Origin: Streptomyces sp. B3I8 | GTDB taxonomy: Bacteria; Actinomycetota; Actinomycetes; Streptomycetales; Streptomycetaceae | Direction: 5' to 3' | Assembly (NCBI RefSeq): GCF_030816915.1 | Contig: NZ_JAUSYN010000001.1 | Coordinates: 372,001 to 436,000 of the forward strand | Length of the DNA stretch: 64,000 nt | Part shown: positions 1-64,000 of the stretch, one piece after another | How positions within the stretch are numbered: position 1 is the first letter of the stretch | How the letters are laid out: each line of letters starts with the position of its first letter | Notes under the pieces: generated by a model | Seen by the model: only the letters and a program-made list of their open reading frames with translations | The model's database searches: none | What the model was told of the DNA's origin: nothing | Position numbers and translations under genes: made by a program

Positions 1-76
1 GACCGGCGGATGGCGGGACTGGCGGCCGGGCCGCGGCCGGGCCGCCACAAGTCAGATGGCGGAACAGGACGCTCTT

Positions 77-919
77 TCAGCAGGTCTCGCGCACGTAGTC
101 CTCGCTGTCCGGCTCGGAGACGTCCATGTCACGCATGACCACGCTCACCCGGTCCCCGTAGGCACAGGCGTTGCGCAGGCCCTCTTCGGTGTACTCGATG
201 AAGATCGCGTGGTCACCGAAGGCGGACACGTACGTGCCGCACTCGTTCCACTTCGGGTCGCCGCACTCCTCCGCGACGGCGAAGTCGAGCCCGTTGGCCT
301 TGTGGTTGCCGGCCAGTTCCACGGTGTTCTTCTGCCCGACGGCGAGTCCCTTGTCGTGCGCGTGGGCCGACAGGAGGCGGATGTAGGCCTGGGCGTCCTG
401 CGCGGTGAGCGCGCCGTTCACCACGTCACGGTCGTACGTGTCGTAGTTGTCCAGTTCGACGGCGTCGAAGCCCTTGGTGTCGCACTGGTCGATCTGCTTG
501 TCGATCTGCTCGGCGATCCGCTCGCGCTTCCCGTCCTCGGAGATGTCGAGGATCACCTCGTCCCACTCGGGGTCGATGACGGGCTCACCGTCCTTGGTCA
601 GCAGCAGATCCTTGTCCCAGTCCTGCGGGCCGCTGACGTCTCCCTCCTGCTGGGTCTGGAAGGCATTGACGTAGCAGATGTTGTACAGGCCCTTCGCCGG
701 GGACTCCTTGACGTCCCGGGTGACGACCTGAACGCCCTCGTCGGGCTCGTAGGCGCCGCCGATCTGGTAGTCGAAGGACGCGTTGACCGGAGGCAGGACC
801 ACGGTCTCGGCCGCCTCCGAGCGGAACGGATTCAGCACGGCCATGACGGTGGCGCAGGACGCTGCCAGGGCCAGGCCGGTGACGATCTTCCCCGTGCGGG
901 GGCGGCGGCGGGCAGGCAT
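77..919 (-). CDS. Secreted GH114-like endo-alpha-1,4-polygalactosaminidase
   Basis: A protein of about 280 residues with a typical export signal: a basic start (MPARRRPRTGK), then a hydrophobic stretch at about residues 12-30. The body resembles glycoside hydrolase family 114, a TIM-barrel family that cleaves galactosaminogalactan-like polymers. Visible family features are FDYQIGGAY near the mature N-terminus and an acidic strand end, AVELDNYDTYD. Paired cysteines (ECGDPKWNEC and others) fit an extracellular enzyme. The ATG at 919 is chosen because GGAG lies 8 bases upstream and the signal peptide begins there; an upstream in-frame extension has no export logic. It is transcribed away from the replication operon and seems to stand alone. 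The family is fairly clear; the substrate is inferred from the family. Confidence 0.8.
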   Translation of the reverse strand: MPARRRPRTGKIVTGLALAASCATVMAVLNPFRSEAAETVVLPPVNASFDYQIGGAYEPDEGVQVVTRDVKESPAKGLYNICYVNAFQTQQEGDVSGPQDWDKDLLLTKDGEPVIDPEWDEVILDISEDGKRERIAEQIDKQIDQCDTKGFDAVELDNYDTYDRDVVNGALTAQDAQAYIRLLSAHAHDKGLAVGQKNTVELAGNHKANGLDFAVAEECGDPKWNECGTYVSAFGDHAIFIEYTEEGLRNACAYGDRVSVVMRDMDVSEPDSEDYVRETC

Positions 920-1160
920 GGGCGACTCCTTCGAAGGACGGTACCGCTGACATCGCCCTCGTCGGCCTGCGGGAGACGGCGAAACCCGGGGCACTGCACA
1001 GGGACCACGGTGGGCACCCGGCCGGGGCGTGACGCCCACCCTAGGAGTGATCTCCCCCGGAGCACAGCACGCACCTTGCTCAGAGCTTGCGCGGCCGCCC
1101 TCCTCCCCTACCGGCGGCCCACAGCCGTCGGAAGGGCCGCGCGTGTGCCCGCCCGCCGGT

Positions 1161-1562
1161 TCACAGGGGAAGGGTTATACCGAGCTGCCGCATGGCCGAC
1201 GAGGGCGGGCCCCCTTCGGACCGCTCGGTCTTGTAGCCCTTGGCACGCGGTTCCAGGGTGCGGGGATCGACCGCCTCGGCGGGGGCGCTCCTGGCGTAGA
1301 GCCCGGCCGGCTGGCTGTCCCGGTCGTGGGGCAGGAGCCAGAAGACGCGGCGACGGAAGGTGCCGGACTGGCGGGACGGCTTGGCGGTCGGGCCGAGGAG
1401 CGCGTAGCCGACCATGCGCCCGTCACGGTGGTAGGCGGGTTTCCCCCTGCGGGTGGGCAGCCGGTCCAGGCTCTGCCGGACGTAGTCGAGGTCATCGATC
1501 TCTTCCAGCCACACGAGTTCGATCTCGTGGCTGATCTCGTCCTCGGCGATCAGGGAGCTCAT
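1161..1562 (-). CDS. Small hypothetical protein, last gene of replication operon
   Basis: A 133-residue protein with an acidic N-terminal third (EDEISHEIELVWLEEIDDLDYV) and a basic middle (RRRVFWLLPHDRD). No known domain is recognised. Its ATG overlaps the stop of the upstream helicase gene (ATGA, sharing 1560-1561), so it is translationally coupled to it and probably serves plasmid replication or copy control. It could be an accessory of the helicase or a small DNA-binding protein; nothing in the sequence decides this. Expression as a gene is well supported by the coupling and the codon pattern. Confidence 0.65.
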   Translation of the reverse strand: MSSLIAEDEISHEIELVWLEEIDDLDYVRQSLDRLPTRRGKPAYHRDGRMVGYALLGPTAKPSRQSGTFRRRVFWLLPHDRDSQPAGLYARSAPAEAVDPRTLEPRAKGYKTERSEGGPPSSAMRQLGITLPL

Positions 1563-3079
1563 GCGTCGGCGTCCCTTTCCTGGTCGGTGAGCAGTCCGAT
1601 GCCCGGGTAGTGCTTGCGCTGGTTGGACAGGATCATTTCCTTGGGCGAGGCCAGTCCCACGAGCTCCCGGGTGCGGGCGGCGAACGCCCTCGAGGACATG
1701 ACCGGTGCGCCCTCATTCTGGCACCAGGTCTTGTAGGCGGAGTAGAGAGCCGTCTGCTCGGCTCTCAGATCGGCCCCCAGCATGCAGCACTCCTCGTAGA
1801 AACGGCCGGTGTGGTCCTCGGTCTCGGCGTAGGCGGTGGTGGCGATACGGACGCGTTCGGGGCCCGTGAGATCGCGGTCGCCTGCGAGGTAGCGGCGGGC
1901 TCCCTCGATGAGCCAGCCCAGGATGCCGGGGCCTTCTTCGGTGACGAGGATGTCCGCCAGATTGTCGATCTTCCGGTGGTCGGGCACGACGCGCTCGAAG
2001 GGGATGAGGCGCATGCGCCGCCAGAAGGCGAAGCCACCGGTGCCGACTTCGGGGCGGTGGTTGCCCAACAGCCAGAGTTTGTGGGTGGGTTCGAAGCTGA
2101 AGAAGTCCTGCCGCATGCGGCGGGCCTTGATGCGGTCGCCACCGGTCAGCAGCTTCACCCGTGCCTCGTCGAACTTGTCCCCGGGTTTGACCTCCGAGCA
2201 CACGATGACGCGACGGCCGTGCAGTTCGGCGAGGTCCGTGGGGTGGCCCTCGTAGGGACGGGCCATCAGGAAGCCGGGCGGAGCGGCATCGGCGTAGTCG
2301 CCGAGGAGCTTCATCAGGACGTCCAGCAGAACGGACTTGCCGTTCTTGCCCGAGCCGAAGAGGAAGGGCAGGATCTGGCCGCCGACGTCCCCGGTGACGG
2401 AGTACCCGAGCAGGAGCTGGAGGTAGTCGATCATCTCTTCGCCTTCGGCGTCGTCGCCGAAGGTGTCGGTCAGGAATCTTCTCCACCTGGGAGTGGACAC
2501 GTGCTGCGGCCCGACCATGGTGGAACGGGAGTGGAAATCCTTGTTCGGGTCCGGGGTCTTCACCAGTCCGGTGCGCAGGTCGACGATCCCGTCCGGGGTG
2601 CACAGCGCGTAGGGGTCCGCGTCCAGCAGGGCGGCGTTGAGGACCATGCCGGGGGCGGACTTGGCCTGGGTGAGCATCGCGTTGATGCCTGTCGTCGACA
2701 GGGCCCTGCGCCGGTGCTGCTGGAGAGCGGTGGTCGTGAACACCCCTCGGGAGTCATGGCCCGCGATGTTCTCCGCGAGGTCGCCGGCGGCCCACAGGAC
2801 GGTGTCGTCCTCGTCGATCTGCCAGCGGGTGGTGTCCCACCGGTACCAGCCGATGCCGGGGACGTGACGGTAGTCGTTGCAGTAGAGCCTGACGAAGAGT
2901 TTGGCGTTGCCCCTGTCGGACAGCGTGTCCGGCAGCAGGCCCTCCGGGGTCGCCCCGCTGTCCTGCCGCCTGTCGGCCTGCGCCGGGCGGGGAACGGCCG
3001 TCGTGCCCTGCGCGCGGATCTGGGCCGCGACGGCCTCGGGGTCGAAGTCGAAGAGGGCCTCGTGCCCGGGTGACGTCAC
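1559..3079 (-). CDS. Plasmid/phage SF3 helicase (D5/P4 primase family), replication initiator
   Basis: About 506 residues. An N-terminal D5_N-like region is followed by a superfamily 3 helicase core: Walker A GSGKNGKS near residue 240, the strand RRVIVCSEV, then THKLWLLGNH with basic finger residues after it. Such proteins unwind plasmid or phage origins. The gene begins with GTG inside the stop of the prim-pol gene (GTGA at 3076-3079), so polymerase and helicase are made together in about equal amounts. The open frame continues upstream, but that part is only the antisense-style shadow of the prim-pol frame. A homologue lies at 5549-7030 on the other side of the origin. Role as replication helicase: strong inference. 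Confidence 0.88.
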   Translation of the reverse strand: MTSPGHEALFDFDPEAVAAQIRAQGTTAVPRPAQADRRQDSGATPEGLLPDTLSDRGNAKLFVRLYCNDYRHVPGIGWYRWDTTRWQIDEDDTVLWAAGDLAENIAGHDSRGVFTTTALQQHRRRALSTTGINAMLTQAKSAPGMVLNAALLDADPYALCTPDGIVDLRTGLVKTPDPNKDFHSRSTMVGPQHVSTPRWRRFLTDTFGDDAEGEEMIDYLQLLLGYSVTGDVGGQILPFLFGSGKNGKSVLLDVLMKLLGDYADAAPPGFLMARPYEGHPTDLAELHGRRVIVCSEVKPGDKFDEARVKLLTGGDRIKARRMRQDFFSFEPTHKLWLLGNHRPEVGTGGFAFWRRMRLIPFERVVPDHRKIDNLADILVTEEGPGILGWLIEGARRYLAGDRDLTGPERVRIATTAYAETEDHTGRFYEECCMLGADLRAEQTALYSAYKTWCQNEGAPVMSSRAFAARTRELVGLASPKEMILSNQRKHYPGIGLLTDQERDADA

Positions 3080-4191
3080 CGGCCGCCCCCCGTGCCGTGG
3101 AGGGGCCTCTTGAGTCCCGCCGTGAAGCCGCTGTGGATGATCTGCCCGATCCGGCGGTCCTGCCCCGGACGGACCCTCATGGCCACATCCCTCAGAGCCT
3201 CCTCGGCCTGGTCCCGAAGAAGCCTCCCGGCCGCGACGAGTCCGCCCAGGGTGTACGCCGCCCGGTTCAGCGCGTCGGAGAAGCCCGCGCCCTGGTCGAC
3301 CTGGCCGCAGGCCTCCACAGGGGCCAACACCGCGCTCAGAACGCCCTCTGAGCGCCCGCGGGCCCCGCCGACGGCCAGGACGGCCTGGAGGGCCCTGGGA
3401 GGCGCTGAGCGGGGCGCAGGGAGCTTCTGCGCCTGGAGGTGGCCGGTGCGCTCGAGTTCCTCGGCCAGCCAGGCCGGGAGCACGGCCGGTGTCCGGATGT
3501 CGCCGACGGGCGTGTAGGCGCCGTCCCGGGTCCGGTTGCCCGGCGCGACGATGTAGCTGCCGTGCGCCCTGACGTCGACCTGCCAGGCCAGACCGCGGCC
3601 CCTCCCGGACCCCACGGAGGACTGCCAGCGGCGGGCGTCCCCGGCCCGGTACCAGACGTGCATGCCCCCCGAGGGCGTGCGCACCCGGAGGGTCCCCTCG
3701 TCGTCGACGGGGCTGGGGCGGCCGCGCAGGGCGGCGAGCACCGCCAGGGTGTGGAAACCGTTGGCCAGGCCGCTGAGGTCCACGTGGTCGGCGATGGGGA
3801 TACCGGGAAGGATCCGGTCCCTGGCAGGAGGCTGGGCAGGGTGGGCGTCGACATCGATGACGACCAGTCCGACCGGGCCGCAGGAAACGCCCACCCCGAA
3901 GTCCGGGTGCTCGCCCCACCAGCGGGAGACGAGATCGGGGTCGGTGGTCGCGGCATGGAAGCCGTGGCACCAGCGCCCCGCCTGCAGACAGGGGCAGGCC
4001 GCCGGCGGGTGGATGTGCGTACGACAGTCGCCGCAGTTGCCCGCGGGGGTCTTCCTCCCCGCAGCGAGGGGGTGGACGGGCCAGCCCTGCGCCACACACC
4101 GGCGGGCGAGGGCGGTCGACCTCGCAGCGCCTGAGGGGACGGGGTCGGACTGCCGTGAGTCGCTGCGAGAAAAGCGCAGCTCAGCAGACAT
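3076..4191 (-). CDS. Bifunctional DNA primase/polymerase (prim-pol, AEP superfamily)
   Basis: About 371 residues. The archaeo-eukaryotic primase signature is visible: the metal-binding motif VVIDVDAH, then RTPSGGMHVWYR (the GGxH nucleotide-binding motif) and the acidic strand of the third motif (WQVDVRAHGSYIVAPG). A Cys-rich knuckle near the N-terminus (CGDCRTHIHPPAACPC) may bind zinc. The ATG at 4191 has AGGGGG about 5 bases upstream and is preferred over the GTG at 4197, which would overlap that site. This is the first gene of a three-gene coupled operon that reads away from the iteron region, so it likely primes and extends DNA at that origin together with the downstream helicase. Confidence 0.85.
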   Translation of the reverse strand: MSAELRFSRSDSRQSDPVPSGAARSTALARRCVAQGWPVHPLAAGRKTPAGNCGDCRTHIHPPAACPCLQAGRWCHGFHAATTDPDLVSRWWGEHPDFGVGVSCGPVGLVVIDVDAHPAQPPARDRILPGIPIADHVDLSGLANGFHTLAVLAALRGRPSPVDDEGTLRVRTPSGGMHVWYRAGDARRWQSSVGSGRGRGLAWQVDVRAHGSYIVAPGNRTRDGAYTPVGDIRTPAVLPAWLAEELERTGHLQAQKLPAPRSAPPRALQAVLAVGGARGRSEGVLSAVLAPVEACGQVDQGAGFSDALNRAAYTLGGLVAAGRLLRDQAEEALRDVAMRVRPGQDRRIGQIIHSGFTAGLKRPLHGTGGGR

Positions 4192-4700
4192 CCGCACCCC
4201 CTATCAGCGACCGAAGCGACTCAACGACGGACACAGACTAGCGAATACGGGAGACAAGACCACGGAGCACAGGCCGGGGACGCGTCGGCACCGTCTCGAC
4301 ACCGCGCGACGACTCCCACGGAACGTCCCAGCGACCGAAGAAAAGAGGCCAGCGACTGAAGCGGTTTCGGTCGCTGTTCAGTCGCTTGAGAAAACCGCAG
4401 GTCAGCGACGCACAAAAGACCAAACAGCGACTGAAGCGACTGAAGCATCCTATATATCACGCACACACGCACACATAACTCCTTCATATACCCGATACTT
4501 GAGTCGCTTCAGTCGCTGTTCCTCTTGGAAGACCCCTGTGACCTGCGGTTTTCTCAAGCGACTGAACAGCGACCGAAGAGTCGCTCAGTCGCTGGTTCTC
4601 AGTAGCTGCCCCGCTCGGCCAGCGACTGAGGCTCAGCGACCGAGCGACTCAGCGACTGAAGCGGAGCGACTGAGGCTCGGTGGCCCAGCGACCGGAGCGG
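4141..4700. other. Candidate replication origin 1 (iterons and nested inverted repeats)
   Basis: About 550 bases without a gene, packed with copies of AGCGACTGAAGCG in both directions. An exact 38-bp inverted repeat lies at 4367-4404 and 4539-4576. Nested inside it, iteron pairs (about 4423-4445 and 4500-4520) face each other around an AT-rich, CA-rich centre (4446-4500) that includes CATCCTATATATCACGC. Further iterons continue to 4700. Iterons arranged symmetrically around an AT-rich unwinding element, next to prim-pol and helicase genes, are the standard appearance of a plasmid origin. The same layout recurs at 34227-34460. Origin activity is inferred. Confidence 0.75.
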
Positions 4701-4809
4701 CCCGGGTGCCGGTGGCGCCGTGCAGGATTCGTGAACCGATCCGGCAATCGCGACGTCGACCCGAGTGGGTGCCCAGCCAGGCGCGCCCTCCTGGCCCTGG
4801 AGGACCCCT

Positions 4810-5289
4810 GTGACAGCCGATCCCCGACCAGCCCCGGCCTCGGCCCTGACCCCGGCACACGAGCTCTGTGCCCCCCGTGACGAATTGCCGCTCTCTCTCG
4901 TTCTGTACGTGGCGACACGTGCCGTCGCCGCCCGGTGCCGCCCGCGGCTGGCGGAGCTGGGCATCACGTTCACCCAGTACCTGGTCCTGCGCGTGCTGTG
5001 GGAGCGGGGATCGGCCACCGTCAGCGAACTCGGAGGGGTCTTGGGCCTGGACTCGGGGACTCTCTCACCGCTGCTCAAGCGTCTGGAGTCGGCGGGCCTT
5101 GTCGAAAGACGCCGGGGGCGGCAGGACGGCCGCAGGGTGGACGTCACCACCACCCCGTCAGGAGACGCCTTGCGGGCCCCTGCGCAGGCTCTGGAAGCCA
5201 CACTGCGAGAAGGGTCCGGCTCAGCCGGCTCCCCCCAAGCGGAGCTGCTGAGCGTGTTGCGCCGGCTGACCGCCGTGACGGGCCGCTGA
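4810..5289 (+). CDS. MarR/OhrR-family regulator without the peroxidatic cysteine
   Basis: About 159 residues from a GTG at 4810 with GGAGGA just upstream. The winged-helix region closely follows OhrR, the organic-peroxide-sensing repressor: ITFTQYLVLRVLWERG, then LDSGTLSPLLKRLESAGLVERRR. In OhrR a reactive Cys sits in the motif QLCFxLY; here the matching stretch is PLSLVLY, so the sensing residue is Ser29. A Cys lies nine residues earlier (HELC). No ohr gene is adjacent. The gene sits between the iterons and a replication helicase, so it may repress replication genes or bind the nearby repeats rather than sense peroxide; that is inference. Family assignment is firm. Confidence 0.82.
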   Translation: MTADPRPAPASALTPAHELCAPRDELPLSLVLYVATRAVAARCRPRLAELGITFTQYLVLRVLWERGSATVSELGGVLGLDSGTLSPLLKRLESAGLVERRRGRQDGRRVDVTTTPSGDALRAPAQALEATLREGSGSAGSPQAELLSVLRRLTAVTGR

Positions 5290-5421
5290 CCGCAGGTTTC
5301 TCCCCTGCGCGGAATCCGCGATGTGCCGGATGCCGGACGATCCCGTGCCGTTTTCATCATTTCGTCGTCCCGGACGTGAACCGACCCCGCGAGCCGGTCG
5401 TAGACCCAGTGCCGAAGGCCG

Positions 5422-5437
5422 GTCGCTTCAGTCGCTG
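5422..5437. promoter_or_regulatory. Isolated iteron upstream of second helicase
   Basis: A single GTCGCTTCAGTCGCTG copy, identical in core to the iterons at 4.2-4.7 kb, lies about 110 bases before the second helicase gene. It could let the iteron-binding protein control that gene. Confidence 0.4.
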
Positions 5438-5548
5438 CCGGTGATGCTCCCCTCACCGCATGTCCGCTCGCGGCGAGGAGCGCCAGGCACGGACACGAAG
5501 GCCGCGGGTGCGGCACGAGACCGTCTCGGGAAGGAGGCACCGCTCGAC

Positions 5549-7030
5549 ATGAGAGAACCGGCTGGGCAGACCGCCCTCCTGACGACCGTTCCGGCGGACC
5601 TGCCGCAGCAGCCCTGCGCGGGCCGAACGGCGGCCGGTACCCCGCGTGCGGGACTGGTTCCGGGCACTCTCACGGACCAGGGCAACGCCGAGCTTTTCGT
5701 CGCCCTGTACGGCCGTGGCTTCCGGTACGTCACGGACCAGGGGTGGTACCGCTGGTCCGGCTGGCGCTGGGAACCCGACGAGGACGACGCCGTGCTGTGG
5801 GCCGTCGGCGATCTGGCGGAGTCCCTGGCCGAACTGGACCCCGCGGGCCGACACACCAGGGCGGCCCTCCGGCGCAACCGGCGACGGGCCATGTCGACCG
5901 CGGGCATGAAAGCGGTCCTCGCCCACGCGAAGGAGGCTCAGGACATCCTGTTGCCCGCCTCGCTGCTGGATGCCGATGTTCATGCCCTGTGCACACCCGT
6001 GGGGGTGGTGAACCTTCGCACCGGTCGTCTGGTCCCTCCCGACCCGACTCGGCATCATCACTCGCGCACCACCAGCGTCCCTCCTGCGGACATGCCTATA
6101 CCACGTTGGTACCGGTTCTTGACGGACACTTTCGGAAGTGACGCCGAAGGTCTTCGCATGATCGCTTATGTGCACAAACTGCTGGGTTGCTCGATCGCTG
6201 GGGACGTCGACGCGAAAGTAATACCCTTTTTGTACGGTAAAGGGAAAAACGGAAAAAGCGTGCTGTTGGATGTGGTGATACGACTTCTCGGCGACTACGC
6301 CGACGCCGCGCCACCCGACTTCCTGCTGGCACAGCCGCCCGAAGGCCATGCGATGGACCTCGCCGAACTGCACGGACGGCGCATCGTCGTCTGCTCGGAG
6401 CTGCGTTCGGGAGACCGCTACGACGAGGCACGGGTCAGAATGCTCACCGGAAGCACCACCATCAGAGCCCGGCGCCTGCGCCAGGGCTCGTTCAGTTTCC
6501 GCCCCACCCACACTCTGTGGCTGATAGGCAATCACCAACCCCGACCCGGTGCGGGTGGCCCTGCCTTCACCAACCGGCTCAGGGTCATACCTTTCGAGCG
6601 GACGCCCATCGACGGCCGCTCGGTGGACAACCTCGCGGACGTCCTGGTGGCGGAGGAAGGGCCCGGCATCCTGCAGTGGTTGATCAGCGGAGCACACCGG
6701 TACCTGAACGGAGCCCGAGTCCTCCGCGGACCCGAGAAGGTCGGGCTGCCCGTGAGAGAACGGCACGCGGGGAAGGACGACCCCCTGGACCGGTTCTTGG
6801 AGGAATGCTGTGAGCTGAGCGGTCCTCTTCGCGTCGAGCAGACGCTGCTCTACACGGCCTACCGCGCATGGTGCCGAGTAGAAGGCAGTGTTCCGCGATC
6901 CTCCCGGAGCTTCGCGGCCCGAGTCAGAGAAGCAGTGGGTCTGTCGACACCGAAAGACATGATCCTTTCCAACCAGAGGAAGTTCTACCCCGGGATAGGG
7001 CTTGTCGCCGGTGTCCGGAACAACATGTGA
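5549..7030 (+). CDS. Second SF3 helicase (D5/P4 family), orphan paralogue
   Basis: About 493 residues, homologous along its whole length to the helicase at 1559-3079: shared blocks include GWYRWSGWRWEPDEDDAVLWAVGDLAE, the Walker A GKGKNGKS near residue 230 and THTLWLIGNHQPRPG. The start MREPAGQT is preceded by GGAAGGAGG. Unlike its paralogue it has no prim-pol partner and reads in the opposite direction on the other side of the origin. The Walker A region is locally AT-rich with unusual codons (AAA, AAC) compared with its neighbours. Both genes look intact. It may be a duplicated or captured initiator, or a second helicase loaded in the opposite direction; the sequence does not decide. Confidence 0.82.
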   Translation: MREPAGQTALLTTVPADLPQQPCAGRTAAGTPRAGLVPGTLTDQGNAELFVALYGRGFRYVTDQGWYRWSGWRWEPDEDDAVLWAVGDLAESLAELDPAGRHTRAALRRNRRRAMSTAGMKAVLAHAKEAQDILLPASLLDADVHALCTPVGVVNLRTGRLVPPDPTRHHHSRTTSVPPADMPIPRWYRFLTDTFGSDAEGLRMIAYVHKLLGCSIAGDVDAKVIPFLYGKGKNGKSVLLDVVIRLLGDYADAAPPDFLLAQPPEGHAMDLAELHGRRIVVCSELRSGDRYDEARVRMLTGSTTIRARRLRQGSFSFRPTHTLWLIGNHQPRPGAGGPAFTNRLRVIPFERTPIDGRSVDNLADVLVAEEGPGILQWLISGAHRYLNGARVLRGPEKVGLPVRERHAGKDDPLDRFLEECCELSGPLRVEQTLLYTAYRAWCRVEGSVPRSSRSFAARVREAVGLSTPKDMILSNQRKFYPGIGLVAGVRNNM

Positions 7031-7102
7031 TCATCCTCGGTCCCTCCCCGGTGCGACATCCGTCGGCAGGGCGTGAACGCTCTCCCGGTCTGCGGCCGGA
7101 AG

Positions 7103-7129
7103 GTGGTGATTGCGGCGTAATCACCACCC
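7103..7129. other. Hybrid parS-like palindrome upstream of parB1
   Basis: An imperfect 27-bp palindrome with arms GGTGGTGATT / AATCACCACC. The core GATTGCGGCGTAATC joins a left half like the first Par locus (GATTGCG) to a right half like the second Par locus (CGTAATC). It is probably a ParB binding site. Confidence 0.6.
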
Positions 7130-7173
7130 ACAACACCGTCCGCTGCACTCACGGCTTGTAGGCTCGCCGCCGC

Positions 7174-7258
7174 GCCCTGTTTCTGTACCGTCCGCACGGG
7201 TGCGCACGGGCGCCGCCAGAGCCGCCGAGCGCACCCTGTTTTCGTATCGTCCACACGG
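7174..7258 (+). repeat. 26-bp direct repeat in parB1 leader
   Basis: Two copies of a sequence of the form CCCTGTTTxxGTAxCGTCC, followed by a purine and CACGG, occur at 7174-7199 and 7233-7258, the second ending just before the parB1 ribosome site. The 59-base spacing suggests paired operators or promoter elements. Confidence 0.45.
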
Positions 7259-7267
7259 AGATGCACC

Positions 7268-8428
7268 ATGTCCCAGAAGCCAGGCCTCGGCAGGAATCTC
7301 GCTGCGGAGAGGGCCGCACGCAAGGCGGCCACACAGCAGGCCCGACTGGTACCTCAGGGTCTGCCGACCGTTCACCCCGATCGGCTGATGCCCAGTCCGG
7401 AGAACGGCCGCAAGAAACTACTGAAGATCGAAGAACTCGCGGCCACACTTCTCACCGACGGCATGAACACCGCCATGACCGTGGTACCGCCCGATGTCTA
7501 CACCGCCATCTACCCGCAGCACAAAGAGGCCGTCAGCCAGCGGGTCGCCGAGGGTGTTCTCTTCGTTGTGCACCACGGGCACAGGCGTCTGGCCGCCGCC
7601 AGAGCGGCCGGACTGGCCGAGGTGCCGATCCTGGTACGCAACGATGTGCCGAGCCTGCGGATCGCGGCGATCCAGGAGAACCTGCAGCGCATGGGGCTCA
7701 ACCCCATTGAGGAAGGCGTCGAGTTCCAGGCAGCGCTGAGCGAGAAGGATGAGAGCGGCAAGCAGTTGTCGCAGCGCGAACTCGCGCGTCGGGTGGGCTG
7801 CTCACAAACCTATGTCTCCCATCGTGTGGCACTTCTCCGGCTCGTCCCCCAGCTCCGGCAAGCAGTCGTCGACCACTGGATGAAGGAACAACGGATCGAG
7901 GACGGTGAAGTCAACGAGGAGAGGGAGGACGAGAGGCTTCTGCTTCCCGTCCGCGAGGCCGCGACGGTGTACGCGCGTCTCCACCCTGACATGCAGGAGG
8001 CCTTTCTGCGGGGCGAGCTGGCCGCCTCCCAGGCCACTGTGCTCAGCAAGGTTCCGGCCGATCAGCAGACCATCCCCGTGGATGTGGCCGTCACCGATGA
8101 TTGCGCCGCAATCACTGAGGAGCCGGCCGCAGGCCCCCAGCTCCCGGAGCCACGCACCGAGGGGACCGCACCGCAGGGCTTTGCCCCTGCCACCCGCGCC
8201 GAAGACGGCCCCCGGCCGTCACGCGTACGTACCCCCCAGCACCAGGCCGATCCCTACCCAGGCGGAGCCGGCGCCCCGGAGAAGAGCGCCACCACGGCAC
8301 CTGTCGCCCCCGTCGAGGAGCCGCGGGGAGTCATCGTCGTACGCAACGTCGAAGAACTCGCCACCAGCATCAGGGAGCTCCTCAACCAGAACGAGCTGAA
8401 AATGCTCGCAGAGCTTCTCGCCCGCTGA
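7268..8428 (+). CDS. parB: ParB-family partition protein 1
   Basis: 386 residues. The N-terminal ParB/Srx nuclease-like fold shows HHGHRRLAAARAAG (the CTP-binding GxRR box) and ENLQRMGLNPIEEG. The helix-turn-helix follows at LSQRELARRVGCSQTYVSHR. A Pro/Ala-rich linker and a short C-terminal helical segment (ELLNQNELKMLAELLAR) would give dimerisation. ParB binds parS palindromes, spreads, and is moved by ParA. The order here is parB before parA, reversed from the usual order and from the second Par locus in this window. A parS-like palindrome lies inside the linker coding region (8098-8114). The ATG at 7268 has CGGAG upstream. Role in segregation: strong inference. Confidence 0.88.
   Translation: MSQKPGLGRNLAAERAARKAATQQARLVPQGLPTVHPDRLMPSPENGRKKLLKIEELAATLLTDGMNTAMTVVPPDVYTAIYPQHKEAVSQRVAEGVLFVVHHGHRRLAAARAAGLAEVPILVRNDVPSLRIAAIQENLQRMGLNPIEEGVEFQAALSEKDESGKQLSQRELARRVGCSQTYVSHRVALLRLVPQLRQAVVDHWMKEQRIEDGEVNEEREDERLLLPVREAATVYARLHPDMQEAFLRGELAASQATVLSKVPADQQTIPVDVAVTDDCAAITEEPAAGPQLPEPRTEGTAPQGFAPATRAEDGPRPSRVRTPQHQADPYPGGAGAPEKSATTAPVAPVEEPRGVIVVRNVEELATSIRELLNQNELKMLAELLAR
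8098..8114. other. parS-like palindrome inside parB1
   Basis: TGATTGCGCCGCAATCA, perfect 8-bp arms around one central base, within the codons for the ParB1 linker (DDCAAIT). Confidence 0.6.
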
Positions 8429-8588
8429 GCCGGCGTTGAGCCGGTGTTGAGCCGACCGACCGAGGCGCCTGTGCCACCTCTCCCCTGCCCATGAGTGGCT
8501 GGCGCGCGAGCTGCCGCCCCTGTAGCGTGCGCCCGGGTTCGGTCGCCAGGGACCGACAGCCAAGCGGACAACAGCTCCCCAGCACACC

Positions 8589-8609
8589 GGTGATTGCCAC
8601 GCAATCACC
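8589..8609. other. parS-like palindrome between parB1 and parA1
   Basis: Arms GGTGATTGC and GCAATCACC flank CAC. Same family as the sites at 8098, 8705 and 9639. Confidence 0.6.
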
Positions 8610-8704
8610 ACTGCCCGACAGTCCCTTGAGCCCTTCCCCAACCCAGCATCCCTCTTTCGAGCCCCTCAAGGCGCGCCGCAGCACACCCCCTCGCCCCCTC
8701 TGGC

Positions 8705-8719
8705 GATTGCGGCGCAATC
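8705..8719. other. parS-like palindrome just before parA1
   Basis: GATTGCGGCGCAATC, ending 17 bases before the parA1 ATG, so ParB binding here could also repress parA1. Confidence 0.65.
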
Positions 8720-8736
8720 ATCCGTGGAGGATCACC

Positions 8737-9642
8737 ATGGCTTCATCGACCAAGACCACCGCTGATGGGACCACCCGCCGCATCGCCCGCGTGTTGGCTC
8801 TCACCAATCAGAGCGGAGGCGCCGGCAAAACCACCTCCGCCGTGAACGTCGGCGCCTGCGCAGCCGACCTCGGCTATGCGGTCCTCATCATCGACGCCGA
8901 CGCCCAGTGCGACGCGTCTGCGGCCCTGGGCTATGACGCGCCCGATGACATGCCGAACCAGGCAAACCTCTATGACGTTCTCACCGGCGTTGCCAAGATC
9001 GAGGAGGCCGTGGTCTCCGCCATGGCCGGCCCCGCCGGAGACAAGGCGAGCAGGCCCATCCCCAATCTGTCCGTCGTTCTCGGCTCCAGCGCACTGGAAG
9101 AGGCGGAGCAGCTCCTTGCGCCCAAGACGGGCCGAGAGTTCTGGCTCCGCAAGCAGCTCGACCGCATCCGGGACACCTACGACCTGATCCTCATCGACTG
9201 CCCGGGAAACCTCGGCCTGATCGTGGTCAACGCCATCGTCGCCTCCGACGAGGTTGTTGCCTGCGTCAAGCCGGGCTGGAAGGAACTGCGCGCCCTGACC
9301 CGGATGGAAGCCAAGATCGACGACATCCGGGAGACGTTCTCGGTCATGGGAGCCGAGGCAGAACTGACGAACATCCTCATCGTCGACTGCCCGACCACCC
9401 GCAACCAGGGTGCCGTGTACGACGACAGCCAGCAGCAGGCCAAGGAGGCCTACGAGGAACTGGTCCTCCCGACGGTTCGCAGGAGCCCGCGCATTCCGGA
9501 GGCGTACGCCGCGCAGAAAGTCCTCCGCTTCTACGACCCGGCGACGGAGAACCCGACCAAGCTCACGGAGACGTCCGCGCTGTCGGCCACGGACGACTAC
9601 TACCTCGTGGCGCAGGCCCTGGGTTTCACCCGGCGTAGCTGA
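8737..9642 (+). CDS. parA: ParA-family partition ATPase 1
   Basis: 301 residues; ATG at 8737 with GGAGG upstream. The ParA/MinD fold is clear: P-loop LTNQSGGAGKTTSAVNVG, switch VLIIDADAQCD and YDLILIDCPGNLGL. The family's signature lysine (first K of KGGxGKT) is replaced by Ser26, a variation worth noting because that lysine acts across the ATP dimer; the P-loop Lys31 remains. There is no N-terminal DNA-binding extension, unlike ParA2 at 30119-31384. It follows parB1 with 308 bases between them that hold two parS-like sites. It would drive plasmid segregation with ParB1. Confidence 0.87.
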   Translation: MASSTKTTADGTTRRIARVLALTNQSGGAGKTTSAVNVGACAADLGYAVLIIDADAQCDASAALGYDAPDDMPNQANLYDVLTGVAKIEEAVVSAMAGPAGDKASRPIPNLSVVLGSSALEEAEQLLAPKTGREFWLRKQLDRIRDTYDLILIDCPGNLGLIVVNAIVASDEVVACVKPGWKELRALTRMEAKIDDIRETFSVMGAEAELTNILIVDCPTTRNQGAVYDDSQQQAKEAYEELVLPTVRRSPRIPEAYAAQKVLRFYDPATENPTKLTETSALSATDDYYLVAQALGFTRRS

Positions 9643-9657
9643 TTGCGCCGCAATCAG
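9639..9657. other. parS-like palindrome at the end of parA1
   Basis: CTGATTGCGCCGCAATCAG, a 19-base palindrome (one central base) that overlaps the parA1 stop codon. Confidence 0.65.
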
Positions 9658-9981
9658 CAGAGCCGAGACAGGTAGCGCGCCGCGTATACCGTGAGGGATT
9701 CGGATTCCAGGTGCCGCCTCGGAGAAGACCGCTTCCTGGATGTACGGGCACGCCCGCCACAGGCACCAGTAGCAGCGGCCGTACGACGGCTGGAACGACA
9801 GCCGGCAACGCATCAGTGCCCACGGGCTGCCCCGTGACCTGATCTGGGAAGAGTTCACTGCGGCCTACAGCGGACGCCACCAGGACATCGCCGACACCCG
9901 GCTGCCGGAGCTGACGACCCGCTCCGGCGGCGGCCTGCTTCTGCCAAGGGCCTGCGCCGAACTCCTCGACGGTGGCAGCAG
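9658..9981. other. Gap with a broken reading frame
   Basis: A frame reading on from about 9739 (MYGHARHRHQ, stop, then RPYDGWNDSRQRISAHGLPRD and onward) looks like the remains of a short plasmid gene with one in-frame stop at about 9769. It ends at 9985, touching the GTG of the next frame. No function is recognised. Confidence 0.35.
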
Positions 9982-10349
9982 GTGACGCAGGACCTGGTCG
10001 CCCGGGCCCGGACCTGCAGCCGCTGCCGCGCCCAGGGCTCGCGCCGGGGTGCCTGGCGCACACCGAGCTCCCTCGGCTGCGTCACCCTGCGCCCGCCGTG
10101 CTCGGGAGTCGTCTTCCAGCGCCGCACCGGCCACCCGCGCGGCGTACTGTACGAGTCGGCCCGCACGCGCGGCACCCGCACGCGCGGCACCCGCGCCGAC
10201 GGCTACCGGCGCCGCCCGTGCCCGGAGGCCCGAGCGGCGGTCTGGGATCACGGCCACGGCCTGGTCCGCGGCTCGCTGTGCCGCGGCTGTCTCGAACGAC
10301 GCACCCTGCCCGCCCGGTGCCACGCCGCCGCCGGTTGCGGCGCGGGAGC
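9982..10349 (+). pseudogene. Possible HNH/endonuclease VII-like remnant
   Basis: A GTG-started frame encodes two cysteine pairs and the segment VWDHGHGLVRGSLCRGC, which resembles the DHxHxTGxVRGLLC motif of recombination endonuclease VII (an HNH-type nuclease). Between them are two 15-bp direct repeats coding for Arg/Thr-rich residues (TRTRGTRTRGTRADG). The frame then runs antisense over the end of the aminotransferase gene, so the authentic C-terminus appears lost or shifted. Weakly supported; it could be a working short gene with a different end. Confidence 0.35.
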
Positions 10350-11636
10350 TCAGGTGGACAGTGCCGTTTCACGCACGGCGCATGCCAAAGCGTGCAGGCC
10401 TTCATCGAGTTCGCTGAAGGTGGCGGTGAGAGGCGGCAGCAGTTTGACGACCTCGCCGTCCGGGCCCGAGTTCTCGACCAGGAGACCGAGTGTGAAGGAT
10501 CGCGCGGTGACCCGCGCCGCGCGATCCGCGTCGCGGAACTCCAAACCCCACACCAGGCCCCGGCCCCGGAACTCCTTGATGTCCTCGGGGTGATCGGCCT
10601 GGATTTTCGCCAAGGCGCGTTCGACCTGCTCGCCGTGCAGCAGCGTCTGCTTCTCCAATTGATCGTTGGCCCAGTAGGCCTCGAGCGCGGCAGTGGCGGT
10701 GACGAAGGCCGGATTGTTACCGCGGAAGGTGCCGTTGTGCTCGCCCGGCTCCCAGATGTCGAGTTCCGGCTTGAAGAGGCACAGTGCCAGGGGCAGCCCG
10801 TAACCGCTGAGGGACTTGGAGACGGTGACGATGTCGGGAACGATGCCCGCCTCCTCGAAGGAGAAGAAGGCGCCGGTGCGGCCGCACCCCATCTGGATGT
10901 CGTCCGCGATCAACAGCATGTCGTTACGCCGGCACACCTCGGCGAGTTCGCGCAGCCACTCGGGCCGGGCCACGTTGACGCCTCCCTCCCCCTGTACGGT
11001 CTCGACGATCACGGCCGCGGGGCGGTCGAGCCCGGAACCTCTGTCCGCCAAGAGCCGCTCGAACCATGTGAAGGGAGGGGCATCGTCCAGATAGCCGTCG
11101 TAGGGCATGGGGACGCCGTGCACCAGTGACACACCCGCCCCCGCCCGCTTGAAGGTGTTGCCGGTGACCGCGAGTGAGCCGAGGGTCATACCGTGGAACG
11201 CGTTGGTGAACGACACGACCGTCTCGCGGCCCTTGACCTTGCGGGCCAGCTTGAGCGCCGCCTCGACGGCATTGGTGCCGGTCGGGCCCGAGAACATCAC
11301 CTTGTACGACAGTTGCCGCGGACGCAGGATGATGTCCCGGAAGGCCTGCAGGAACGTGCGCTTGGCCGCGGTCGACATGTCCAGGCCCTGGGTGATGCCG
11401 TCACGTTGGAGATAGTCCAGCAACGCCCCCTTGAGGAGGGGATTGTTGTGACCGTAGTTGAGCGAGCCCGCCCCGGTGAAGAAGTCGACGTACGTGCGCC
11501 CCTGTTCGTCGTACAGGTAGGAACCGCTGGCACGGTCGAAGACGGTCGGCCAGCTGCGGCAGTAGCTGCGGACTTCCGACTCCAGGGTCTCGAAGACGTC
11601 CTGATCGGGTGCGGTGACCCGCTGATGACGGTCCAT
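10350..11636 (-). CDS. Diaminobutyrate--2-oxoglutarate aminotransferase (EctB-like)
   Basis: 428 residues, the usual length of EctB. A PLP fold-type I class III aminotransferase: FFTGAGSLNYGHNNP, MFSGPTGTNAVEAALKLA, NAFHGMTLGSLAVTGN, ADDIQMGCGRTG and the PLP lysine in TVSKSLSGYGLPLAL. These match diaminobutyrate transaminase, which makes L-2,4-diaminobutyrate from aspartate semialdehyde and glutamate. No ectA or ectC lies nearby, so ectoine is not the goal. ATG at 11636 has AAGGAT upstream. It points away from a set of NRPS-type genes starting at 14122, whose adenylation pocket has residues suited to a basic amino acid; it most likely supplies that enzyme's substrate. The reaction is well supported by family, the destination is inferred. 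Confidence 0.87.
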   Translation of the reverse strand: MDRHQRVTAPDQDVFETLESEVRSYCRSWPTVFDRASGSYLYDEQGRTYVDFFTGAGSLNYGHNNPLLKGALLDYLQRDGITQGLDMSTAAKRTFLQAFRDIILRPRQLSYKVMFSGPTGTNAVEAALKLARKVKGRETVVSFTNAFHGMTLGSLAVTGNTFKRAGAGVSLVHGVPMPYDGYLDDAPPFTWFERLLADRGSGLDRPAAVIVETVQGEGGVNVARPEWLRELAEVCRRNDMLLIADDIQMGCGRTGAFFSFEEAGIVPDIVTVSKSLSGYGLPLALCLFKPELDIWEPGEHNGTFRGNNPAFVTATAALEAYWANDQLEKQTLLHGEQVERALAKIQADHPEDIKEFRGRGLVWGLEFRDADRAARVTARSFTLGLLVENSGPDGEVVKLLPPLTATFSELDEGLHALACAVRETALST

Positions 11637-14121
11637 GGCACATCCTTGGAGGAGCAGGAAAGTGGACGGGTGAGCTCGAAAGCAGGGGCGGGCAGGCGAC
11701 GTCAGAGGGCCGCTGTGAGGTGACGGAGCCAGGCGGACGCGGGCCGGGCGACGACCTGGCCGGGCGGCTCGGCTGCGGACGGCCAGGATCTCCCGCAGGA
11801 GCGCCTTTCTCTGGTGCAGCGTGCCCGTACGGCCGGTCAGGGCCCGCCCCACACAGGGGTGGTGTCGAGCGGGCTGAGATCGCCGGACCGGTACGACGCA
11901 CGGCAGTGCAGCAGAACGCCGCCGTTTCCCCCGGGAAGCAGGGTGGACAGATCCGCGCGGACGGTGGTCCCGGGAAACTCCACCGTCACAGCGTCCTCGT
12001 GGCACACGACCTGAAGGGCGTCAGCCGATCGGCTGACGCCGATGATCAGGGCGTATCGGGGGGGCGAGGCCGTGTCGCCGCGCGGCGCTCCCTTGCTTCT
12101 GTCGCCTCACCTGGCGGGCTGCACGGAGGAAGGTGCCTTGGTCGGGCATGGTGCGTTGTCTCCTGCCTACGGGCCGACTCCCGGGTCTCGCGGCGGACGA
12201 GGCCCTGTTGGTGAGGACGGGCTGGGTCTCCGGGTCCGGGAGCCGGCTGTGAGGGCGGGCCGACGTCGGGGCCGTGGCGTCGGCCCCGTGGACGAGCTCC
12301 GGGTACTCCCTGTCCTCGGGGCGAGCGGCCGCCTGCTGTGTTCGCGTCCGACGATCGCGTCGGTGTGGCGTCCACATTGCGGATTATCTCTGGCGACCAT
12401 TCGCCCGGAGGTCGCGGTCATCGGGTCGAGGCGAGTATGGCGAAGGATACTCAAGAAGCTGTGGGGGAAAATGTTGACTCGCAGCTCGGAGGCGCCCGGT
12501 ACGTGAGGTGCGGCGGCCGTCGAGGGTGACCCGCTGCCGTTACCACTGTGAAAGCGGAAAGTTTCATGGCAGCGGATGCGGGGAACGTTTCGGCCAGGCG
12601 TATGTCTTGCGGCCCGTCAATCCACATTGCGCCACATCGCCGCCTCGCGGGTGGAATCGCACCCCTGTGGACCTCGGCGACTGTGGTGATGAGCTGCTGT
12701 GGGGGCGGGAATCCTTGCTGCCCCAGGTGATTGCAGGCTTCTGGGCAAGCCGCCGCCTTGGTGGCAATTGCTGTACAAGGGCCGAAACGGACGTGCGCAC
12801 TTCGCTGTCGCACCGCGTTGTACGCGAAGCCCGTTCGTAGCTTCAGTGCCACAACGATCCCAAGCACCCCTGTCCCCCGCAAGCCACTGTGTATGTTCCG
12901 GCTGCTTCGTGAGTCTGGATGGGTCACCGGTATCTGCGTCAGAAACGGGGGACGGACGGATCGCGCGGAGCATTCGGACGAAGGAATCCCAAGGCCGCTG
13001 GCAGGGGAACAGCAAGCGAATTCAGGGCAGGGTTCCCGGCCCCCTGCATCCGGGCGCCTCCGGGTCGGATGCGGGCGTCTCCGTCGCACCGAAGACGCGC
13101 ACGGTCATGGCCCTGCTGCTGGTGCACGTCGGCCAACTGGCTTTGGTCCACGCCTTCGTGCGGGAACTCCGGGGGAGCGGCCGCCGGCGACCGGGTTGCG
13201 GACCCTGCAGTACTGAACCGCAGAAAAACTCTGTGCACCCTCACCGGCCGCTCGCTCGCCGATGCCGCCCGGGTCGAGGACCGCTCGCGCACGACCATCA
13301 GCCGGACGGATACGCGCGTTGTGGGTACCGGCTCGCCCACATCGTCCCGCCCGCCCCACGCCCCGGCTCGGCGATGCCATCTCCCGCGCCCGGCGGCCGT
13401 TCCGGCTTCGCCCTTCGCCCTTCGCCCTTCGCCCTTCGCCCTTCGGCCTTCGAGCATCCAGGTCGGGCCGACAGGCGCCCTCCGAGCTGCGCCTCTGCCG
13501 TCTCCAGGCCCAACGTTGAAGGTTTCTGGGCTGGCTCCCCACAGGATCTCGACGGGGGCCTGCGAGGCTGACACCCGCAAAGGCCCCGCGACGGGGTGCC
13601 CGTTCGCATCCATCACCCGGAACAAGCCCGAGGGGGCCGAATGCATCCGGCCGGCACGGCGCCGAAGGGGAGCAGACCGGTGAGGCCTGGTCATGAACGA
13701 GCAGAAGGGCGTGGATGTGGCTGCTGCTGTTCCTCGACAGCCGCGACAGCGACAGCCTCGACGTGGCCGACGGCGACGAGAAAGCCTGCTGTGTCCTCAC
13801 CCCTGCCGACGCCTTGCTGACGAAGCCTGCCATCGGATTGTCACGGACTGCCGCAGCGCGACGGCCCCGGACGCCCGACCGGTGATCGTGGAACGCGTCC
13901 TCGCCAGGGACACGGGCTCCTCGCTCGACCAGGGCCACAACCTGCACATGCCGGCAGTGCACGGCAGGGCCGCGTACGGGAGGAGGCGCGCTACCGCGCT
14001 CTTCCCGCTCGGGCCGGGTTCGCCATGGATTCACTGTGCCGGCTGCCGATGGAGGCACATCTCCTCGTCGCGGTGACCGGTCGACCTTCATCACCCACCA
14101 CGGACGGACTCGGGAGAGACC
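11637..14121. other. Long gap without a convincing gene
   Basis: About 2.5 kb. Frames on both strands exist but none shows a recognisable domain or consistent codon use. Short fragments look like decayed genes, for instance LADAARVEDRSRTTISR near 13255-13310 and a frame near 13717-13830. A small frame at about 12436-12529 would give a 30-residue peptide starting MAKDTQEAVGENVDSQ. A 7-bp tandem repeat lies at 13406-13447. The region probably holds the promoters for the aminotransferase and for the adenylation gene. Confidence 0.5.
13406..13447. repeat. 7-bp tandem repeat (CTTCGCC)
   Basis: Five exact copies plus one variant, in a stretch without a gene. Likely slippage-prone; no function seen. 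Confidence 0.8.
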
Positions 14122-15807
14122 TTGAACAGCCAGGTTCCGCTCACGCGCCACACCGCCGATCCCGATCCACGGTCCCGACCCGAACTGCCCATGGCGCCCG
14201 GCGCGGTCACCCGGGCGCGAGAACTGGCCCTGCGCAACCCGGTGGCACTCGACACGACGACCGCCCTCCTCGACCACGTCATCCGGCACGCCCGGGTCCG
14301 CCCGGACGCCTGTGCCGTCCTGGACGGCGAACGCACCTTGACCTACGGGCTGTTGCTCGCCAGGGTCGCCTCAGCGAGAGACGCACTGCATGCCCGGGGA
14401 GTGCGGGCCGGTGACCTGGTCGCCGCCGTCGGGCCGCGCAGCGCGCACACCCCGGTCGTCTTCCTGGCTCTGGAGAGCCTCGGAGCGTCGTATGTGCCGA
14501 TCGACATGAGCTGGCCGGAGAACCGTGTCCGTGACGTGCTCGACCGCAGCAAGCCTGTCCTGTTGCTCGACTACTCCGGCCGCACAGCCTCGGCCGCGCG
14601 TGCGGCCGCCGACGCCGAAGGGCTCGGCACGCTGAGCCTGCCGACAGAGGGCAGGCCGGGCCCCGTGGACCAGCACCCGCACGGCGACCGCAGCGGCGAG
14701 ATCCGGTACACGATCTTCACCTCGGGCACGACCGGCCGTCCGAAGGGCGCCACCATCGAGCACCAGGGCCTGCTCAACCACCTGTGGTCCAAGACGGCCG
14801 ACCTGTCACTGGGACCCGAGGACGCGGTGGCCTTCTCGGCGCCGCTGGTGTTCGACATCTCCATCTGGCAGATGCTCTGCCCACTCCTGGTGGGCGGCAG
14901 GGTCGTCGTGATCGACGATGCCGCCATGCGCATGCCGCGCTGGCTGCTCGGCGCCCTGGACACCGCGGACGTCACCGTCGTGGAACTGGTGCCCACGGTC
15001 GTCGGCCGGATGCTCGAGGAGACGCGGCGCGCGAAGGGGCCCGCTCTGCCGAAACTGCGGTGGCTGCTGTCCACGGGCGAGGAGCTGTATCCCGCTCTGG
15101 CCGAGCAGGTGCTCGACATGCTCCCGCATGTGGCCCTCGTCAACGCGTACGGGCCCGCGGAGTGCTCCGACGACGTCTCCCTGCACACCGTGACCCGCGC
15201 CGACCTGGGCCGTCCCCGGCTGCCGGTCGGCACCCCCGTCGCCAACTGCACCCTCCAAGTCCTGCGCCGGGGGGACGACGGAACCTGGCAGCCGGCCGAA
15301 CCCGGGGAGAGCGGCGAACTGTTCGTCGGCGGCACATGCGTCGGGTCGGGATATCTCCATGACGCCGCCACCACGGAACGCGCCTTCTTCCGTGACCCCT
15401 TCGACCCGGATTCCTCGACCGGCCGGATCTACCGCACCGGCGACCTCGCCCGCGTGGAGGACGGGCTCCTGTACTACCTGGGCCGCAGCGATCGGCAGGT
15501 CAAGGTCGGCGGCGTGCGGATGGAACTCGACGAGATCGAGGCCGTCCTCAGCCGGCACCCAGCCGTCGAACAGTGCGCCGTCACCGTCTTCGACCAGGAC
15601 GTCGTGAGCGAACTGGTCGCCCACTACACCTTGCGCACCGAGGTGCTGCAGCAGGAGTTACGGCTGGCGCTCGGCGCGGCCCTGCCCCCGGTGATGGTTC
15701 CGCGGCGCTGGCAGCGGTGGGACGCGCTGCCCCTGAGCCGCAACGGAAAGATCGACTACCGGTCGCTCACGGCGGCCATGTCCACTACCCGGAAAGAGGC
15801 GCTGTAA
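14122..15807 (+). CDS. Stand-alone NRPS adenylation enzyme
   Basis: 561 residues from a TTG with GGGAGAG upstream. All adenylation cores are present: A3 IFTSGTTGRPKGA, A4 FDISIWQ, A5 NAYGPAECSDD, A7 YRTGDLA, A8 GRSDRQVKVGGVRMELDEIE, A10 PLSRNGKIDYRSL. There is no condensation or carrier domain, so it loads a separate carrier protein (17724). By-eye alignment to PheA gives pocket residues D-I-W-E-L-T-A-D-D-K; Glu278 and Asp331 are also found in ornithine and diaminobutyrate codes, so a basic substrate such as diaminobutyrate is plausible. A TTA leucine codon at 15658-15660 would make translation depend on bldA tRNA. It heads a co-directional run of genes to 26395. Confidence 0.88.
   Translation: MNSQVPLTRHTADPDPRSRPELPMAPGAVTRARELALRNPVALDTTTALLDHVIRHARVRPDACAVLDGERTLTYGLLLARVASARDALHARGVRAGDLVAAVGPRSAHTPVVFLALESLGASYVPIDMSWPENRVRDVLDRSKPVLLLDYSGRTASAARAAADAEGLGTLSLPTEGRPGPVDQHPHGDRSGEIRYTIFTSGTTGRPKGATIEHQGLLNHLWSKTADLSLGPEDAVAFSAPLVFDISIWQMLCPLLVGGRVVVIDDAAMRMPRWLLGALDTADVTVVELVPTVVGRMLEETRRAKGPALPKLRWLLSTGEELYPALAEQVLDMLPHVALVNAYGPAECSDDVSLHTVTRADLGRPRLPVGTPVANCTLQVLRRGDDGTWQPAEPGESGELFVGGTCVGSGYLHDAATTERAFFRDPFDPDSSTGRIYRTGDLARVEDGLLYYLGRSDRQVKVGGVRMELDEIEAVLSRHPAVEQCAVTVFDQDVVSELVAHYTLRTEVLQQELRLALGAALPPVMVPRRWQRWDALPLSRNGKIDYRSLTAAMSTTRKEAL
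15658..15660 (+). promoter_or_regulatory. TTA codon in adenylation gene
   Basis: In-frame TTA in the context QQELRLALG. In Streptomyces this codon is read only by the developmentally controlled bldA tRNA. Confidence 0.75.
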
Positions 15808-15809
15808 CC

Positions 15810-17012
15810 ATGGCAACTACAGGAACGGTGAGTGTGGCCGAGAGCGCGGACCGGGCCGGCGTCCCCGACCTCGCCGAGCGCCTCGCGGCGGTGACGGGCG
15901 TCGCCGAACAGCACCTGAAACGCACGGAGCGGGACGCGACATTCCCCGTGGAGGCGCTGGCGGAGCTGCGCAGCACCCGGCTGCTCGGCCTTCAGGTGCC
16001 CAGGGAGGAGGGCGGCCTCGGCGGCACCCTCGGTGACCTCATCGAGGCAGGCATGGAGCTCGGGCGCACCGACATGTCACTGGGCATGATCTTCGTGATG
16101 CACTGCCAGCAGGCCGAGGCCGTTGTGCGGCACGCCGCATCGCCCCTGCGGGAGGAGCTGATCCCGCTCCTCGCCGAAGGCAAACTGTACTTGGCGTCGG
16201 TGACCACCGAGAGCGGCAAGGGCGCCGACCTGTTCAGGTCCGAGGCGCCACTGCACGAGGCGCAAGGGGCTCTGGAGATCGACCGGACCGTGCCCATCTC
16301 GACCGGCGGTACCTCCGCCGATGGCTTCCTGATCACCATGCGCAGCCCTTATGCCACGGGGGACCAGCACGTCTCCCTCGTCTACGCGCACCGCCACCAG
16401 CTGCACGTGGAGGTCACCGGGCAGTGGAACCCGATGGGGATGCGCGCCACCCACAGTCCGCCGCTGAAGCTCAGCGGCCGTATCCCGGTCCACCAGGTGA
16501 TCGGTGAGCACGGCGCGTTCCACCGTGTCGTGCAGTCCGTCTTCGGCCCCCTCGCCCACCTGGGCTGGTCGGCCGTCTGGCTGGGCACAGCCTCCGGGGC
16601 CCTGTCGAGGGTGCTGCGCCTGCTGCGCGACCCGGCCGGCCGCAAACGCTTCGACCTGGGCTCGGAGCTGCTGCTCAGCAGGCTGTCCAGGGCCCGGCAG
16701 CGACTGGAGACCGTCCACGCGCTGCTGCGCCGGACCCAGGCACTGGCCGAGTCCGGGACGGACTGGTCGGTCACCAGTCACCAGCTGCTGCTGAACAACC
16801 TCAAGATCACGGCGGCCGAGGAGTGCTACGCCGTCGTCGACGAACTCATCGATGCGGTCGGCCTCGCGCACGGCTATCTCCAGGACTCGCCGACCCGCCT
16901 GGAGAAGGCCCTCCGCGACCTGCGGTCGGCCGCCCTCAACTACAGCAACGACCGGCTGCACCTGGCCGACGGGCGGCTCTGCCTGCTGGACCCGGACGTA
17001 CGGTTCGCCTGA
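15810..17012 (+). CDS. Acyl-CoA-dehydrogenase-fold flavoprotein, probably acting on the carrier-bound amino acid
   Basis: 400 residues; ATG two bases after the adenylation gene's stop, so coupled. The fold is that of acyl-CoA dehydrogenases: N-terminal helices (FPVEALAELRSTRLLGLQVP), middle beta domain (ASVTTESGKGADLF, WNPMGMRATHSPPLKL), C-terminal helical bundle. At the end, where medium-chain dehydrogenases carry the catalytic Glu (RDAKIYQIYEGT), this protein reads RDLRSAALNYSND with no Glu. That loss is typical of family members that act as flavin-dependent N-hydroxylases or nitroso synthases. A dedicated FMN reductase lies downstream at 19788. Alternatives: a dehydrogenase of an aminoacyl-carrier thioester (as for prolyl carrier proteins) with its base elsewhere. 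Family firm, reaction inferred. Confidence 0.82.
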   Translation: MATTGTVSVAESADRAGVPDLAERLAAVTGVAEQHLKRTERDATFPVEALAELRSTRLLGLQVPREEGGLGGTLGDLIEAGMELGRTDMSLGMIFVMHCQQAEAVVRHAASPLREELIPLLAEGKLYLASVTTESGKGADLFRSEAPLHEAQGALEIDRTVPISTGGTSADGFLITMRSPYATGDQHVSLVYAHRHQLHVEVTGQWNPMGMRATHSPPLKLSGRIPVHQVIGEHGAFHRVVQSVFGPLAHLGWSAVWLGTASGALSRVLRLLRDPAGRKRFDLGSELLLSRLSRARQRLETVHALLRRTQALAESGTDWSVTSHQLLLNNLKITAAEECYAVVDELIDAVGLAHGYLQDSPTRLEKALRDLRSAALNYSNDRLHLADGRLCLLDPDVRFA

Positions 17013-17119
17013 ATCCCGGGGCACCTCCCAGGGAGCCGGGCCCCACGTACTTCCCGACACGCACGCGGCCACCCGATCGCTGCCGCACCCATCCGCATCT
17101 CGACCTCCGAGGATCCCTC

Positions 17120-17683
17120 ATGCCTGGAAGCACCACCGAGACCCAGAACTGGAACACCGCCCTCAAGTACATCGCGGGGCGCAAAGCGGCCGAGGAATCG
17201 CTGGGCTTCGTCGCGCATGTCAGCGCGACCGTCCGTGACACCGAGGACGCCGCGGCCGTTGTCCCGGCGGTGGCCCGCACCTGCGTGCCGTTCTTCGCGG
17301 GCGCGGTCTCGTTGGACGCCGGGGCCACACACGACCGGGCCGTCTTCCACGGCTCGGACGAACTGGCGGACGTCGTCGAAGCGCTGCGCGCACTCGCCGC
17401 GCAGACGAAGGAGCGGCAGATCGTCATCAGCGAGCACGAGGGGCTGGCCGCCAGGACCGACCCGCGTCACCTCGAGCTTCTGCGCGAGGGAGGAGGCGAC
17501 TCGGCGGTGGTCATCTCCCTCGCCTACCGCGGGCTGTCCGGCGGTCACCTCGTCCTCGTACGGCAGGCCAAGCACCGCCGGGGGACCTTCAGCCCCGGGG
17601 ACCTCGCCCTGGCGTGCGAAGTGGCCGACCGGGTGGGGGCGTTCAACGCGCTCGCCGGACTGGCCGCCCGCTCCGGGAAGTGA
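17120..17683 (+). CDS. GAF-domain protein
   Basis: 187 residues. A single GAF-like domain: AEESLGFVAHVSATVRDTEDAAAVVPAVARTCVPFFAGAV at the start, ending HRRGTFSPGDLALACEVADRVGAFNALAGLAAR, the helix that usually closes GAF domains in signalling proteins. No output domain (kinase, phosphatase, HTH) is fused. GAF domains bind small ligands or haem and report redox state. Its place between the flavoprotein and the carrier protein is unusual for a regulator; it may be a ligand-binding helper or a sensor of the pathway. ATG at 17120 follows GAGGAT. Confidence 0.72.
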   Translation: MPGSTTETQNWNTALKYIAGRKAAEESLGFVAHVSATVRDTEDAAAVVPAVARTCVPFFAGAVSLDAGATHDRAVFHGSDELADVVEALRALAAQTKERQIVISEHEGLAARTDPRHLELLREGGGDSAVVISLAYRGLSGGHLVLVRQAKHRRGTFSPGDLALACEVADRVGAFNALAGLAARSGK

Positions 17684-17723
17684 CGAGGCCGGTCCGAACG
17701 CCGGACACCACCGAGGAGGGCTG

Positions 17724-17954
17724 ATGGCAGCGACCTGGCACGACGTACGCGAGTGGATCCTCGAGCGCAATCCCGACCTGACGGATCTGCAGCCCGAGAC
17801 CGACATCATCGACTCACGCATCATCGACTCACTGCAGTTCGTCGAACTGGTCCTGTTCATCGAGGACCTGCGCGGCACGGCGCTGGAATCGAACGACGTG
17901 AGCCTCGATTCCTTCCGCACCCTCAAAGGCATCGAGCAGACCTTCTTCCAATGA
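17724..17954 (+). CDS. Stand-alone acyl/peptidyl carrier protein
   Basis: 76 residues, typical for a free carrier protein. The phosphopantetheine serine is in IIDSLQFVELV, preceded by a near-duplicate IIDSR. Start ATG has CGAGGAGGG upstream. It would carry the amino acid activated by the enzyme at 14122 while the flavoprotein and other enzymes act on it, and be unloaded by the thioesterase that follows. It lies in the middle of the co-directional block, 41 bases after the GAF gene. Confidence 0.85.
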   Translation: MAATWHDVREWILERNPDLTDLQPETDIIDSRIIDSLQFVELVLFIEDLRGTALESNDVSLDSFRTLKGIEQTFFQ

Positions 17955-17979
17955 GGCCGGCACCGTGCGGGGAGTGGCG

Positions 17980-18714
17980 ATGAACACGAGAGCCGAACGA
18001 TCCCTGGTCATCCAGGGCGATGCCGACAAGGCCGACGACATCGTCGTGTTCCTGCCGCCGGCGGGCGCCGTCGCCTCGCCCTACCTCCCGATCGGCGCCC
18101 TTCTCCAGGACACCCTGCCCGCCGTGCACTGCGAGACGCCGGGGCGCGGCCGGCTGGCGAACGAGGAGGCACCCGGCTCCGTGCACAGCGCGGCCGACCG
18201 CTGGGCCGCCGACCTGGCCGAGATCGTGCCGGGCCGACGGCTGCACCTCTTCGGCCACAGCCTGGGGGCGCTCTACGCCTATGAAGTGACGCTCCGTCTC
18301 GAGTCGCGCCCCCACTGTGAGGTCGCGAGCCTGTCCGCGTCGGGCGCCCGCGAGCCGGGCAGCACTCCCCGCTCGCTGCTGGCCACCGCTTTCGCCGCGC
18401 TGCGGACGCCGGACCAGCAGCAGGGGGCGGGGGAGCACTGGATGGACCGGGACCTGCGTATGCGGGGCGAGTACCGGACCGCCCATCAGGTGGTGCGGGC
18501 CCCGCTGGCCCTGCTGTGCGGTGCCTCCGACCCCTTCGCCACACCGGCCGAGATGGAGCGGTGGAAGGACTTCACGAGCGGTCCGTACCTCGGAATGTTC
18601 ACCTTCCGCGGCGGTCACGACTACTACCTGTCCGGTGAGCAGGCGATCACGGACGTCATCTCCCGCGTCGTCGAACACAGCCGGCACCCCGAACTCATCC
18701 CGCGCTCCCAGTGA
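17980..18714 (+). CDS. Type II thioesterase (alpha/beta hydrolase)
   Basis: About 244 residues. The nucleophile elbow is GHSLGA, followed by the Asp in LLCGASDPFATP and the His in FRGGHDYYL, the normal catalytic triad of type II thioesterases. FLPPAGAVASPYLPIG forms the oxyanion-hole strand. ATG at 17980 is preferred over GTG at 17965 because GGGGAG sits just before it. In this setting, with a free carrier protein and no condensation domain, it probably releases the finished modified amino acid rather than only editing. It begins 25 bases after the carrier gene's stop. Confidence 0.85.
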   Translation: MNTRAERSLVIQGDADKADDIVVFLPPAGAVASPYLPIGALLQDTLPAVHCETPGRGRLANEEAPGSVHSAADRWAADLAEIVPGRRLHLFGHSLGALYAYEVTLRLESRPHCEVASLSASGAREPGSTPRSLLATAFAALRTPDQQQGAGEHWMDRDLRMRGEYRTAHQVVRAPLALLCGASDPFATPAEMERWKDFTSGPYLGMFTFRGGHDYYLSGEQAITDVISRVVEHSRHPELIPRSQ

Positions 18715-18785
18715 TCCGGCGCGTGGGCCTGCCCTCCCTGGAACCGATCCCTCCACCGCACCGCCGAACGAATGGGGTTTCAGAC

Positions 18786-19649
18786 ATGCCGAACGACCAG
18801 CAGAACACGCCTTCGATCGAGCAGTTGATCGACGTCATCGCGAACAGCTCCGTGGGCATCGCGGTCACCGACCGCACGGGCGCCGTGGTACTGCACAACA
18901 GGGCGCAGTCCGTGCTGATGAGCGGGGAGGCCGACCACCTCGGCGGCCGAATCCTGCTCGACAGCGCGCAGAACGGCCTCCAGACGCTGATCGAGCGCCT
19001 GGTGAAGGAGCAGCGGGTCGAGAACGTCCAGGTCACCTACCGCGGCGTCGACGGCGGGAACGAGCACGCCGCCCGGGTGAACGCCGTGCTGACCGGCAGC
19101 GGCGACGACACACGCATCCACTGGGTGAGCCGGCCGGAGCTCAGCGAACGGCTCCCGGTCCCCAACGACGCCACCGAGGACGCCACCTCCGACGCCACGT
19201 CCTGGATCCGCGCCGTCAACGAACAGCCGCTGCCCGCCCTGGCTCCCACCAAGGAGCTCGAGGACGTCATGCGCGAGTTCTACGAGGTCGCCCCCGTGGC
19301 GATCCATCTGATCGGTGTCAACGGCCAGGTCATGCATGCCAACCCGGCGGACATAGCCCTCGTCGAGTACACGTCCTCGCCCTCCGACTACGTCGGCGGG
19401 CACATCCGCACCATCTACGCCGACGAGGGACTGCTCGACGACTTCCTCGGCCGCTGGGACGAGGACTCGCCGATCATCAACTTCCGGGCCGACTTCCTGA
19501 CCAAGCAGGGCACACCGAAGCCCGTGCTGATCTTCTCGACCGCCCAGGCCGAGGGGGGCAGCGTCACCAACACCCGCTGCTTCGTCTTCAGCGACCCCGA
19601 GCCGCAGCGCGCCCGCGACACCATCAGCGCCTTCGGCTGGCCGGCCTGA
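18786..19649 (+). CDS. Two-PAS-domain protein
   Basis: 287 residues. The N-terminal third looks like a PAS fold (IANSSVGIAVTDRTGAVVLHNRAQSVL), and a second, clearer PAS lies at about residues 165-280 (FYEVAPVAIHLIGVNGQVMHANPADIALVEY). No kinase, cyclase or HTH domain is attached. PAS domains bind haem, flavin or small ligands. The spacer between them is acidic and Thr/Asp-rich. In this block it could be a haem- or flavin-binding helper, or a ligand sensor acting on other proteins. PAS proteins also come to mind from nitroso-forming amino acid clusters, but that link is from memory and needs checking. Confidence 0.75.
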   Translation: MPNDQQNTPSIEQLIDVIANSSVGIAVTDRTGAVVLHNRAQSVLMSGEADHLGGRILLDSAQNGLQTLIERLVKEQRVENVQVTYRGVDGGNEHAARVNAVLTGSGDDTRIHWVSRPELSERLPVPNDATEDATSDATSWIRAVNEQPLPALAPTKELEDVMREFYEVAPVAIHLIGVNGQVMHANPADIALVEYTSSPSDYVGGHIRTIYADEGLLDDFLGRWDEDSPIINFRADFLTKQGTPKPVLIFSTAQAEGGSVTNTRCFVFSDPEPQRARDTISAFGWPA

Positions 19650-19685
19650 CCCCTGGCGGGCGGGGCGGGGGCCATGCCCGCGCCC

Positions 19686-19745
19686 CGTCCGCTCCGTACC
19701 CGTCCGCTCCGTACCCGTCCGCTCCGTACCCGTCCGCTCCGCACC
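19686..19745 (+). repeat. Four 15-bp tandem repeats (CGTCCGCTCCGTACC)
   Basis: Three exact copies and one with a single change lie in the gap between the PAS gene and the FMN reductase gene. They could form weak secondary structure or be a slippage tract; they separate the two halves of the gene block. Confidence 0.85.
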
Positions 19746-19787
19746 CGCTCGCTTCTTCGCCCGGAACACACGACACCAGGGGTGGCT

Positions 19788-20321
19788 GTGTCTCACGTAT
19801 TGGTCATATCCGGCAGCCCGTCCGCGGCCTCCAGGACCGAAGCCGTCGGCGATCACGTGGCGCGGCGCCTCGCCGACGACGAGTGGCACGCCCACCACCT
19901 CAAGGTCCGCACCCTGCCCGCCGAACCGCTCGTGAACGCCGACACCACGCATCCCGCTATCGCCGAGGCCCTGGAACAGGTCTCCCGGGCCGACGGCATC
20001 GTCCTCGCCACACCGACGTACAAGGCGAGTTTCTCGGGCCTGCTCAAGACCTTCCTGGACCTGCTGCCCCGTTACGGATTCCGGCACAAGGTCGTGCTTC
20101 CCCTGGCCACCGGCGGCAGCGTCGCCCACGTCCTGGTCCTCGACTACGCGCTGCGGCCCGTGGTGCACGCGCTGGGCGCCCGGCACGTGGTGCAGAGCCT
20201 CTTCCTGCTCGACGAACACCTCGTCCGGCAGGAGGGCCGGCCGCACCTGCTCCCGCAGAGTGCCTGCCTGCTCGACGACGTCATCGAGCAGTTCCGCAAG
20301 TCCCTGATCTCGGCATCCTGA
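19788..20321 (+). CDS. NAD(P)H-dependent FMN reductase (SsuE-like)
   Basis: About 177 residues of flavodoxin-like NAD(P)H:FMN reductase. FMN loop VISGSPSAASRTEA, then ILATPTYKASFSGLLKTFLDLLPR and PLATGGSVAHVLVLDYALRPV, which match SsuE. Such enzymes hand reduced FMN to a partner monooxygenase. The start is a GTG at 19788 with AGGGG about 5 bases before; GTG at 19782 is also possible. The partner in this block may be the acyl-CoA-dehydrogenase-fold flavoprotein at 15810. It may instead serve the nitrate genes that follow, since it precedes them by 24 bases. Confidence 0.83.
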   Translation: MSHVLVISGSPSAASRTEAVGDHVARRLADDEWHAHHLKVRTLPAEPLVNADTTHPAIAEALEQVSRADGIVLATPTYKASFSGLLKTFLDLLPRYGFRHKVVLPLATGGSVAHVLVLDYALRPVVHALGARHVVQSLFLLDEHLVRQEGRPHLLPQSACLLDDVIEQFRKSLISAS

Positions 20322-20345
20322 GCCGGCCTTTCCCTGGAGCACACC

Positions 20346-21722
20346 ATGACTCATCGCCCCCGCAAGGGAGTGTGGCTCGTCGGCTGGGACCCGGAGGACG
20401 AAGACGCCTGGGAGCGATACGGCCGGCGACTCGCGCGCCGCAACCTCGTCCTCTCCGTGCTCGGCGAACACATCGGATTCTCCGTCTGGACGCTGTGGTC
20501 CGTCCTCGTCCTGTTCATGTCGCCCGATATCGGGCTCAGCTTCGACGCCGGAGACAAGTTCCTCCTCGTGGCCACGCCCACCGTCGTCGGCGCCTTGCTG
20601 CGCCTGCCCTACGGCTTCGCGGTGACCCGGTACGGGGGGCGGGACTGGACCGTGTTCGCCACCGGGATCCTCCTCGTACCGACCCTGCTCGCGCTGTACT
20701 TCGTCCAGCGGCCCGGCACGCCGCTGTGGGTGTTCCTGATCGTCGCCGCCCTCTCGGGCGTCGGCGGCGGGAACTTCGCGTCGTCGATGACGAACATCAC
20801 CGCCCTGTATCCGCAGCGCCACCAGGGGTGGGCCCTCGGCCTGAACGCCGGCGGCGGGAACCTGGGCGTCGCGGCCGTGCAACTCGTCGGACTCACCGTC
20901 ATCAGCGTGGCAGGCCGGACCCACCCGTCGTACGTTGCCGCGGCCTGTGCACCGGTGATCGTGCTCGTCGCGCTGCTCGCCGCGTGGCGGATGGACAACG
21001 TGGACGCGGTACGGGCCGCCCCGGGCACCCAGCGCGAGGCCGCCCGGGACCAGGACACATGGTGGATCTCGCTGCTGTACATCGGCACGTTCGGCTCATT
21101 CATCGGCTATGGCTTCGCCTTCGGGCTGGTGCTGCAGAACGAGTTCGACGCCGGCCCCGTCGATGCGGTCGGCTACACCTTCCTCGGCCCGCTGCTGGGC
21201 TCGGTGGCCCGGCCACTGGGCGGGCTGCTGGCCGACCGGCTGGGCGGGGCGAGGGTCACCTTCTGGAACTTCCTCGGCATGGGCGCGGGCACCCTCCTCC
21301 TGCTCGGCGCGGCCGAGGCCGATTCCTTCGCCCTGTTCGTGGCCGGGTTCACCGCCCTGTTCGTGCTCAGTGGCATCGGCAACGGCTCCACGTACAAGAT
21401 GATCCCCGCCGTGTTCGCGGGGCGCGCCCGGGAAGAGATCGCCGCCGGCCAGGACGCCGACGCCGCGTTCGCCCGGGCGCGCCGGCTGTCCGGGGCGGTC
21501 ATCGCCATCGCCGGGGCGGTCGGCGCGCTGGGCGGTGCCGCCATCGACATCGCCTTCTCGCTGTCGTACGCGGACGGCTCCGGCTCCGGTGCGCCCGCCT
21601 TCCTCGCCTTCCTCGGTTACTACGTCCTGTGCATGGTGCTCATCCGGGCCGTCCACCTGCGCCGGAGGCCCGTCGGGCACACGGCTCCCGCCGACCGCGC
21701 CGAGGCGGCCAGCCATGTCTGA
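20346..21722 (+). CDS. narK: Nitrate/nitrite transporter, NarK type (MFS)
   Basis: 458 residues, about 12 membrane segments. Typical nitrate-porter marks are the N-terminal WDPEDEDAWERYGRRLARRNLVLSV and two Gly-rich signatures, ALSGVGGGNFASSMTNI and VLSGIGNGSTYKMIPAVF, which line the nitrate path. It sits in the cytoplasmic membrane and would import nitrate (or exchange nitrate and nitrite). Its stop overlaps the start of the nitrate reductase gene by 8 bases, so transport and reduction are made together. Confidence 0.9.
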   Translation: MTHRPRKGVWLVGWDPEDEDAWERYGRRLARRNLVLSVLGEHIGFSVWTLWSVLVLFMSPDIGLSFDAGDKFLLVATPTVVGALLRLPYGFAVTRYGGRDWTVFATGILLVPTLLALYFVQRPGTPLWVFLIVAALSGVGGGNFASSMTNITALYPQRHQGWALGLNAGGGNLGVAAVQLVGLTVISVAGRTHPSYVAAACAPVIVLVALLAAWRMDNVDAVRAAPGTQREAARDQDTWWISLLYIGTFGSFIGYGFAFGLVLQNEFDAGPVDAVGYTFLGPLLGSVARPLGGLLADRLGGARVTFWNFLGMGAGTLLLLGAAEADSFALFVAGFTALFVLSGIGNGSTYKMIPAVFAGRAREEIAAGQDADAAFARARRLSGAVIAIAGAVGALGGAAIDIAFSLSYADGSGSGAPAFLAFLGYYVLCMVLIRAVHLRRRPVGHTAPADRAEAASHV

Positions 21723-23811
21723 ACCGCCTGCCCACACGTCGGACGTGGAGACGCACTGCCCCTACTGCGCCCTGCAGTGCGGTACGCGACTGAGCGGCGA
21801 CCGGGACATGGGCGTGAGGGTGCGCCCGGCCGATTTCCCGACCAATCGAGGCCGCCTGTGTCAAAAAGGCTGGACCGCGCCCGACGTCCTGGCCGCCGCG
21901 GACCGGCTGACCGTGCCGCTCGTGCGCGCACCGGACGGCCACCTGACCGAGACCACCTGGGACCGCGCCCTCGACACGGTCGCGGGACGCCTGCGGGAGC
22001 TGCGTACGCGATATGGCCCCGACACGGTGGCCGTCTTCGGCGGTGGCGGCCTGACCAATGAAAAGGCCTACCTGCTGGGCAAGTTCGCCCGAGTGGCACT
22101 GGGCACGAGACATATCGACTACAACGGGCGGTTCTGCATGTCGTCCGCCGCCGCGGCCGGCACAGCCGCCTTCGGCGTCGACCGCGGCCTGCCCTTCCCC
22201 GTCACCGACCTCGCGGCCGCCGACACGGTGCTGCTGGCCGGCGCCAACGTCGCCGAGACCATGCCGCCACTCATGCAGCACGTCGACACGGCGGACCTCA
22301 TCGTCATCGACCCCAGGTACACACCCACCGCCCAGCGAGCCAGGCTGCACCTCCAGCCCGCCCCCGGCACCGACCTCGCCCTCGCCCTCGGGCTCCTGCA
22401 CATCACCGTCGTCGACGGGCTCACCGACGCGCGGTACATCCGGCACCGCACCCACGGCTTCGAATCCGCCGTGCGCCGGGCGATGGCATGGTGGCCCGAG
22501 CGGGTGGAAGCCGTCACCGGTGTCCCGGCGAGCACCCAGCGCGCCGCCGCCCGGATGCTCGCGGCGGCCCCGAACGCCTACATCCTCACCGGCCGCGGCG
22601 TGGAACAGAACAGCCAGGGAACCGACACCGCCGCCGCGTTCATCAACCTCGCCCTCGCGCTCGGCCTGCCCGGCTCCGGCCACGGCGGATACGGATGCCT
22701 GACCGGGCAGGGCAACGGCCAGGGCGGGCGCGAACACGGGCAGAAGGCCGACCAGCTGCCCGGCTGCCGCTCCCTCACCGACCCCGGGGCCCGCGCTCAC
22801 GTCGCCCGCGTCTGGGGCGTGCCGCCCGAATCGCTCCCCGGGCCCGGGCGCACCGCCTACGACCTCCTGGACTCCCTCGGTCGTGACCAGGGGCCACGCG
22901 CCCTGCTGGTGTTCGGGTCGAACCCCCTCGTCTCCGCACCGAACGCCGCGCACGTGGCCGGGCGGCTGGCCTCGCTGGACCTTCTGGTCGTGGCCGACTT
23001 CGTCCCCTCGGAGACCGCCCGCACGGCCGACGTCGTGCTGCCGGTCACCCAGTGGGCCGAGGAGGAGGGCACGCTGACCAGCCTGGAGGGCCGGGTACTG
23101 CGCCGCCGCGCGCTGCTGACACCGCCCCCGCACGTCCGTACCGACCTGGAGGTCCTGCACGGCCTCGCCGTGCGACTCGGCGAACCCCCGCACCGATACC
23201 CGACCGCTCCGAGGGACGTCTTCGAGGAACTGCGCGCGGCATCCCGGGGCGGACTCGCCGACTACTCCGGCATCGACTACCGGCGTCTGGACGCCGGAGA
23301 GGTCCTGCACTGGCCCTGCCCCGCCACCGAGCCCGCGCATCCCGGTACACCACGGCTCTTCCTGGAGCGGTTCACGCACCCCGACGGCCGGGCCCGGTTC
23401 GCCGAGGTCGACCACCGCGGACCCGCCGAGACCGTCAGCGCCGCATACCCGCTGTACGCCACCACCGGCCGTGTCCTCGCGCACTACCAGTCCGGGGCAC
23501 AGACCCGGCGCGTCGCCGAACTGCGCGGTGCCGCCTCCGAACCGCTCATCTCCGTCCACCCCGACACCGCCGCCCGCGCCGGAGTGACGGCCCATGCTCT
23601 CGCCCGGGTCACCTCCGCACGGGGCGGCATGACAGCCCGGATCCAGCTCGACCCGACGATGCGCCCGGACACCCTCTTCATACCGTTCCACTTTCCGGGC
23701 GAGGGCAGCGCCAACCTCTTCACCAACCCGGCCCTCGACCCCCGCAGCGGCATGCCCGAGTTCAAGTTGAGCGCCGTGCGGCTCGAGCCGCTTCCGGAGG
23801 CCACACCATGA
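21715..23811 (+). CDS. Assimilatory-type molybdopterin nitrate reductase
   Basis: 698 residues. The N-terminal iron-sulphur motif is HCPYCALQCG with a fourth Cys at GRLCQKG; the molybdenum ligand is the Cys in YNGRFCMSSAA, as in the Nas/Nap branch. Cofactor-binding regions include VFGGGGLTNEKAYLLGKF, GRGVEQNSQGTDTAAAFINL and the C-terminal domain ending FHFPGEGSANLFTNPALDP. It has no signal peptide, so it is cytoplasmic. It reduces nitrate to nitrite with electrons from a flavoprotein, probably the next gene, whose ATG overlaps its stop (ATGA). No nitrite reductase domain follows. Confidence 0.9.
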   Translation: MSEPPAHTSDVETHCPYCALQCGTRLSGDRDMGVRVRPADFPTNRGRLCQKGWTAPDVLAAADRLTVPLVRAPDGHLTETTWDRALDTVAGRLRELRTRYGPDTVAVFGGGGLTNEKAYLLGKFARVALGTRHIDYNGRFCMSSAAAAGTAAFGVDRGLPFPVTDLAAADTVLLAGANVAETMPPLMQHVDTADLIVIDPRYTPTAQRARLHLQPAPGTDLALALGLLHITVVDGLTDARYIRHRTHGFESAVRRAMAWWPERVEAVTGVPASTQRAAARMLAAAPNAYILTGRGVEQNSQGTDTAAAFINLALALGLPGSGHGGYGCLTGQGNGQGGREHGQKADQLPGCRSLTDPGARAHVARVWGVPPESLPGPGRTAYDLLDSLGRDQGPRALLVFGSNPLVSAPNAAHVAGRLASLDLLVVADFVPSETARTADVVLPVTQWAEEEGTLTSLEGRVLRRRALLTPPPHVRTDLEVLHGLAVRLGEPPHRYPTAPRDVFEELRAASRGGLADYSGIDYRRLDAGEVLHWPCPATEPAHPGTPRLFLERFTHPDGRARFAEVDHRGPAETVSAAYPLYATTGRVLAHYQSGAQTRRVAELRGAASEPLISVHPDTAARAGVTAHALARVTSARGGMTARIQLDPTMRPDTLFIPFHFPGEGSANLFTNPALDPRSGMPEFKLSAVRLEPLPEATP

Positions 23812-25190
23812 ACCGGATCCTCGTCGTCGGAGGTGGCCCCGCCGGCCACCGCCTTGCCGGCCGGCTACGCCACCACGGCGCCTTGGGACCCGTCAAGATC
23901 CTCGGCGCCGAACCGTCTCCGGCCTACCACCGGCCCCTGCTCTCGTACATCCTCTCCGGGCAGGCGGACCCCGAAGCCCTGCGCATGCCGGCTCTGCCCG
24001 GCATCGAGACGCACTCCGGCGCGGCCGTCACTCACATCGATCGAGTGCGCCGCGAGGTGCACACGGCCGAGTCCGTCCACGGATACGACGTCCTGGTCCT
24101 CGCCACCGGAGCCCGCGCGGACGTGCCGGACATCCGTGGTGCGAGGGGCCCCGGCGTGACGGTGCTGCGCACCGTGGCGGACTGTGCGCGCGTCACGGGG
24201 GACACGGTGGCCGTCCTCGGAGGCGGGCCCCTGGGAGTGGAGACCGCCGCCGCCCTGGCGGCCCGCGGCACGGCCACGACACTGGTCTGCGCCGCGCCTC
24301 ACCCCCTGTACGGCCGGCTCGGCGAGAGCGCCTCCGCCCTGCTCACCGATGCCTTGCGCCGCGCGGGCGTCGACGTGCTCGCCGGGCGTACCGTCACCGC
24401 GCGCGAGCCCGGCCGTGTCCTCCTCGACGACGGGACCCGGGTGCCCGCCGACACCCTCGTTCTGTGCACAGGCGCGCATCCCGAGGTGCGCCTCGCCCGG
24501 GCGGCCGGGCTGAGGGTCCGTACCGGAATCGTCGTCGACGACCAGTTGCGCACCAGCGACCCCCGCATCCACGCCATCGGCGACTGCGCCGAGCACGAGG
24601 GCCGGACGGTGGCCGGCATCGAGGCCGCCTGGGCCCAGGCCGACAGCCTCGCGCGGGTTCTCACCGGGCAGGACGCGTCCGCGCACCGCACGACCCCCGC
24701 GGTGTTCCGCCTGCGTACCCGGATCGCCGAAGTGGCCTGCGTGGGCGCTGCGGGCGCCTTCGCGGACCCCGCTCTGCGCCGGCTCACTCTCGCCGACCGA
24801 GAAGGCGGGCGGTACGCCAGGCTCGCGATGAGTGGCGAACGTCTGGTCGCCGCCGTGCTGTTCGGCCTGCCGGAGGCCGTCGCCGCCGTCGGCGAACTGT
24901 ATCGGCGCGGCCAGGCACTGCCCTCCGACCGCCTTCAACTGCTCCTCGGCGGTCCGCCGCGACCCGCGTCGACGGACCTCGACCCGTCCGAGGACGCCGT
25001 GATCTGCCTGTGCAACAACGTGCAGCGCCGGGCCCTGGCCAAAGCATGGCGGGCCGGTGCCCGTACCGTCACCGCGCTCGCCGCCGCGACCCGGGCCACG
25101 ACAGGCTGTGGCGGCTGCGGCGGTGACGTGGCGGAGCTGAGCGCCCGATGGGCACGCGAGATGAGGTACGACGGAAAGCGGACGCCGTGA
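23808..25190 (+). CDS. FAD-dependent NAD(P)H oxidoreductase with BFD-like [2Fe-2S] domain
   Basis: 460 residues. Two Rossmann folds, FAD at ILVVGGGPAGHRLAGRLR and NAD(P) at VAVLGGGPLGVETAAALAARG; FAD-closing motif IHAIGDCAEHEG. The C-terminal 60 residues carry four cysteines (ICLCNNVQ and TTGCGGCGGD), the BFD-like iron-sulphur domain found in nitrate/nitrite reductase electron-transfer units. It is translationally coupled to the nitrate reductase (ATGA at 23808-23811), and is its likely electron donor. It also overlaps the next gene by GTGA. Confidence 0.87.
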   Translation: MNRILVVGGGPAGHRLAGRLRHHGALGPVKILGAEPSPAYHRPLLSYILSGQADPEALRMPALPGIETHSGAAVTHIDRVRREVHTAESVHGYDVLVLATGARADVPDIRGARGPGVTVLRTVADCARVTGDTVAVLGGGPLGVETAAALAARGTATTLVCAAPHPLYGRLGESASALLTDALRRAGVDVLAGRTVTAREPGRVLLDDGTRVPADTLVLCTGAHPEVRLARAAGLRVRTGIVVDDQLRTSDPRIHAIGDCAEHEGRTVAGIEAAWAQADSLARVLTGQDASAHRTTPAVFRLRTRIAEVACVGAAGAFADPALRRLTLADREGGRYARLAMSGERLVAAVLFGLPEAVAAVGELYRRGQALPSDRLQLLLGGPPRPASTDLDPSEDAVICLCNNVQRRALAKAWRAGARTVTALAAATRATTGCGGCGGDVAELSARWAREMRYDGKRTP

Positions 25191-26395
25191 CACGAACCCT
25201 GGTGGTCGCCGGACACGGAATGATCGGACACCGCCTCGCGGACCGGCTTCGCACCCTGGACACCTCACGCGACTGGCACATCGTGATCCTCGCCGAGGAA
25301 CCCCACCCCGCCTACGACCGCTCGGCCCTGTCCGGCTATCTGGCCGGCCGCAGCAGGGGCGACCTGACGCTCGCCGACCGGGACTTCCTCGCCGACGCCC
25401 GAGTGGAGCTGCGCCTGGCGACGCCCCTCGCCCGCGTCGACCGCACGGCACACGTGGTCGTGACGCGAGGCGGCGACCACATCCGCTACGACGCCCTGGT
25501 GCTCGCCACAGGCTCCCGCCCCTTCGTGCCCCCGGTGCCGGGCCGGGACCTCGCGCACTGCTTCGCCTATCGCACCTTCGAGGACTTGGACGCGATCCGC
25601 CGCGTGGCCCGCCCCGGCGCGCGGGGAGTGGTCGTCGGCGGCGGCCTGCTCGGCTTGGAGGCGGCTTATGCCCTGAGCCGACTGGGCGTGCGCCCGCACG
25701 TCGTGGAGACCGCGCCCCACCTGATGCCGGCGCAGCTCGACCCCGGGGCGGCCGAGGTGCTGCACCGCCGGGCCACCGAACTCGGCCTGCGCCTGCACTG
25801 CGGCACAGGGGTCGCGCACGTGCACGCCGGGCCCGACGAGACCGTGAGAGCAGTCACACTCGGTGACGGGACGGCGCTGGACGTGGACCTGGTCGTCTTC
25901 GCCGCGGGTATCCGGCCCCGCGACGAGTTGGCGGAACCTCTCGACCTGGCCCGCGGAGAGCGCGGCGGCTTCCTTGTCGACGCGCTGTGCCGCACCGCCG
26001 ACCCACGCGTCTGGGCCATCGGCGAGTGCGCCGCCGTACAGGGGCGCTGCCACGGCCTGATCGCCCCGGGATACGCCATGGCCGACTCCGTGGCCGCCCA
26101 GCTGACGGGCCGTGAGGGGCAGTCCTTCGACCGGACCGACGACGCCACGACGCTGAAACTTCTCGGTGTGCACGTGGCCACCTTCGGCGCCACGGTCCAC
26201 CCCGGCGGTCCTCGGCCGGTCGAGGTGACCTTCGCCGACGGCATCGCCCGCTACGCCAAGATCTTCCTACGGCCGGACACCGGCACTGTGCTCGGCGGCA
26301 TCCTCGCGCGCGACACCACCGGTTCCACCTCCCCACTCCGTTCCCTGGTCGGGCACCGGCCGCCCGCGGACCTGGAGCGGCTGCTCCTCCCCTGA
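25187..26395 (+). CDS. FAD/NAD(P) oxidoreductase, NirB N-terminal-like
   Basis: 402 residues from a GTG overlapping the previous stop. Two Rossmann motifs (LVVAGHGMIGHRLADRLR, GVVVGGGLLGLEAAYALSRLG) and the motif VWAIGECAAVQG. The sequence follows the flavin half of the NirB nitrite reductase large subunit (LVLATGSRPFVPPVPG), but stops at about 400 residues, well short of NirB's roughly 800. The BFD and sirohaem/[4Fe-4S] domains that reduce nitrite are absent and no nirD is near. It may feed electrons to another protein of this block. Last gene of the 14122-26395 co-directional run. Confidence 0.84.
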   Translation: MTRTLVVAGHGMIGHRLADRLRTLDTSRDWHIVILAEEPHPAYDRSALSGYLAGRSRGDLTLADRDFLADARVELRLATPLARVDRTAHVVVTRGGDHIRYDALVLATGSRPFVPPVPGRDLAHCFAYRTFEDLDAIRRVARPGARGVVVGGGLLGLEAAYALSRLGVRPHVVETAPHLMPAQLDPGAAEVLHRRATELGLRLHCGTGVAHVHAGPDETVRAVTLGDGTALDVDLVVFAAGIRPRDELAEPLDLARGERGGFLVDALCRTADPRVWAIGECAAVQGRCHGLIAPGYAMADSVAAQLTGREGQSFDRTDDATTLKLLGVHVATFGATVHPGGPRPVEVTFADGIARYAKIFLRPDTGTVLGGILARDTTGSTSPLRSLVGHRPPADLERLLLP

Positions 26396-26421
26396 ACGAA
26401 CCGGACCGCTGACGGCCTCCG

Positions 26422-26655
26422 TCAGGCGAGGCGCGGCCCCGTGAAGGCCGCCACCTCGCCCTCGCGCAGGATGACGAACGCCGCACAGGCACAGCGGCAG
26501 TACTCGACACGTCCATCGGACGTGTCATGGCCGGACACCAACAACCAGTCGGGCCGCGGCAGTTCGGCACAGCAACCCCAGGCGGCCAGCGGGCAGGCAT
26601 CCTCGGCGGATGGGGCCGGAGAAGACACCACCGGCCGGCTCACTTGCTTTCGCAC
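26422..26655 (-). CDS. Small cysteine-rich protein
   Basis: 77 residues from a GTG with GGAAGGAC about 7 bases before it. Five cysteines (ACPLAAWGCCAEL and EYCRCACAAFVIL) suggest a metal-binding fold. It lies 57 bases after the exporter gene on the same strand, so the two may be one operon, and meets the end of the reductase block. No named family is recognised. Function unknown; a metal-binding helper for the redox block is possible. Confidence 0.55.
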   Translation of the reverse strand: MRKQVSRPVVSSPAPSAEDACPLAAWGCCAELPRPDWLLVSGHDTSDGRVEYCRCACAAFVILREGEVAAFTGPRLA

Positions 26656-26712
26656 TCCGTCGTCCTTCCGTGGCTGGTCCTGGGGCGGCCCGCGTGCCGG
26701 CGGCCGGGCCGG

Positions 26713-27924
26713 TCAGCTGCCGGCGCGCTCGGCGGTGTGGCTCGCGGTCTCCGGCTCGGCCTCGTCGCCGAGCTCGGCCGACAGCTCGGGCAAGGCCGGT
26801 TCGGACAGGGTGCGGAACAGCAGCCAGCTGAGGGCGGGCATCGCGACCAGGGGCATCAGTGCCGTGCGCAGCGAGGTGGCGTCGGCGATGCTGCCGATGA
26901 GAGGACTGGTCAGCCCGCCGACGCTGACCATGAGGCCGAGGGTGATCCCGCTGGCCGTTCCGACGCGCGTGGGCAGGTAGTCCTGGGCGAGCGTGACCTG
27001 CAGAGAGAAGGGGACGTACAGGCCGACCGAGGTGAGCGCCACGAACAGGTAGATGGCGGGACCGGGCACGAACACCACGCCGGCCACGGCCGCGACCGTG
27101 ATCAGGTACGACGTGCTCACCACGGTGACCCGGTCCCAGCGGTGGGCCAGCCTGCTGCCGAGGAGCGTGCCGACGGCGCCGCCCAGATAGAGCACGAACA
27201 GTGCGGCGGTCCCGGCGGAGGTGCCGCCGCCCGTCTGTTCGCGGACATGGAAGGCGACGAAGGTGCTCATGCCGACGAAGACGACGGACCGGCACACCAC
27301 CGCCAGCGACAGCAGTATGAACGACGCCCAGTCGTTCTGTCCCTCCGCGGCTGTCGCGCCCTTGCCGGCGGACGGGGTCTTCTCCAGCGCCCGCAGCACC
27401 GGCAGCGTCAGGACGCTGCCGATCAGCGCGGGCAGGATGAGCAGCGGTGAGAACCGCAGTCCACCCGTGGCGATCACGGCGGTGACCAGTACCGGAGCGG
27501 CGGCGAAACCCACGTTGCCGCCCAGGGAGAACCAGCCCATGGAACTGTGGCTGCCCTTGCTGGCCGCCCGTGCGATCCGCGCGGACTCCGGATGGTAGGC
27601 GGCGACCCCGATGCCGGACAACGCGACGAACACCAAGGTGAGCGTGTACGAGCCGCCGACCCCGCTCAGGGCCACGCCGAGCCCGCCGAGGACGGTGCTC
27701 GCCGGGAGCAGCCAGGGGATGGCGTGCCGGTCGGTGAGGGCGCCGAACAAGGGCTGCACCACGGAGGACAACAGGCTGGCGGCGAGGACGATCACCGAGG
27801 CCGCGGCGTAGGTGTAGTCGCGCTCGGCGACGAAGAACGGGACGAGGGCCGCCACAGAGCCCTGGTAGACATCCACGCAGGCATGTCCGACCGACAGGAG
27901 AACGATTGACCTGTTCCTTGGCAT
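26713..27924 (-). CDS. MFS exporter, fosmidomycin-resistance-like
   Basis: About 403 residues, 12 predicted membrane segments. The N-terminal LLSVGHACVDVYQGSVAALVPFF and motif FGALTDRHAIPWLLP place it near the Fsr subgroup of drug efflux permeases. Divergent from an AraC regulator with 54 bases between the starts, so the regulator probably controls it. Next to the putative biosynthetic block it could export the product or provide self-resistance. The C-terminus is acidic and cytoplasmic (ELSAELGDEAEPE). Substrate unknown. Confidence 0.83.
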   Translation of the reverse strand: MPRNRSIVLLSVGHACVDVYQGSVAALVPFFVAERDYTYAAASVIVLAASLLSSVVQPLFGALTDRHAIPWLLPASTVLGGLGVALSGVGGSYTLTLVFVALSGIGVAAYHPESARIARAASKGSHSSMGWFSLGGNVGFAAAPVLVTAVIATGGLRFSPLLILPALIGSVLTLPVLRALEKTPSAGKGATAAEGQNDWASFILLSLAVVCRSVVFVGMSTFVAFHVREQTGGGTSAGTAALFVLYLGGAVGTLLGSRLAHRWDRVTVVSTSYLITVAAVAGVVFVPGPAIYLFVALTSVGLYVPFSLQVTLAQDYLPTRVGTASGITLGLMVSVGGLTSPLIGSIADATSLRTALMPLVAMPALSWLLFRTLSEPALPELSAELGDEAEPETASHTAERAGS

Positions 27925-27978
27925 GGCGTCATGGTCACCCGTGGCCGCCGTGTCCGGCTTCCGATAATCTGCCAACCG

Positions 27979-28752
27979 ATGAAGAACTTCCGCCATGAGC
28001 CGGTGGCGTCGACCAACGCCCGCCGACTCGCCTCCGGGACAGGGATCGAGGCCCACAGGCACGACGACCACCAGCTGGTCTACGCCGGCCGGGGCGTGCT
28101 CGCCGTCACCACCGGCGCCGGCTCCTGGACAGCACCGGCCACCCGGGCCATCTGGGTACCGGCCGGCACCGTGCACTCCCACCAGGCGCACGGAGAACTC
28201 GAACTGCACCTGATCGGCATCCCGGCTGACATCCTCCCGCTCGGCGCCGACAGCCCCACCGTGCTCAGCGTCAGCCCGCTGCTGAGGGAACTCATTCTCG
28301 CCTGCACCCGCGACCCGGTGGACATCACCCCGGAACACCGACGCCTGCGCGCAGTCCTCTACGACCAGCTACGCGTCTCCCCCCAGCAGCCGCTGCACGT
28401 GCCGACACCGACGGCACCGCAGTTGAAGGCGCTGTGCGCGATCCTGCACGCCGACCCCGCGGACAACCGCACGCTGGCATCCCTGGGCACAGAGGTCGGC
28501 GCCAGCGGCCGCACGCTGTCCCGGCTCTTCAGGGCCGACCTCGGCATGACGTTCCCGCAGTGGCGCACTCAACTGCGGCTCTCCCACGCCCTGGTGCTGC
28601 TCGCCGAGGACACCCCGGTGACGGTGGTGGCCCACCGGTGCGGCTGGTCCTCGGCGAGCGCGTTCATCGACGTCTACCGCAGCGCTTTCGGCCACACACC
28701 GGGCCGCGCCGTGAGCGCGGCGCGGACGGCGGGACGGGACGGGGGCGGATGA
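27979..28752 (+). CDS. AraC-family regulator with cupin sensor
   Basis: 257 residues. The N-terminal cupin (EAHRHDDHQLVYAGRGVLAV, WVPAGTVHSHQAHGE) would bind a small ligand. The C-terminal double helix-turn-helix is typical: LASLGTEVGASGRTLSRLFRADLGMTFPQWR and VTVVAHRCGWSSASAFIDVYRSAFGHTPG. It is divergent from the MFS exporter and likely activates it when the ligand (perhaps the exported product) is present. ATG at 27979 lies 54 bases from the exporter start, leaving one shared control region. Confidence 0.86.
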   Translation: MKNFRHEPVASTNARRLASGTGIEAHRHDDHQLVYAGRGVLAVTTGAGSWTAPATRAIWVPAGTVHSHQAHGELELHLIGIPADILPLGADSPTVLSVSPLLRELILACTRDPVDITPEHRRLRAVLYDQLRVSPQQPLHVPTPTAPQLKALCAILHADPADNRTLASLGTEVGASGRTLSRLFRADLGMTFPQWRTQLRLSHALVLLAEDTPVTVVAHRCGWSSASAFIDVYRSAFGHTPGRAVSAARTAGRDGGG

Positions 28753-28982
28753 ACCGACGTCCCGTCACTCGGCTCGGCGAGGTTCAGGGTTGCCCCACCC
28801 CGTCACGACAGCAAGGAAGGCAGCGGCGCGGCCCCTTGCGCTGAAGAACGACCGACGGGGAACGCCCCGCTTCCGGCCGGCCACCTCGTGCCGGACGGAA
28901 GCGGACCCTGGCACGGCCCCCGTACCGGTGACATGGCAGCGGCACGCAGGCACTGTCCGGACCGGAGTCCGTGAGGAAGAAG

Positions 28983-30122
28983 TCATCCGATCCGCGCGTC
29001 GGCCTGTTCGGCCAGAGAGCGGGCCAGTTCGCGCAGTCGGCTCGGATTGCGTTCCAGTCCTCTTATGCCCAGGCAGCGGAACAAGTCGAAGAAGGTCTCG
29101 TCACTCTCGATCTTCGTGTCCAAGAGCATCGCGAGCGCGCCGGGCTGGTCGTACGGGACCTTGCGGACAGGCCGTTCCTCGGGGGCGGGCTGCTCGCCGG
29201 TCCCGGCCGGGAGCGGAACCTCCCGTGTCTCGGGCGCTGTCTGATGAGGTACGCGCTCGCCGTCGCCCGTTCGGTGTGACGTGGCGCTCGAGGGTGATCG
29301 GCTCGGTTCGGCAGGGGTGATTACGGCGTAATCACTGCTGGACTTCACCGGCTCTCGGGCCTCGGGCCCACCGGGCGCTGCCGGCCGGTCTGCACCGCGC
29401 CCTCGTTTGTCTGCTTCTTTTCGGGCTCGCTCCTGCTTCAGTTGCTCAAGGGCTCTTTCCTGCTCCGCTGCCGGCCTGTTGCCGACGGCGCGCAGCATGT
29501 CGATGGGCTCTGCCCCGATTCTGGCTTGGAGTTCCGGTGTGAGGTTGAGCAGGGCAAGGCGTTGTGACACCCAGCCCTGGGAGCGGTGGAGACGTCGGGC
29601 GAGGGCTCGTTGACTGCCGTGGATGGCCAGGAGTCGTTCGAGGGCTCGGGCCTCGTCGAGTTCGTCGAGGTCCTGGCGGTGGATGTTGGCGACGAGGGCT
29701 GATTCGAGGAGTTCCTCGGATGTGGCGCCCTGGTCGTCGCTGACCATGACCTTGAGGGTGGCGAGGCCGGCTTCGCGGGCTGCGGCGAGGCGGCTGCTGC
29801 CGTCGATGACGACGTGGGTGGTGTCGGGTTCGAGGTCGGTTTCGCGCTGGGGGTTGGCCTTGACGTAGGCGTCACGGTTCATGACCGTGATCGCCTGCTT
29901 CTGGCCGTGGGTTTTGAGGCTGCCCGCGAGGTCGGTGAGGTCACCCAGGCTGGAGCGTGGGTTGTCGGGGTTGACGCTGATGCGGTGCAGGGGGAGTTCG
30001 GTGGGCGGGGCGATGCCGTCTGTGGGAACGCCGGTGGCGGCGGCGACGGCCTGACGGCGAGAGCTGACGGGGCGCACTCCCCCTCCGAAGCGGCCTGCGC
30101 CCAGTTGATCGGCCTTGCTCAC
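28983..30122 (-). CDS. parB: ParB-family partition protein 2
   Basis: About 379 residues from a GTG overlapping the parA2 stop (GTGA). ParB N-domain: LPLHRISVNPDNPR, then VVIDGSSRLAAAREAGL (the GxRR box here reads GSSRLAAA) and VANIHRQDLDELDEARALERLL. Helix-turn-helix GSQRALARRLHRSQGWVSQRLALLNL. A long charged linker (EQLKQERARKEADKRGRG) precedes a C-terminal domain (DETFFDLFRCLGIRG). Only distantly related to ParB1 at 7268. A parS-like palindrome of a second sequence type lies inside its linker coding region (29317-29335). Confidence 0.86.
   Translation of the reverse strand: MSKADQLGAGRFGGGVRPVSSRRQAVAAATGVPTDGIAPPTELPLHRISVNPDNPRSSLGDLTDLAGSLKTHGQKQAITVMNRDAYVKANPQRETDLEPDTTHVVIDGSSRLAAAREAGLATLKVMVSDDQGATSEELLESALVANIHRQDLDELDEARALERLLAIHGSQRALARRLHRSQGWVSQRLALLNLTPELQARIGAEPIDMLRAVGNRPAAEQERALEQLKQERARKEADKRGRGADRPAAPGGPEAREPVKSSSDYAVITPAEPSRSPSSATSHRTGDGERVPHQTAPETREVPLPAGTGEQPAPEERPVRKVPYDQPGALAMLLDTKIESDETFFDLFRCLGIRGLERNPSRLRELARSLAEQADARIG
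29317..29335. other. Second-type parS palindrome inside parB2
   Basis: GTGATTACGGCGTAATCAC, within codons for the ParB2 linker (SDYAVIT), the matching place to the site inside parB1. Confidence 0.65.
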
Positions 30123-31384
30123 GAGACCTCCCGGGCCATGGCGCGCATGCCGACTGCCTGCTGGGATGTCGGCGCGTAGGACAGCAGGGGCTTCTTCACC
30201 CGGACCGCTTCTTTCTGTTCCTTGAGGTCTCCGATGAGGCCGACGACTCTGGGGTCCTTTATGTCGACCCATCCCTGGAGGGAGGAGGTGGCGATGTAGC
30301 CGCGGCGTGAGTCGTACAGGTTGACGACGATGCCGAGGTAGTCGATGTCGATCTGGAGGTCGCCACGCAGATCGTCGATCTGGGTGGTGAGGAGTCCGTA
30401 GGCGTCGGCGGAGCTGTCTTCGGCCTGGACGACGATGAGGGCTCCGGACTGACCGGGCTTTTCGCCGTCACGGCGGCGCCCGTAGTAGGCGGCGGCGTCC
30501 ATGCTGAGGCCGAGGCTTGGCGGGCAGTCGACGATGATTACGTCGTAATCAGCCTCGAGGGGCGCGAGAGCCCGTTCCAGAGCGGCTTCGCGGGCTCGCA
30601 CGGCGGACAGCCGCACATCGAGCAGGAACGCGTCGTTGCAGGCGGGCAGAAGGTGGAGCCGACCGCCGAAGGTGTCGTCGTCGACGGTGACGATGAGATC
30701 GCGCAGGTCGCCCTTGGGGTCGCCTGCCATGTGGTTGGTGAGGCTGTCCCCGTTCATGGGCAACGGTGTGGCGCCGAGCTGGTTGGTGAGGTGGCATTGC
30801 GGATCGAAGTCGACGAGGAGTACCCGCAGGCCGGGGCCTGGCATGTTCTCGATGTCCAGCGGATCGTCGCCCGGCTCTGCGTCTGCGGTGCGGGTCTCAC
30901 TCGCGCGCAGGGCTTTGGTGAGGGCTTTGGCAACCCGTACGGGGTGGAGAGTGTTGGGGTCTTCGGCCAGTGCCTCGCCGAGTCCGGCGGTGATCGCTGT
31001 CTTGCCCACTCCGCCCTTCTGGTTGCAGACGATGACGCGGCGAGTGATCGCGGGGCGTTCGATGTCCGGGGCCGGATTGGTGTCGAGCCACAGCTGGACG
31101 GACTGGGCGAGGCCTTGGATGAGGGAGACGCGACGGTCGGCAGCGATCTGCCGGAACTCCTCCCATTGGCCAGGGGGGAGGAACGTGGAGAAGGAGTCGG
31201 CGCCGGCGGTGTCGACGGCTGCGGTGGCAGAGGCCAGGTCGCACCAGCCGCTGATGCCCTGCTCAACAGCGACTTGGATTTCGACGCCGTGCTGGGCGGC
31301 TCTGATCTTGAGGTTCTGCCGGAGCCATCCCGGCAGTTTCGAGACGACCTTTTCGCGGTCGTTGGAGGTGGCTGGCGAACTCAT
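30119..31384 (-). CDS. parA: ParA-family partition ATPase 2 with N-terminal DNA-binding extension
   Basis: 421 residues. The N-terminal 130 residues are extra (KLPGWLRQNLKIRAAQHGVEI) and probably bind DNA for autoregulation, as in type Ia ParA. The ATPase has the full signature VIVCNQKGGVGKTA, switch RVLLVDFDPQCHL and YDVIIVDCPPSLGL. Unlike ParA1 the signature lysine is kept. It is first in a parA-parB operon and overlaps parB2 by GTGA. A parS-like palindrome is embedded in the codons for DYDVII (30535-30551). The start is ATG at 31384. Confidence 0.88.
   Translation of the reverse strand: MSSPATSNDREKVVSKLPGWLRQNLKIRAAQHGVEIQVAVEQGISGWCDLASATAAVDTAGADSFSTFLPPGQWEEFRQIAADRRVSLIQGLAQSVQLWLDTNPAPDIERPAITRRVIVCNQKGGVGKTAITAGLGEALAEDPNTLHPVRVAKALTKALRASETRTADAEPGDDPLDIENMPGPGLRVLLVDFDPQCHLTNQLGATPLPMNGDSLTNHMAGDPKGDLRDLIVTVDDDTFGGRLHLLPACNDAFLLDVRLSAVRAREAALERALAPLEADYDVIIVDCPPSLGLSMDAAAYYGRRRDGEKPGQSGALIVVQAEDSSADAYGLLTTQIDDLRGDLQIDIDYLGIVVNLYDSRRGYIATSSLQGWVDIKDPRVVGLIGDLKEQKEAVRVKKPLLSYAPTSQQAVGMRAMAREVS
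30535..30551. other. Second-type parS palindrome inside parA2
   Basis: TGATTACGTCGTAATCA, with perfect 8-bp arms, placed in the codons for a conserved ParA motif (DYDVIIVD). Confidence 0.6.
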
Positions 31385-31396
31385 GGGAGTCACCAT

Positions 31397-31435
31397 ACTA
31401 ACGTCCTAGATCATCTTCACCATCGACACGTTAGT
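31397..31435. promoter_or_regulatory. Candidate parA2 operator
   Basis: Inverted repeat ACTAACGT / ACGTTAGT with a 23-base interval, directly upstream of parA2. Suited to binding by the N-terminal extension of ParA2. Confidence 0.45.
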
Positions 31436-31465
31436 TAGACCAAGTTGACGGGGGGCGAGGCGGAG

Positions 31466-31492
31466 CGAGGTGATTACGGCGTAATCACCTCG
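31466..31492. other. Perfect 27-bp second-type parS palindrome
   Basis: A palindrome with 13-bp perfect arms (CGAGGTGATTACG / CGTAATCACCTCG) about 80 bases upstream of parA2. The longest and cleanest of this site family, so the best candidate for the main parS of the second Par locus. Confidence 0.75.
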
Positions 31493-31501
31493 CGGCCCGA
31501 C

Positions 31502-31740
31502 ATGCCGTGGCTGCGTTCCCCGGACAGCGAGCGCCGTCTGCGCGAGCGGGTCCGCAGGCTCGAGGAACTCCGGGCGGCCGACGCCGAAGAGATCACCCAG
31601 CTCGAGGCCGACGTCGAAGCTCTGGTGGGCACCCTGCACCGGTGCCACGACAGCGAACTGTCACCTGCGCCGGCAGCTCGCCGACCGCCATGCGGCCGTG
31701 CGCGTACTGCCGGCGCGGACGCCGCCCGGCAGGCAGCCGG
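31502..31740 (+). CDS. Short coiled-coil frame, uncertain
   Basis: From the ATG at 31502: MPWLRSPDSERRLRERVRRL followed by EELRAADAEEITQLEADVEALV, a convincing coiled coil of about 45 residues, then an Arg/Ala-rich tail. The frame stays open past 31740, but there it runs antisense over the end of arsI. It is probably a small plasmid gene whose tail was cut off by arrival of the arsenic genes. Confidence 0.4.
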
Positions 31741-32247
31741 TCAGCCGGCGCAGGCGCACCCGGCGGCGGCCTCGGCCTCGGCCGGGGTCCGGGAGGAATC
31801 GCGGGTCTGCTCCTCGGGAGTGCGGCAGGCGGTGGTGCCGCAGCAGGCGTCCGGGGCGGTGCCGGCTTTCTCCAGGGTGCCGGCGTCGGCCTTGACCACG
31901 TACACCTCCCACGGCTCCTTTCCCGGGCCGGTCACCCACACCTTGTCCTGCAGGGCGTAGCAGCAGGAGGTGTCGTTCTCCTCGAACGTGGCCAGGCCCG
32001 CTTCCTTCAGCCGGGTGGTGGCAGCGGTGACGTCCTCGGTGCCGGCGACCTCGACACCGAGGTGGTCCAGGCGGGTCTCCTCGCCGGCCTTGCCCTCGAT
32101 GAGGACCAGCTTCAGCGGGGGCTCGGTGACGGCGAAGTTGGCGTAGCCCTCGCGGCGCTTGGCGGGCTCGGTGCCGAACAGCTTTGAGTAGAAGGCGATC
32201 GAGCCTTCCAGGTCGGCGACGCGCAGGGCGAGCTGGACTCGGGACAT
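31741..32247 (-). CDS. arsI: ArsI/CadI-type C-As lyase (VOC fold)
   Basis: 168 residues. A vicinal-oxygen-chelate dioxygenase of the arsenic type: FYSKLFGTEPAKRREGYANFA, metal ligand His72 in LDHLGVEV, vicinal Cys95-Cys96 in NDTSCCYALQDKVWVTGPG and Glu114 in WEVY. ArsI cleaves the carbon-arsenic bond of trivalent organoarsenicals such as methylarsenite. The tail holds further cysteines (DACCGTTACR, GCACAG) that could bind metal. It is divergent from arsR, with a palindromic operator between. Subfamily (ArsI or CadI) rests on the CC pair and context. Confidence 0.87.
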   Translation of the reverse strand: MSRVQLALRVADLEGSIAFYSKLFGTEPAKRREGYANFAVTEPPLKLVLIEGKAGEETRLDHLGVEVAGTEDVTAATTRLKEAGLATFEENDTSCCYALQDKVWVTGPGKEPWEVYVVKADAGTLEKAGTAPDACCGTTACRTPEEQTRDSSRTPAEAEAAAGCACAG

Positions 32248-32271
32248 GGCGGTCTCCCCTCACAGAGGATG

Positions 32272-32295
32272 CTGTATCGACAACTGTCGATACAG
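32272..32295. promoter_or_regulatory. Probable ArsR operator
   Basis: Perfect 10-bp arms CTGTATCGAC / GTCGATACAG with a 4-base spacer, between the divergent arsI and arsR starts. Suited to ArsR dimer binding and control of both directions. Confidence 0.7.
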
Positions 32296-32336
32296 TCGAG
32301 GTTGCCACCTGGATAGACAGACGTCAACATAGAGCC

Positions 32337-32714
32337 ATGTCGAAACAAGCTGATCTGCCGCTGCTCGGCCAGGGCGCGGCGTGCTGCGCCCCGATGGTCC
32401 GCGAGCCGCTGGGCGAAGGGGACGCCATCGAGCTGTCGCGGATGTTCAAGGCGCTGTCGGACCCCATCAGGCTGCGGCTGCTGTCCCTGATCGCCTCCCA
32501 CGAGGGCGGGGAGGCATGCGTGTGCGACCTGATCGGCCCGTTCGACGTCTCCCAGCCGACCATCTCCCACCACCTGAAGGTGCTGCGCGAGGCCGGGCTG
32601 GTCGGCTCCGAGCGGCGCGGGACCTGGGTGTACTACTGGGTCCTCCCCGAGGCCCTGGCGAAGCTGTCCGTTCTGCTGCATACCCCTGCCGTGCCCGCGA
32701 AGGCGTCCGCGTGA
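32337..32714 (+). CDS. arsR: ArsR-family arsenic-responsive repressor
   Basis: 125 residues, winged helix: ELSRMFKALSDPIRLRLLSLIAS, recognition part FDVSQPTISHHLKVLREAGLV, then RRGTWVYYWV. Cysteines at GAACCAP near the N-terminus and at EACVCDLI are placed to bind As(III). It would repress the divergent arsI and its own operon until arsenite binds. Its stop overlaps the aquaporin GTG (GTGA). ATG at 32337. Confidence 0.88.
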   Translation: MSKQADLPLLGQGAACCAPMVREPLGEGDAIELSRMFKALSDPIRLRLLSLIASHEGGEACVCDLIGPFDVSQPTISHHLKVLREAGLVGSERRGTWVYYWVLPEALAKLSVLLHTPAVPAKASA

Positions 32715-33487
32715 GCGCCCCGGTGCCGCTGGCGCGGCGGGCGGCGGCCGAAGCCGTCGGGACGGCGGCGCTGGTGGCCGTGGTGGTCGGCTCCGGGATC
32801 CAGGCGACTGAATCGACCCGCGACATGGGCCTGCAGCTGCTGGCCGACTCCCTGGCGACCGTCTTCGGCCTGGGGGTGCTCATCGCCCTGCTCGGCCCCG
32901 TCTCCGGGGCGCACTTCAACCCCGTCGTGACGCTCGCCGCCTGGTTCACCGGCCGCCGTACGGCCGACGGTCCCGGCCTGCGGGAGGTGGCCGTGTACGT
33001 GCCCGCGCAGATCGCCGGCGCCATCGGCGGCGCGGTCCTGGCCGACGCCATGTTCGCCCGGCCGCTGGTGCGGTGGTCGACGCACGACCGGTCCGCCGGA
33101 CATCTGTGGCTGGGCGAAGTGATCGCCACCGGGGGACTGGTCTGGCTGATCTTCGGGCTGGCCCGGGTGGGCCGGGCGCACCTGGCGCCGGTGGCGGTCG
33201 CCTCCTACATCGGCGCCGCCTACTGGTTCACCTCCTCCACCAGCTTCGCCAACCCGGCCGTGACCATCGGGCGGGCGTTCACCGACACCTTCGCCGGCAT
33301 CGCCCCCGCCTCCGTGGCCCCGTTCCTCGCCGCCCAGCTCGCCGGCGCCGGCGTGGGCCTGGCCCTGGTCGCCCTCACCTTCGGGCGCCCGGCGCCTGCG
33401 ACCGGGAACGAGGTCGCCGTCCCGCACGGCGAGCAGCACCTCCCCACCCCCTCCCGACCTGCTGAAGAAAGCATCGTTGCCCCATGA
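32711..33487 (+). CDS. MIP/aquaporin-family channel in ars operon (AqpS-like)
   Basis: 258 residues with six membrane segments and the two half-helix motifs AHFNPVVTL and SFANPAVTIG. Aquaglyceroporins in ars operons let arsenite, made inside by ArsC, leave the cell down its gradient, replacing an ArsB or Acr3 pump. No arsB or acr3 is seen here, which supports that role. Translationally coupled on both sides (GTGA with arsR, ATGA with arsC). Confidence 0.85.
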   Translation: MSAPVPLARRAAAEAVGTAALVAVVVGSGIQATESTRDMGLQLLADSLATVFGLGVLIALLGPVSGAHFNPVVTLAAWFTGRRTADGPGLREVAVYVPAQIAGAIGGAVLADAMFARPLVRWSTHDRSAGHLWLGEVIATGGLVWLIFGLARVGRAHLAPVAVASYIGAAYWFTSSTSFANPAVTIGRAFTDTFAGIAPASVAPFLAAQLAGAGVGLALVALTFGRPAPATGNEVAVPHGEQHLPTPSRPAEESIVAP

Positions 33488-33903
33488 GCACTCCCGCCAC
33501 CCCGTCCGTGCTGTTCGTCTGCGTGCACAACGCCGGCCGCTCCCAGATGGCCGCCGCCTTCCTCACCCACCTCGCCGGGGACAAGGTTCAGGTCCGCTCG
33601 GCCGGCTCCGCCCCCGCCGACGCCGTGAACACCGCCGTCGTGGAGGCCATGAAGGAGGTGGGCATCGACATCTCCGCGCAGATCCCGAAGGTCCTCACCG
33701 TCGAGGCGGTGCAGGCCTCGGACGTGGTCATCACGATGGGCTGCGGGGACGCCTGCCCGTACTTCCCCGGCAAGCGGTACCTGGACTGGAAGCTGGACGA
33801 TCCCGCCGGTCGGGGAGTCGAGGCCGTCCGGCCGATCCGCGACGAGATCGAGCGGCGCATCCGCGGCCTGCTCGCCGAGCTCGGCATCGAGGTGACACCG
33901 TGA
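33484..33903 (+). CDS. arsC: Arsenate reductase (low-molecular-weight phosphatase family)
   Basis: 139 residues. The anion loop FVCVHNAGRSQMA gives the CX5R signature, with further Cys in ITMGCGDACPYFPGKRYLDW, so it is of the thioredoxin- or mycothiol-linked type. It reduces arsenate to arsenite, which the aquaporin would release. ATG overlaps the aquaporin stop (ATGA). Confidence 0.9.
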   Translation: MSTPATPSVLFVCVHNAGRSQMAAAFLTHLAGDKVQVRSAGSAPADAVNTAVVEAMKEVGIDISAQIPKVLTVEAVQASDVVITMGCGDACPYFPGKRYLDWKLDDPAGRGVEAVRPIRDEIERRIRGLLAELGIEVTP

Positions 33904-34045
33904 GCACGGCCACCGCGTACGCGTCGCGGTGATGCACCCCGAGCACGCCGCTGCCGTACTGGAGATCCACCAGCTCGGCATCGACGAACAGAACGCCACT
34001 GTCGCTGCGCGGCATCGCCGGCACTCACGCACGGACCCGGATCAC
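33900..34045 (+). pseudogene. Remnant of a GNAT acetyltransferase (ArsN-like)
   Basis: Directly after arsC (GTGA overlap) a short frame VSTATAYASR ends, and in another frame HPEHAAAVLEIHQLGIDEQNAT follows, matching the start of phosphinothricin-type GNAT acetyltransferases. Such genes (arsN) occur in ars operons and acetylate organoarsenicals. The frame is broken and the rest of the enzyme is missing. Confidence 0.5.
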
Positions 34046-34142
34046 ACTGAGGGACACCGCATCGTGAGCGGAGCAGCAGACGACCGCGACCGCGTCCGCG
34101 CCGCCATGGATCGCGAAGCCTGGAGACGGATTTTCTGGTCGA

Positions 34143-34163
34143 AAGCCCCTCTGTCAGGGGCTT
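34143..34163. terminator. Hairpin after the ars operon
   Basis: AAGCCCCT / AGGGGCTT stem (8 bp) with a 5-base loop; no U-tract. Suitable as an actinobacterial terminator for the ars operon. Confidence 0.4.
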
Positions 34164-34226
34164 CACCCGTCTGCCGGCCCAACTGGCCGGCCCAGCCGGC
34201 AGGTTGGAAAGAGCTCACTGAGAGGG

Positions 34227-34460
34227 TTTCAGTCGCTGTTTTCAGTCCTCGACAAAACCGCAGGTCAGAGGGGTGAGGCAACTAAAACAGCGACTGAAGC
34301 AACTGAAGCCTCCTCTATACGACGCACACACGCGCACGCATGAACCCCTCATGTACCCGCATGTTGAGTCGCTTCAGTCGCTTTCCCCCCGTCCTTACCC
34401 TGTCTGAGCTGCGGTTTCTCTTCAGCGACTCAGCGACTCAGCGACCGAGAATCGCTGGGT
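34227..34460. other. Candidate replication origin 2 (diverged copy of origin 1)
   Basis: The same elements as at 4354-4580 in the same order: outer block ending ACAAAACCGCAGGTCAG (34252-34268), iteron pair AACAGCGACTGAAGCAACTG, central CA-rich stretch ACGACGCACACACGCGCAC, iterons GTTGAGTCGCTTCAGTCGCT on the other side, and a reversed outer block with GCTGCGGTTTCTC at 34408-34420 followed by repeats of CAGCGACT. The outer arms are no longer exact and the centre is less AT-rich. It lies beside Par locus 2 with only the ars genes between. No prim-pol or helicase gene is adjacent, so it may need factors in trans or be silent. Confidence 0.65.
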
Positions 34461-34773
34461 CGCTGCTTTCCAGGCCCATCGGCCGTTTTGCGGACCGCTC
34501 GAAGACGAGGTCGCTGTCCGGGCCTTCGCCGGTGCGGACCCGGGTCAGCGTGCCGACGCCTTCCTCGGGGTGGTCGGGGAGGAACGCCAGGGCGGTCCTG
34601 CAGCCGAGTCCCTCGGTCACGCCGAAGACGTGACCTCGCCCGGCAGCGAAGGCCGCGGCCGTCTCGTTCAGCTCCTGGCCGTCGTCGTCGTTGCGCAGAC
34701 GCAGCGGCCGACAGGCCGCGACGCCGTCGATCTCGGCAGGGGATGAGGTGATCAGGACGCCGTTGGACCACAC
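34438..34773 (-). CDS. Hypothetical short frame next to origin 2
   Basis: A GTG-started frame of 111 residues (VWSNGVLITSSPAEIDGVAA and onward) with no recognised domain. Its C-terminal codons run into the iterons of origin 2. Amino-acid composition is normal for a protein, but the overlap with the repeats makes it doubtful. Confidence 0.3.
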   Translation of the reverse strand: MWSNGVLITSSPAEIDGVAACRPLRLRNDDDGQELNETAAAFAAGRGHVFGVTEGLGCRTALAFLPDHPEEGVGTLTRVRTGEGPDSDLVFERSAKRPMGLESSDPAILGR

Positions 34774-34784
34774 GCGCGGCTCAG

Positions 34785-35057
34785 CCCAAGGGGCTCTCGG
34801 CGGTGGGGACCGGTGGGACGGAGGCGCGCAGCAGCCCGTCCCGCGCGCTGACGGGACGGCTTGCGCGGGCTTCGGCCTCCAGACGCTCGGCGGTGGACAG
34901 CCGTGCGTCGTGTCAGCAGTCCGCGTCGCCGGAGGTGGCCTGGGAGGCGGTGGCGACGATTTCACCGATGTCCGAGCCACCGTGGAGGGCCGGGCCGAGA
35001 TCACGCAGGGTCTCGAACCAGAACTGCTGATCGTCCCGGAACATCAGCTGCTGCATT
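34785..35057 (-). pseudogene. Alpha/beta-hydrolase N-terminal remnant with nonsense codon
   Basis: ATG at 35057 gives MQQLMFRDDQQFWFETLRDL and a run to SQATSGDADC, then TGA (34913-34915), after which the same frame continues HDARLSTAERLEAEARASRP before stopping. Together this matches the N-terminal helical cap of dipeptidyl-peptidase-like alpha/beta hydrolases. The TGA stands where a Trp codon would fit. The catalytic domain is missing. The frame starts inside the end of the upstream NAD-binding gene, so it was once third in that operon. Confidence 0.55.
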
Positions 35058-35892
35058 GCATCTCCCTCTCGAGGACGGCCCGGAAGGTGTGCGGGGGGCG
35101 ACCGGTGAGGCGCTGGACGGTGTCGGTGATGCGGTCCTCCGCCCCTTCGGCGATGGCACGGTCCATGCCGGCCAGCATCGCGGCGAACTCCGCCGGCACC
35201 TGCGTCGTGAGGCGGTCGCGCATCTGTTCGTAGGACAGGCGGTGGTGGGCCACGGGCCGCCCGGTGACCTCGGTGATGATCGTGGCGATGTCGTCGTGGC
35301 CGAGTGCCTCGGGTCCGGTGAGGACGAGATCGGTGTTGGGGGCTTGTTCGTCGGTCAGAGCGCGCACGGCGACGGCCGCGATGTCCTCGGCGTCCACGAA
35401 GCCGACCCGGCCGCTTTCGGTGGCGGTCCGGATGATGTTCTCGTCGCGGATGCTGTGGGCGTGCGCGTGCGTGCCGGTGAAGTTCTGCATGAACCACGAG
35501 GGCCGCAGGACCGCCCACTGTTCGAAGAGATCGGGCAGGGCCCGGTGCACCGCTCCCACCGCCGCGCCGCCCTCGGGGATGGCCGAGGAGCTCAGCAGCA
35601 CCGCGCGGTGCACGCCGACAGCGCGTGCCTGACGGAGGAACGGCAGCATGGTGGCCGCGGGGTCGGAGTCGCCCAGGGGCGGTATGAGGTAGACGCGGTC
35701 GATGCCGTCCAGGACGGCCGCGTGGGTGGCGGGGTCGTACCAGTCGAAAGCGACCGGCTCGGCGCCGGCGACCGGGGCGGCCCGGCGGCTGGCGGCTTTG
35801 ACGCGATGGCCCGTGGCCGTCAGCTGTGCGGCGGTGCGGCTGCCGGTGGTGCCGGTGGCGCCGATGACCAGAGTGGTGCCGGCGGTGGTCAT
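35044..35892 (-). CDS. NmrA-like NAD(P)-binding oxidoreductase
   Basis: 282 residues. N-terminal Rossmann motif TLVIGATGTTGSRTAAQL, then VYLIPPLGDSDPAATMLPFL and ILRPSWFMQNF-like segment (VLRPSWFMQNFTGT), typical of the atypical short-chain group (NmrA, azoreductase or EasG-like). No Tyr-Lys pair of classical SDRs is evident. It overlaps the upstream SnoaL-like gene by ATGA and is under the same divergent TetR control region. Substrate unknown. Confidence 0.82.
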   Translation of the reverse strand: MTTAGTTLVIGATGTTGSRTAAQLTATGHRVKAASRRAAPVAGAEPVAFDWYDPATHAAVLDGIDRVYLIPPLGDSDPAATMLPFLRQARAVGVHRAVLLSSSAIPEGGAAVGAVHRALPDLFEQWAVLRPSWFMQNFTGTHAHAHSIRDENIIRTATESGRVGFVDAEDIAAVAVRALTDEQAPNTDLVLTGPEALGHDDIATIITEVTGRPVAHHRLSYEQMRDRLTTQVPAEFAAMLAGMDRAIAEGAEDRITDTVQRLTGRPPHTFRAVLEREMQCSS

Positions 35893-36320
35893 CGGCTGCC
35901 CCCGGTGAATCCGGTGCCGGGTTCCTGGACGGCGAGGGGGTTCCAGTAGTCGCGGTAAGAGGTGATGTGCCCGTCCCGGACGGTCACGACGGCGATGTAG
36001 GTCATGTCGAAGGGAGCGTCGCTCTCCACCAGGCGGCCGACACCGCGCATCTCGACCACGATGGTCTGTGGATCGGTGGTCTGGTGGATCCGCAGGTCGG
36101 GGAAGTCATGCAGGTCGATGTGGTCGGGGTAGTGCCGCATGTAGGCGGCGACGGCCTCCTTGCCCTCCAGGCGCCGGGGCCAGCCGGTGGGAGCGAAGGG
36201 GAACTCCATGAGGCCGTCCTCGGCCCACAGAGCGACCCACGCGGGAATGTCCTTGTCGAGCAGCAGCCGCAGGCTGTGGCGGTACAGATCCGTCGGGGAA
36301 GTCGGTGCGGACATGGGCAT
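35889..36320 (-). CDS. SnoaL/NTF2-like protein
   Basis: 143 residues with an NTF2-like cone fold: SLRLLLDKDIPAWVALWAEDGLMEFPF, MRHYPDHIDLHDFPDLRIHQ and VVTVRDGHITSYRDYWNPLA. This family includes small cyclases, isomerases and ligand-binding proteins. First gene of a two-gene operon divergent from a TetR regulator. MPMS (36320) or MS (36314) may be the start. Confidence 0.8.
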   Translation of the reverse strand: MPMSAPTSPTDLYRHSLRLLLDKDIPAWVALWAEDGLMEFPFAPTGWPRRLEGKEAVAAYMRHYPDHIDLHDFPDLRIHQTTDPQTIVVEMRGVGRLVESDAPFDMTYIAVVTVRDGHITSYRDYWNPLAVQEPGTGFTGGSR

Positions 36321-36336
36321 CCTCCAGTTCTAGAAT

Positions 36337-36382
36337 GCGGACCTGAGGTCCGCTTCGACGAAGATACGGACCACGGGTCCGT
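36337..36382. promoter_or_regulatory. Paired palindromic operators for TetR regulator
   Basis: Two 17-base sites, GCGGACCTGAGGTCCGC (36337-36353) and ACGGACCACGGGTCCGT (36366-36382), centre to centre 29 bases, between the divergent SnoaL-like and TetR genes. Each has GGACC/GGTCC half sites. Confidence 0.7.
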
Positions 36383-36402
36383 TTTGCAAATGGAGGAGCA
36401 GC

Positions 36403-37008
36403 ATGCCGGAGCGCAGGTCCCGCAAGGACGCCGCCCGCAACCAGGTGGCCGTACTCGAGGCCGCCGACACCCTTTTCGCCCGCCGTGGGAGTCCCGAAGA
36501 CATCACCATGTCCGACGTCGCCGCAGCGGCCGGCGTCGGCAAGGGCACGCTCTTCCGGGCCTTCGGTGATCGCGCCGGGCTGCTCCGCGCCCTGTACGAG
36601 ACACGGCTCGAACCGATCAGGGAGGCCATCGCAGCCGGCCCACCGCCCCTGGGGCCCACGACCCCACCGCAGGATCGCGTGCCCGCCCTGCTCGACGCCG
36701 TCCTGTGCTTCAAACTCGACAACCGGCGCCTCGCGCTGGCCCTGGAGGAAAGCGGGAGCAGCAGCCCGTACCGGGCGGAACACTACGAGCGGTGGCACCG
36801 CCTGCTCCGAGCCGTGCTGGAGCAGATCCCCGGCCTGACCGACAGCGACTTCACCGCTCACGCCCTGCTCGCCGCCACACGAGCCGACCTCATCGAGCAC
36901 CTGGCCGCAGAAGAGCGTATTCCGAGGGAAAGAATGCGGGCGCAGTTGGCGAGCTTCGTCACCGGCGTCCTGGCCTCCGGCCCACCGCGAGGCACGACCG
37001 CCGAGTGA
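36403..37008 (+). CDS. TetR-family repressor
   Basis: 201 residues. DNA-binding part: VAVLEAADTLFARRGSPEDITMSDVAAAAGVGKGTLFRAFGDR; the remaining helices form a ligand pocket. Divergent from the SnoaL-NmrA pair, with two operator palindromes between, so it most likely represses them and itself. Confidence 0.87.
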   Translation: MPERRSRKDAARNQVAVLEAADTLFARRGSPEDITMSDVAAAAGVGKGTLFRAFGDRAGLLRALYETRLEPIREAIAAGPPPLGPTTPPQDRVPALLDAVLCFKLDNRRLALALEESGSSSPYRAEHYERWHRLLRAVLEQIPGLTDSDFTAHALLAATRADLIEHLAAEERIPRERMRAQLASFVTGVLASGPPRGTTAE

Positions 37009-37418
37009 TCGAGGACCGGGTGAGTCCTTGACCAGCGGGGCCTCTCACGAACGACCCCTTGCCCGAGCAGGATCAGCAAATAGCCGCAGTGCCGCGATCC
37101 GAGCGGCGTCGTGCCGGGTCAGAGTTCATGGCGTCCGGCGTGCGGCTGTTCACCGTCGCGGAACGAGCCGGGCAGATCGAGCCCGACCGCAACCTGACGT
37201 CTCCTGTCCGTCGCACTGATCACCGACGATGCCGGACAGCGCCTCGTCCGGGCTGCCCGCGCTTTGCCCGCCGCCTTACCCCGTCATCAAGGACCGTCGG
37301 ATCCGATGGGATCAGAGCCGTTCCGTACCCCCCGGGGAGCGGGGGTCGATCGGACGCGCGGGCGCCTGTCGTCATTCGGTCCTTTGCCGACACCCGGTTC
37401 GGCGCGCGGCGCAAGGCG
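37009..37418. other. Gap, nothing recognised
   Basis: About 410 bases. A short frame near 37127 (MASGVRLFTVAERAGQIEPD) has no recognisable relative. No clear repeats or hairpins. Confidence 0.4.
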
Positions 37419-37916
37419 TCAGCAGTCGGAGTCCGCGGGAGCGTCCGCCGAGTTTTGCGCGGTCCGGGCGACGCGGGCCAGCAGGGTGCGCAGGTGGTGG
37501 GCGTCGTGTTCGTCGAGGTCGGCGAGCAGTTCCGCCTCGGCGGCGGCGAGGTTGTCACGGACCTGGGCGAGGCGAGTGCGTCCGGTGTCGGTGAGCAGGA
37601 CCTGGCGTGCGCGGCGGTCGCGGGGGTCGGGTCTGCGGGTGACGAGGTGGTGGGCTTCGAGGTCGTCGAGGAGGTACGTCATGACCGTCCGGTCGAGGCT
37701 GACCGCCTTGGCGAGGGCGAGCTGGGACGGGGGCTCTCCGTCGGCGAGGGCGACCAGGACGAGGTAGGCGCGTGCGCCGCCGGGCAGGTCGGCGACCGAT
37801 TCGGTGGCGACCCGTCGGAAGGCCGAGGAGACCATGCGGATCGCCCAGCCCAGGTCCGTGTCCAGCGTCGGCCGGGAGTCCTCGCCGGGGTGCGTGTCCG
37901 ACGTCGATGCGCTCAT
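37419..37916 (-). CDS. MarR-family regulator
   Basis: 165 residues. Winged helix: LPGGARAYLVLVALADGEPPSQLALAKAVSLDRTVMTYLLDDLEAHHLV, then RRPDPRDRRARQVLLTDTGR. Divergent from the SDR operon at 38059 with a long perfect palindrome between, which is the likely binding site. It probably represses itself and the SDR, epimerase-like and hydrolase genes that follow. Confidence 0.85.
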   Translation of the reverse strand: MSASTSDTHPGEDSRPTLDTDLGWAIRMVSSAFRRVATESVADLPGGARAYLVLVALADGEPPSQLALAKAVSLDRTVMTYLLDDLEAHHLVTRRPDPRDRRARQVLLTDTGRTRLAQVRDNLAAAEAELLADLDEHDAHHLRTLLARVARTAQNSADAPADSDC

Positions 37917-37936
37917 CTCCGCACCATAGCACGATG

Positions 37937-37983
37937 CTATGCATCCAAGATGTTCTTGCGAACAGAACATCTTGGATGCATAG
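37937..37983. promoter_or_regulatory. Perfect 20-bp inverted repeat, probable MarR operator
   Basis: Arms CTATGCATCCAAGATGTTCT and its exact complement, separated by 7 bases. A smaller palindrome, CATAGC / GCTATG (37925-37941), overlaps its left edge. Located between divergent marR and SDR starts. AT-rich compared with its surroundings. Confidence 0.7.
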
Positions 37984-38058
37984 TGAATTGGGCAGCCGGA
38001 GCGACCGCACGTCGTGCGCTGATCGCCCGGACCCCTCTATCGCAAGGAAATGCCCACG

Positions 38059-38811
38059 ATGAGCAGCAGAAACGATCTGCAGGGCCGCACGGCGCTGGTG
38101 ACCGGAGCCACCTCGGGGATCGGCAAGGCCATCGCCCGCAACCTGGCCGGCCAGGGCGCTTCGGTCGTGCTGCACGGTCGCGACCAGGCGCGCGGCGAGG
38201 CACTGGTGAAGGAGTTGGCGGCCGAGGGCGCGACGGCGCGTTTCCTCGCCGCCGACCTGTCCGACGCGCAGGACACGCTGCGCCTGGCCGCCGAGGCCGG
38301 CCGGGTCGACATCCTGGTGAGCAACGCGGGCCTGTACGTGTTCGCGCCGACCGCCGCGACGGACGCCACGAGCTTCGACCGGCACATCGCCGTCAACACC
38401 CGCGCCCCCTTCCTCCTGGTCGGGGCGCTCGCACCGGGTATGGCCGACCGAGGACAGGGATCGATCGTCCTCGTCGGCTCCAGCGCCGCCCGCCTGCCCG
38501 CCGCGGTCGGCGCCGCCTACGGCGCCTCCAAAGCCGGAGCGGAGATCCTCACCCGCTACTGGGCCACCGAGTACGGGCCCGCCGGCGTGCGCGTCAACAC
38601 CGTCTCCCCGGGCCCGGTCCACACCGAGGGCACCCGCTCGATGCTCGGCGAGCACATCGCCGTCCTGGACACCACCAACGCCCGCGGCCGCGCCGGCGAC
38701 CCGCGGGAGATCGCCGAGATCGTGTCCTTCCTCGTCGGCCCGGCCAGCTCGTACGTCAATGGAGCCGTGCTCTTCGCCGACGGCGGCGAGCGAAGCGCCC
38801 TTCCCGCCTGA
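38059..38811 (+). CDS. Short-chain dehydrogenase/reductase (classical SDR)
   Basis: About 250 residues. Cofactor motif ALVTGATSGIGKAIARNL, NAG at ILVSNAGLYV, Ser in VLVGSSAA and the catalytic pair in AAYGASKAGAEIL (YxxxK), C-terminal NGAVLFADGGE. The ATG at 38059 has AAGGAA 9 bases upstream; ATG at 38050 lies too close to it. First of three co-directional genes under the MarR operator. Substrate unknown; quinone or aldehyde reduction is common for such MarR-linked sets. Confidence 0.87.
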   Translation: MSSRNDLQGRTALVTGATSGIGKAIARNLAGQGASVVLHGRDQARGEALVKELAAEGATARFLAADLSDAQDTLRLAAEAGRVDILVSNAGLYVFAPTAATDATSFDRHIAVNTRAPFLLVGALAPGMADRGQGSIVLVGSSAARLPAAVGAAYGASKAGAEILTRYWATEYGPAGVRVNTVSPGPVHTEGTRSMLGEHIAVLDTTNARGRAGDPREIAEIVSFLVGPASSYVNGAVLFADGGERSALPA

Positions 38812-38822
38812 GGAGCAGTCCC

Positions 38823-39731
38823 ATGAACGTCTTCATCATCGGAGCCACCGGTTTCGTCGGCGGCCGCCTCGCCCCCCACCTGGCCGCCGAAGGACACACC
38901 GTCTCCGGCCTGGCCCGCACCGATACCGCTGTCACCGCCCTGCGGCAGCGGGGCATCACCCCCGTCGCAGCCGACCTGGACGCACGCCGCCCGGCCGCGA
39001 TCGACGCCGCGTCGGCCGCGGACGCCGTCATCTATGCCGCCCAGGCCGACCCGGAACAGGAAACGGCCACCGTCGCCGACCTGACCCGTGCGCTGGCGGG
39101 ATCCGGCAAGACGCTGCTCTTCCTGTCCGGCAGCGGCGTACTGATGCAGCGCACCGCAGGCGCCTGGAGTCCGGACGTCTTCGCCGAGGACGACGCCTTC
39201 GCCACCGAGCCACTGGCCGGATTCCGCAAGGATGCCGAGGACGCCGTTCTGGCCTCCGCCGCTCACGGTGTGCGCGCGATGGTGGTCCGCCCCGGCCAGA
39301 TCTGGGGCCCCGGCGACCACGGACACATGTCGATGATCTACCAGTCGGTCGCCGTGCTCGGCGCCGCCGCATACGTCGGCGACGGGCTCGCCGTCTACAG
39401 CCACGTCCACATCGACGACGTGACCCGCCTGTTCAGCCTCGCTCTGGCCAAGGGCCGGGCAGGGGGCCTGTACCACGCGGTCGCCGGTGAGACCCCGAAC
39501 CGGTGGATCGCGGAGAAGGTCGCCGAAGACCTCGGCGTGAAGACCCGCAGCGTCACCCCGGAGGAGGCCGAGCAGGTGTGGGGGCCGTTCGGCGCCCTCG
39601 TCCTGGCCGCCTCCAGCCGTATCCGCGCCACCGCCGCCCAGCGGGAACTGGGCTGGCAACCCCGGCACACCGACATGCTCACCATGACCGGCGACCAGCG
39701 CTTGCGCGACCTGGCCGTCCCCACCGGCTGA
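38823..39731 (+). CDS. NAD-dependent epimerase/dehydratase-like protein
   Basis: 302 residues. Extended-SDR Rossmann start FIIGATGFVGGRLAPHLAAEGH; VVRPGQIWGPGDHGHMS and YVGDGLAVYSHVHIDDVTRLF follow the family pattern. The usual catalytic YxxxK is not evident, as in several oxidoreductase-like members. It begins 11 bases after the SDR stop. Probably part of one detoxification or catabolic operon with its neighbours. Confidence 0.82.
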   Translation: MNVFIIGATGFVGGRLAPHLAAEGHTVSGLARTDTAVTALRQRGITPVAADLDARRPAAIDAASAADAVIYAAQADPEQETATVADLTRALAGSGKTLLFLSGSGVLMQRTAGAWSPDVFAEDDAFATEPLAGFRKDAEDAVLASAAHGVRAMVVRPGQIWGPGDHGHMSMIYQSVAVLGAAAYVGDGLAVYSHVHIDDVTRLFSLALAKGRAGGLYHAVAGETPNRWIAEKVAEDLGVKTRSVTPEEAEQVWGPFGALVLAASSRIRATAAQRELGWQPRHTDMLTMTGDQRLRDLAVPTG

Positions 39732-39812
39732 CACCCGCCGTTGCCGGGGGCCTCGGGCCCGCGGCAGCAGCCCTCTCCCGCAGGCTTCCTCCTTCCCGAA
39801 AGGCTTCGACCC

Positions 39813-40670
39813 GTGAGCAGCACCGACTGGCTTCCCGACGGCTACACCCTCCAGCGCACAGCCACCAACGACACGCACCTGTCCGTGGCGGTCGGAGGCA
39901 GCGGACCGATCCTGGTCCTCCTGCACGGCTGGCCCCAGACCTCGCGCGCCTGGGCCCGCGTCATGCCCGCACTCGCCCGCACCCACACCGTCGTCGTCCC
40001 CGACCTGCGCGGCACCGGCGAGAGCGAACGCCCCGAGAACGGCTACGCCAAGACCGACCAGGCCGACGACATGCGCGGCGTTCTCGACGCCCTGAACCTG
40101 ACGGGACCGGTCGCGGTGGTCGGCCACGACATCGGCTCCATGGTCGCCCTGGCCTGGGCCGCCTCCCACCCCGACGACATCTCCCGACTGGTCCTGGTCG
40201 ACGCCCTGCTGCCCGGCCTCGGCCTGGAAGAGGCGATGAACGTCGCCGAAGGCGGCATGTGGCACTTCGGCCTCTTCATGACCGAGCACATACCGGAGAT
40301 GCTCTTCGACGGCCATGAGCTGGAGTTCTTCACCGCCACCTTCAGCGCCATGTCCAACCCGGGCACCTTCACCGACACCGACCTCGCCCACTACGCCCGT
40401 GCCTACACCGGCCGCGAGCGGCTGCGCGGCGGGTTCGCCCATTACCGCACCCTCCTTGACGACGGCCGCGACAACCGCGCCCTGCTCGCCCGGCGCAAGC
40501 TGCCCATGCCTGTCCTGGCCATCGGCACCACCCGTTCCGGTACCAGCACCGCCCAGGCCCTGGGGCCCCACGCCAAGGATGTACGCAGCGCCGTCGCACC
40601 GACCGGACACTTCGTCGCCGAAGAGGACCCCAGCTGGTTCACCGAGACGGTGACCACCTTCCTCGCGTGA
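39813..40670 (+). CDS. Alpha/beta hydrolase (epoxide-hydrolase-like)
   Basis: 285 residues from GTG. Oxyanion motif LLHGWPQTSRAWARVMP, nucleophile Asp in VVGHDIGSMVAL, C-terminal His in APTGHFVAEEDP. An Asp nucleophile points to epoxide hydrolase or haloalkane dehalogenase function rather than esterase. Third gene of the MarR-controlled set. Confidence 0.85.
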   Translation: MSSTDWLPDGYTLQRTATNDTHLSVAVGGSGPILVLLHGWPQTSRAWARVMPALARTHTVVVPDLRGTGESERPENGYAKTDQADDMRGVLDALNLTGPVAVVGHDIGSMVALAWAASHPDDISRLVLVDALLPGLGLEEAMNVAEGGMWHFGLFMTEHIPEMLFDGHELEFFTATFSAMSNPGTFTDTDLAHYARAYTGRERLRGGFAHYRTLLDDGRDNRALLARRKLPMPVLAIGTTRSGTSTAQALGPHAKDVRSAVAPTGHFVAEEDPSWFTETVTTFLA

Positions 40671-41214
40671 TCCTCCGGCCCTTCGACGCCGAAGGCCGTG
40701 ACTCACCGATCCCCGCTCCCGTCGTCGCCCTCGTCCGGCCCGGGTGCGTCCGGGGCGCGCAGCGGGCGCAGGACGCCGCCAGCCGGGACGCCGGCGGTGA
40801 AGCCGTAGCGGCCGAGCGGTCCGGGAAGATCGACATCAGCAGACTGACCGCGGTCCTCACGGAGCTGTACTCACCCTGGCCAGTCCAGCCCGGCATGCAT
40901 GCCGAGGATCGAACGAGCCCTTCCCGGCCCGTACCGGCCCGTCCCCGTCCCCGTCCGGATCACATCACCATGTGGAAGGCCCGTCGGCAGACGATCGGCC
41001 TCCTCGACGCTCGCCGGTGAACTCGGGCTGATCGAAGCCGCCTCCCATGCCGCAGAGACGGCACGCCTCGGACTGGCGCGCTGGCGGCCCGAGGCCGGTC
41101 ACCGACCAGTTGGTCCAACCGCAGTGGCAACGTGTCCCCGGTTCGGCGCGAGGTCCTGGCCCTGCCCGCCGCAGGGATGTGACAGCGGCCCGGCCCGTCG
41201 GCAAGCCCGGACCC
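40671..41214. other. Gap without a recognised gene
   Basis: About 540 bases. No frame on either strand carries a recognised domain. Short GTCCCCGTCCCCGTCC-type repeats lie near 40950. Confidence 0.4.
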
Positions 41215-41365
41215 ATGACACACGCCGCGCCGGCTCCCGGCGGGTTCGACGAGTCCGAGATGTACGAGATCTTCGAGCGGGGGTGTGCGGCGGCCGGCCT
41301 CGACTGCTCCGACGCCCGCCTGCTGCGCGGGCAGACGAACGCGGTCGTCCTCCTGGATCTGTTCG
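41215..41365 (+). pseudogene. Possible phosphotransferase (APH-like) N-terminal remnant
   Basis: MTHAAPAPGGFDESEMYEIF and the following segment CAAAGLDCSDARLLRGQTNAVVLL resemble the start of aminoglycoside-phosphotransferase-like kinases. The frame then loses similarity and runs antisense to the next gene. Confidence 0.35.
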
Positions 41366-41513
41366 TACGGCGCCGACCACGGGCAGGCGCCGACGAGGCA
41401 GGAGATCGACCACGACTCTCGTGTCGGCCACGTGCAGCGACTCTGTGGCTCGACGGCGGGCGACTGGTGCTTGCCCCGTGCCGGAACTCCCCAGGTCACC
41501 GTCTGCGCGACCG

Positions 41514-42188
41514 CTATGTCTGTCCGTCGCCGAGCGTGGGGTCGCCGCTGTAGGTGGTGACCTGTGCCGCCGCGGTGAGGGCGCTCTCCAGCCGTGCGCG
41601 CAGGCCTGGGCGGGTCTTCTCGCCCGGCTGTTTCGCCCACTGCTCCACGGCGGATTGGAACGCGGCGACGAGGAGGTCCTGGGCCAGGCGCGGGCGCAGG
41701 TCTTCAGGGTCGGTCAGGGTCAGCCGCGTGGACAGTGTCTGCCGGGTTCGGTCGCTGATGCGGTCGCAGAAGCTCAGGTTGTGTGCGGTGATCGAGGGCG
41801 AGGTCTCCGCAAGCCGCCGGCTGGCCGCCATGCGTTCCGCCCAGTGGGAGGCGGTCATCTTGTCGAGCGCGGTGAGCAGGGCATCTTGCAGGATCGCGAA
41901 GACAGGCCGGCCAGAGGACGGGACTGACTCGACTTCGCGCAGAAAGGTCAGCCACAGTTCGTGGCTGGGGGCCAGGACGGCGTCCTCCTTGCTGGCGAAG
42001 TAGCGGAAGAACGTCCTTTTGGAGATCTCCACCGTGGCGCAGACCTCGTCCAGCGTCGTCTCGGCGAAGCCGTGTTCCTGGAAGAGGCGCAGGGCGGCGT
42101 CGATGAGAGCATCCCGGGTCTGCTGCTTCTTGCGTTCTCGCAGCCCGGCGGGAGCTTCGGGCGCTGCCCTCAGTCTGGCGGTTGACAT
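41514..42188 (-). CDS. TetR-family repressor
   Basis: 224 residues. HTH region TRDALIDAALRLFQEHGFAETTLDEVCATVEISKRTFFRYFASKEDAV. Divergent from the quinone oxidoreductase gene at 42260, so it likely controls it; a CACTGA / TCAGTG repeat lies between. Confidence 0.87.
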   Translation of the reverse strand: MSTARLRAAPEAPAGLRERKKQQTRDALIDAALRLFQEHGFAETTLDEVCATVEISKRTFFRYFASKEDAVLAPSHELWLTFLREVESVPSSGRPVFAILQDALLTALDKMTASHWAERMAASRRLAETSPSITAHNLSFCDRISDRTRQTLSTRLTLTDPEDLRPRLAQDLLVAAFQSAVEQWAKQPGEKTRPGLRARLESALTAAAQVTTYSGDPTLGDGQT

Positions 42189-42212
42189 GCGATCACCCTA
42201 ACAAGATGCTGA

Positions 42213-42238
42213 CACTGATACGCGTCTGCCACTCAGTG
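42213..42238. promoter_or_regulatory. Candidate TetR operator
   Basis: CACTGA and TCAGTG arms, 14 bases apart, in the space between the divergent tetR and oxidoreductase genes. The arms are short, so this is tentative. Confidence 0.4.
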
Positions 42239-42259
42239 ACAAATTTTGGGATGGTGTTC

Positions 42260-43210
42260 ATGAAGGCTGTCATCGTGCCGTCGTTCGGGGATTCCGACGT
42301 GCTCACACTCGTCGATCACGCCGAGCCCATCCCAGGGCTGGGGCGGGTGGTGGTGAAGATGGAGGCCGCAGGGGTCGGCTATGTCGATGTGATGGCTCGC
42401 AAGGGCGACTACCAGCCGCTCTCCGAACCCGGCTTCGTCCCGGGGCTGGAGGCGGCAGGCACTGTTGCCGCTGTCGGGAAGGGAGTGGACGCGCGGTGGA
42501 CCGGTCAGCGGGTCTTCCTGCTGACGAAGTGCGGAGCCTATGCCGAAGCAATCGAAGTCGGCGAGCGTGACCTCGTTCGCCTGCCGGCGGGTGTCAGCGC
42601 CGCCGAGGCGGTCGCGTTGGGCATCAACGCACTGGTGGCGGGCTTGGGCCTGGACAGGGCGAACGTCAAGAAGGGCGATCGGGTGCTGGTCAGGGGTGCC
42701 GGTGGGGGCATCGGGCTGATGGCCGCCCAGTTGGCCACCTTGGCTGAGGGCGAGGTGACCGCGATCACTTCGTCGCCGGAGCGTGCGGATCGGCTGCGGG
42801 AACTCGGTGTGGCGCGGGTTCTGGACCGCAGCGAAGGCGTGGACGGCAGGGGGGAGGGCTACGACGTCGTCGTCGACCCGGTTGCGGGCGCGGACCTCGG
42901 CCGCTACATCGAGGGCTTGCGGCCCAACGGCCGGTACTTGCTCGTCGGGTCCGCAGGGGGCGTACCAGAGCCGGATACCTTCCAGAGTTTCCTCGCCGGC
43001 TACCACAACTCACCAACACTGATCGCTTTCAGTCTCAATTCTGTTGGCCCTGAAACGGTCGGAGTGGCGGCGGCCGCACTGTTCGATCAAGCTGCCCGGG
43101 GCGATCTCCGAGGGGTCATTGACGAACAGTTCCCGCTCGCCGAAGCTCACCGCGCACACGAGCGTCTCGAATCGGCTCCCGTCTTCGGAAAGATCACGCT
43201 GCACCCCTAA
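42260..43210 (+). CDS. Quinone oxidoreductase-like (MDR superfamily)
   Basis: 316 residues. GroES-like start (MKAVIVPSFGDSDVLTLVDHAEP), then cofactor loop GDRVLVRGAGGGIGLMAAQLA typical of NADPH quinone reductases (no zinc ligands). C-terminal LAEAHRAHERLESAPVFGKITL is usual. ATG at 42260 has GGGATGG 6 bases before; ATG at 42251 is possible. Controlled by the divergent TetR. Confidence 0.87.
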   Translation: MKAVIVPSFGDSDVLTLVDHAEPIPGLGRVVVKMEAAGVGYVDVMARKGDYQPLSEPGFVPGLEAAGTVAAVGKGVDARWTGQRVFLLTKCGAYAEAIEVGERDLVRLPAGVSAAEAVALGINALVAGLGLDRANVKKGDRVLVRGAGGGIGLMAAQLATLAEGEVTAITSSPERADRLRELGVARVLDRSEGVDGRGEGYDVVVDPVAGADLGRYIEGLRPNGRYLLVGSAGGVPEPDTFQSFLAGYHNSPTLIAFSLNSVGPETVGVAAAALFDQAARGDLRGVIDEQFPLAEAHRAHERLESAPVFGKITLHP

Positions 43211-43299
43211 GGGCTGTCCCACCGTCGCGGGAGGGGTTGACGGCGTAGATCAGCGGGTCCTGCGCGGAGGGCCACGTCCGGAGCAAGGGGGGGCTGGCC

Positions 43300-43503
43300 A
43301 TGGCGTTGTCGGAATTCTCCGACCGGCTGCCGCGGTGTTCACGGTGCCGAGGCGACCTCATCATGTGCGGGGTGGCGCCGCAGAACGACGAACACGGACG
43401 GCCGATCCACCTGGAGCTGTGGCCGGTGTGCGACACCGGCGACGTGGACCGCCCGGCGGCCCCAGCGATGGCTGCGCGGCACTCTGCTTGCCGACCGACG
43501 TGA
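43300..43503 (+). CDS. Short Cys-containing protein, possibly truncated (DUF6300-like)
   Basis: 67 residues: EFSDRLPRCSRCRGDLIMCG and HLELWPVCDTGDVDRPAAPA form a zinc-ribbon-like set of cysteines, similar to small Streptomyces proteins I recall as DUF6300. After VDRPAAPAMAARHSACRPT the frame ends earlier than expected, suggesting a frameshift. Just upstream, 43211-43225 carries GGGCTGTCCCACC, a motif often seen at insertion sequence ends. Confidence 0.5.
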   Translation: MALSEFSDRLPRCSRCRGDLIMCGVAPQNDEHGRPIHLELWPVCDTGDVDRPAAPAMAARHSACRPT

Positions 43504-43611
43504 ACGCCCTGGCGTGATACGGCGCCCGCCCGGAGCGAGGGAGCCCGGGCGGTCGACAGGGCCCAGGGCGTGGGTATGGCCATCGTTGGTCTCGGAACAG
43601 CGAACGCGGAA

Positions 43612-44298
43612 TCAAGCGGGAGGGTCGGGGGTGAAGCGGTAGCCGATGCCGGGCTCGGTGATGAGGTAGCAGGGTCGGGAGGGTTCTGGTTCCAGCTTGC
43701 GGCGCAGGTTGGCGAGGTGAACGCGCAGGTAGTTGGTCTCCTTCTCATAGCGCGGTCCCCAGACCTCCTGGAGGAGTTGGCGTTGGGTGACCAGGCGTCC
43801 GGGGTTGCGGACGAGAATCTCCAGCAGATGCCATTCGGTGGGAGTGAGGCGGATTTCGCCGGCTGCGGTGGTGACGCGCTTGACGGCGAGGTCGATGGTG
43901 AAGGCCGCTGTGGTGATCACGGGCTGTTCGTCGGCGGGGGTGGCGCGGCGCAGGGCGGCGCGGATGCGGGCGAGGAGTTCGCCCATGCCGAAGGGTTTGG
44001 TGACGTAATCGTCGGCGCCGGCATCCAGGGCGTTGATCTTGGCGGTCTCGTCGTGACGGGCGGACAGGACGATGATCGGAGCGGTGGACCAGCCGCGGAG
44101 GCTTTCGACGATGTTGATGCCGTCAAGGTCGGGCAGCCCGAGGTCGATGACAGCAAGGTCGGGGGCTGCGGTGGCGGCTGCCTCCAGAGCGGTGGTGGCG
44201 TTGGGCGCCGCGTCGGTCTGGTAGCCGCGGGCGGTCAGGGCGATGGTCAGGGCGCGCAGCAGGTGGGGGTCGTCGTCGACGATGAGGATGCAGGTCAC
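43612..44298 (-). CDS. kdpE: KdpE-like response regulator
   Basis: 228 residues from GTG overlapping the kdpD stop (GTGA). Receiver domain: ILIVDDDPHLLRALTIALTARGY, phospho-Asp in LAVIDLGLPDLDG, Lys in VTKPFGMGELLARI. OmpR-type winged helix follows: IRLTPTEWHLLEILVRNPGRLVTQRQLLQEVWG and ETNYLRVHLANLRRKLE, which is the KdpE pattern. It would act on potassium uptake genes; no kdpFABC is in the window, but a KimA-like transporter lies upstream of kdpD. Confidence 0.87.
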   Translation of the reverse strand: MTCILIVDDDPHLLRALTIALTARGYQTDAAPNATTALEAAATAAPDLAVIDLGLPDLDGINIVESLRGWSTAPIIVLSARHDETAKINALDAGADDYVTKPFGMGELLARIRAALRRATPADEQPVITTAAFTIDLAVKRVTTAAGEIRLTPTEWHLLEILVRNPGRLVTQRQLLQEVWGPRYEKETNYLRVHLANLRRKLEPEPSRPCYLITEPGIGYRFTPDPPA

Positions 44299-45707
44299 GG
44301 TGCTGTGGGGAGGGTGAGGGTCATGGTCAGGCCGCCGCTGGGGGTGTCGGTGGGGATCAGGGTCCCGTTCATGGCCTCGGTGAATCCGCGGGCGATGGCC
44401 AACCCCAGGCCGAGGCCGTGATGGGTGGTGTGGTCGTCCAGGCGCTGGAAGGGGGCGAAGATGAGTTCCCGCTCGTCGGCGGGGACGCCCGGGCCGTGGT
44501 CGGTGACCTGCAGGCTGATCACTTCTCCTTCTTGGCGGGCGTGCACGTGGACGGGCCGGCCGGGCGGTCCGGCCTGGAGTGCGTTGGCGACCAGGTTGGC
44601 GACGACGCGTTCCAGCAGGCCGGGGTCGGCCCAGGCGGGCGGCAGGTCGTCGGGGACGTCGATGTCGACGGCGCGTCCGGGGGGTAGCGGGGTGTGCAGG
44701 AGGGCCACGGCGGTGATCTCGTCCACGGCGGTGGCGCGGGGGTGCACGCTGAGGGCGCCGGCTTGCAGACGGCTGAGCGCGAGGAGGTTTTCCACCAGGT
44801 CGCTCATCTTGTCGGCGGAGGCGTCCACGGTGGCCAGGAGTTCGGCCTGCTGGGCGTCGGTGAGTTCCAGGTCGGGCTCGCGCAGGCTGGACACGCATGC
44901 CTTGATGCCGGCGAGCGGGGTGCGCAGGTCGTGACCGACGGCGGCCAGCAGCGCGGCCCGCAGTTTGTCGATCTCGGTCAGCTCCCGCGCGCGGGCCGCT
45001 TGGGCGGCGAGGCGCTCGGCCTGCAGCGCGCGGGCGGCGCCGGTGGCCAGCAGGGTGAGGAAGCGCTGGTCGGCGGCGAAGAGGGCCGGGCCGTCGGCCA
45101 CCAGCCGCAGGTGCTCCCCGGCCGGTGCGGACAGCGTCGGATGAGCTGACGGCGGCTCGCCGACGACGGCGACCGGGCGTTCGCCGTCGGCGTCGCGTTC
45201 CAGCAGCGCGGCGCCGGTCATGCCGAAGGTGTCCCGGACATGCTCCAGTACTGCGGTCAGCGGCCGTTCCTCCAGCGGCGCCTCGGTGATCCGGGCCAGC
45301 AGGGCGGCCTCGACGCCGCTGCGGGCGGCGGCGGCGCGTTGCCGGGCGGCCAGGTCGACCGCGACGCTGATGGTGGTGGCGACCACCACGTAGACGGCCA
45401 GGGTGATGACCAGGTCGCGGTTCTCCACCGTCAGGGTGTGGAAGGGTGGGACGAAGAAGAAGTTGACCAGCAGGTCGGAGGCCACTGCGGCGGCCAGTGC
45501 GAGGCGCAGTCCGCCGGTGGCGGCCACGATGACCACCGCGGTGAGGTAGAGCAGCACGATGCTCGCGAGCGACAGCGAGTCCCTCACGGGCACCAGAGTC
45601 GTGGTCAGGACAGTCAGGCCCGCTGCGGAGGCGCCGGCCGCAGCCAGCCGACGCCCCGTGCTCCAGCGGCGACGCCGACCCTCGTGCGGCAGATCCAAGC
45701 CCTTCAT
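44295..45707 (-). CDS. kdpD: KdpD-like sensor histidine kinase, short form
   Basis: 470 residues, about half of full KdpD. The cytoplasmic KdpD and UspA-like N-terminal domains are missing; the protein starts with the four membrane segments of the DUF4118 part (IVLLYLTAVVIVAATGG, NFFFVPPFHTLTVENRDLVI), then a GAF region, phospho-His in AAVGHDLRTPLAGIKA and ATPase motifs (NLVANALQAG, DHGPGVPADE, GLGLGLAIARG). The lost part carries c-di-AMP and UspA sensing in other bacteria, so its input must differ. Begins 12 bases after the transporter gene. Confidence 0.86.
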   Translation of the reverse strand: MKGLDLPHEGRRRRWSTGRRLAAAGASAAGLTVLTTTLVPVRDSLSLASIVLLYLTAVVIVAATGGLRLALAAAVASDLLVNFFFVPPFHTLTVENRDLVITLAVYVVVATTISVAVDLAARQRAAAARSGVEAALLARITEAPLEERPLTAVLEHVRDTFGMTGAALLERDADGERPVAVVGEPPSAHPTLSAPAGEHLRLVADGPALFAADQRFLTLLATGAARALQAERLAAQAARARELTEIDKLRAALLAAVGHDLRTPLAGIKACVSSLREPDLELTDAQQAELLATVDASADKMSDLVENLLALSRLQAGALSVHPRATAVDEITAVALLHTPLPPGRAVDIDVPDDLPPAWADPGLLERVVANLVANALQAGPPGRPVHVHARQEGEVISLQVTDHGPGVPADERELIFAPFQRLDDHTTHHGLGLGLAIARGFTEAMNGTLIPTDTPSGGLTMTLTLPTAP

Positions 45708-45718
45708 GATTCAAAACG

Positions 45719-47704
45719 CTAACCGACCTTCGACCCCGCGCCAGGCGAGGCCGGGTACGGCTGCTGCGCGGCCACGCGGTCACTGGAGTCCAGCTGCCAC
45801 GGCACGCTGGTCACCATCACCCCGCGCTGGAACAACAGCCGGGTCTTCAGCCGCAGCGCGGACTGATTGTGCAGCAGCTGCTCCCACCAGTGGCCGACCA
45901 CGTACTCGGGGATGTACACCGCGATCAGGTCCTGGGGGTGCTCACGGTGCAGGCCGGCGATGTACTCCAGCACCGAGCCGGTGATGTCCCGGTACGGGGA
46001 GGCCATCACCGTCAGCGGAACCGGGATCTGGCGCTCGTCCCACTCGGCGCGCAGGGCACTGACCTCCTCGTCGCTGATCTTGACGGTCAGTGCGCTGAGG
46101 GAGTCCGGGTGGGTGGCCTTGGCGTAGCCCAGCGCGCGAAGGGTGGGCTGATGCAGATGGGAGACCAGCACCACCGCGTGGGTGCGGCTGGGCAGCACGA
46201 TGCCGCCCGGCTGCGGATGCAGCTCACGCGCCACCCGGTCGTAGTGGCGGCGGATGCCCCGCATCATCGCGTACAGCACCGGCATGGCGATCACCACCAG
46301 ATAGGCGCCGTGACTGAACTTCGTGACCAGGACCACTACCAGCACCAGCGCGGTCAGGCACGCGCCCACCGCGTTGATCACCCTTGAGCGGTGGATTCGT
46401 CGGCGCTGCCCCGGATCGGCCACACTCGCCAGTTCACGGTTCCAGTGCCGGACCATTCCGGTCTGGGAGAGGGTGAAGGAGGTGAACACGCCCAGGATGT
46501 AGAGCTGGATCAGACGGGTCACCGACCCCTGGAAGGCGTAGATCAGGGTTCCGGCGACCACGGCGAGGATGATGATGCCGTTGGAGAACGCCAGCCGGTC
46601 CCCGCGGGTGTGCAGCTGCCGGGGCAGGTAGCGGTGCTCGGCCAGGATCGCCGACAGCAGCGGGAAGCCGTTGAAGGCGGTGTTGGCCGCCAGGATAAGA
46701 ATCAATGCGGTCGTGGCCTGGATGTAGAAGAACATCACCGAGTGCGTGCCGCCGAACACGGCTGCGGCAATCTGCGCGATCACCGTGCGCTGCGAGCCGG
46801 TGGCACAGTCTCCGGGGAATCCGACCAGCTGGCAGGCGTCGTCCACGTAGTGCACGTGGCTGATCATGGCCAGTGCGGTGATCCCGGCGAACATGGTGAT
46901 CGACAGCCCGCCCATCACCGCCATGGTGGTGGCCGCGCTGCGTGCCTTGGGGGGTCTGAAGGCCGGCACTCCGTTGGAGATCGCCTCCGCACCGGTCAGT
47001 GCCGTGCAGCCGGAGGAGAACGCCCGCAGCGCCAGCAGCATCAGTGCCATCCCGGTCAGCCCCACGTGTCCTGGCTCGGCGCGGACCTGCCAGCCAGCGC
47101 TCTCGGCCACCGGCGCATGGCCGAAGGATGTCTGCAGCAGCCCGGTCATGACCATCGCCAGGACGCCGGCGATGAACAGATAGGTCGGCACCGCGAACAT
47201 CCGCCCCGACTCGCGGACCCCGCGCAGATTCATAGCGGTCAACAGCGCCACGAACCCCAGGTTCACCGCGACCCTGTACGGGTCCAGTGCCGGCACTGCG
47301 GAAATGATGTTGTCCACGCCGGCCGCTACCGACACGGCCACCGTCATCACGTAGTCCACGAGCAACGCCGAGGCCACCACCAGTCCCGCCCAGGGCCCCA
47401 GGTTGCGGGTGGCCACTTCGTACGAGCCGCCGCCGGAGGGGTAGGCCTGCACCACCTGCCGGTAGGACAGCACCACCACCGCCAGCAGCACCACCACCGC
47501 GGCCGCCACCCACGGCGCCAGGTGCAGATAGGCCAGCCCGCCCAGCGTCAGCACCAGCAGGATCTCCTGCGTCGCGTACGCCACCGACGACAACGGGTCA
47601 CTGGCAAAAACCGGCAGGGCGATCCGCTTGGGCAACATCTGCTCACCCAGGCGGTCACTGCTGAGCGGACGGCCCACGATCAGGCGCTTGAACGATATCG
47701 ACAC
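45719..47704 (-). CDS. KimA-like APC-family potassium transporter
   Basis: 661 residues with about 12 membrane segments and a cytoplasmic C-terminal domain of about 170 residues. The start SFKRLIVGRPLSSDRLGEQ and SDPLSSVAYATQEILLVL, with LSYRQVVQAYPSGGGSYEVA, resemble Bacillus KimA, a high-affinity potassium importer. The C-terminal part (VLVSHLHQPTLRALGYAKAT) looks like the USP-like domain of that family. Upstream of kdpDE in the same direction with 12 bases between, so likely one operon for potassium homeostasis. General amino-acid permease is a less likely alternative. Confidence 0.82.
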   Translation of the reverse strand: MSISFKRLIVGRPLSSDRLGEQMLPKRIALPVFASDPLSSVAYATQEILLVLTLGGLAYLHLAPWVAAAVVVLLAVVVLSYRQVVQAYPSGGGSYEVATRNLGPWAGLVVASALLVDYVMTVAVSVAAGVDNIISAVPALDPYRVAVNLGFVALLTAMNLRGVRESGRMFAVPTYLFIAGVLAMVMTGLLQTSFGHAPVAESAGWQVRAEPGHVGLTGMALMLLALRAFSSGCTALTGAEAISNGVPAFRPPKARSAATTMAVMGGLSITMFAGITALAMISHVHYVDDACQLVGFPGDCATGSQRTVIAQIAAAVFGGTHSVMFFYIQATTALILILAANTAFNGFPLLSAILAEHRYLPRQLHTRGDRLAFSNGIIILAVVAGTLIYAFQGSVTRLIQLYILGVFTSFTLSQTGMVRHWNRELASVADPGQRRRIHRSRVINAVGACLTALVLVVVLVTKFSHGAYLVVIAMPVLYAMMRGIRRHYDRVARELHPQPGGIVLPSRTHAVVLVSHLHQPTLRALGYAKATHPDSLSALTVKISDEEVSALRAEWDERQIPVPLTVMASPYRDITGSVLEYIAGLHREHPQDLIAVYIPEYVVGHWWEQLLHNQSALRLKTRLLFQRGVMVTSVPWQLDSSDRVAAQQPYPASPGAGSKVG

Positions 47705-47780
47705 AACCGGCAGCCAACGCGCCCTTCGAAGCAGCGCCCGATTCTTCGCGCGTTCTTGACGCCGCTACTGGCGATCTTCA

Positions 47781-47800
47781 CGCCGTCTTGGCGTGATCAT
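47781..47800. promoter_or_regulatory. Hairpin upstream of the transporter gene
   Basis: TCACGCC / GGCGTGA (7-bp arms, 5-base loop) about 80 bases before the potassium transporter start. Could be an operator or a terminator of the transposase remnant. Confidence 0.35.
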
Positions 47801-47838
47801 CCAGTAAGCCCGGCTTCAGGTACTCCACGAAACCGGGG

Positions 47839-48216
47839 TCAGCTCACCTTGACCAGCTCGGAGAGCTGACCGGTCAGACGTGTGGTGCGACGCTGATGGC
47901 GCTCCAGAAGCCCGGGAACCTGCTCTCGGAAGGTCTGCCGCCCGCAGCCCAGGACGGGACAGACCAGCCGTCGTAGCCTCACCCGGACCACGACCTGCCG
48001 GCCGTCGACCGGAACATCCCGGACCGTCCGGCCGTGATACCCGTGGACCCTCCCCGTTACGACCCCGCCCACCGGACAGGGAACGGGAACACCCCGGGTC
48101 CGAGCCGTGGCCCGGACTATCTCGCCACCGTCCGCCACATCCTCGACAACCAACGCCGACAACCCCGAAAACACCGTTCCTACAGGCCCGTTCGCCTCAT
48201 GCACGCTCATGACCAC
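47839..48216 (-). pseudogene. ISL3-family transposase N-terminal fragment
   Basis: About 125 residues. Features of the ISL3 N-terminus: VVEDVADGGEIVRATARTRG, VRVRLRRLVCPVLGCGRQTF and EQVPGLLERHQRRTTRLT. The first zinc-binding CPxC pair has become PCPVGG, and the catalytic domain is missing. A dead insertion element. Confidence 0.65.
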
Positions 48217-48407
48217 AGGCGGGCACTCGTCGTCACCACCGACTACGGAGCAGACCCACTCGTCGGACAGACCAGGCGCGGCAGGCGTTCAGGATGCGTT
48301 CAGGCCGACGCTGCCAAGATCGGTTTGGGCGATCACTCCAGAGGGTTGCCTGCCCATGACACAGGGTGCCTGCCCTATCGCTGGGCAGGTGTTCTGCCGT
48401 ACGACCG

Positions 48408-49316
48408 ATGCGGAGCTTCCCCACCGTGCAGCAACCGGAAATTTTCACCGATCTGGAGGTCGCGAGCGCGACCAAGTCGGTGATGAAGAAACTTCCCGAG
48501 GTCACTCTGGCGTTTTGGATCATGAAGGTCGCCGCGACCACTCTTGGCGAGACGGCCGGGGACCTCTTCGCCCAGACCTTGAGACTGGGCTACTTCCTGA
48601 CCACGATCGCCCTGTTCCTGCTCTTCGTGGTGACGCTGGTCATCCAGCTGAGGTCGAGCCGCTACAACCCGTTCTTCTACTGGACCGTGATCCTCTCGAC
48701 CAGCATGGCCGGCACCACGATGTCCGACTTCATGAACCGCGACGCGAGCACCAAGTTCCTTTCCGGCGGCGCCACTTCGCTCGGCTGGGGACCGCAGGGC
48801 CTGGGCCTTGGCTACCCCACCGGTGCGGCGATCCTCATCTCGATCCTGCTGGTCGTCTTCGCCGTCTGGAAGGCCACCGGGATGACCTTCCAGATCCGCG
48901 ACATCGTCACCTTCCGCGGCGAGGCCCTGTTCTGGTCGGCGATCCTCGTCTCCAACACCCTTGGCACGTCCATGGGCGACTTCCTGTCCGACAGCTCCGG
49001 GCTGGGTTACGCCGGAGGCGCGCTGCTCGTGAGCGGGGCGCTCGCCGTGCTCGTCGCCCTGATGAAGGCGCCGGTGGTGCCGAACGTGCTGCTGTTCTGG
49101 ATCGCCTTCGTCCTGACCCGTCCGCTGGGTGCCACGGCGGGTGACTTCCTGACCAAGCCGGTCGCCAAGGGCGGCCTGGACCTCGGCACCGCAGGATCCT
49201 CGGCCGTACTGCTGGCCGTCCTGCTCGCTCTGGTGGCCTACGCGCAGGTCCGAGAACGCCGGACCACCACGTCGCGGCCGACGGAACGGGAGCCGGTCGC
49301 ACAGCAGGCCGACTGA
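48408..49316 (+). CDS. COG4705-type repeat membrane protein
   Basis: About 300 residues, around 8 membrane segments in four related repeats of the form E-x-x-FW-x-x-K with TTLGETAGDL, TTMSDFMN, NTLGTSMGDFL, RPLGATAGDFL. Proteins of this family are of unknown biochemical function, possibly transport or metal-linked. The ATG at 48408 lacks a good ribosome site; GTG at 48426, with GGAG 9 bases before, may be the real start. It converges on the two-component pair, with 6 bases between stops. Confidence 0.8.
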   Translation: MRSFPTVQQPEIFTDLEVASATKSVMKKLPEVTLAFWIMKVAATTLGETAGDLFAQTLRLGYFLTTIALFLLFVVTLVIQLRSSRYNPFFYWTVILSTSMAGTTMSDFMNRDASTKFLSGGATSLGWGPQGLGLGYPTGAAILISILLVVFAVWKATGMTFQIRDIVTFRGEALFWSAILVSNTLGTSMGDFLSDSSGLGYAGGALLVSGALAVLVALMKAPVVPNVLLFWIAFVLTRPLGATAGDFLTKPVAKGGLDLGTAGSSAVLLAVLLALVAYAQVRERRTTTSRPTEREPVAQQAD

Positions 49317-49322
49317 GTCCGG

Positions 49323-50696
49323 TCACCCGACAGGCAGGTCGACCCGGAAGCGTGCTCCGGAGGCGTAACCGGGATCGTGGGACACCTCGCCGCCGACGGC
49401 GCGGGCCAGGCGCCGTGCGAGCGACAGCCCGAGACCCGCGCCGTCGTGCCCGTCGCCGGAGTCGGCGCGGCGGCCGGGCTGGAAGAGGTCGTCGACGAAC
49501 GATGCCGGGACGCCGGGGCCGTCGTCGGTGACGTCGATACGCACGCTGCCGGGCAGCTGCCGCGCGGACACGGTCACCGTGGCGCGGGCGTAGCGGACCG
49601 CGTTGGTCAGCAGCGGGCTGACGATGCGTTCAAGGAGAGCGGGCGCGACTCCCGCCTGCTGTCCTGGATCGGTCACGTCGACGAGGATTTTCACATGATC
49701 CCGGGCGTCGAGGCTCTCGACCAGCCGGTGCAGGACCGGCACGACGCTGGTGGTGCCAGGGGCCACCGAGGTGTTCTGAGCTCTGTCCCGGGCATCGTCG
49801 AGCAGTGTGTCGCAGATGGTGCGCATGGACTGGGCCGCTTCGGCGATCACTCCATGGGTGGCGCGGGTCTCGGCGGCGGTGCGTGGGCGCGCCTGCCACC
49901 AGTCCAGTTCGATGACGATCCGGGTGAGCGGGGTGCGCAGTTCGTGGGACAGTTCGCCGGTCAGCTGCTGCTCGTGGCGCAGCACGGTGCGTATACGGTC
50001 CAGCAGAGTGTCCAACGAGGAGCCCAGACGGGCGAGTTCGGCTGGATGGCTCTCGGCGCTGAAGCGTTCGTCGGAACCGACGGCGCTCCACTGGGTGGCC
50101 TGTTCGGTCATGGCGCGTACGGGGCGCAGCGCCCGTCCGACGGCCAGACGCGTCAGCGCGTAGGTGCACGCGAGCATGACGGCGTCCAGGATCAGGGAAC
50201 CCAGCAGCAGGGTGTCGGCCGAATTCCGGTAGGGCTCGAGGTCCAGGGCCGTGACCACGGTGGCGCCGTGACGGCCGCCCACGAGATCCGAGCACAGGCG
50301 CACGGCGTGTGGGCTCTGAGCGTCGACGGTCGAGCAGGCGCGCTCGCCCTGTGCGGCGAGCCGGTTGGCGGCCCGGGTCAGCGTGCTGCCGGCCGTGGTG
50401 GCGGGCGGCTGCTCCAGCAGCCGTGTCCCGGCGTAGATCCACGCGTTGGCGTCGAGGAGGCGGTCGTTGACGGTCTCCAGGACCTGCACCCGTCGGCCGC
50501 TGGTGTCGATGGTCGTTTCGACGGCTGCGGCACGGTTGCGCAGTTGGTCGTCCGCCTGGTGTTGCAGGTGCCGGTCCATCACGGTGTTGAACGTCACCGT
50601 CAGTACGGTCATCAGCAGCGCGGCGGTGGTCAGTGCCACGAGGGAGAGCCGGCCGCGCAGTGTGCGGGGAGTCAGGCGGCGCGGGAGACGGTTCAT
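49323..50696 (-). CDS. Sensor histidine kinase
   Basis: 457 residues. Two membrane segments (near 20-40 and 160-185) flank an extracytoplasmic part; then HAMP, phospho-His in GELSHELRTPLTRIVI, N box PLLTNAVRYA, and G boxes DDGPGVPASF and GAGLGLSLARRLA. ATG overlaps the regulator stop (ATGA). Signal unknown; its control of the converging COG4705 gene is possible. Confidence 0.88.
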   Translation of the reverse strand: MNRLPRRLTPRTLRGRLSLVALTTAALLMTVLTVTFNTVMDRHLQHQADDQLRNRAAAVETTIDTSGRRVQVLETVNDRLLDANAWIYAGTRLLEQPPATTAGSTLTRAANRLAAQGERACSTVDAQSPHAVRLCSDLVGGRHGATVVTALDLEPYRNSADTLLLGSLILDAVMLACTYALTRLAVGRALRPVRAMTEQATQWSAVGSDERFSAESHPAELARLGSSLDTLLDRIRTVLRHEQQLTGELSHELRTPLTRIVIELDWWQARPRTAAETRATHGVIAEAAQSMRTICDTLLDDARDRAQNTSVAPGTTSVVPVLHRLVESLDARDHVKILVDVTDPGQQAGVAPALLERIVSPLLTNAVRYARATVTVSARQLPGSVRIDVTDDGPGVPASFVDDLFQPGRRADSGDGHDGAGLGLSLARRLARAVGGEVSHDPGYASGARFRVDLPVG

Positions 50697-51355
50697 GACA
50701 GGCGGTGTCCGATCCCGCGTGCCGTCGTGAGGCTCAGGTCGCTGTCGGCCTCGCGCAGCTTGCGGCGCAGCCGGCTCAGGTACTGATCGAGGGTGTTGTC
50801 GCTGACCTGTGCGCCGTCCGGCCAGGCGGCTCTCACCAGGTCGCGTCGGCTCACGAGGGCGCCGCCCGCGGCGACGAGCGTGGCCAGCAGCCGGAACTCC
50901 GTCGGCGACAGGTCGACGTCGGCTTCGCCGGCCCTCGCACTGTGCCGGGTCGGGTCCAGGACCAGATCCCCGGAGGTGGCCATGGCTGGGGGCCCGGAGC
51001 GTTTGAGTGCTGCTCGCAGCCGGGCGACGAGTTCGGCGAGGTGGAATGGCTTGGGCAGGTAGTCGTCGGCCCCGGCGGAGAACCCGGACAGCCGGTCGGT
51101 GAGGTGGTGGCGGGCCGTCAGGAAGATGATCGGGGCGGCGAAACCGTTGGCGCGCAGCGCCTGGCAGACGTCCCGTCCGTCCGCGTCGGGGAGCCCCACG
51201 TCCAGGACGACAGCGGAGATGCTGTCGGTGGCCAGCTTCAGGGCGGTGGCGCCGTCGGCGGCGAGCACCGGCTCGAAGTCCTCGTCGAGCAGGCCGCGGC
51301 GGAGCACGTCACGCAGGGCGTGATCGTCCTCGACGACCAGGATCTTGTGGCGCAT
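50693..51355 (-). CDS. OmpR-family response regulator
   Basis: 220 residues. Receiver: ILVVEDDHALRDVLRRGL, phospho-Asp in SAVVLDVGLPDADG, Lys in LPKPFHLAELVARL. Winged helix: LSPTEFRLLATLVAAGGALVSRRDLVRAAWP, DNTLDQYLSRLRRKLRE. First gene of a two-component operon. Confidence 0.88.
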   Translation of the reverse strand: MRHKILVVEDDHALRDVLRRGLLDEDFEPVLAADGATALKLATDSISAVVLDVGLPDADGRDVCQALRANGFAAPIIFLTARHHLTDRLSGFSAGADDYLPKPFHLAELVARLRAALKRSGPPAMATSGDLVLDPTRHSARAGEADVDLSPTEFRLLATLVAAGGALVSRRDLVRAAWPDGAQVSDNTLDQYLSRLRRKLREADSDLSLTTARGIGHRLS

Positions 51356-51710
51356 GGTCCTCCGTTGGATCTTCGGACGTAGGGGGTGGGCTCGGGACGA
51401 ACGATGCCGGGAGCCACCGGGCCACCCCGTACAAGCACACTCCGAGCCATCCGGTCGCGAACCGCCGGCCCCCGATGACGTCGGGCGCCGCGAGGACATA
51501 GGGGACGGCGCCGGTGCCGGTGTCGGTCACCTCTCGGGCCGGCGCCGTCGTCACGTCCGGGCGATGGCCGAGCGACCAGGTCAGGAAGCCGTCGTCCGCC
51601 CACAGTGGGGCGCTGTTCCGGCCGCTCACCAGCCAGGTGAGGATGCCGAATGCCATGAGGGCGCCGAGACCGATGGTGCCGGCCAGGTAGGCGGCGTCGC
51701 GCCGGTTCAT
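51356..51710 (-). pseudogene. PAP2-family phosphatase N-terminal remnant
   Basis: ATG at 51710 gives MNRRDAAYLAGTIGLGALMA and SAPLWADDGFLTWSLGHRPD, like the start of membrane PAP2 lipid phosphatases in Streptomyces. After VPYVLAAPDVIGGRRFATGW the similarity fades and no catalytic KxxxxxxRP motif appears. It is probably frameshifted and cut short by the response regulator gene. Confidence 0.5.
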
Positions 51711-52321
51711 GAGGCCGTCACCAGCGGGCGCAGACGGCCGGAGCCGATCCACCGGCCCACCGATCGCGACCACCGCCGCACGGCGGTCATACCGAGCTGC
51801 CCCGCCAGGTACTCCACGACCTCCCACGGCACCGCGAGCGGGCGGCACCGTCCTGGTGATCGTGGACCAGCCCGTTGCCGGACAGAGGCCGCCCGCCCGC
51901 ATCGCAGCACCGCCGAGCGGAGGCTGAGGGGGGAAAAGCCACTCGGTGAGATCACTGAGCGGCGGGCGTGAAGGTCCTGCCCTCCGTCGACGTGGCGGTG
52001 CAGATCTGCACGGTTCGCTACGTCGGCCGGTTCCTGGGACCTGGGGGAGAACTCGCAGCCGACCGTCGTCCTCTCGGAGCTGGACGTCGACCTTGCGCAG
52101 GTCGTCCTGGCTGTCAAAAGGATCGAAGCCGTGGCACTCATGCATACGGACCACGTGCGCGACCCCGGGCGTCATCGGCGGGACCCGAAAGCCGACCGGG
52201 ACGGCGTTCCCGCGGGCCGCAGCCTCTCCTCCCCGAGGCCGCTTTGTCCAGGACGTCCGCATCCACTGAACGGTGGCCTCCACGACGCTTCCCCCTGCCG
52301 CCTCGTCGAAAGTCTCACCCT
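51711..52321. other. Mosaic gap with a possible Tn3 transposase piece
   Basis: On the minus strand near 51720-51850 the segment LAVPWEVVEYLAGQLGMTAV resembles the N-terminal domain of Tn3-type transposases. The rest of this 600-base stretch has no recognised gene. Confidence 0.35.
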
Positions 52322-52378
52322 ATGTCCACGCGGCCTGACGACACCTCGGAGGAAGACCAACTCGAACTGTCCGCATAA
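52322..52378 (+). CDS. Possible 18-residue peptide or truncated gene start
   Basis: ATG-started frame MSTRPDDTSEEDQLELSA followed by TAA. Acidic composition is like the start of a leader peptide, and similarity to a longer protein may have been lost at the Tn3 junction. No ribosome site stands out. Confidence 0.25.
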   Translation: MSTRPDDTSEEDQLELSA

Positions 52379-52379
52379 A

Positions 52380-52796
52380 TTCCGATATGACCTTCGGCCT
52401 GTACAAGATGCACGGCTTCCGCGCCGGCTGATGAACCGGCAGCTCACCGTGCAGGAGTCCCGCCACCGCCCCGCCCGCGCGATCTGCCACGGCGGCCGCG
52501 GCCAGATCCGCCAGGCGTACCGCGAGGGCCAGGAGGACCAGCTCGCCGCCCTCGGCCTCGTCCTCAACGCCGTCGTCCTGTGGAACACCCGCTACCTGGA
52601 CGCTGCCGTCGCCCGGCTCCGCGCCGAGGGCCACGACATCAAGGACGAGGACGTCGCCCGCCTCTCCCCGCTCAGGGACCGGCACATCAATTTCCTGGGC
52701 CGCTGCCTGTTCAACATCAAGGCCGGCGACCCCGGCCAGGGCCTGCGCCCGTTGCGGGACCCGGACGCCGTCGAGGACGGTGAAGACCAGGAGTGA
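52380..52796 (+). pseudogene. Tn3-family transposase C-terminal fragment
   Basis: Segments NRQLTVQESRHRPARAICHG, LGLVLNAVVLWNTRYLDAAV and SPLRDRHINFLGRCLFNI match the C-terminal end of Tn3-type DDE transposases. Everything before about residue 850 of a normal protein is missing, and the first codons are in the wrong frame. Confidence 0.75.
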
Positions 52797-52884
52797 TGGG
52801 CGACGCACCCGACCTGTCAGGCCGTTCGTTTCGAAGCGGAGGTCCCGCGCAGATACCCGGGGACCGGTAAGAGAAGAGGACACC

Positions 52885-53010
52885 ATGGCCCGCACGAAGG
52901 CCCGGCGCCGGGCCGCTGGTGAAGACGGCCGGGAATACGCGGTGTCCGGGCCCTGTGGCGACCTGCTGCCGGTGGAGCGGTTCACCCTCACCCGCTCCCG
53001 CCGCGCCTGA
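52885..53010 (+). CDS. Small basic hypothetical protein
   Basis: 41 residues (MARTKARRRAAGEDGREYAV and a basic tail), ATG with AGAGGA upstream. No domain recognised. It may be a remnant linked with the transposon end. Confidence 0.35.
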   Translation: MARTKARRRAAGEDGREYAVSGPCGDLLPVERFTLTRSRRA

Positions 53011-53038
53011 CCCGCCGGCCGGGGGCCGGTCCTCCGGC

Positions 53039-53069
53039 TTGACTTCGAGCGCGCTCCAATTCCTAGTGT
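53039..53069 (+). promoter_or_regulatory. MerR-type promoter of aldo/keto reductase
   Basis: -35 TTGACT and -10 TAGTGT are separated by 19 bases, the over-long spacing used by MerR-family activators, with the dyad CGAGCGCGCTC in the spacer. A cognate merR is not adjacent; the nearest is at 56440. Confidence 0.6.
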
Positions 53070-53131
53070 CGCAGGCGTTCGTCAGCGCTTAAGGTACCGC
53101 CCGGTCCACCGGGCAGGAGGAGTAGCCCCGC

Positions 53132-54124
53132 ATGATCACCCGAACCACGCTCGGCTCGCCCCGTCTCACCGTCAGCGCGATGGGCCTGGGGTGCATGGGG
53201 ATGAGCGAGAGCTACGGCGCCGCCGACTGGGACGGCGGCCTGGCCACCATCGACCGGGCCCTGGAGCTGGGCATCACGTTCCTGGACACCTCCGACTCCT
53301 ACGGCACCGGGCACAACGAGGTGCTGGTGGGCCGGGCCATCCACGCCCGCCGGAACCAGGTGCAGCTAGCCACCAAGTTCGGCATCGACCGCAGTGCCGG
53401 CGACCGGGGACGCCGCATCCGCGGTGCCCGGGACTTCGTGCTGCGCTCCTGCGACGCCTCGCTGCTGCGACTGGGCGTCGAGGTGATCGACCTGTACTAC
53501 GCCCACCGCCCGCCCCAGGACGTGGAGATCGAGGAGACCGTCGGGGCGATGGCCGAGCTGGTCGAGGCGGGCAAGGTCCGCCATCTGGGCCTGTCCGAGG
53601 TCGACGGCGAGCTGCTGCGCCGGGCGCACGCGGTGCACCCGATCACCGCGGTGCAGAGCGAGTACTCGCTGTGGACCCGCGACGTCGAGGCGGTCACCCC
53701 GGTGATGGCCGAGCTGGGGGTCGGGCTGGTGCCGTACTCGCCACTGGGGCGGGGGTTCCTGACCGGCACCCTGGACCGCTCCACACTGGGCGAGAAGGAC
53801 TTCCGGCGCACCAACCCCCGCTTCGCCGGCGAGGCGGGCGAGGCCAACGAGAAGATCGCGCAGACCGTGCGCGAGGTGGCCGACCGGCTGGGTGCCACCC
53901 CGGCCCAGGTGGCGCTGGCCTGGGTGTACGCCCAGGCCGAGCGGCTCGGGGTGGCGGTGGCGACCATTCCGGGCACCCGCAGCCCAGTCCGGCTGGAGCA
54001 GAACGCGGCCGCGCTGGAACTCACCCTGGACGCCGAGGCGCTGGCCGCGCTGGACCCGCTGAGCGACCAGGTAATGGGCGAGCGCTACACCCCCGCGCAC
54101 ACCGCCGAGGTCGCCCGGGGTTAG
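53132..54124 (+). CDS. Aldo/keto reductase
   Basis: 330 residues, TIM-barrel NADPH reductase. AMGLGCMGMSESYGAADWD, catalytic Asp-Tyr in FLDTSDSYGTGHNEVL and LATKFGIDRSAGDRG, YYAHRPPQDVEIEETVGAM (His). C-terminal NADPH site IPGTRSPVRLEQNAAALEL. Preceded by a MerR-type promoter, so induction by a redox or xenobiotic signal is likely. Substrate unknown. Confidence 0.9.
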   Translation: MITRTTLGSPRLTVSAMGLGCMGMSESYGAADWDGGLATIDRALELGITFLDTSDSYGTGHNEVLVGRAIHARRNQVQLATKFGIDRSAGDRGRRIRGARDFVLRSCDASLLRLGVEVIDLYYAHRPPQDVEIEETVGAMAELVEAGKVRHLGLSEVDGELLRRAHAVHPITAVQSEYSLWTRDVEAVTPVMAELGVGLVPYSPLGRGFLTGTLDRSTLGEKDFRRTNPRFAGEAGEANEKIAQTVREVADRLGATPAQVALAWVYAQAERLGVAVATIPGTRSPVRLEQNAAALELTLDAEALAALDPLSDQVMGERYTPAHTAEVARG

Positions 54125-54345
54125 CCAGCGGGTTCGACGCGCACGACGTCCAGCTCGACGACATCGTTGACGTCACGCCCACCAGTGACCTCGCCGGTCA
54201 CGACCAGCCGGGGTCGGGCCGGCGGTGCCCCGTCCTGTTCGACGGCCAGGATCGCCCCGGTTGCCGACGCCCGGGGCGATCTCGCCGTAGGAGCCCAGCG
54301 CCCGGTGCCCGTCCGCGCCCACCGCGAGCACGCTGACGCTCAGCT
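54121..54345 (-). pseudogene. Remnant of a secreted-type or molybdopterin-like protein
   Basis: In two frames the minus strand reads SVSVLAVGADGHRALGSYGE and RLVVTGEVTGGRDVNDVVEL. These look like the end of one protein interrupted by a frameshift. The family is not certain; molybdopterin-binding oxidoreductases have similar tails. Confidence 0.35.
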
Positions 54346-54363
54346 GTGCGTCGTCAACCGATC

Positions 54364-54469
54364 GTTTGACGACAGGCGGGCGACGCGTCCGATGAACCCG
54401 TGCAATCCGGGCGTCCGGGCGCGAATCTCATCAGATCCGATGGTGGTTGCTGACAGGGTTTGACGACAG
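54364..54469. repeat. Direct repeat GTTTGACGACAG, possible res subsites
   Basis: Copies at 54364-54375 and 54458-54469, just before the resolvase fragment. A stem (GGGCCCATTCC / GGAAGGGGCCC, one mismatch) at 54473-54501 follows. Consistent with a transposon res site. Confidence 0.45.
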
Positions 54470-54504
54470 ACAGGGCCCATTCCTCCGTACGGAAGGGGCC
54501 CTCG

Positions 54505-54714
54505 GTGGCGAACCTGGTCTACAAGCGGGTCTCGACCGACCGGCAGTCGACCGCCCGGCAGAACCTCGTCCTGCACGAGGCCGGGATCGAGGACCCGGTC
54601 GTCTTCGAGGAGGACCCGGGTACCTCCAGCCGCCTCCATCCGCTCCGGCGGCCGGAGTTCCGCGAGCTGCTGAACTATGCGCGGCCGGGCGACACCGTGC
54701 ACATCTCCGAGCCC
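54505..54714 (+). pseudogene. Serine recombinase (resolvase) N-terminal fragment
   Basis: GTG start; VANLVYKRVSTDRQSTARQN has the catalytic Ser in RVSTDRQS. Continues to FRELLNYARPGDTVHISE, then is cut at about 54712 where an IS701-type sequence begins in the opposite direction. The DNA-binding part is missing. Confidence 0.75.
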
Positions 54715-54716
54715 TT

Positions 54717-55310
54717 GCGGTAGCCGTAGGCGGCATCCGCGGTCACCCACCGGAACGGGATGCGGTCTGCGATCGCCCTGCGGACCATCGCTTTGGCCAT
54801 GGTCGCCTTCGTCTCGAACGCGACCTCGTCGCCGATGCCCGAGTGGCGGCAGCGTGCCCGGTCGTCGGTCCAGGAGATGGGCAGATAGAGCCGCCGGTCG
54901 ATCAAGGTGCGTCCGCGGCCTGCGGCGTAAGCGAGGAAAACACCGATCTGGCAGTTCTCGGTGCGGCCCGCGGTGCCTGAATACTGCCGTTGAACCCCTG
55001 CCGATCGGGAGCCCTTCCGCAAAAAGCCGGTGTCGTCGACGATGAGCCCCGCGTGCCGGTCACCGAGGTTGTCGACCACGTATTGGCGCACGTCGTCGAG
55101 GACCTCGTCGGCGTCCCACTCGATCCGGTTCAGCATCCGCTGGATACGGTCAGGGCCGTCGTGTCCTGCCTCTTCGGCCAGTGTCCAGCCGTTCTTCCGC
55201 TGCGATGGAGCAAGCAGCCCACGCATGTAAGCCAGCGCCGACTCCCGCGGCTCGGACCGGTTGAACCGATGCACGAACCGCCCATGCACCGCATCAAGTC
55301 GCGCGCCCAC
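54717..55310 (-). mobile_element. IS701-family transposase, 3'-truncated
   Basis: About 198 residues: FVHRFNRSEPRESALAYMRG, LIVDDTGFLRKGSRSAGVQR (the DDT motif of IS701), IGVFLAYAAGRG and FRWVTADAAYGYRKG. After RKG it runs into resolvase sequence, so about half of the transposase is missing. The junction is at about 54712-54722. Confidence 0.8.
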
Positions 55311-55319
55311 ACACGCACA

Positions 55320-55724
55320 TCAGTAGGGGCCCCACCCAGGCCACAAGCCGTCCGGCACGATCCAACTCCACGTTCCCCGCCCCATGCCCGGACAACGTCC
55401 GCCTCACCACATGGGACACGGTCCAAACGACAAGCCAAGACCAGCCGGGTGTCGAATACTTCGGGGGACACGAGAGCCTGGCGCTGTTCGACTGCCGGAC
55501 GGCTGGAAGAGGTCGGCCGAGGGGCTCTGCGTGAGGTTCTCCAGGATCGTGCGCAGCCACGGGCTGCGCACGGCCGGCAGCCGGGCCAAGGTGTGCCGGA
55601 ACGTACCCCGGTCGGCCCGGAACAGATGGGTGGGGCGCGGCGGGAGCGGGTCGTCGCGGAGTGCGTCCTGGGGTATGCGGCCCGAGGCGGGAACCGGCAA
55701 GCACGGCTGAGGAGAGACCAGCCA
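55320..55724. other. Gap with undefined fragments
   Basis: About 400 bases. The minus-strand frame GTFRHTLARLPAVRSPWLRT with TILENLTQSPSADLFQPS looks protein-like but is not recognised. No start or stop logic; probably debris of a mobile element. Confidence 0.35.
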
Positions 55725-55960
55725 CAGCCGCCGGCCTCTGCGATTCGAGCGGCCACGGCGTTGGTGCCTTCTGTCGTCAGCAGGTCGGCTTCGATGCATC
55801 GGCCAGGGTGCTCGTACCCGTCGGGCATCGTTCGTGCCGTCGCGTAGACGTCGGCACCCATCTCTCGCAGTCTCTCCACGACGGCCTTGCCCGAGCCCTT
55901 CGAACCGCCCGTGACCAACGCCCGGCGACCGTCGAGACGATCGCGATCTGAACTGGACAT
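55725..55960 (-). pseudogene. Short-chain dehydrogenase N-terminal remnant
   Basis: MSSSDRDRLDGRRALVTGGS and the following KGSGKAVVERLREMGADVYA show the SDR cofactor site, continuing to NAVAARIAEAGGC. Beyond about 55725 the similarity stops and foreign sequence starts. The catalytic part is missing. Confidence 0.7.
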
Positions 55961-55998
55961 TTCTCTCTCCAGTGAAGATTGAGGTGGTGCGGGTTCGG

Positions 55999-56361
55999 TC
56001 AGGCCGGGTGGTTGGCGATGACGAGTTCGGCGATGAGGTCGTCCCGCAGCGCGAACCGGTAGTCCAGCTCGGCGACGCCGCCCGGGAAGGTGCCCTCGAG
56101 CCGCACGGTTACCACCCAGTGGGTGTCATCGACGCGGTGAGCGCCGATCTGCTCGGTCGTGTATTCGAACTCGGACCCGGCGTCCCGCAGGAACGCGTAG
56201 GTCTCCTCCCGGCCGCGGAAGGTCTCGTCCTGGTCGACGATCACCGCATCCTCGGCGAAAAACGACGAGGCGGTGTCGGCGTCGCGGGCGACGTGAGCGG
56301 CGAAGAACTCGCGCACGGCGGTCGGGAGCAGATGGGACGGGAGATCGGTGTGCTGTGTCAT
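55999..56361 (-). CDS. SnoaL-like/NTF2 protein
   Basis: 120 residues. AVREFFAAHVARDADTASSFFAEDAVIVDQ and WVVTVRLEGTFPGGVAELDYRFAL fit the small NTF2-like fold (SnoaL or DUF4440). ATG at 56361 is the likely start. Divergent from merR at 56440, so possibly under its control. Substrate unknown. Confidence 0.8.
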   Translation of the reverse strand: MTQHTDLPSHLLPTAVREFFAAHVARDADTASSFFAEDAVIVDQDETFRGREETYAFLRDAGSEFEYTTEQIGAHRVDDTHWVVTVRLEGTFPGGVAELDYRFALRDDLIAELVIANHPA

Positions 56362-56402
56362 GAGCCCACCGTGTGACCTCACGGCGCGGGAGGGTCAAGC
56401 CG

Positions 56403-56429
56403 TGGACTCTCCCCCAGGGGGAACGTCCA
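56403..56429. promoter_or_regulatory. MerR operator/promoter dyad
   Basis: A dyad with arms TGGAC / GTCCA around TCCCCCAGGGGGA, between divergent SnoaL-like and merR genes; typical shape for MerR regulators that control their own promoter. Confidence 0.6.
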
Positions 56430-56439
56430 GAATGAAGGG

Positions 56440-57234
56440 ATGCTGACCATCGGGGAGTTCTCGCGGCTGACCCACTTGAGCGTGCGGACCCTGCGCCGGT
56501 ATCACGAGGCGGCCCTGCTGGAACCCGCCGTGGTGGACGAGACCACCGGTTACCGCTACTACGGCGTCGACCAAATCCCGACCGCGCAGGTCATCCACCG
56601 GCTCCGCGAGCTCGACGTCCCCCTGAGCGAGGTGCAACGGATCCTGCGGACCCCCGACCCCGGTGTCCGGGCGGCCCTGGTCGCGGGCCACCTGCAACGC
56701 CTCGAGGATTCGCTCGACCGCACCCGGGCCGCAGTCGTATCGCTGCGCCGCCTGCTCCGGCCCGACCCCGCGCCCATCGACGTCGAGCTACGTGCGGAGC
56801 CCGCCCGGACGGTCGCGGCGGTGGAGGCCGTAGTCGGGCATCGCGACATCACGACCTGGTACGCAGGCGCGATGGCCGAATTGGAGGCGGCCGTCGCCGG
56901 CGACGTGACCGGACCGCCGGGCGGCAGCTACGACAACGCCCTTTTCGAGCAGGAGCGCGGTCACGCGGTCGTCTACCTGCCGACCGCTGCGCCACCTCGC
57001 ACCGGACGCGTGCACCCCATGACTCTGCCGGCCGCGGAACTGGCCGTCACCACCCATGTCGGCGAGCATGACGGCATCGAGGTCACGTACGGCGAACTCG
57101 GGACCTGGGTGGTGGAGAACGCGATGTCGGTGGCCGGGCCCGTGCGGGAGGTCTACGTTGTCGGCCCCCGTGACACAAGCGATCCCGCTGCGTGGCGCAC
57201 CGAGATCGGCTGGCCGGTCTTTCGCGTCACCTGA
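56440..57234 (+). CDS. MerR-family regulator with GyrI-like ligand domain
   Basis: 264 residues. HTH and wing LTIGEFSRLTHLSVRTLRRYHEAALLEP, TTGYRYYGVDQIP, then a coiled coil (LQRLEDSLDRTRAAVVSLRRLL) and a GyrI-like C-terminal domain (VVYLPTAAPPRTGRVHPMTL, EVYVVGPRDT) that binds hydrophobic compounds, as in BltR or TipA-type relatives. Probably controls itself and the divergent SnoaL-like gene, and might act at the MerR-type promoter at 53039. Confidence 0.86.
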   Translation: MLTIGEFSRLTHLSVRTLRRYHEAALLEPAVVDETTGYRYYGVDQIPTAQVIHRLRELDVPLSEVQRILRTPDPGVRAALVAGHLQRLEDSLDRTRAAVVSLRRLLRPDPAPIDVELRAEPARTVAAVEAVVGHRDITTWYAGAMAELEAAVAGDVTGPPGGSYDNALFEQERGHAVVYLPTAAPPRTGRVHPMTLPAAELAVTTHVGEHDGIEVTYGELGTWVVENAMSVAGPVREVYVVGPRDTSDPAAWRTEIGWPVFRVT

Positions 57235-57325
57235 AGCCGTCAGTGTAGTGCGGAGTCGACGAGCTCTCAGTAACTCACACCCTCCCACCACCCAGCGCTC
57301 CTAGAATCGGCTTCAGTTCACCGTC

Positions 57326-58336
57326 ATGGAGGGCATGATGCAAGAACACGACGAGTTACAACTCCAGGAAGCCGCCGAGGCCGGAGATCCCGAAGCCTCA
57401 TACCAGCTCGCGGATCTCGTCCGTAAACAAGGACGCCACGAAGAGTACGAGCAGTGGATGCGACGCGCTGCTGAGGCGGGCCACTACTACGCACTCCAGG
57501 CCTTGATCCACAAGACCAGCGAACGGGCCCGAAGTGACCCGGAAGCCGAAATCTGGGCAGAACACTGGTACCGACGTTGGGACAAACTCGACACGGAAAG
57601 CAGGCCGGCATGGTACGCACAAAAACATGCTCCTCTCGTAGCACTTGCAGAGCGCATGCCGGAGTGGGTGTCAAGACGCACAGAGGAAGCAGAGAGAATA
57701 CTTCTCGATCTTGCCGAGAAAGGGAGCAGCGACGCTGCCGGATCTCTCGCCGTCAAGAAACAAGAAAAGAAGGAGTACAAGGCGGCAGCCGAGTGGTTCA
57801 TCCGCTCCCACGGAAGCAGCAGCAGAACATTCCTCGCCCAGCTGAAACGCGATGAAGGTCATCAGACTGCGTACACCCGGCTAGCCAGGGAGGGCTTCGA
57901 ACCCGCAAAAGAAGTTCTTCGTCATCTCGGCACACCCAGCCTCAGACCACCGCAAGCACCCGGTCCGGGTACGACCGACGTCATCGTCACCGCCATCCTG
58001 ACGGCAGCAATCCTCCCCTTCATCCAAACAATCGCATCAAAAGCAGCAGAATCTTCCTACTACGCCACTCGAAACTTAATTCTCAATCTCATGCACAGGG
58101 GCGGGAACATACAAATTGAGCGATCAGCGGGGCGGAGCGCGGAAATCTGCATAATTCGAGACCCCAAAAATGGTGTCACCTTCGAAATGAAGGACGATCA
58201 ATTTCTCAGTGACGAGGCTCTTGATAAGCTTATCGAAACCGATCTCGAATCCCTCGCCGCCCCAGATCCTTCTGGGAAACCAGTAACCATCCGCTGGGAC
58301 GACTCGAAATATATGTGGGTCCGTCACGTGAAGTAG
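57326..58336 (+). CDS. SEL1/TPR-like protein with membrane anchor, foreign composition
   Basis: About 336 residues. The N-terminal half has SEL1-like helical repeats (AAEAGDPEASYQLADLVRKQ, RRAAEAGHYYALQALI). One membrane segment at about 225-245 (TDVIVTAILTAAILPFIQTI) is followed by a small domain (NIQIERSAGRSAEICIIRDP, IRWDDSKYMWVRHVK). Base composition is much more AT-rich than the window, with at least two TTA codons (57355 and in AACTTAATT). Downstream lies an IS5-type element. No clear family; a phage-defence or effector-associated role is possible because such fusions occur there, but that is speculative. Confidence 0.6.
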   Translation: MEGMMQEHDELQLQEAAEAGDPEASYQLADLVRKQGRHEEYEQWMRRAAEAGHYYALQALIHKTSERARSDPEAEIWAEHWYRRWDKLDTESRPAWYAQKHAPLVALAERMPEWVSRRTEEAERILLDLAEKGSSDAAGSLAVKKQEKKEYKAAAEWFIRSHGSSSRTFLAQLKRDEGHQTAYTRLAREGFEPAKEVLRHLGTPSLRPPQAPGPGTTDVIVTAILTAAILPFIQTIASKAAESSYYATRNLILNLMHRGGNIQIERSAGRSAEICIIRDPKNGVTFEMKDDQFLSDEALDKLIETDLESLAAPDPSGKPVTIRWDDSKYMWVRHVK

Positions 58337-58352
58337 TTCCTGACTCGATCGC

Positions 58353-59227
58353 TTACAACGGCTGACACAATGAGCCGAGTTGTCGGTGGGTGATGAGGCA
58401 GCAGGCGAGTGTGAGGAACGCTTCGTGGATGTCGGCTCGCCGTTCCCGTCGGATGCGCAGACGTCGGAAGCCGTGCAGCCACGCAAAACTCCGCTCGACC
58501 ACCCAGCGGTAGGTGCCCGGTCCGGTGCCGTGCAGGGTGCCGCGGCGGGTGATCGCGGACACGATGCCACGTGCGCTGACCTGGTCGCGGTAGATGTCGT
58601 GGTCGTAGCCGCGGTCGGCGAACAGCGAGTCCGGCTTGCGGCGGAACCTACCGACTCGGCCGCGGACCGGTGGGATCGCGTCGGGCAGGTGCAGAAGTTG
58701 AGTGACGTCGTTGCGGTTGCCGCCGGTCAGCAGGACGGCGAGCGGTGTGCCGTGCCCGTCGGTGATCAGGTGGTGCTTCGAGCCGGCCCGGCCTCGGTCG
58801 ACCGGCGAGGGGCCCGTATGGATCCCCCTTTCAGCGCTCTGACGTGGGAGGAGTCGACCACGCAGCGGGACCGGTCCAGCCGGGAGGCCGCGTTCAGCTC
58901 GGCCGGCAGGACCTTGTGCAGCCGCTGCCACACTCCGGCCTCGTTCCAGTCCCGCAGACGGCGCCGGCACGTCATGCCCGAGCCGAAACCGAGGTCCTGA
59001 GGCAGGTACTCCCACTGGATCCCGGTGTGCAGCACGTACAAGATCCCGCACAGCACATCCCGGTCCGGCAACGGCTTACGGCCCGGGTGACGGAACCTGC
59101 GCTCGCGCTGCGGCAGCAGCGGCTCCAGGTGATCCCACAGCTCATCCGACGCGATCCACGGTGACGTCCCCACAGAGGACCGAACGCTCAACTGCCGCCC
59201 TGGACACGGCAACCAGGAGCGATCCAC
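58353..59227 (-). mobile_element. IS5-family transposase in two frames
   Basis: Frame A (58766-59227): TSPWIASDELWDHLEPLLPQ, RFRHPGRKPLPDRDVLCGIL and VVDSSHVRALKGG. Frame B (58353-about 58830): GIHTGPSPVDRGRAGSKHHL, ADRGYDHDIYRDQVSARGI and VVERSFAWLHGFRRLRIR. These are the two halves of an IS5-group DDE transposase. A -1 slip at AAAGGGGG (58824-58831, minus strand) would join them, as is usual for the group. Both halves look intact. Terminal repeats were not identified with certainty; GTGGGACAGCCCTCA lies at about 59276-59290. Confidence 0.8.
58824..58831 (-). other. Programmed frameshift site in IS5 transposase
   Basis: AAAGGGGG on the minus strand, placed where the two frames can be joined with a -1 shift. 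Confidence 0.6.
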
Positions 59228-59402
59228 CTCATTGCGTTAGCCGCTGTTAGCCGCTATAAGGACACCGTGCTGGTCGTGGGACAGCCCTCAGTGTTCTGAG
59301 TCGGGAATTCTCTTCAGGACACGCGCTCATAACCCGCTTGTCCGATCTCCTTACGGGACGTGTTGGCAGGCCCCCGGCTCACCGACCACACCGCGTCCTG
59401 AT

Positions 59403-59912
59403 TCAGGAGGCGAGAGTTTCGGCACAGCACCCATAATTGCGGTAGTCGTAATAATGAGATCCCAGCATTCTTTGGTTGCACTGGACGCAAATGGCGCTAT
59501 TGTTAGGATTCACGCGAATGACGGAGGCGTCCTTCATTGCGAAGATCGCCTCCACCATGTCTTTTCCGTGTTCGCGGATTCCCTGTTGCAGGAATTCGAA
59601 CGCGCCGTATGTACCTCCACACTCGCACGAAAGCTTGTTCGAGTAGGCTGACCCTGTGCACTTGACCCCCAATTCGGACTCAATCCGAGCCTTTTCTCCG
59701 GGTGATACCGGCTCCATGCCTGCTTCCCTGATGCGCGTAGGCGACCAGTACCACACCTTGATTGCGTCGGCTTGGGCGCGGGGAAGGTAGAACGTCTCGG
59801 TCCTGCCGCTCTTAATCGCTTCGCGCACCGTGGCAAAGACGCTCCCGTCGTCCGCCGCGAGGACGATCTGTCCGCCGCTGACGATTTCATCAATGGCAGC
59901 GAAAGTTTCCAT
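59403..59912 (-). CDS. Hypothetical zinc-ribbon-like protein, foreign composition
   Basis: 169 residues. The N-terminal part is a small alpha/beta region (EIVSGGQIVLAADDGSVFAT), the C-terminal part has cysteines CTGSAYSNKLSCECGG, CVQCNQRML and YGCCAETLAS that could bind zinc. Lower GC than the window and unusual codons suggest recent transfer. It sits alone between an IS5 element and an IS256 remnant. Function unknown. Confidence 0.5.
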   Translation of the reverse strand: METFAAIDEIVSGGQIVLAADDGSVFATVREAIKSGRTETFYLPRAQADAIKVWYWSPTRIREAGMEPVSPGEKARIESELGVKCTGSAYSNKLSCECGGTYGAFEFLQQGIREHGKDMVEAIFAMKDASVIRVNPNNSAICVQCNQRMLGSHYYDYRNYGCCAETLAS

Positions 59913-60122
59913 GGCCTGTACCTCCAGAAAAGACGAAAGGGCAACCCAGTCAGGCGGCTGAGTTCCTTTTTTACTCTCTTGGCTTTTCTTTGGGTAGTCA
60001 GGGGTGCCATTTGAGTGAACCGGCGGGGATGGTTACCGGTAACTGGTCTGCGACGGGCTGACCGACTTCCGGACGCGGTGAACACCGTCTGGCCTGCGGC
60101 GATCGTGCACACTTGAGTCGTT

Positions 60123-60430
60123 CACCTGCTCCGCAACAGCTTCAAGTACGCGGGCCGCCAGGACCGGGAGAAGATCGCCAAGGCCCTCCGCCCGGTCTAC
60201 GCCGTACCGACCGAGGAGGCCGCCATGGAGCGGTTCCTGGAGATCTCCGAGGAATGGGGAGCGAAATACCCGGCCATCGTACGGTTGTGGGAACGCGCCT
60301 GGGCAGCGGAGTTCGTCCCCTTCCTCCGATTCGACGTGGAGATCCGCAAGATCGTGTGCACGACGTACGCAGTCGACAGTGCGAACGCCCGGATCCGTAA
60401 GGCCGTCCGCGCCCGCGGGCGCTTCCCCGC
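60123..60430 (+). pseudogene. IS256-family transposase C-terminal remnant
   Basis: LLRNSFKYAGRQDREKIAKA, ERFLEISEEWGAKYPAIVRL, FLRFDVEIRKIVCTTYAVDS and RAVRARGRFPAEQAALK-like sequence (KAVRARGRFPAEQAALKCV) match the end of IS256 mutator-type transposases. The start and the catalytic residues are missing, and the last part is shifted out of frame. Confidence 0.75.
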
Positions 60431-60842
60431 CGAGCAGGCAGCCCTCAAGTGCGTCACCTCGCGGTCCGGGCAGCGTCCGCCCGCAAGCGCAACACAGGCA
60501 CAGGGCGGGGGCAGCACAGACCCCAGAAGCACTTCCCGACCTGGGCCGCGCGCTTGTCCAACGCATCAGGGGGTCAGGTGACCTTGGTCGTATGGGCCGG
60601 GAACAAGGCCATGACCGCCGCGCCGGTATTGGACTCGTAGGTGAACCGGCTGATCCGCTCCGCCACATCGTTCTGCACGGAGCACCGCCGACCTGGTGCA
60701 CTTGGTGCACCCTGTTCGGCATCCATCCCGGCACTGCCGCCCGATACGTCTACACCGCGCACCCCGACAGGGCGCTGCCCCGGATCCGCTGAGCATCCGC
60801 CCGCATGCGGTTGTGAGGTGCGGACTTGAGGGGAGGGGACTG
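60431..60842. other. Gap with recombinase-like debris
   Basis: Ends with a frame TWCTWCTLFGIHPGTAARYV followed by YTAHPDRALPRIR and a stop at 60792, which resembles helix-turn-helix tails of plasmid integrase-like genes. Otherwise nothing recognised. Confidence 0.35.
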
Positions 60843-61610
60843 TCAGCGCCCGGTGCCAGCACGCTCACCTGGGCCATTCCCCAGGTCCTCCATCACGGGC
60901 AGGCACTCGGCGAGCAGGTCGACGACGTCGCGCCAGGCTCGCTGCGCGTGCTGTGGGTGGTGGCCGACGCCAGGGACCACAGGGTGGTCGACCGGCGGGT
61001 GGTGGAAGGCGTGCAAGGCGCCGCCGTAGACCGCGAGGCGCCAGTCGACGCCAGCGGCCTGCATCTCAGCGGTGAACGCGTTTCGTTGCGCGGGCGGCAT
61101 GATCGGGTCTTCCGACCCGACCCCGGCCCACACCGGGCAGCGAATGCGTGCCGCCTCGCCCGGTCGGCCCGTGGTCAGTGCGTTGACTGTCCCGATCGCG
61201 CGCAGATCGACACCATCGCGACCGAGTTCCAGTGCGACTGCGCCCCCAGTGCCGTAGCCGACGGCGGCGATCCGGTCGGGGTCGGTCCGCGGTTCGGTGC
61301 GCAACACGTCGAGCGCCGCATGGCCGATCCCCCGCATCCGGTCGGGATCAGCGAGCAGTGGCATACAACGGGCCAGCATCTCCCCGGGGTCACCCAGATA
61401 GCGCCCGCCATGAAGGTCGAAGGCCAGCGCTACGTATCCGAGCTCGGCGAGAGCATCGGCCCGGCGGCGCTCGACGTCGCTGAGCCCCATGCCCTCAGGT
61501 CCGAGCAGCACCGCGGGCCGACGGCCGGCACCGGCCGGGAGCGCGAGGTGCCCGATCATCGTCAAACCGTCGGCCGGGTAGTCGACCGCACGCGTCGTAA
61601 TCGTCGCCAT
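60843..61610 (-). CDS. Dienelactone hydrolase-like protein without the catalytic cysteine
   Basis: 255 residues. The fold follows dienelactone hydrolase: PAVLLGPEGMGLSDVERRRA, FDLHGGRYLGDPGEM and a C-terminal His region (YGGALHAFHHPPVDH). The nucleophile elbow reads VGYGTGGAVALEL, where the family has GxCxGG (or GxSxGG): the nucleophile is Gly. It may be inactive, or use another residue, or be a binding protein. ATG at 61610. Confidence 0.75.
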   Translation of the reverse strand: MATITTRAVDYPADGLTMIGHLALPAGAGRRPAVLLGPEGMGLSDVERRRADALAELGYVALAFDLHGGRYLGDPGEMLARCMPLLADPDRMRGIGHAALDVLRTEPRTDPDRIAAVGYGTGGAVALELGRDGVDLRAIGTVNALTTGRPGEAARIRCPVWAGVGSEDPIMPPAQRNAFTAEMQAAGVDWRLAVYGGALHAFHHPPVDHPVVPGVGHHPQHAQRAWRDVVDLLAECLPVMEDLGNGPGERAGTGR

Positions 61611-61912
61611 GAGACGGGACTGTAGTGATCGTCGAGCCCGGTCCGGCCGCTGTTCTGCCGCTGGCAGAACAGCGCGGGTGTCCCTCCGAAACACGGGACG
61701 GACCCGGCGCTCAGGGCTTCAAGATCATCCCGATGCCCCTTGGGCGCGCCAGTGTCACACCCCCAGCGCGTCGTCCAGGAGCGGAATCCCCCGCATCACA
61801 TAGAGGGACGCCATCAAGGTGCACGTGTCAACCCGTGTGTGAGGGAGGCACGCCTCGCCTCCCAACGGTTCCGGCGGGGCGGGTAGTTGAGGGGTTCGGT
61901 CAGTCAGTCGGC
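61611..61912. other. Gap, nothing recognised
   Basis: About 300 bases; short CTGCCGCTGGCAGAACAGCG-type near-palindrome at 61655-61675 only. Confidence 0.35.
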
Positions 61913-62287
61913 TCAGCCCCCGCAGCCACCGTATTCGAGGGAGCTCACTGCGTTGTCGTAGAGGAACAGAAGTTCCTGCTTCTCACCCGGCGGGATGGTG
62001 TAGTGGTAGCCGTGGTAGTCGGCATCGGTGTAGATGCAGACGAACCCCTCGCCACGGTTCCACACCGAGCTGGCTCGGTCGTTCCACGCCCAGCCGAGGT
62101 TGGGGGTGTCCACCCGATACTGGAGCTGCAGGTTGTTCCCGGTGAGGTTGTGGCCGTCGTAGAGGCAGATCTGGCCTTCTTCACAGCGGGTCACGGGTTC
62201 ATCGGCCGATGCGGCTCCCGGAGCCGCCAGTACGGCGGTGGAGGCGAGGACTGCTCCTACTACCGAGGTCTTTAACGTCAGGTTCAT
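61913..62287 (-). CDS. Secreted peptidase inhibitor family I36 protein
   Basis: 124 residues. Signal peptide MNLTLKTSVVGAVLASTAVL with an AxA cleavage region (GAASADEP). The mature part (CEEGQICLYDGHNLTGNNLQ, FVCIYTDADYHGYHYTIPPG) is a small crystallin-like disulphide fold of the I36 group (Streptomyces metalloproteinase inhibitor-like). Secreted; target protease unknown. Confidence 0.85.
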   Translation of the reverse strand: MNLTLKTSVVGAVLASTAVLAAPGAASADEPVTRCEEGQICLYDGHNLTGNNLQLQYRVDTPNLGWAWNDRASSVWNRGEGFVCIYTDADYHGYHYTIPPGEKQELLFLYDNAVSSLEYGGCGG

Positions 62288-62428
62288 GACTATCTCTTCC
62301 CGTTGGTGCGCGTGGGTATCTGTGGAAGCGCGGTCGTGGTCCCGCCTCCTGCTGCCCGGGGCTTGACCCGAGATCGTGAACGCCGGTTCCCACGGCGGCA
62401 GTCAGCGTAACCGATCATTGTTCGAAGG

Positions 62429-62453
62429 CGTTCGGGCGTTCGGGCGTTCGGGC
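62429..62453. repeat. 8-bp tandem repeat (GTTCGGGC)
   Basis: Three copies in the short space between the inhibitor gene and the helicase remnant. Confidence 0.7.
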
Positions 62454-62464
62454 TGATCTGGCCG

Positions 62465-62700
62465 ATGCCGGAGTGCCTCCTCCTGGTGTTGCAGCGGGTG
62501 GCCCATCGGAAGACCGCGAGGCGGGACAAGCTCACCCAGGAGCAGCGTGCCGCCCTCGCCGCACTGGGCATGGACCGGGCGGGCCCGGCGCCGGCCGTCG
62601 AGGCCGCCCCGACGCAGCCCGCCCCGCAGCCCGCGCCCCCGGCGGGCCCGAAGAAGCGGCCGGTGCGGGAGCACCACGAGGAGTGCACATCCACGGCGAG
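62465..62700 (+). pseudogene. Helicase-associated-domain remnant
   Basis: RKTARRDKLTQEQRAALAAL with GMDRAGPAPAVEAA resembles the final helicase-associated (HA) repeat of large Streptomyces plasmid helicases. Nothing of the helicase core is near. Confidence 0.5.
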
Positions 62701-62785
62701 CGCCGGATCCTCGTCGTCACCATGCTCGTCACGCTCGGCGGTGGCGACGTGGAGCTCGCGTCGTTCGTTCTGTCCGCGGTCGGGA

Positions 62786-63145
62786 TCATGAACGGTGCGG
62801 TGCCGGGTGTCCTCGTGTCCCCGATCGGTCCGGCACGCACGCCGCCCGCCGGGGTCGCGGTGGAGCAGGTGCTCCGAGCGCAGCACGCGGGCGTAGGCGG
62901 TGAGGTCCTCGTGCCGCTCGTCGCCCGGCGGGACCGCGGCGAGGGCGCCGGCCACGCGGCGCATGACCTCGGTGGCCCTCTCGTCGAGCAGCTCCTGCTT
63001 GTTGCGCACGTGCCTGGTGGAGGGCGGAGGCGCGGACGTCCGGCCGGGAGGTGAGCGCGCGGACGGTGAGGGCGTCCATGCCTTGGTCGCCGAGGAGTTC
63101 GAGCGCCGCCGTGACGATCCGCTCCCGGGTGATGCCTAGGGCCAT
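62786..63145 (-). pseudogene. TetR-family regulator, frameshifted
   Basis: MALGITRERIVTAALELLGD and GMDALTVRALTSRPDVRASA form a TetR HTH; after a frame change the minus strand continues VRNKQELLDERATEVMRRVA and AYARVLRSEHLLHRDPGGR. The recognition helix is disrupted (SALHQAR instead of SALYWHVRNK) and the C-terminal half is missing. Confidence 0.65.
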
Positions 63146-63208
63146 TGACTCCTTAACAGCGTTCAGGCATGCTGGTCACGGCATTGAACTTAGTTAAGGA
63201 GAGTCGTG

Positions 63209-63560
63209 ATGCGTGCTGCACACCATCGTGCGCGGGCCGGCCACCAGGCGGCACCACGGCGCAGCCGGACGAGGTATCCGCTGGTGCCGGGCATCGACGT
63301 CGCTCGCGGGCCTGGAGGCGTCGTTGAGCGCGGACCTGCTGCCCAGCCGGCGGATCCGGACCACCGGGAGCGGCGCCGGATCGCGGTCGGCCGAGGAGAT
63401 GCTCGTCGAGGCACCCGAAGTCATGGCCCGCTTCGCCGACGGGTCCCCGCAGCTGCCCCGCACCGCGTTCCCGCTGAGCCGGGTCGGTGAGGCATGGGCA
63501 CACACCGGGCCGCAGCCGCGCCGTCGTCGTGCCGGATCGAGCCGTCCATTCATCAGAACG
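63209..63560 (+). pseudogene. Remnant of an MDR-type oxidoreductase
   Basis: In changing frames: YPLVPGIDVARGPGGVVERG, then AEEMLVEAPEVMARFADGSP and LPRTAFPLSRVGEAWAHTGP. These fit the N- and C-terminal ends of a zinc-type alcohol dehydrogenase/quinone reductase with its middle deleted. It ends 20 bases before the FAD monooxygenase gene. Confidence 0.45.
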
Positions 63561-63580
63561 TGATCGGAGAAAGGAAAACC

Positions 63581-64000
63581 ATGCAGAAGAGGGCACTTGT
63601 GGTAGGGCTCGGGATCGCGGGGATGTCCGCGGCCATCGGGCTGCGCCAGGCCGGCTGGACGCCGGTGATCGTCGAACGGGCACCCGAGCGACGTACCGGG
63701 GGCTACTTCATCTTCATGTTCCCGGAGGGTGTGCAGGCCGCGGCCGACCTGGGGATCGCCGACCACCTGCACACCCGCAACCCGGATTGGCGACCGGGCG
63801 GGAACTCGTGGTCGGTGGATCGCCGGGGCAGGCGGAAGCCGGCTCTGGGACTGCTGGACGCGCCCAGCGGGCTGGCAGCCGTGCTGCGCAGCGACATCGA
63901 GGCCGCGTTGTGGCAGGGCATCACCGGCGACGGGACCGAGGACGCGGTCGAGGTGCGGTTCGCGACCACTCCGGTCGAGATCACCGAGGGCACCGGCGGA
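63581..64000 (+). CDS. FAD-dependent monooxygenase (partial, runs off the window)
   Basis: At least 140 residues. FAD motif ALVVGLGIAGMSAAIGLRQAGW and ERAPERRTGGYFIFMFPEGV resemble aromatic-ring FAD monooxygenases (PHBH group). ATG at 63581 has GGAGAAAGGA upstream. No stop before the window's end. The adjacent broken TetR and MDR genes suggest a decayed oxidoreductase operon. Confidence 0.8.
   Translation, partial: MQKRALVVGLGIAGMSAAIGLRQAGWTPVIVERAPERRTGGYFIFMFPEGVQAAADLGIADHLHTRNPDWRPGGNSWSVDRRGRRKPALGLLDAPSGLAAVLRSDIEAALWQGITGDGTEDAVEVRFATTPVEITEGTGG

What the first reader, a model, noticed from the sequence alone, without database searches (positions are those of the whole stretch)
10350..26395. 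Candidate new pathway: carrier-bound diaminobutyrate, N-oxygenation and nitrate-derived nitrite
Seen: a diaminobutyrate aminotransferase; a stand-alone adenylation enzyme whose by-eye pocket residues include Glu278 and Asp331 (also present in ornithine/diaminobutyrate codes); a free carrier protein; a thioesterase; an acyl-CoA-dehydrogenase-fold flavoprotein without the usual catalytic Glu; an FMN reductase; a PAS and a GAF protein; nitrate uptake and reduction genes without a nitrite reductase. Known: L-alanosine is made by loading diaminopropionate on a carrier protein, N-oxygenating it and adding a nitrite-derived nitroso group. Inferred: this block makes a diaminobutyrate analogue (homoalanosine-like diazeniumdiolate or related N-N or N-O amino acid), with nitrite from nitrate instead of aspartate.
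Basis: partly seen in the sequence, partly recalled or inferred. Interest (0 to 1): 0.92.

Follow-up and report, generated by a model that had tools for sequence, protein, structure and literature searches.

The report
Alanosine-type cluster with diaminobutyrate supply gene
A plasmid-like contig of a Streptomyces carries a gene cluster of the alanosine antibiotic family that seems rewired to start from diaminobutyrate instead of diaminopropionate, so it probably makes homoalanosine, a compound for which the searches made here turned up no genes.

Summary
Nine proteins have relatives, 55-77% identical, at the cluster of Streptomyces alanosinicus, the published producer. In eight related loci, including that one, diaminopropionate synthase genes (SbnA/SbnB type) stand directly upstream of the adenylation gene. 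In the window and six relatives they do not. Four of these seven carry an EctB-type diaminobutyrate aminotransferase beside the cluster and one more has it 18 kb away, outside any ectoine operon; the window's genome has no SbnB homologue. Best reading: carrier-bound diaminobutyrate, N-hydroxylation, nitrosation, release as homoalanosine. Nitrate-derived nitrogen is not new: a review reports it for alanosine, and the same reductase block occurs in Sbn-type clusters. Substrate and product are inferred, not shown.

The parts
10350..11636 (-). Diaminobutyrate--2-oxoglutarate aminotransferase (EctB type), second close copy in the genome, outside an ectoine operon
   Evidence: TIGR02407 above cut-off; relatives beside the cluster in L059/L083, L039/L060 and L062, and 18 kb off in L081; no EctA/C/D match in the window or those flanks
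12909..13272 (+). Decayed remnant of a SARP-type regulator
   Evidence: Only pieces of the SARP gene of relatives remain
13819..14090 (+). Decayed remnant of an O-methyltransferase gene that stands intact beside the adenylation gene in three relatives
14191..15807 (+). Stand-alone amino acid adenylation enzyme, code DIWELTADDK
   Evidence: AA-adenyl-dom 338 bits; code; 69% identical to the S. alanosinicus relative
15810..17012 (+). Acyl-CoA-dehydrogenase-fold flavoprotein without the catalytic Glu; presumed N-hydroxylase (AlaD/AlnG type)
17120..17683 (+). GAF-like protein, conserved partner of unknown role
   Evidence: Marginal GAF match; in 13 of 13 loci
17724..17954 (+). Free-standing carrier protein
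17980..18714 (+). Thioesterase
   Evidence: PF00975 61.5 bits
18786..19649 (+). Tandem-PAS protein, used as cluster marker
   Evidence: PF00989; alignments A1 and A3; model mean pLDDT 75.5
19782..20321 (+). SsuE-type NADPH-dependent FMN reductase (start uncertain)
   Evidence: TIGR03567 above cut-off
20346..21722 (+). NarK-type nitrate/nitrite transporter
   Evidence: 282 bits to TIGR00886, below its cut-off of 311.7
21715..23811 (+). Molybdopterin nitrate reductase (NasC type); a second copy (64%) lies on contig C2
   Evidence: Best match NF047855, 734.5 bits, below its cut-off of 1100; second copy
23808..25190 (+). FAD oxidoreductase with C-terminal BFD-like [2Fe-2S] domain, presumed electron donor
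25148..26395 (+). FAD oxidoreductase like the N-terminal part of NirB, without siroheme domain
26713..27927 (-). MFS transporter, presumed exporter
   Evidence: PF07690; relatives
27931..28752 (+). Cupin domain fused to AraC DNA-binding domain (AlnA type), candidate N-N-bond enzyme or regulator
   Evidence: PF12833, PF02311, PF07883; HRHDxHQ and a later His invariant in 8 of 8 aligned and present in the S. alanosinicus copy, 71% identical

Best explanation
An alanosine-family biosynthetic cluster on a 465-kb plasmid-like contig in which the precursor enzyme was switched from diaminopropionate to diaminobutyrate synthesis. Inferred steps: the EctB-type aminotransferase makes L-diaminobutyrate from aspartate semialdehyde; the adenylation enzyme loads it on the free carrier; the acyl-CoA-dehydrogenase-fold flavoprotein, fed by the FMN reductase, hydroxylates the side-chain nitrogen; NarK, NasC and the two FAD oxidoreductases turn nitrate into nitrite (or NO); the cupin-AraC protein, perhaps with the PAS and GAF proteins, adds the nitroso group; the thioesterase releases L-homoalanosine; the MFS protein exports it. 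Shown here: gene content, kinship with the S. alanosinicus cluster, an aminotransferase where other clusters have SbnA/SbnB, and absence of SbnB and CreE homologues in the genome. All chemistry is inferred.
For: Nine proteins of the window have relatives at the S. alanosinicus cluster: seven collinear ones 55-77% identical (L064), MFS and cupin-AraC 70-71% (L104); its CreE-like and CreD-like genes agree with the published cluster. SbnA+SbnB upstream of the adenylation gene in 8 of 15 loci; in the window and L059-L063 and L066 they are not there. Aminotransferase beside the cluster in the window, L059, L060 and L062 and 18 kb from it in L063; in none of the 8 Sbn loci within the fetched flanks. 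Eleven of eleven close EctB copies fetched from elsewhere in these genomes have EctA and EctC beside them; the five above have none in the stretches fetched. No SbnB homologue at E<=1e-10 in the genomes of the window, L059 and L061. Core-protein tree joins the window and L059-L062 (support 100), and the cluster aminotransferases of the window, L059, L060 and L062 group apart from the rest (85). No CreE homologue at E<=1e-40 in the window's genome.
Against: Ten-residue code identical to the diaminopropionate clade. Three of 34 pocket positions separate the clades (S213, A326, L334), but 55 alignment columns do so in all, so the pocket is not enriched. L061 has no aminotransferase of its own. 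In S. atratus (L063) an SbnB-SbnA pair (59 and 57%) with an adenylation gene of its own lies on the same contig, about 33 kb from the cluster, so there diaminopropionate is not excluded. The genomes of L060 and L062 also hold an SbnB homologue elsewhere (59%). Only SbnB, not SbnA, was sought in whole genomes. The correlation rests on one clade, not on independent events. No product is known for any of these strains from the calls made. The confidence was 0.66 before the S. atratus pair was seen and is lowered a little for it.
Confidence: 0.64

Rival explanations
1. The cluster still makes alanosine from diaminopropionate obtained by a route other than SbnA/SbnB, and the aminotransferase serves something else.
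For: Identical ten-residue code in both clades; core conserved; in S. atratus an SbnA/SbnB pair lies 33 kb off.
Against: No SbnB homologue in the window's genome; the aminotransferase stands at or near the cluster in 5 of the 7 non-Sbn loci and the tree of four of them follows the core tree. No alternative diaminopropionate route was identified.
Confidence: 0.15
2. A diaminobutyrate-derived N-O or N-N product other than homoalanosine (a tailored form, or a building block for something larger).
For: O-methyltransferase beside the adenylation gene in 3 loci (L059, L060, L063).
Against: The methyltransferase is decayed in the window and absent in L061 and L062; it resembles the methyltransferase of a diazo-type cluster. 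No condensation domain was matched in the cluster proteins scanned.
Confidence: 0.15
3. The nitrate block is ordinary nitrate assimilation that happens to lie next to the cluster.
For: The block is missing in the fetched flanks of 5 of 15 loci; a housekeeping NasC copy exists on contig C2.
Against: Linked in 10 of 15 loci, between or beside core genes; the window genome has no CreE homologue to supply nitrite; alanosine clusters with nitrate and nitrite reductases are reported in the review.
Confidence: 0.12
4. Pyrrole-type pathway: proline loaded and desaturated by the flavoprotein.
For: Same protein kinds (adenylation enzyme, carrier, acyl-CoA-dehydrogenase fold; weak PigA match, 34 bits).
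Against: Catalytic Glu replaced in 40 of 40; best PDB match by sequence is a DszC-type oxygenase; acidic pocket residues; kinship with the alanosine cluster.
Confidence: 0.02

Closest known systems
L-alanosine cluster (aln/ala) of Streptomyces alanosinicus
   Same: Adenylation enzyme, acyl-CoA-dehydrogenase-fold enzyme, GAF-like protein, carrier, thioesterase, PAS and FMN reductase in the same order; cupin-AraC and MFS as a divergent pair
   Different: SbnA/SbnB absent and an EctB-type aminotransferase present; nitrate reduction block instead of the CreE/CreD pair
Alanosine clusters with nitrate-nitrite reductases (Wang and Ryan 2023, known here only through the review PMC11705231; paper not held)
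   Same: Same idea of nitrate as nitrogen source; L065, L067, L068, L069, L070 and G023 show SbnA/SbnB plus NarK, NasC and the FAD-BFD protein; whether these are the published strains was not checked
   Different: Precursor genes
Ectoine operon EctB
   Same: Aminotransferase family, 76% identical to the genome's own ectoine copy
   Different: No EctA, EctC or EctD beside it
Homoalanosine (natural product; listed with mass 163 in a compound table of PMC6387500, passage)
   Same: The product expected from this gene set
   Different: No gene cluster for it appeared in the listings

Membership tests
L-alanosine (aln) cluster family | Adenylation enzyme, free carrier, thioesterase and AlaD/AlnG-type acyl-CoA-dehydrogenase-fold enzyme | tested here: met
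   All four matched to S. alanosinicus L064
L-alanosine (aln) cluster family | AlnA: cupin domain with AraC DNA-binding domain | tested here: met
   27931-28752; S. alanosinicus copy 71% identical, beside its MFS gene
L-alanosine (aln) cluster family | Diaminopropionate synthesis genes (SbnA/SbnB type) | tested here: not met
   No match in the window; no SbnB homologue in genome
L-alanosine (aln) cluster family | Nitrogen source: CreE/CreD pair or nitrate/nitrite reductases | tested here: met
   Nitrate transporter and reductase present; CreE homologue absent; nitrosuccinate lyase model only 322 against cut-off 650 bits
L-alanosine (aln) cluster family | Product L-alanosine | not testable with these tools
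   Needs culture and LC-MS
Ectoine biosynthesis | EctA, EctC (and EctD) beside EctB | tested here: not met
   No match in the window; all three present at the chromosomal copy L077
Carrier-bound proline dehydrogenases (pyrrole pathways) | Acyl-CoA-dehydrogenase catalytic Glu | tested here: not met
   Ser, Gly, Lys or His at the place in 40 of 40; register of the motif rests on recall of IYEG
Diaminobutyrate-activating adenylation domains | Substrate preference | tested here: inconclusive
   Code shared with the diaminopropionate clade

The most novel reading that the evidence does not exclude
The tandem-PAS protein, with the cupin, is a portable module for putting nitrogen oxides onto carrier-bound amino acids. 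It recurs in two distant clusters (G376, G648) with a carrier protein but with a P450 and without a match to the acyl-CoA-dehydrogenase-fold enzyme, and in G376 with a cupin that has no DNA-binding domain, which would make the cupin an enzyme and not a regulator. In the window's strain the plasmid nitrate reductase could also feed nitrite to the chromosomal diazo-type cluster, which lacks CreE/CreD.
Probability: 0.15. Interest if true: 0.82.

Novelty: new variant of a known kind. Interest (0 to 1): 0.6.

Why it matters
Diazeniumdiolate amino acids are rare, and which enzyme makes the N-N bond of alanosine is still called putative in the review read here. A sister clade that seems to swap only the precursor genes gives a natural comparison for substrate choice by the adenylation enzyme, the N-hydroxylase and the N-N-forming step, and a candidate gene cluster for homoalanosine. 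The three clade-specific pocket positions are a short list to look at.

Tried and rejected
Pocket code as proof of diaminobutyrate: rejected, identical in both clades, and clade-specific columns are not enriched in the pocket. Structure model of the adenylation enzyme: mean pLDDT 62, the part from residue 364 below 50; not used. PAS model: tandem PAS resembling many PAS proteins, heme-binding ones among them; no cofactor can be told from this. By sequence the PAS protein has no PDB match at E<=1. Plasmid collection, near mode only: 8 records with a partial match, none covering more than 8% of the query. The flavoprotein family also occurs elsewhere: 51 of 392 genomes match at E<=1e-30, but only 4 of the 11 neighbourhoods fetched carry this cluster (one of the other seven was a 9-kb contig and one a single 20-kb stretch); one of the others (G259) has carbamoyltransferase, condensation and ATP-grasp genes. 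Methyltransferase as part of the pathway: not favoured, decayed in the window and absent in two relatives; an intact relative (76%) lies on contig C2. In the DAT tree the place of the S. atratus copy is unresolved (53).
Full report
Place. The window is bases 372001-436000 of contig C1 of an assembly of 7,983,181 bases in two contigs; C1 has 464,794 bases, and the window holds ParA, ParB and P4-type primase genes on both sides of the cluster or before it, so it is plasmid-like. Its nearest relatives are Streptomyces; the genome itself is unnamed.

Observation. All named proteins were found by reading frames and profile searches. Corrections: the aminotransferase starts at about 11636; the carrier match to Pfam is weak, but its serine stretch SLQFVELVL is the same in 13 of 13 loci; the GAF match is below its cut-off. 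Next come an MFS gene on the minus strand and, divergent from it, a cupin-AraC protein (27931-28752), the type described for AlnA of alanosine in the review PMC11705231 (passages read).

Kinship. A search of 392 Streptomyces genomes with the flavoprotein gave 51 with a match, the window's own included. Of the 11 neighbourhoods fetched, four (G106, G130, G080, G023) carry the cluster. A scan of the GTDB species collection with the PAS alignment gave 12 loci, L059-L070, among them S. alanosinicus JCM 4714 (L064). With the window this makes 15 distinct loci. A search of 394 genomes of the family found PAS relatives in 5: the window's own, G023, G456 (by its coordinates the locus L069) and the distant G376 and G648.

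S. alanosinicus as yardstick. L064 has the seven collinear proteins at 55-77% identity, a CreE-like gene and a nitrosuccinate lyase gene over the model's cut-off (658 against 650 bits). Its MFS and cupin-AraC genes lie upstream (70 and 71% identical), with the same HRHDxHQ stretch in the cupin.

Precursor genes. Pfam calls the two genes upstream of the adenylation gene in L065 a PLP-dependent enzyme and an ornithine cyclodeaminase-family protein, the SbnA/SbnB kind that makes diaminopropionate (assignment recalled). They are present in L064, L065, L067, L068, L069, L070, G023 and G080, 8 of 15. They were not found in the window or within the fetched flanks of L059, L060, L061, L062, L063 and L066. 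L066 also lacks an aminotransferase and has Gly in place of the conserved Asp235 of the adenylation enzyme; it may be decayed. An EctB-type aminotransferase stands beside the cluster in the window, L059, L060 and L062. In L063 one lies on the same contig, about 18 kb from the methyltransferase gene (L081), without EctA, EctC or EctD in the stretches fetched (L081, L103). L061 has none of its own; its genome has one, ectoine-type copy (L092). Eleven close copies fetched from elsewhere in these genomes (L077, L089-L097, L105) all have EctA and EctC beside them, and ten of them EctD; the eleventh ends with its contig. The genome of L069 has only a 40% homologue.

Whole genomes. A search of 13 genomes with SbnB found no homologue at E<=1e-10 in those of the window, L059 and L061. 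Those of L060 and L062 have one each, 59% identical; that of L063 has five. One of the five forms, with an SbnA homologue and an adenylation gene, a set on the same contig about 33 kb from the cluster (L106). So S. atratus could supply either precursor, and it is weaker support than the others. The window's genome has no CreE homologue at E<=1e-40, and its best match to nitrosuccinate lyase is far below the cut-off (322 against 650 bits). It has a second NasC about 5 kb from a NIR_SIR protein on contig C2.

Trees. The concatenated core tree (A, ACAD, GAF, PCP, TE, PAS; 13 loci) puts the window with L059-L062, support 100. In the flavoprotein tree with relatives from other contexts (40 sequences) the same group has support 100 and stands next to L063 (87); the Sbn-type sequences lie between this pair and the other contexts, with supports from 67 to 100. 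This suggests, without proving, that the aminotransferase form is derived. The aminotransferases of the window, L059, L060 and L062 group apart from the rest (85); the S. atratus copy is unresolved (53).

Pocket. The ten-residue code is DIWELTADDK in 11 of 13 loci, the window and S. alanosinicus among them; L062 and L066 differ at one residue each. In the 34-residue signature (positions recalled) three positions separate the six loci window and L059-L063 from the six Sbn loci of the alignment and L066: S213/A, A326/T, L334/H. But 55 columns separate the window and L059-L062 from the Sbn loci over the whole alignment, so this is weak.

Nitrogen source. The nitrate block is linked in 10 of 15 loci: window, L059, L060 (only the last 78 residues of NarK matched), L063, L065, L067, L068, L069, L070 and G023; it is missing in the fetched flanks of L061, L062, L064, L066 and G080. 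In L067 and L069 the NirB-like gene was not found. CreE-like and nitrate genes occur together at L067, and at L063 through L081. So the block goes with both precursor types, and its use for alanosine is already in the review.

Fossils. Between the aminotransferase and the adenylation gene the window keeps pieces of a SARP gene and of an O-methyltransferase gene that are intact in L059 and L060. In S. atratus the same two genes bracket an AMP ligase, an FAD monooxygenase, a CynX-type transporter and an Rrf2 regulator; beyond the SARP gene follow proteins like 3,4-AHBA synthase and its aldolase, a CreE-like protein and a nitrosuccinate lyase, a cremeomycin-like diazo-type set (comparison with cremeomycin recalled). 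The window's strain has relatives of that set on contig C2 (L076, L088), without CreE and CreD. The methyltransferase beside the adenylation gene is therefore probably a left-over of such a neighbourhood.

Mechanism. From the anatomy and the published alanosine pathway (review passages) the most likely route is aspartate semialdehyde to diaminobutyrate, loading on the carrier, N-hydroxylation, nitrosation with nitrogen from nitrate, and release as homoalanosine. The nitrosating enzyme is only putative in the review too; the cupin is the candidate. In G376 a cupin without the DNA-binding domain lies beside an adenylation gene, a P450, a carrier and a PAS relative, which favours an enzymatic role.

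Literature. Searches for alanosine with biosynthesis, gene cluster, nitrate reductase or diaminobutyrate, for diazeniumdiolate with diaminobutyrate, for homoalanosine, and for N-nitrosohydroxylamine genome mining listed no paper whose title or start of abstract describes a diaminobutyrate-type alanosine cluster. Passages of four papers were seen (in one search only reference-list passages). The primary alanosine papers are not held, so the absence is not proof.

Odds.

Noticed in passing
L076, L088 (G000:C2 about 5452000-5466000): Chromosomal cremeomycin-like diazo-type cluster that lacks the CreE/CreD nitrite genes its S. atratus counterpart has; its nitrite would have to come from elsewhere, perhaps from nitrate.
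   Followed up: partly
L078 (G376) and L080 (G648): Distant clusters with PAS relative, carrier, P450, short-chain dehydrogenase and a protein that looks (in G376 by a weak Pfam match, in G648 by eye) like an aminoacyl-tRNA-synthetase-type carrier ligase; G376 also has a free cupin and an adenylation enzyme.
   Followed up: partly
L049 (G259), with G265, G251 and G054: The same flavoprotein family (65-67% identical) in a different conserved cluster with carbamoyltransferase, condensation and ATP-grasp proteins; may also oxygenate a carrier-bound amino acid.
   Followed up: partly
L106 (S. atratus, G396:C91 about 27600-33500): A second set with adenylation gene, SbnB and SbnA homologues on the same contig as the diazeniumdiolate-type cluster.
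   Followed up: partly
window 1559-9642 and 28983-31396: Two P4-type primase proteins and two ParA/ParB pairs around the cluster, as if two plasmid maintenance regions were joined.
   Followed up: no
window 19674-19781: Short repeat (PLRTR) at the start of the long frame of the FMN reductase, probably upstream of the true start.
   Followed up: no
L066: Streptomyces sp. CT34 locus with Gly at the conserved Asp235 of the adenylation enzyme and no precursor genes in the fetched flanks; perhaps decaying.
   Followed up: no
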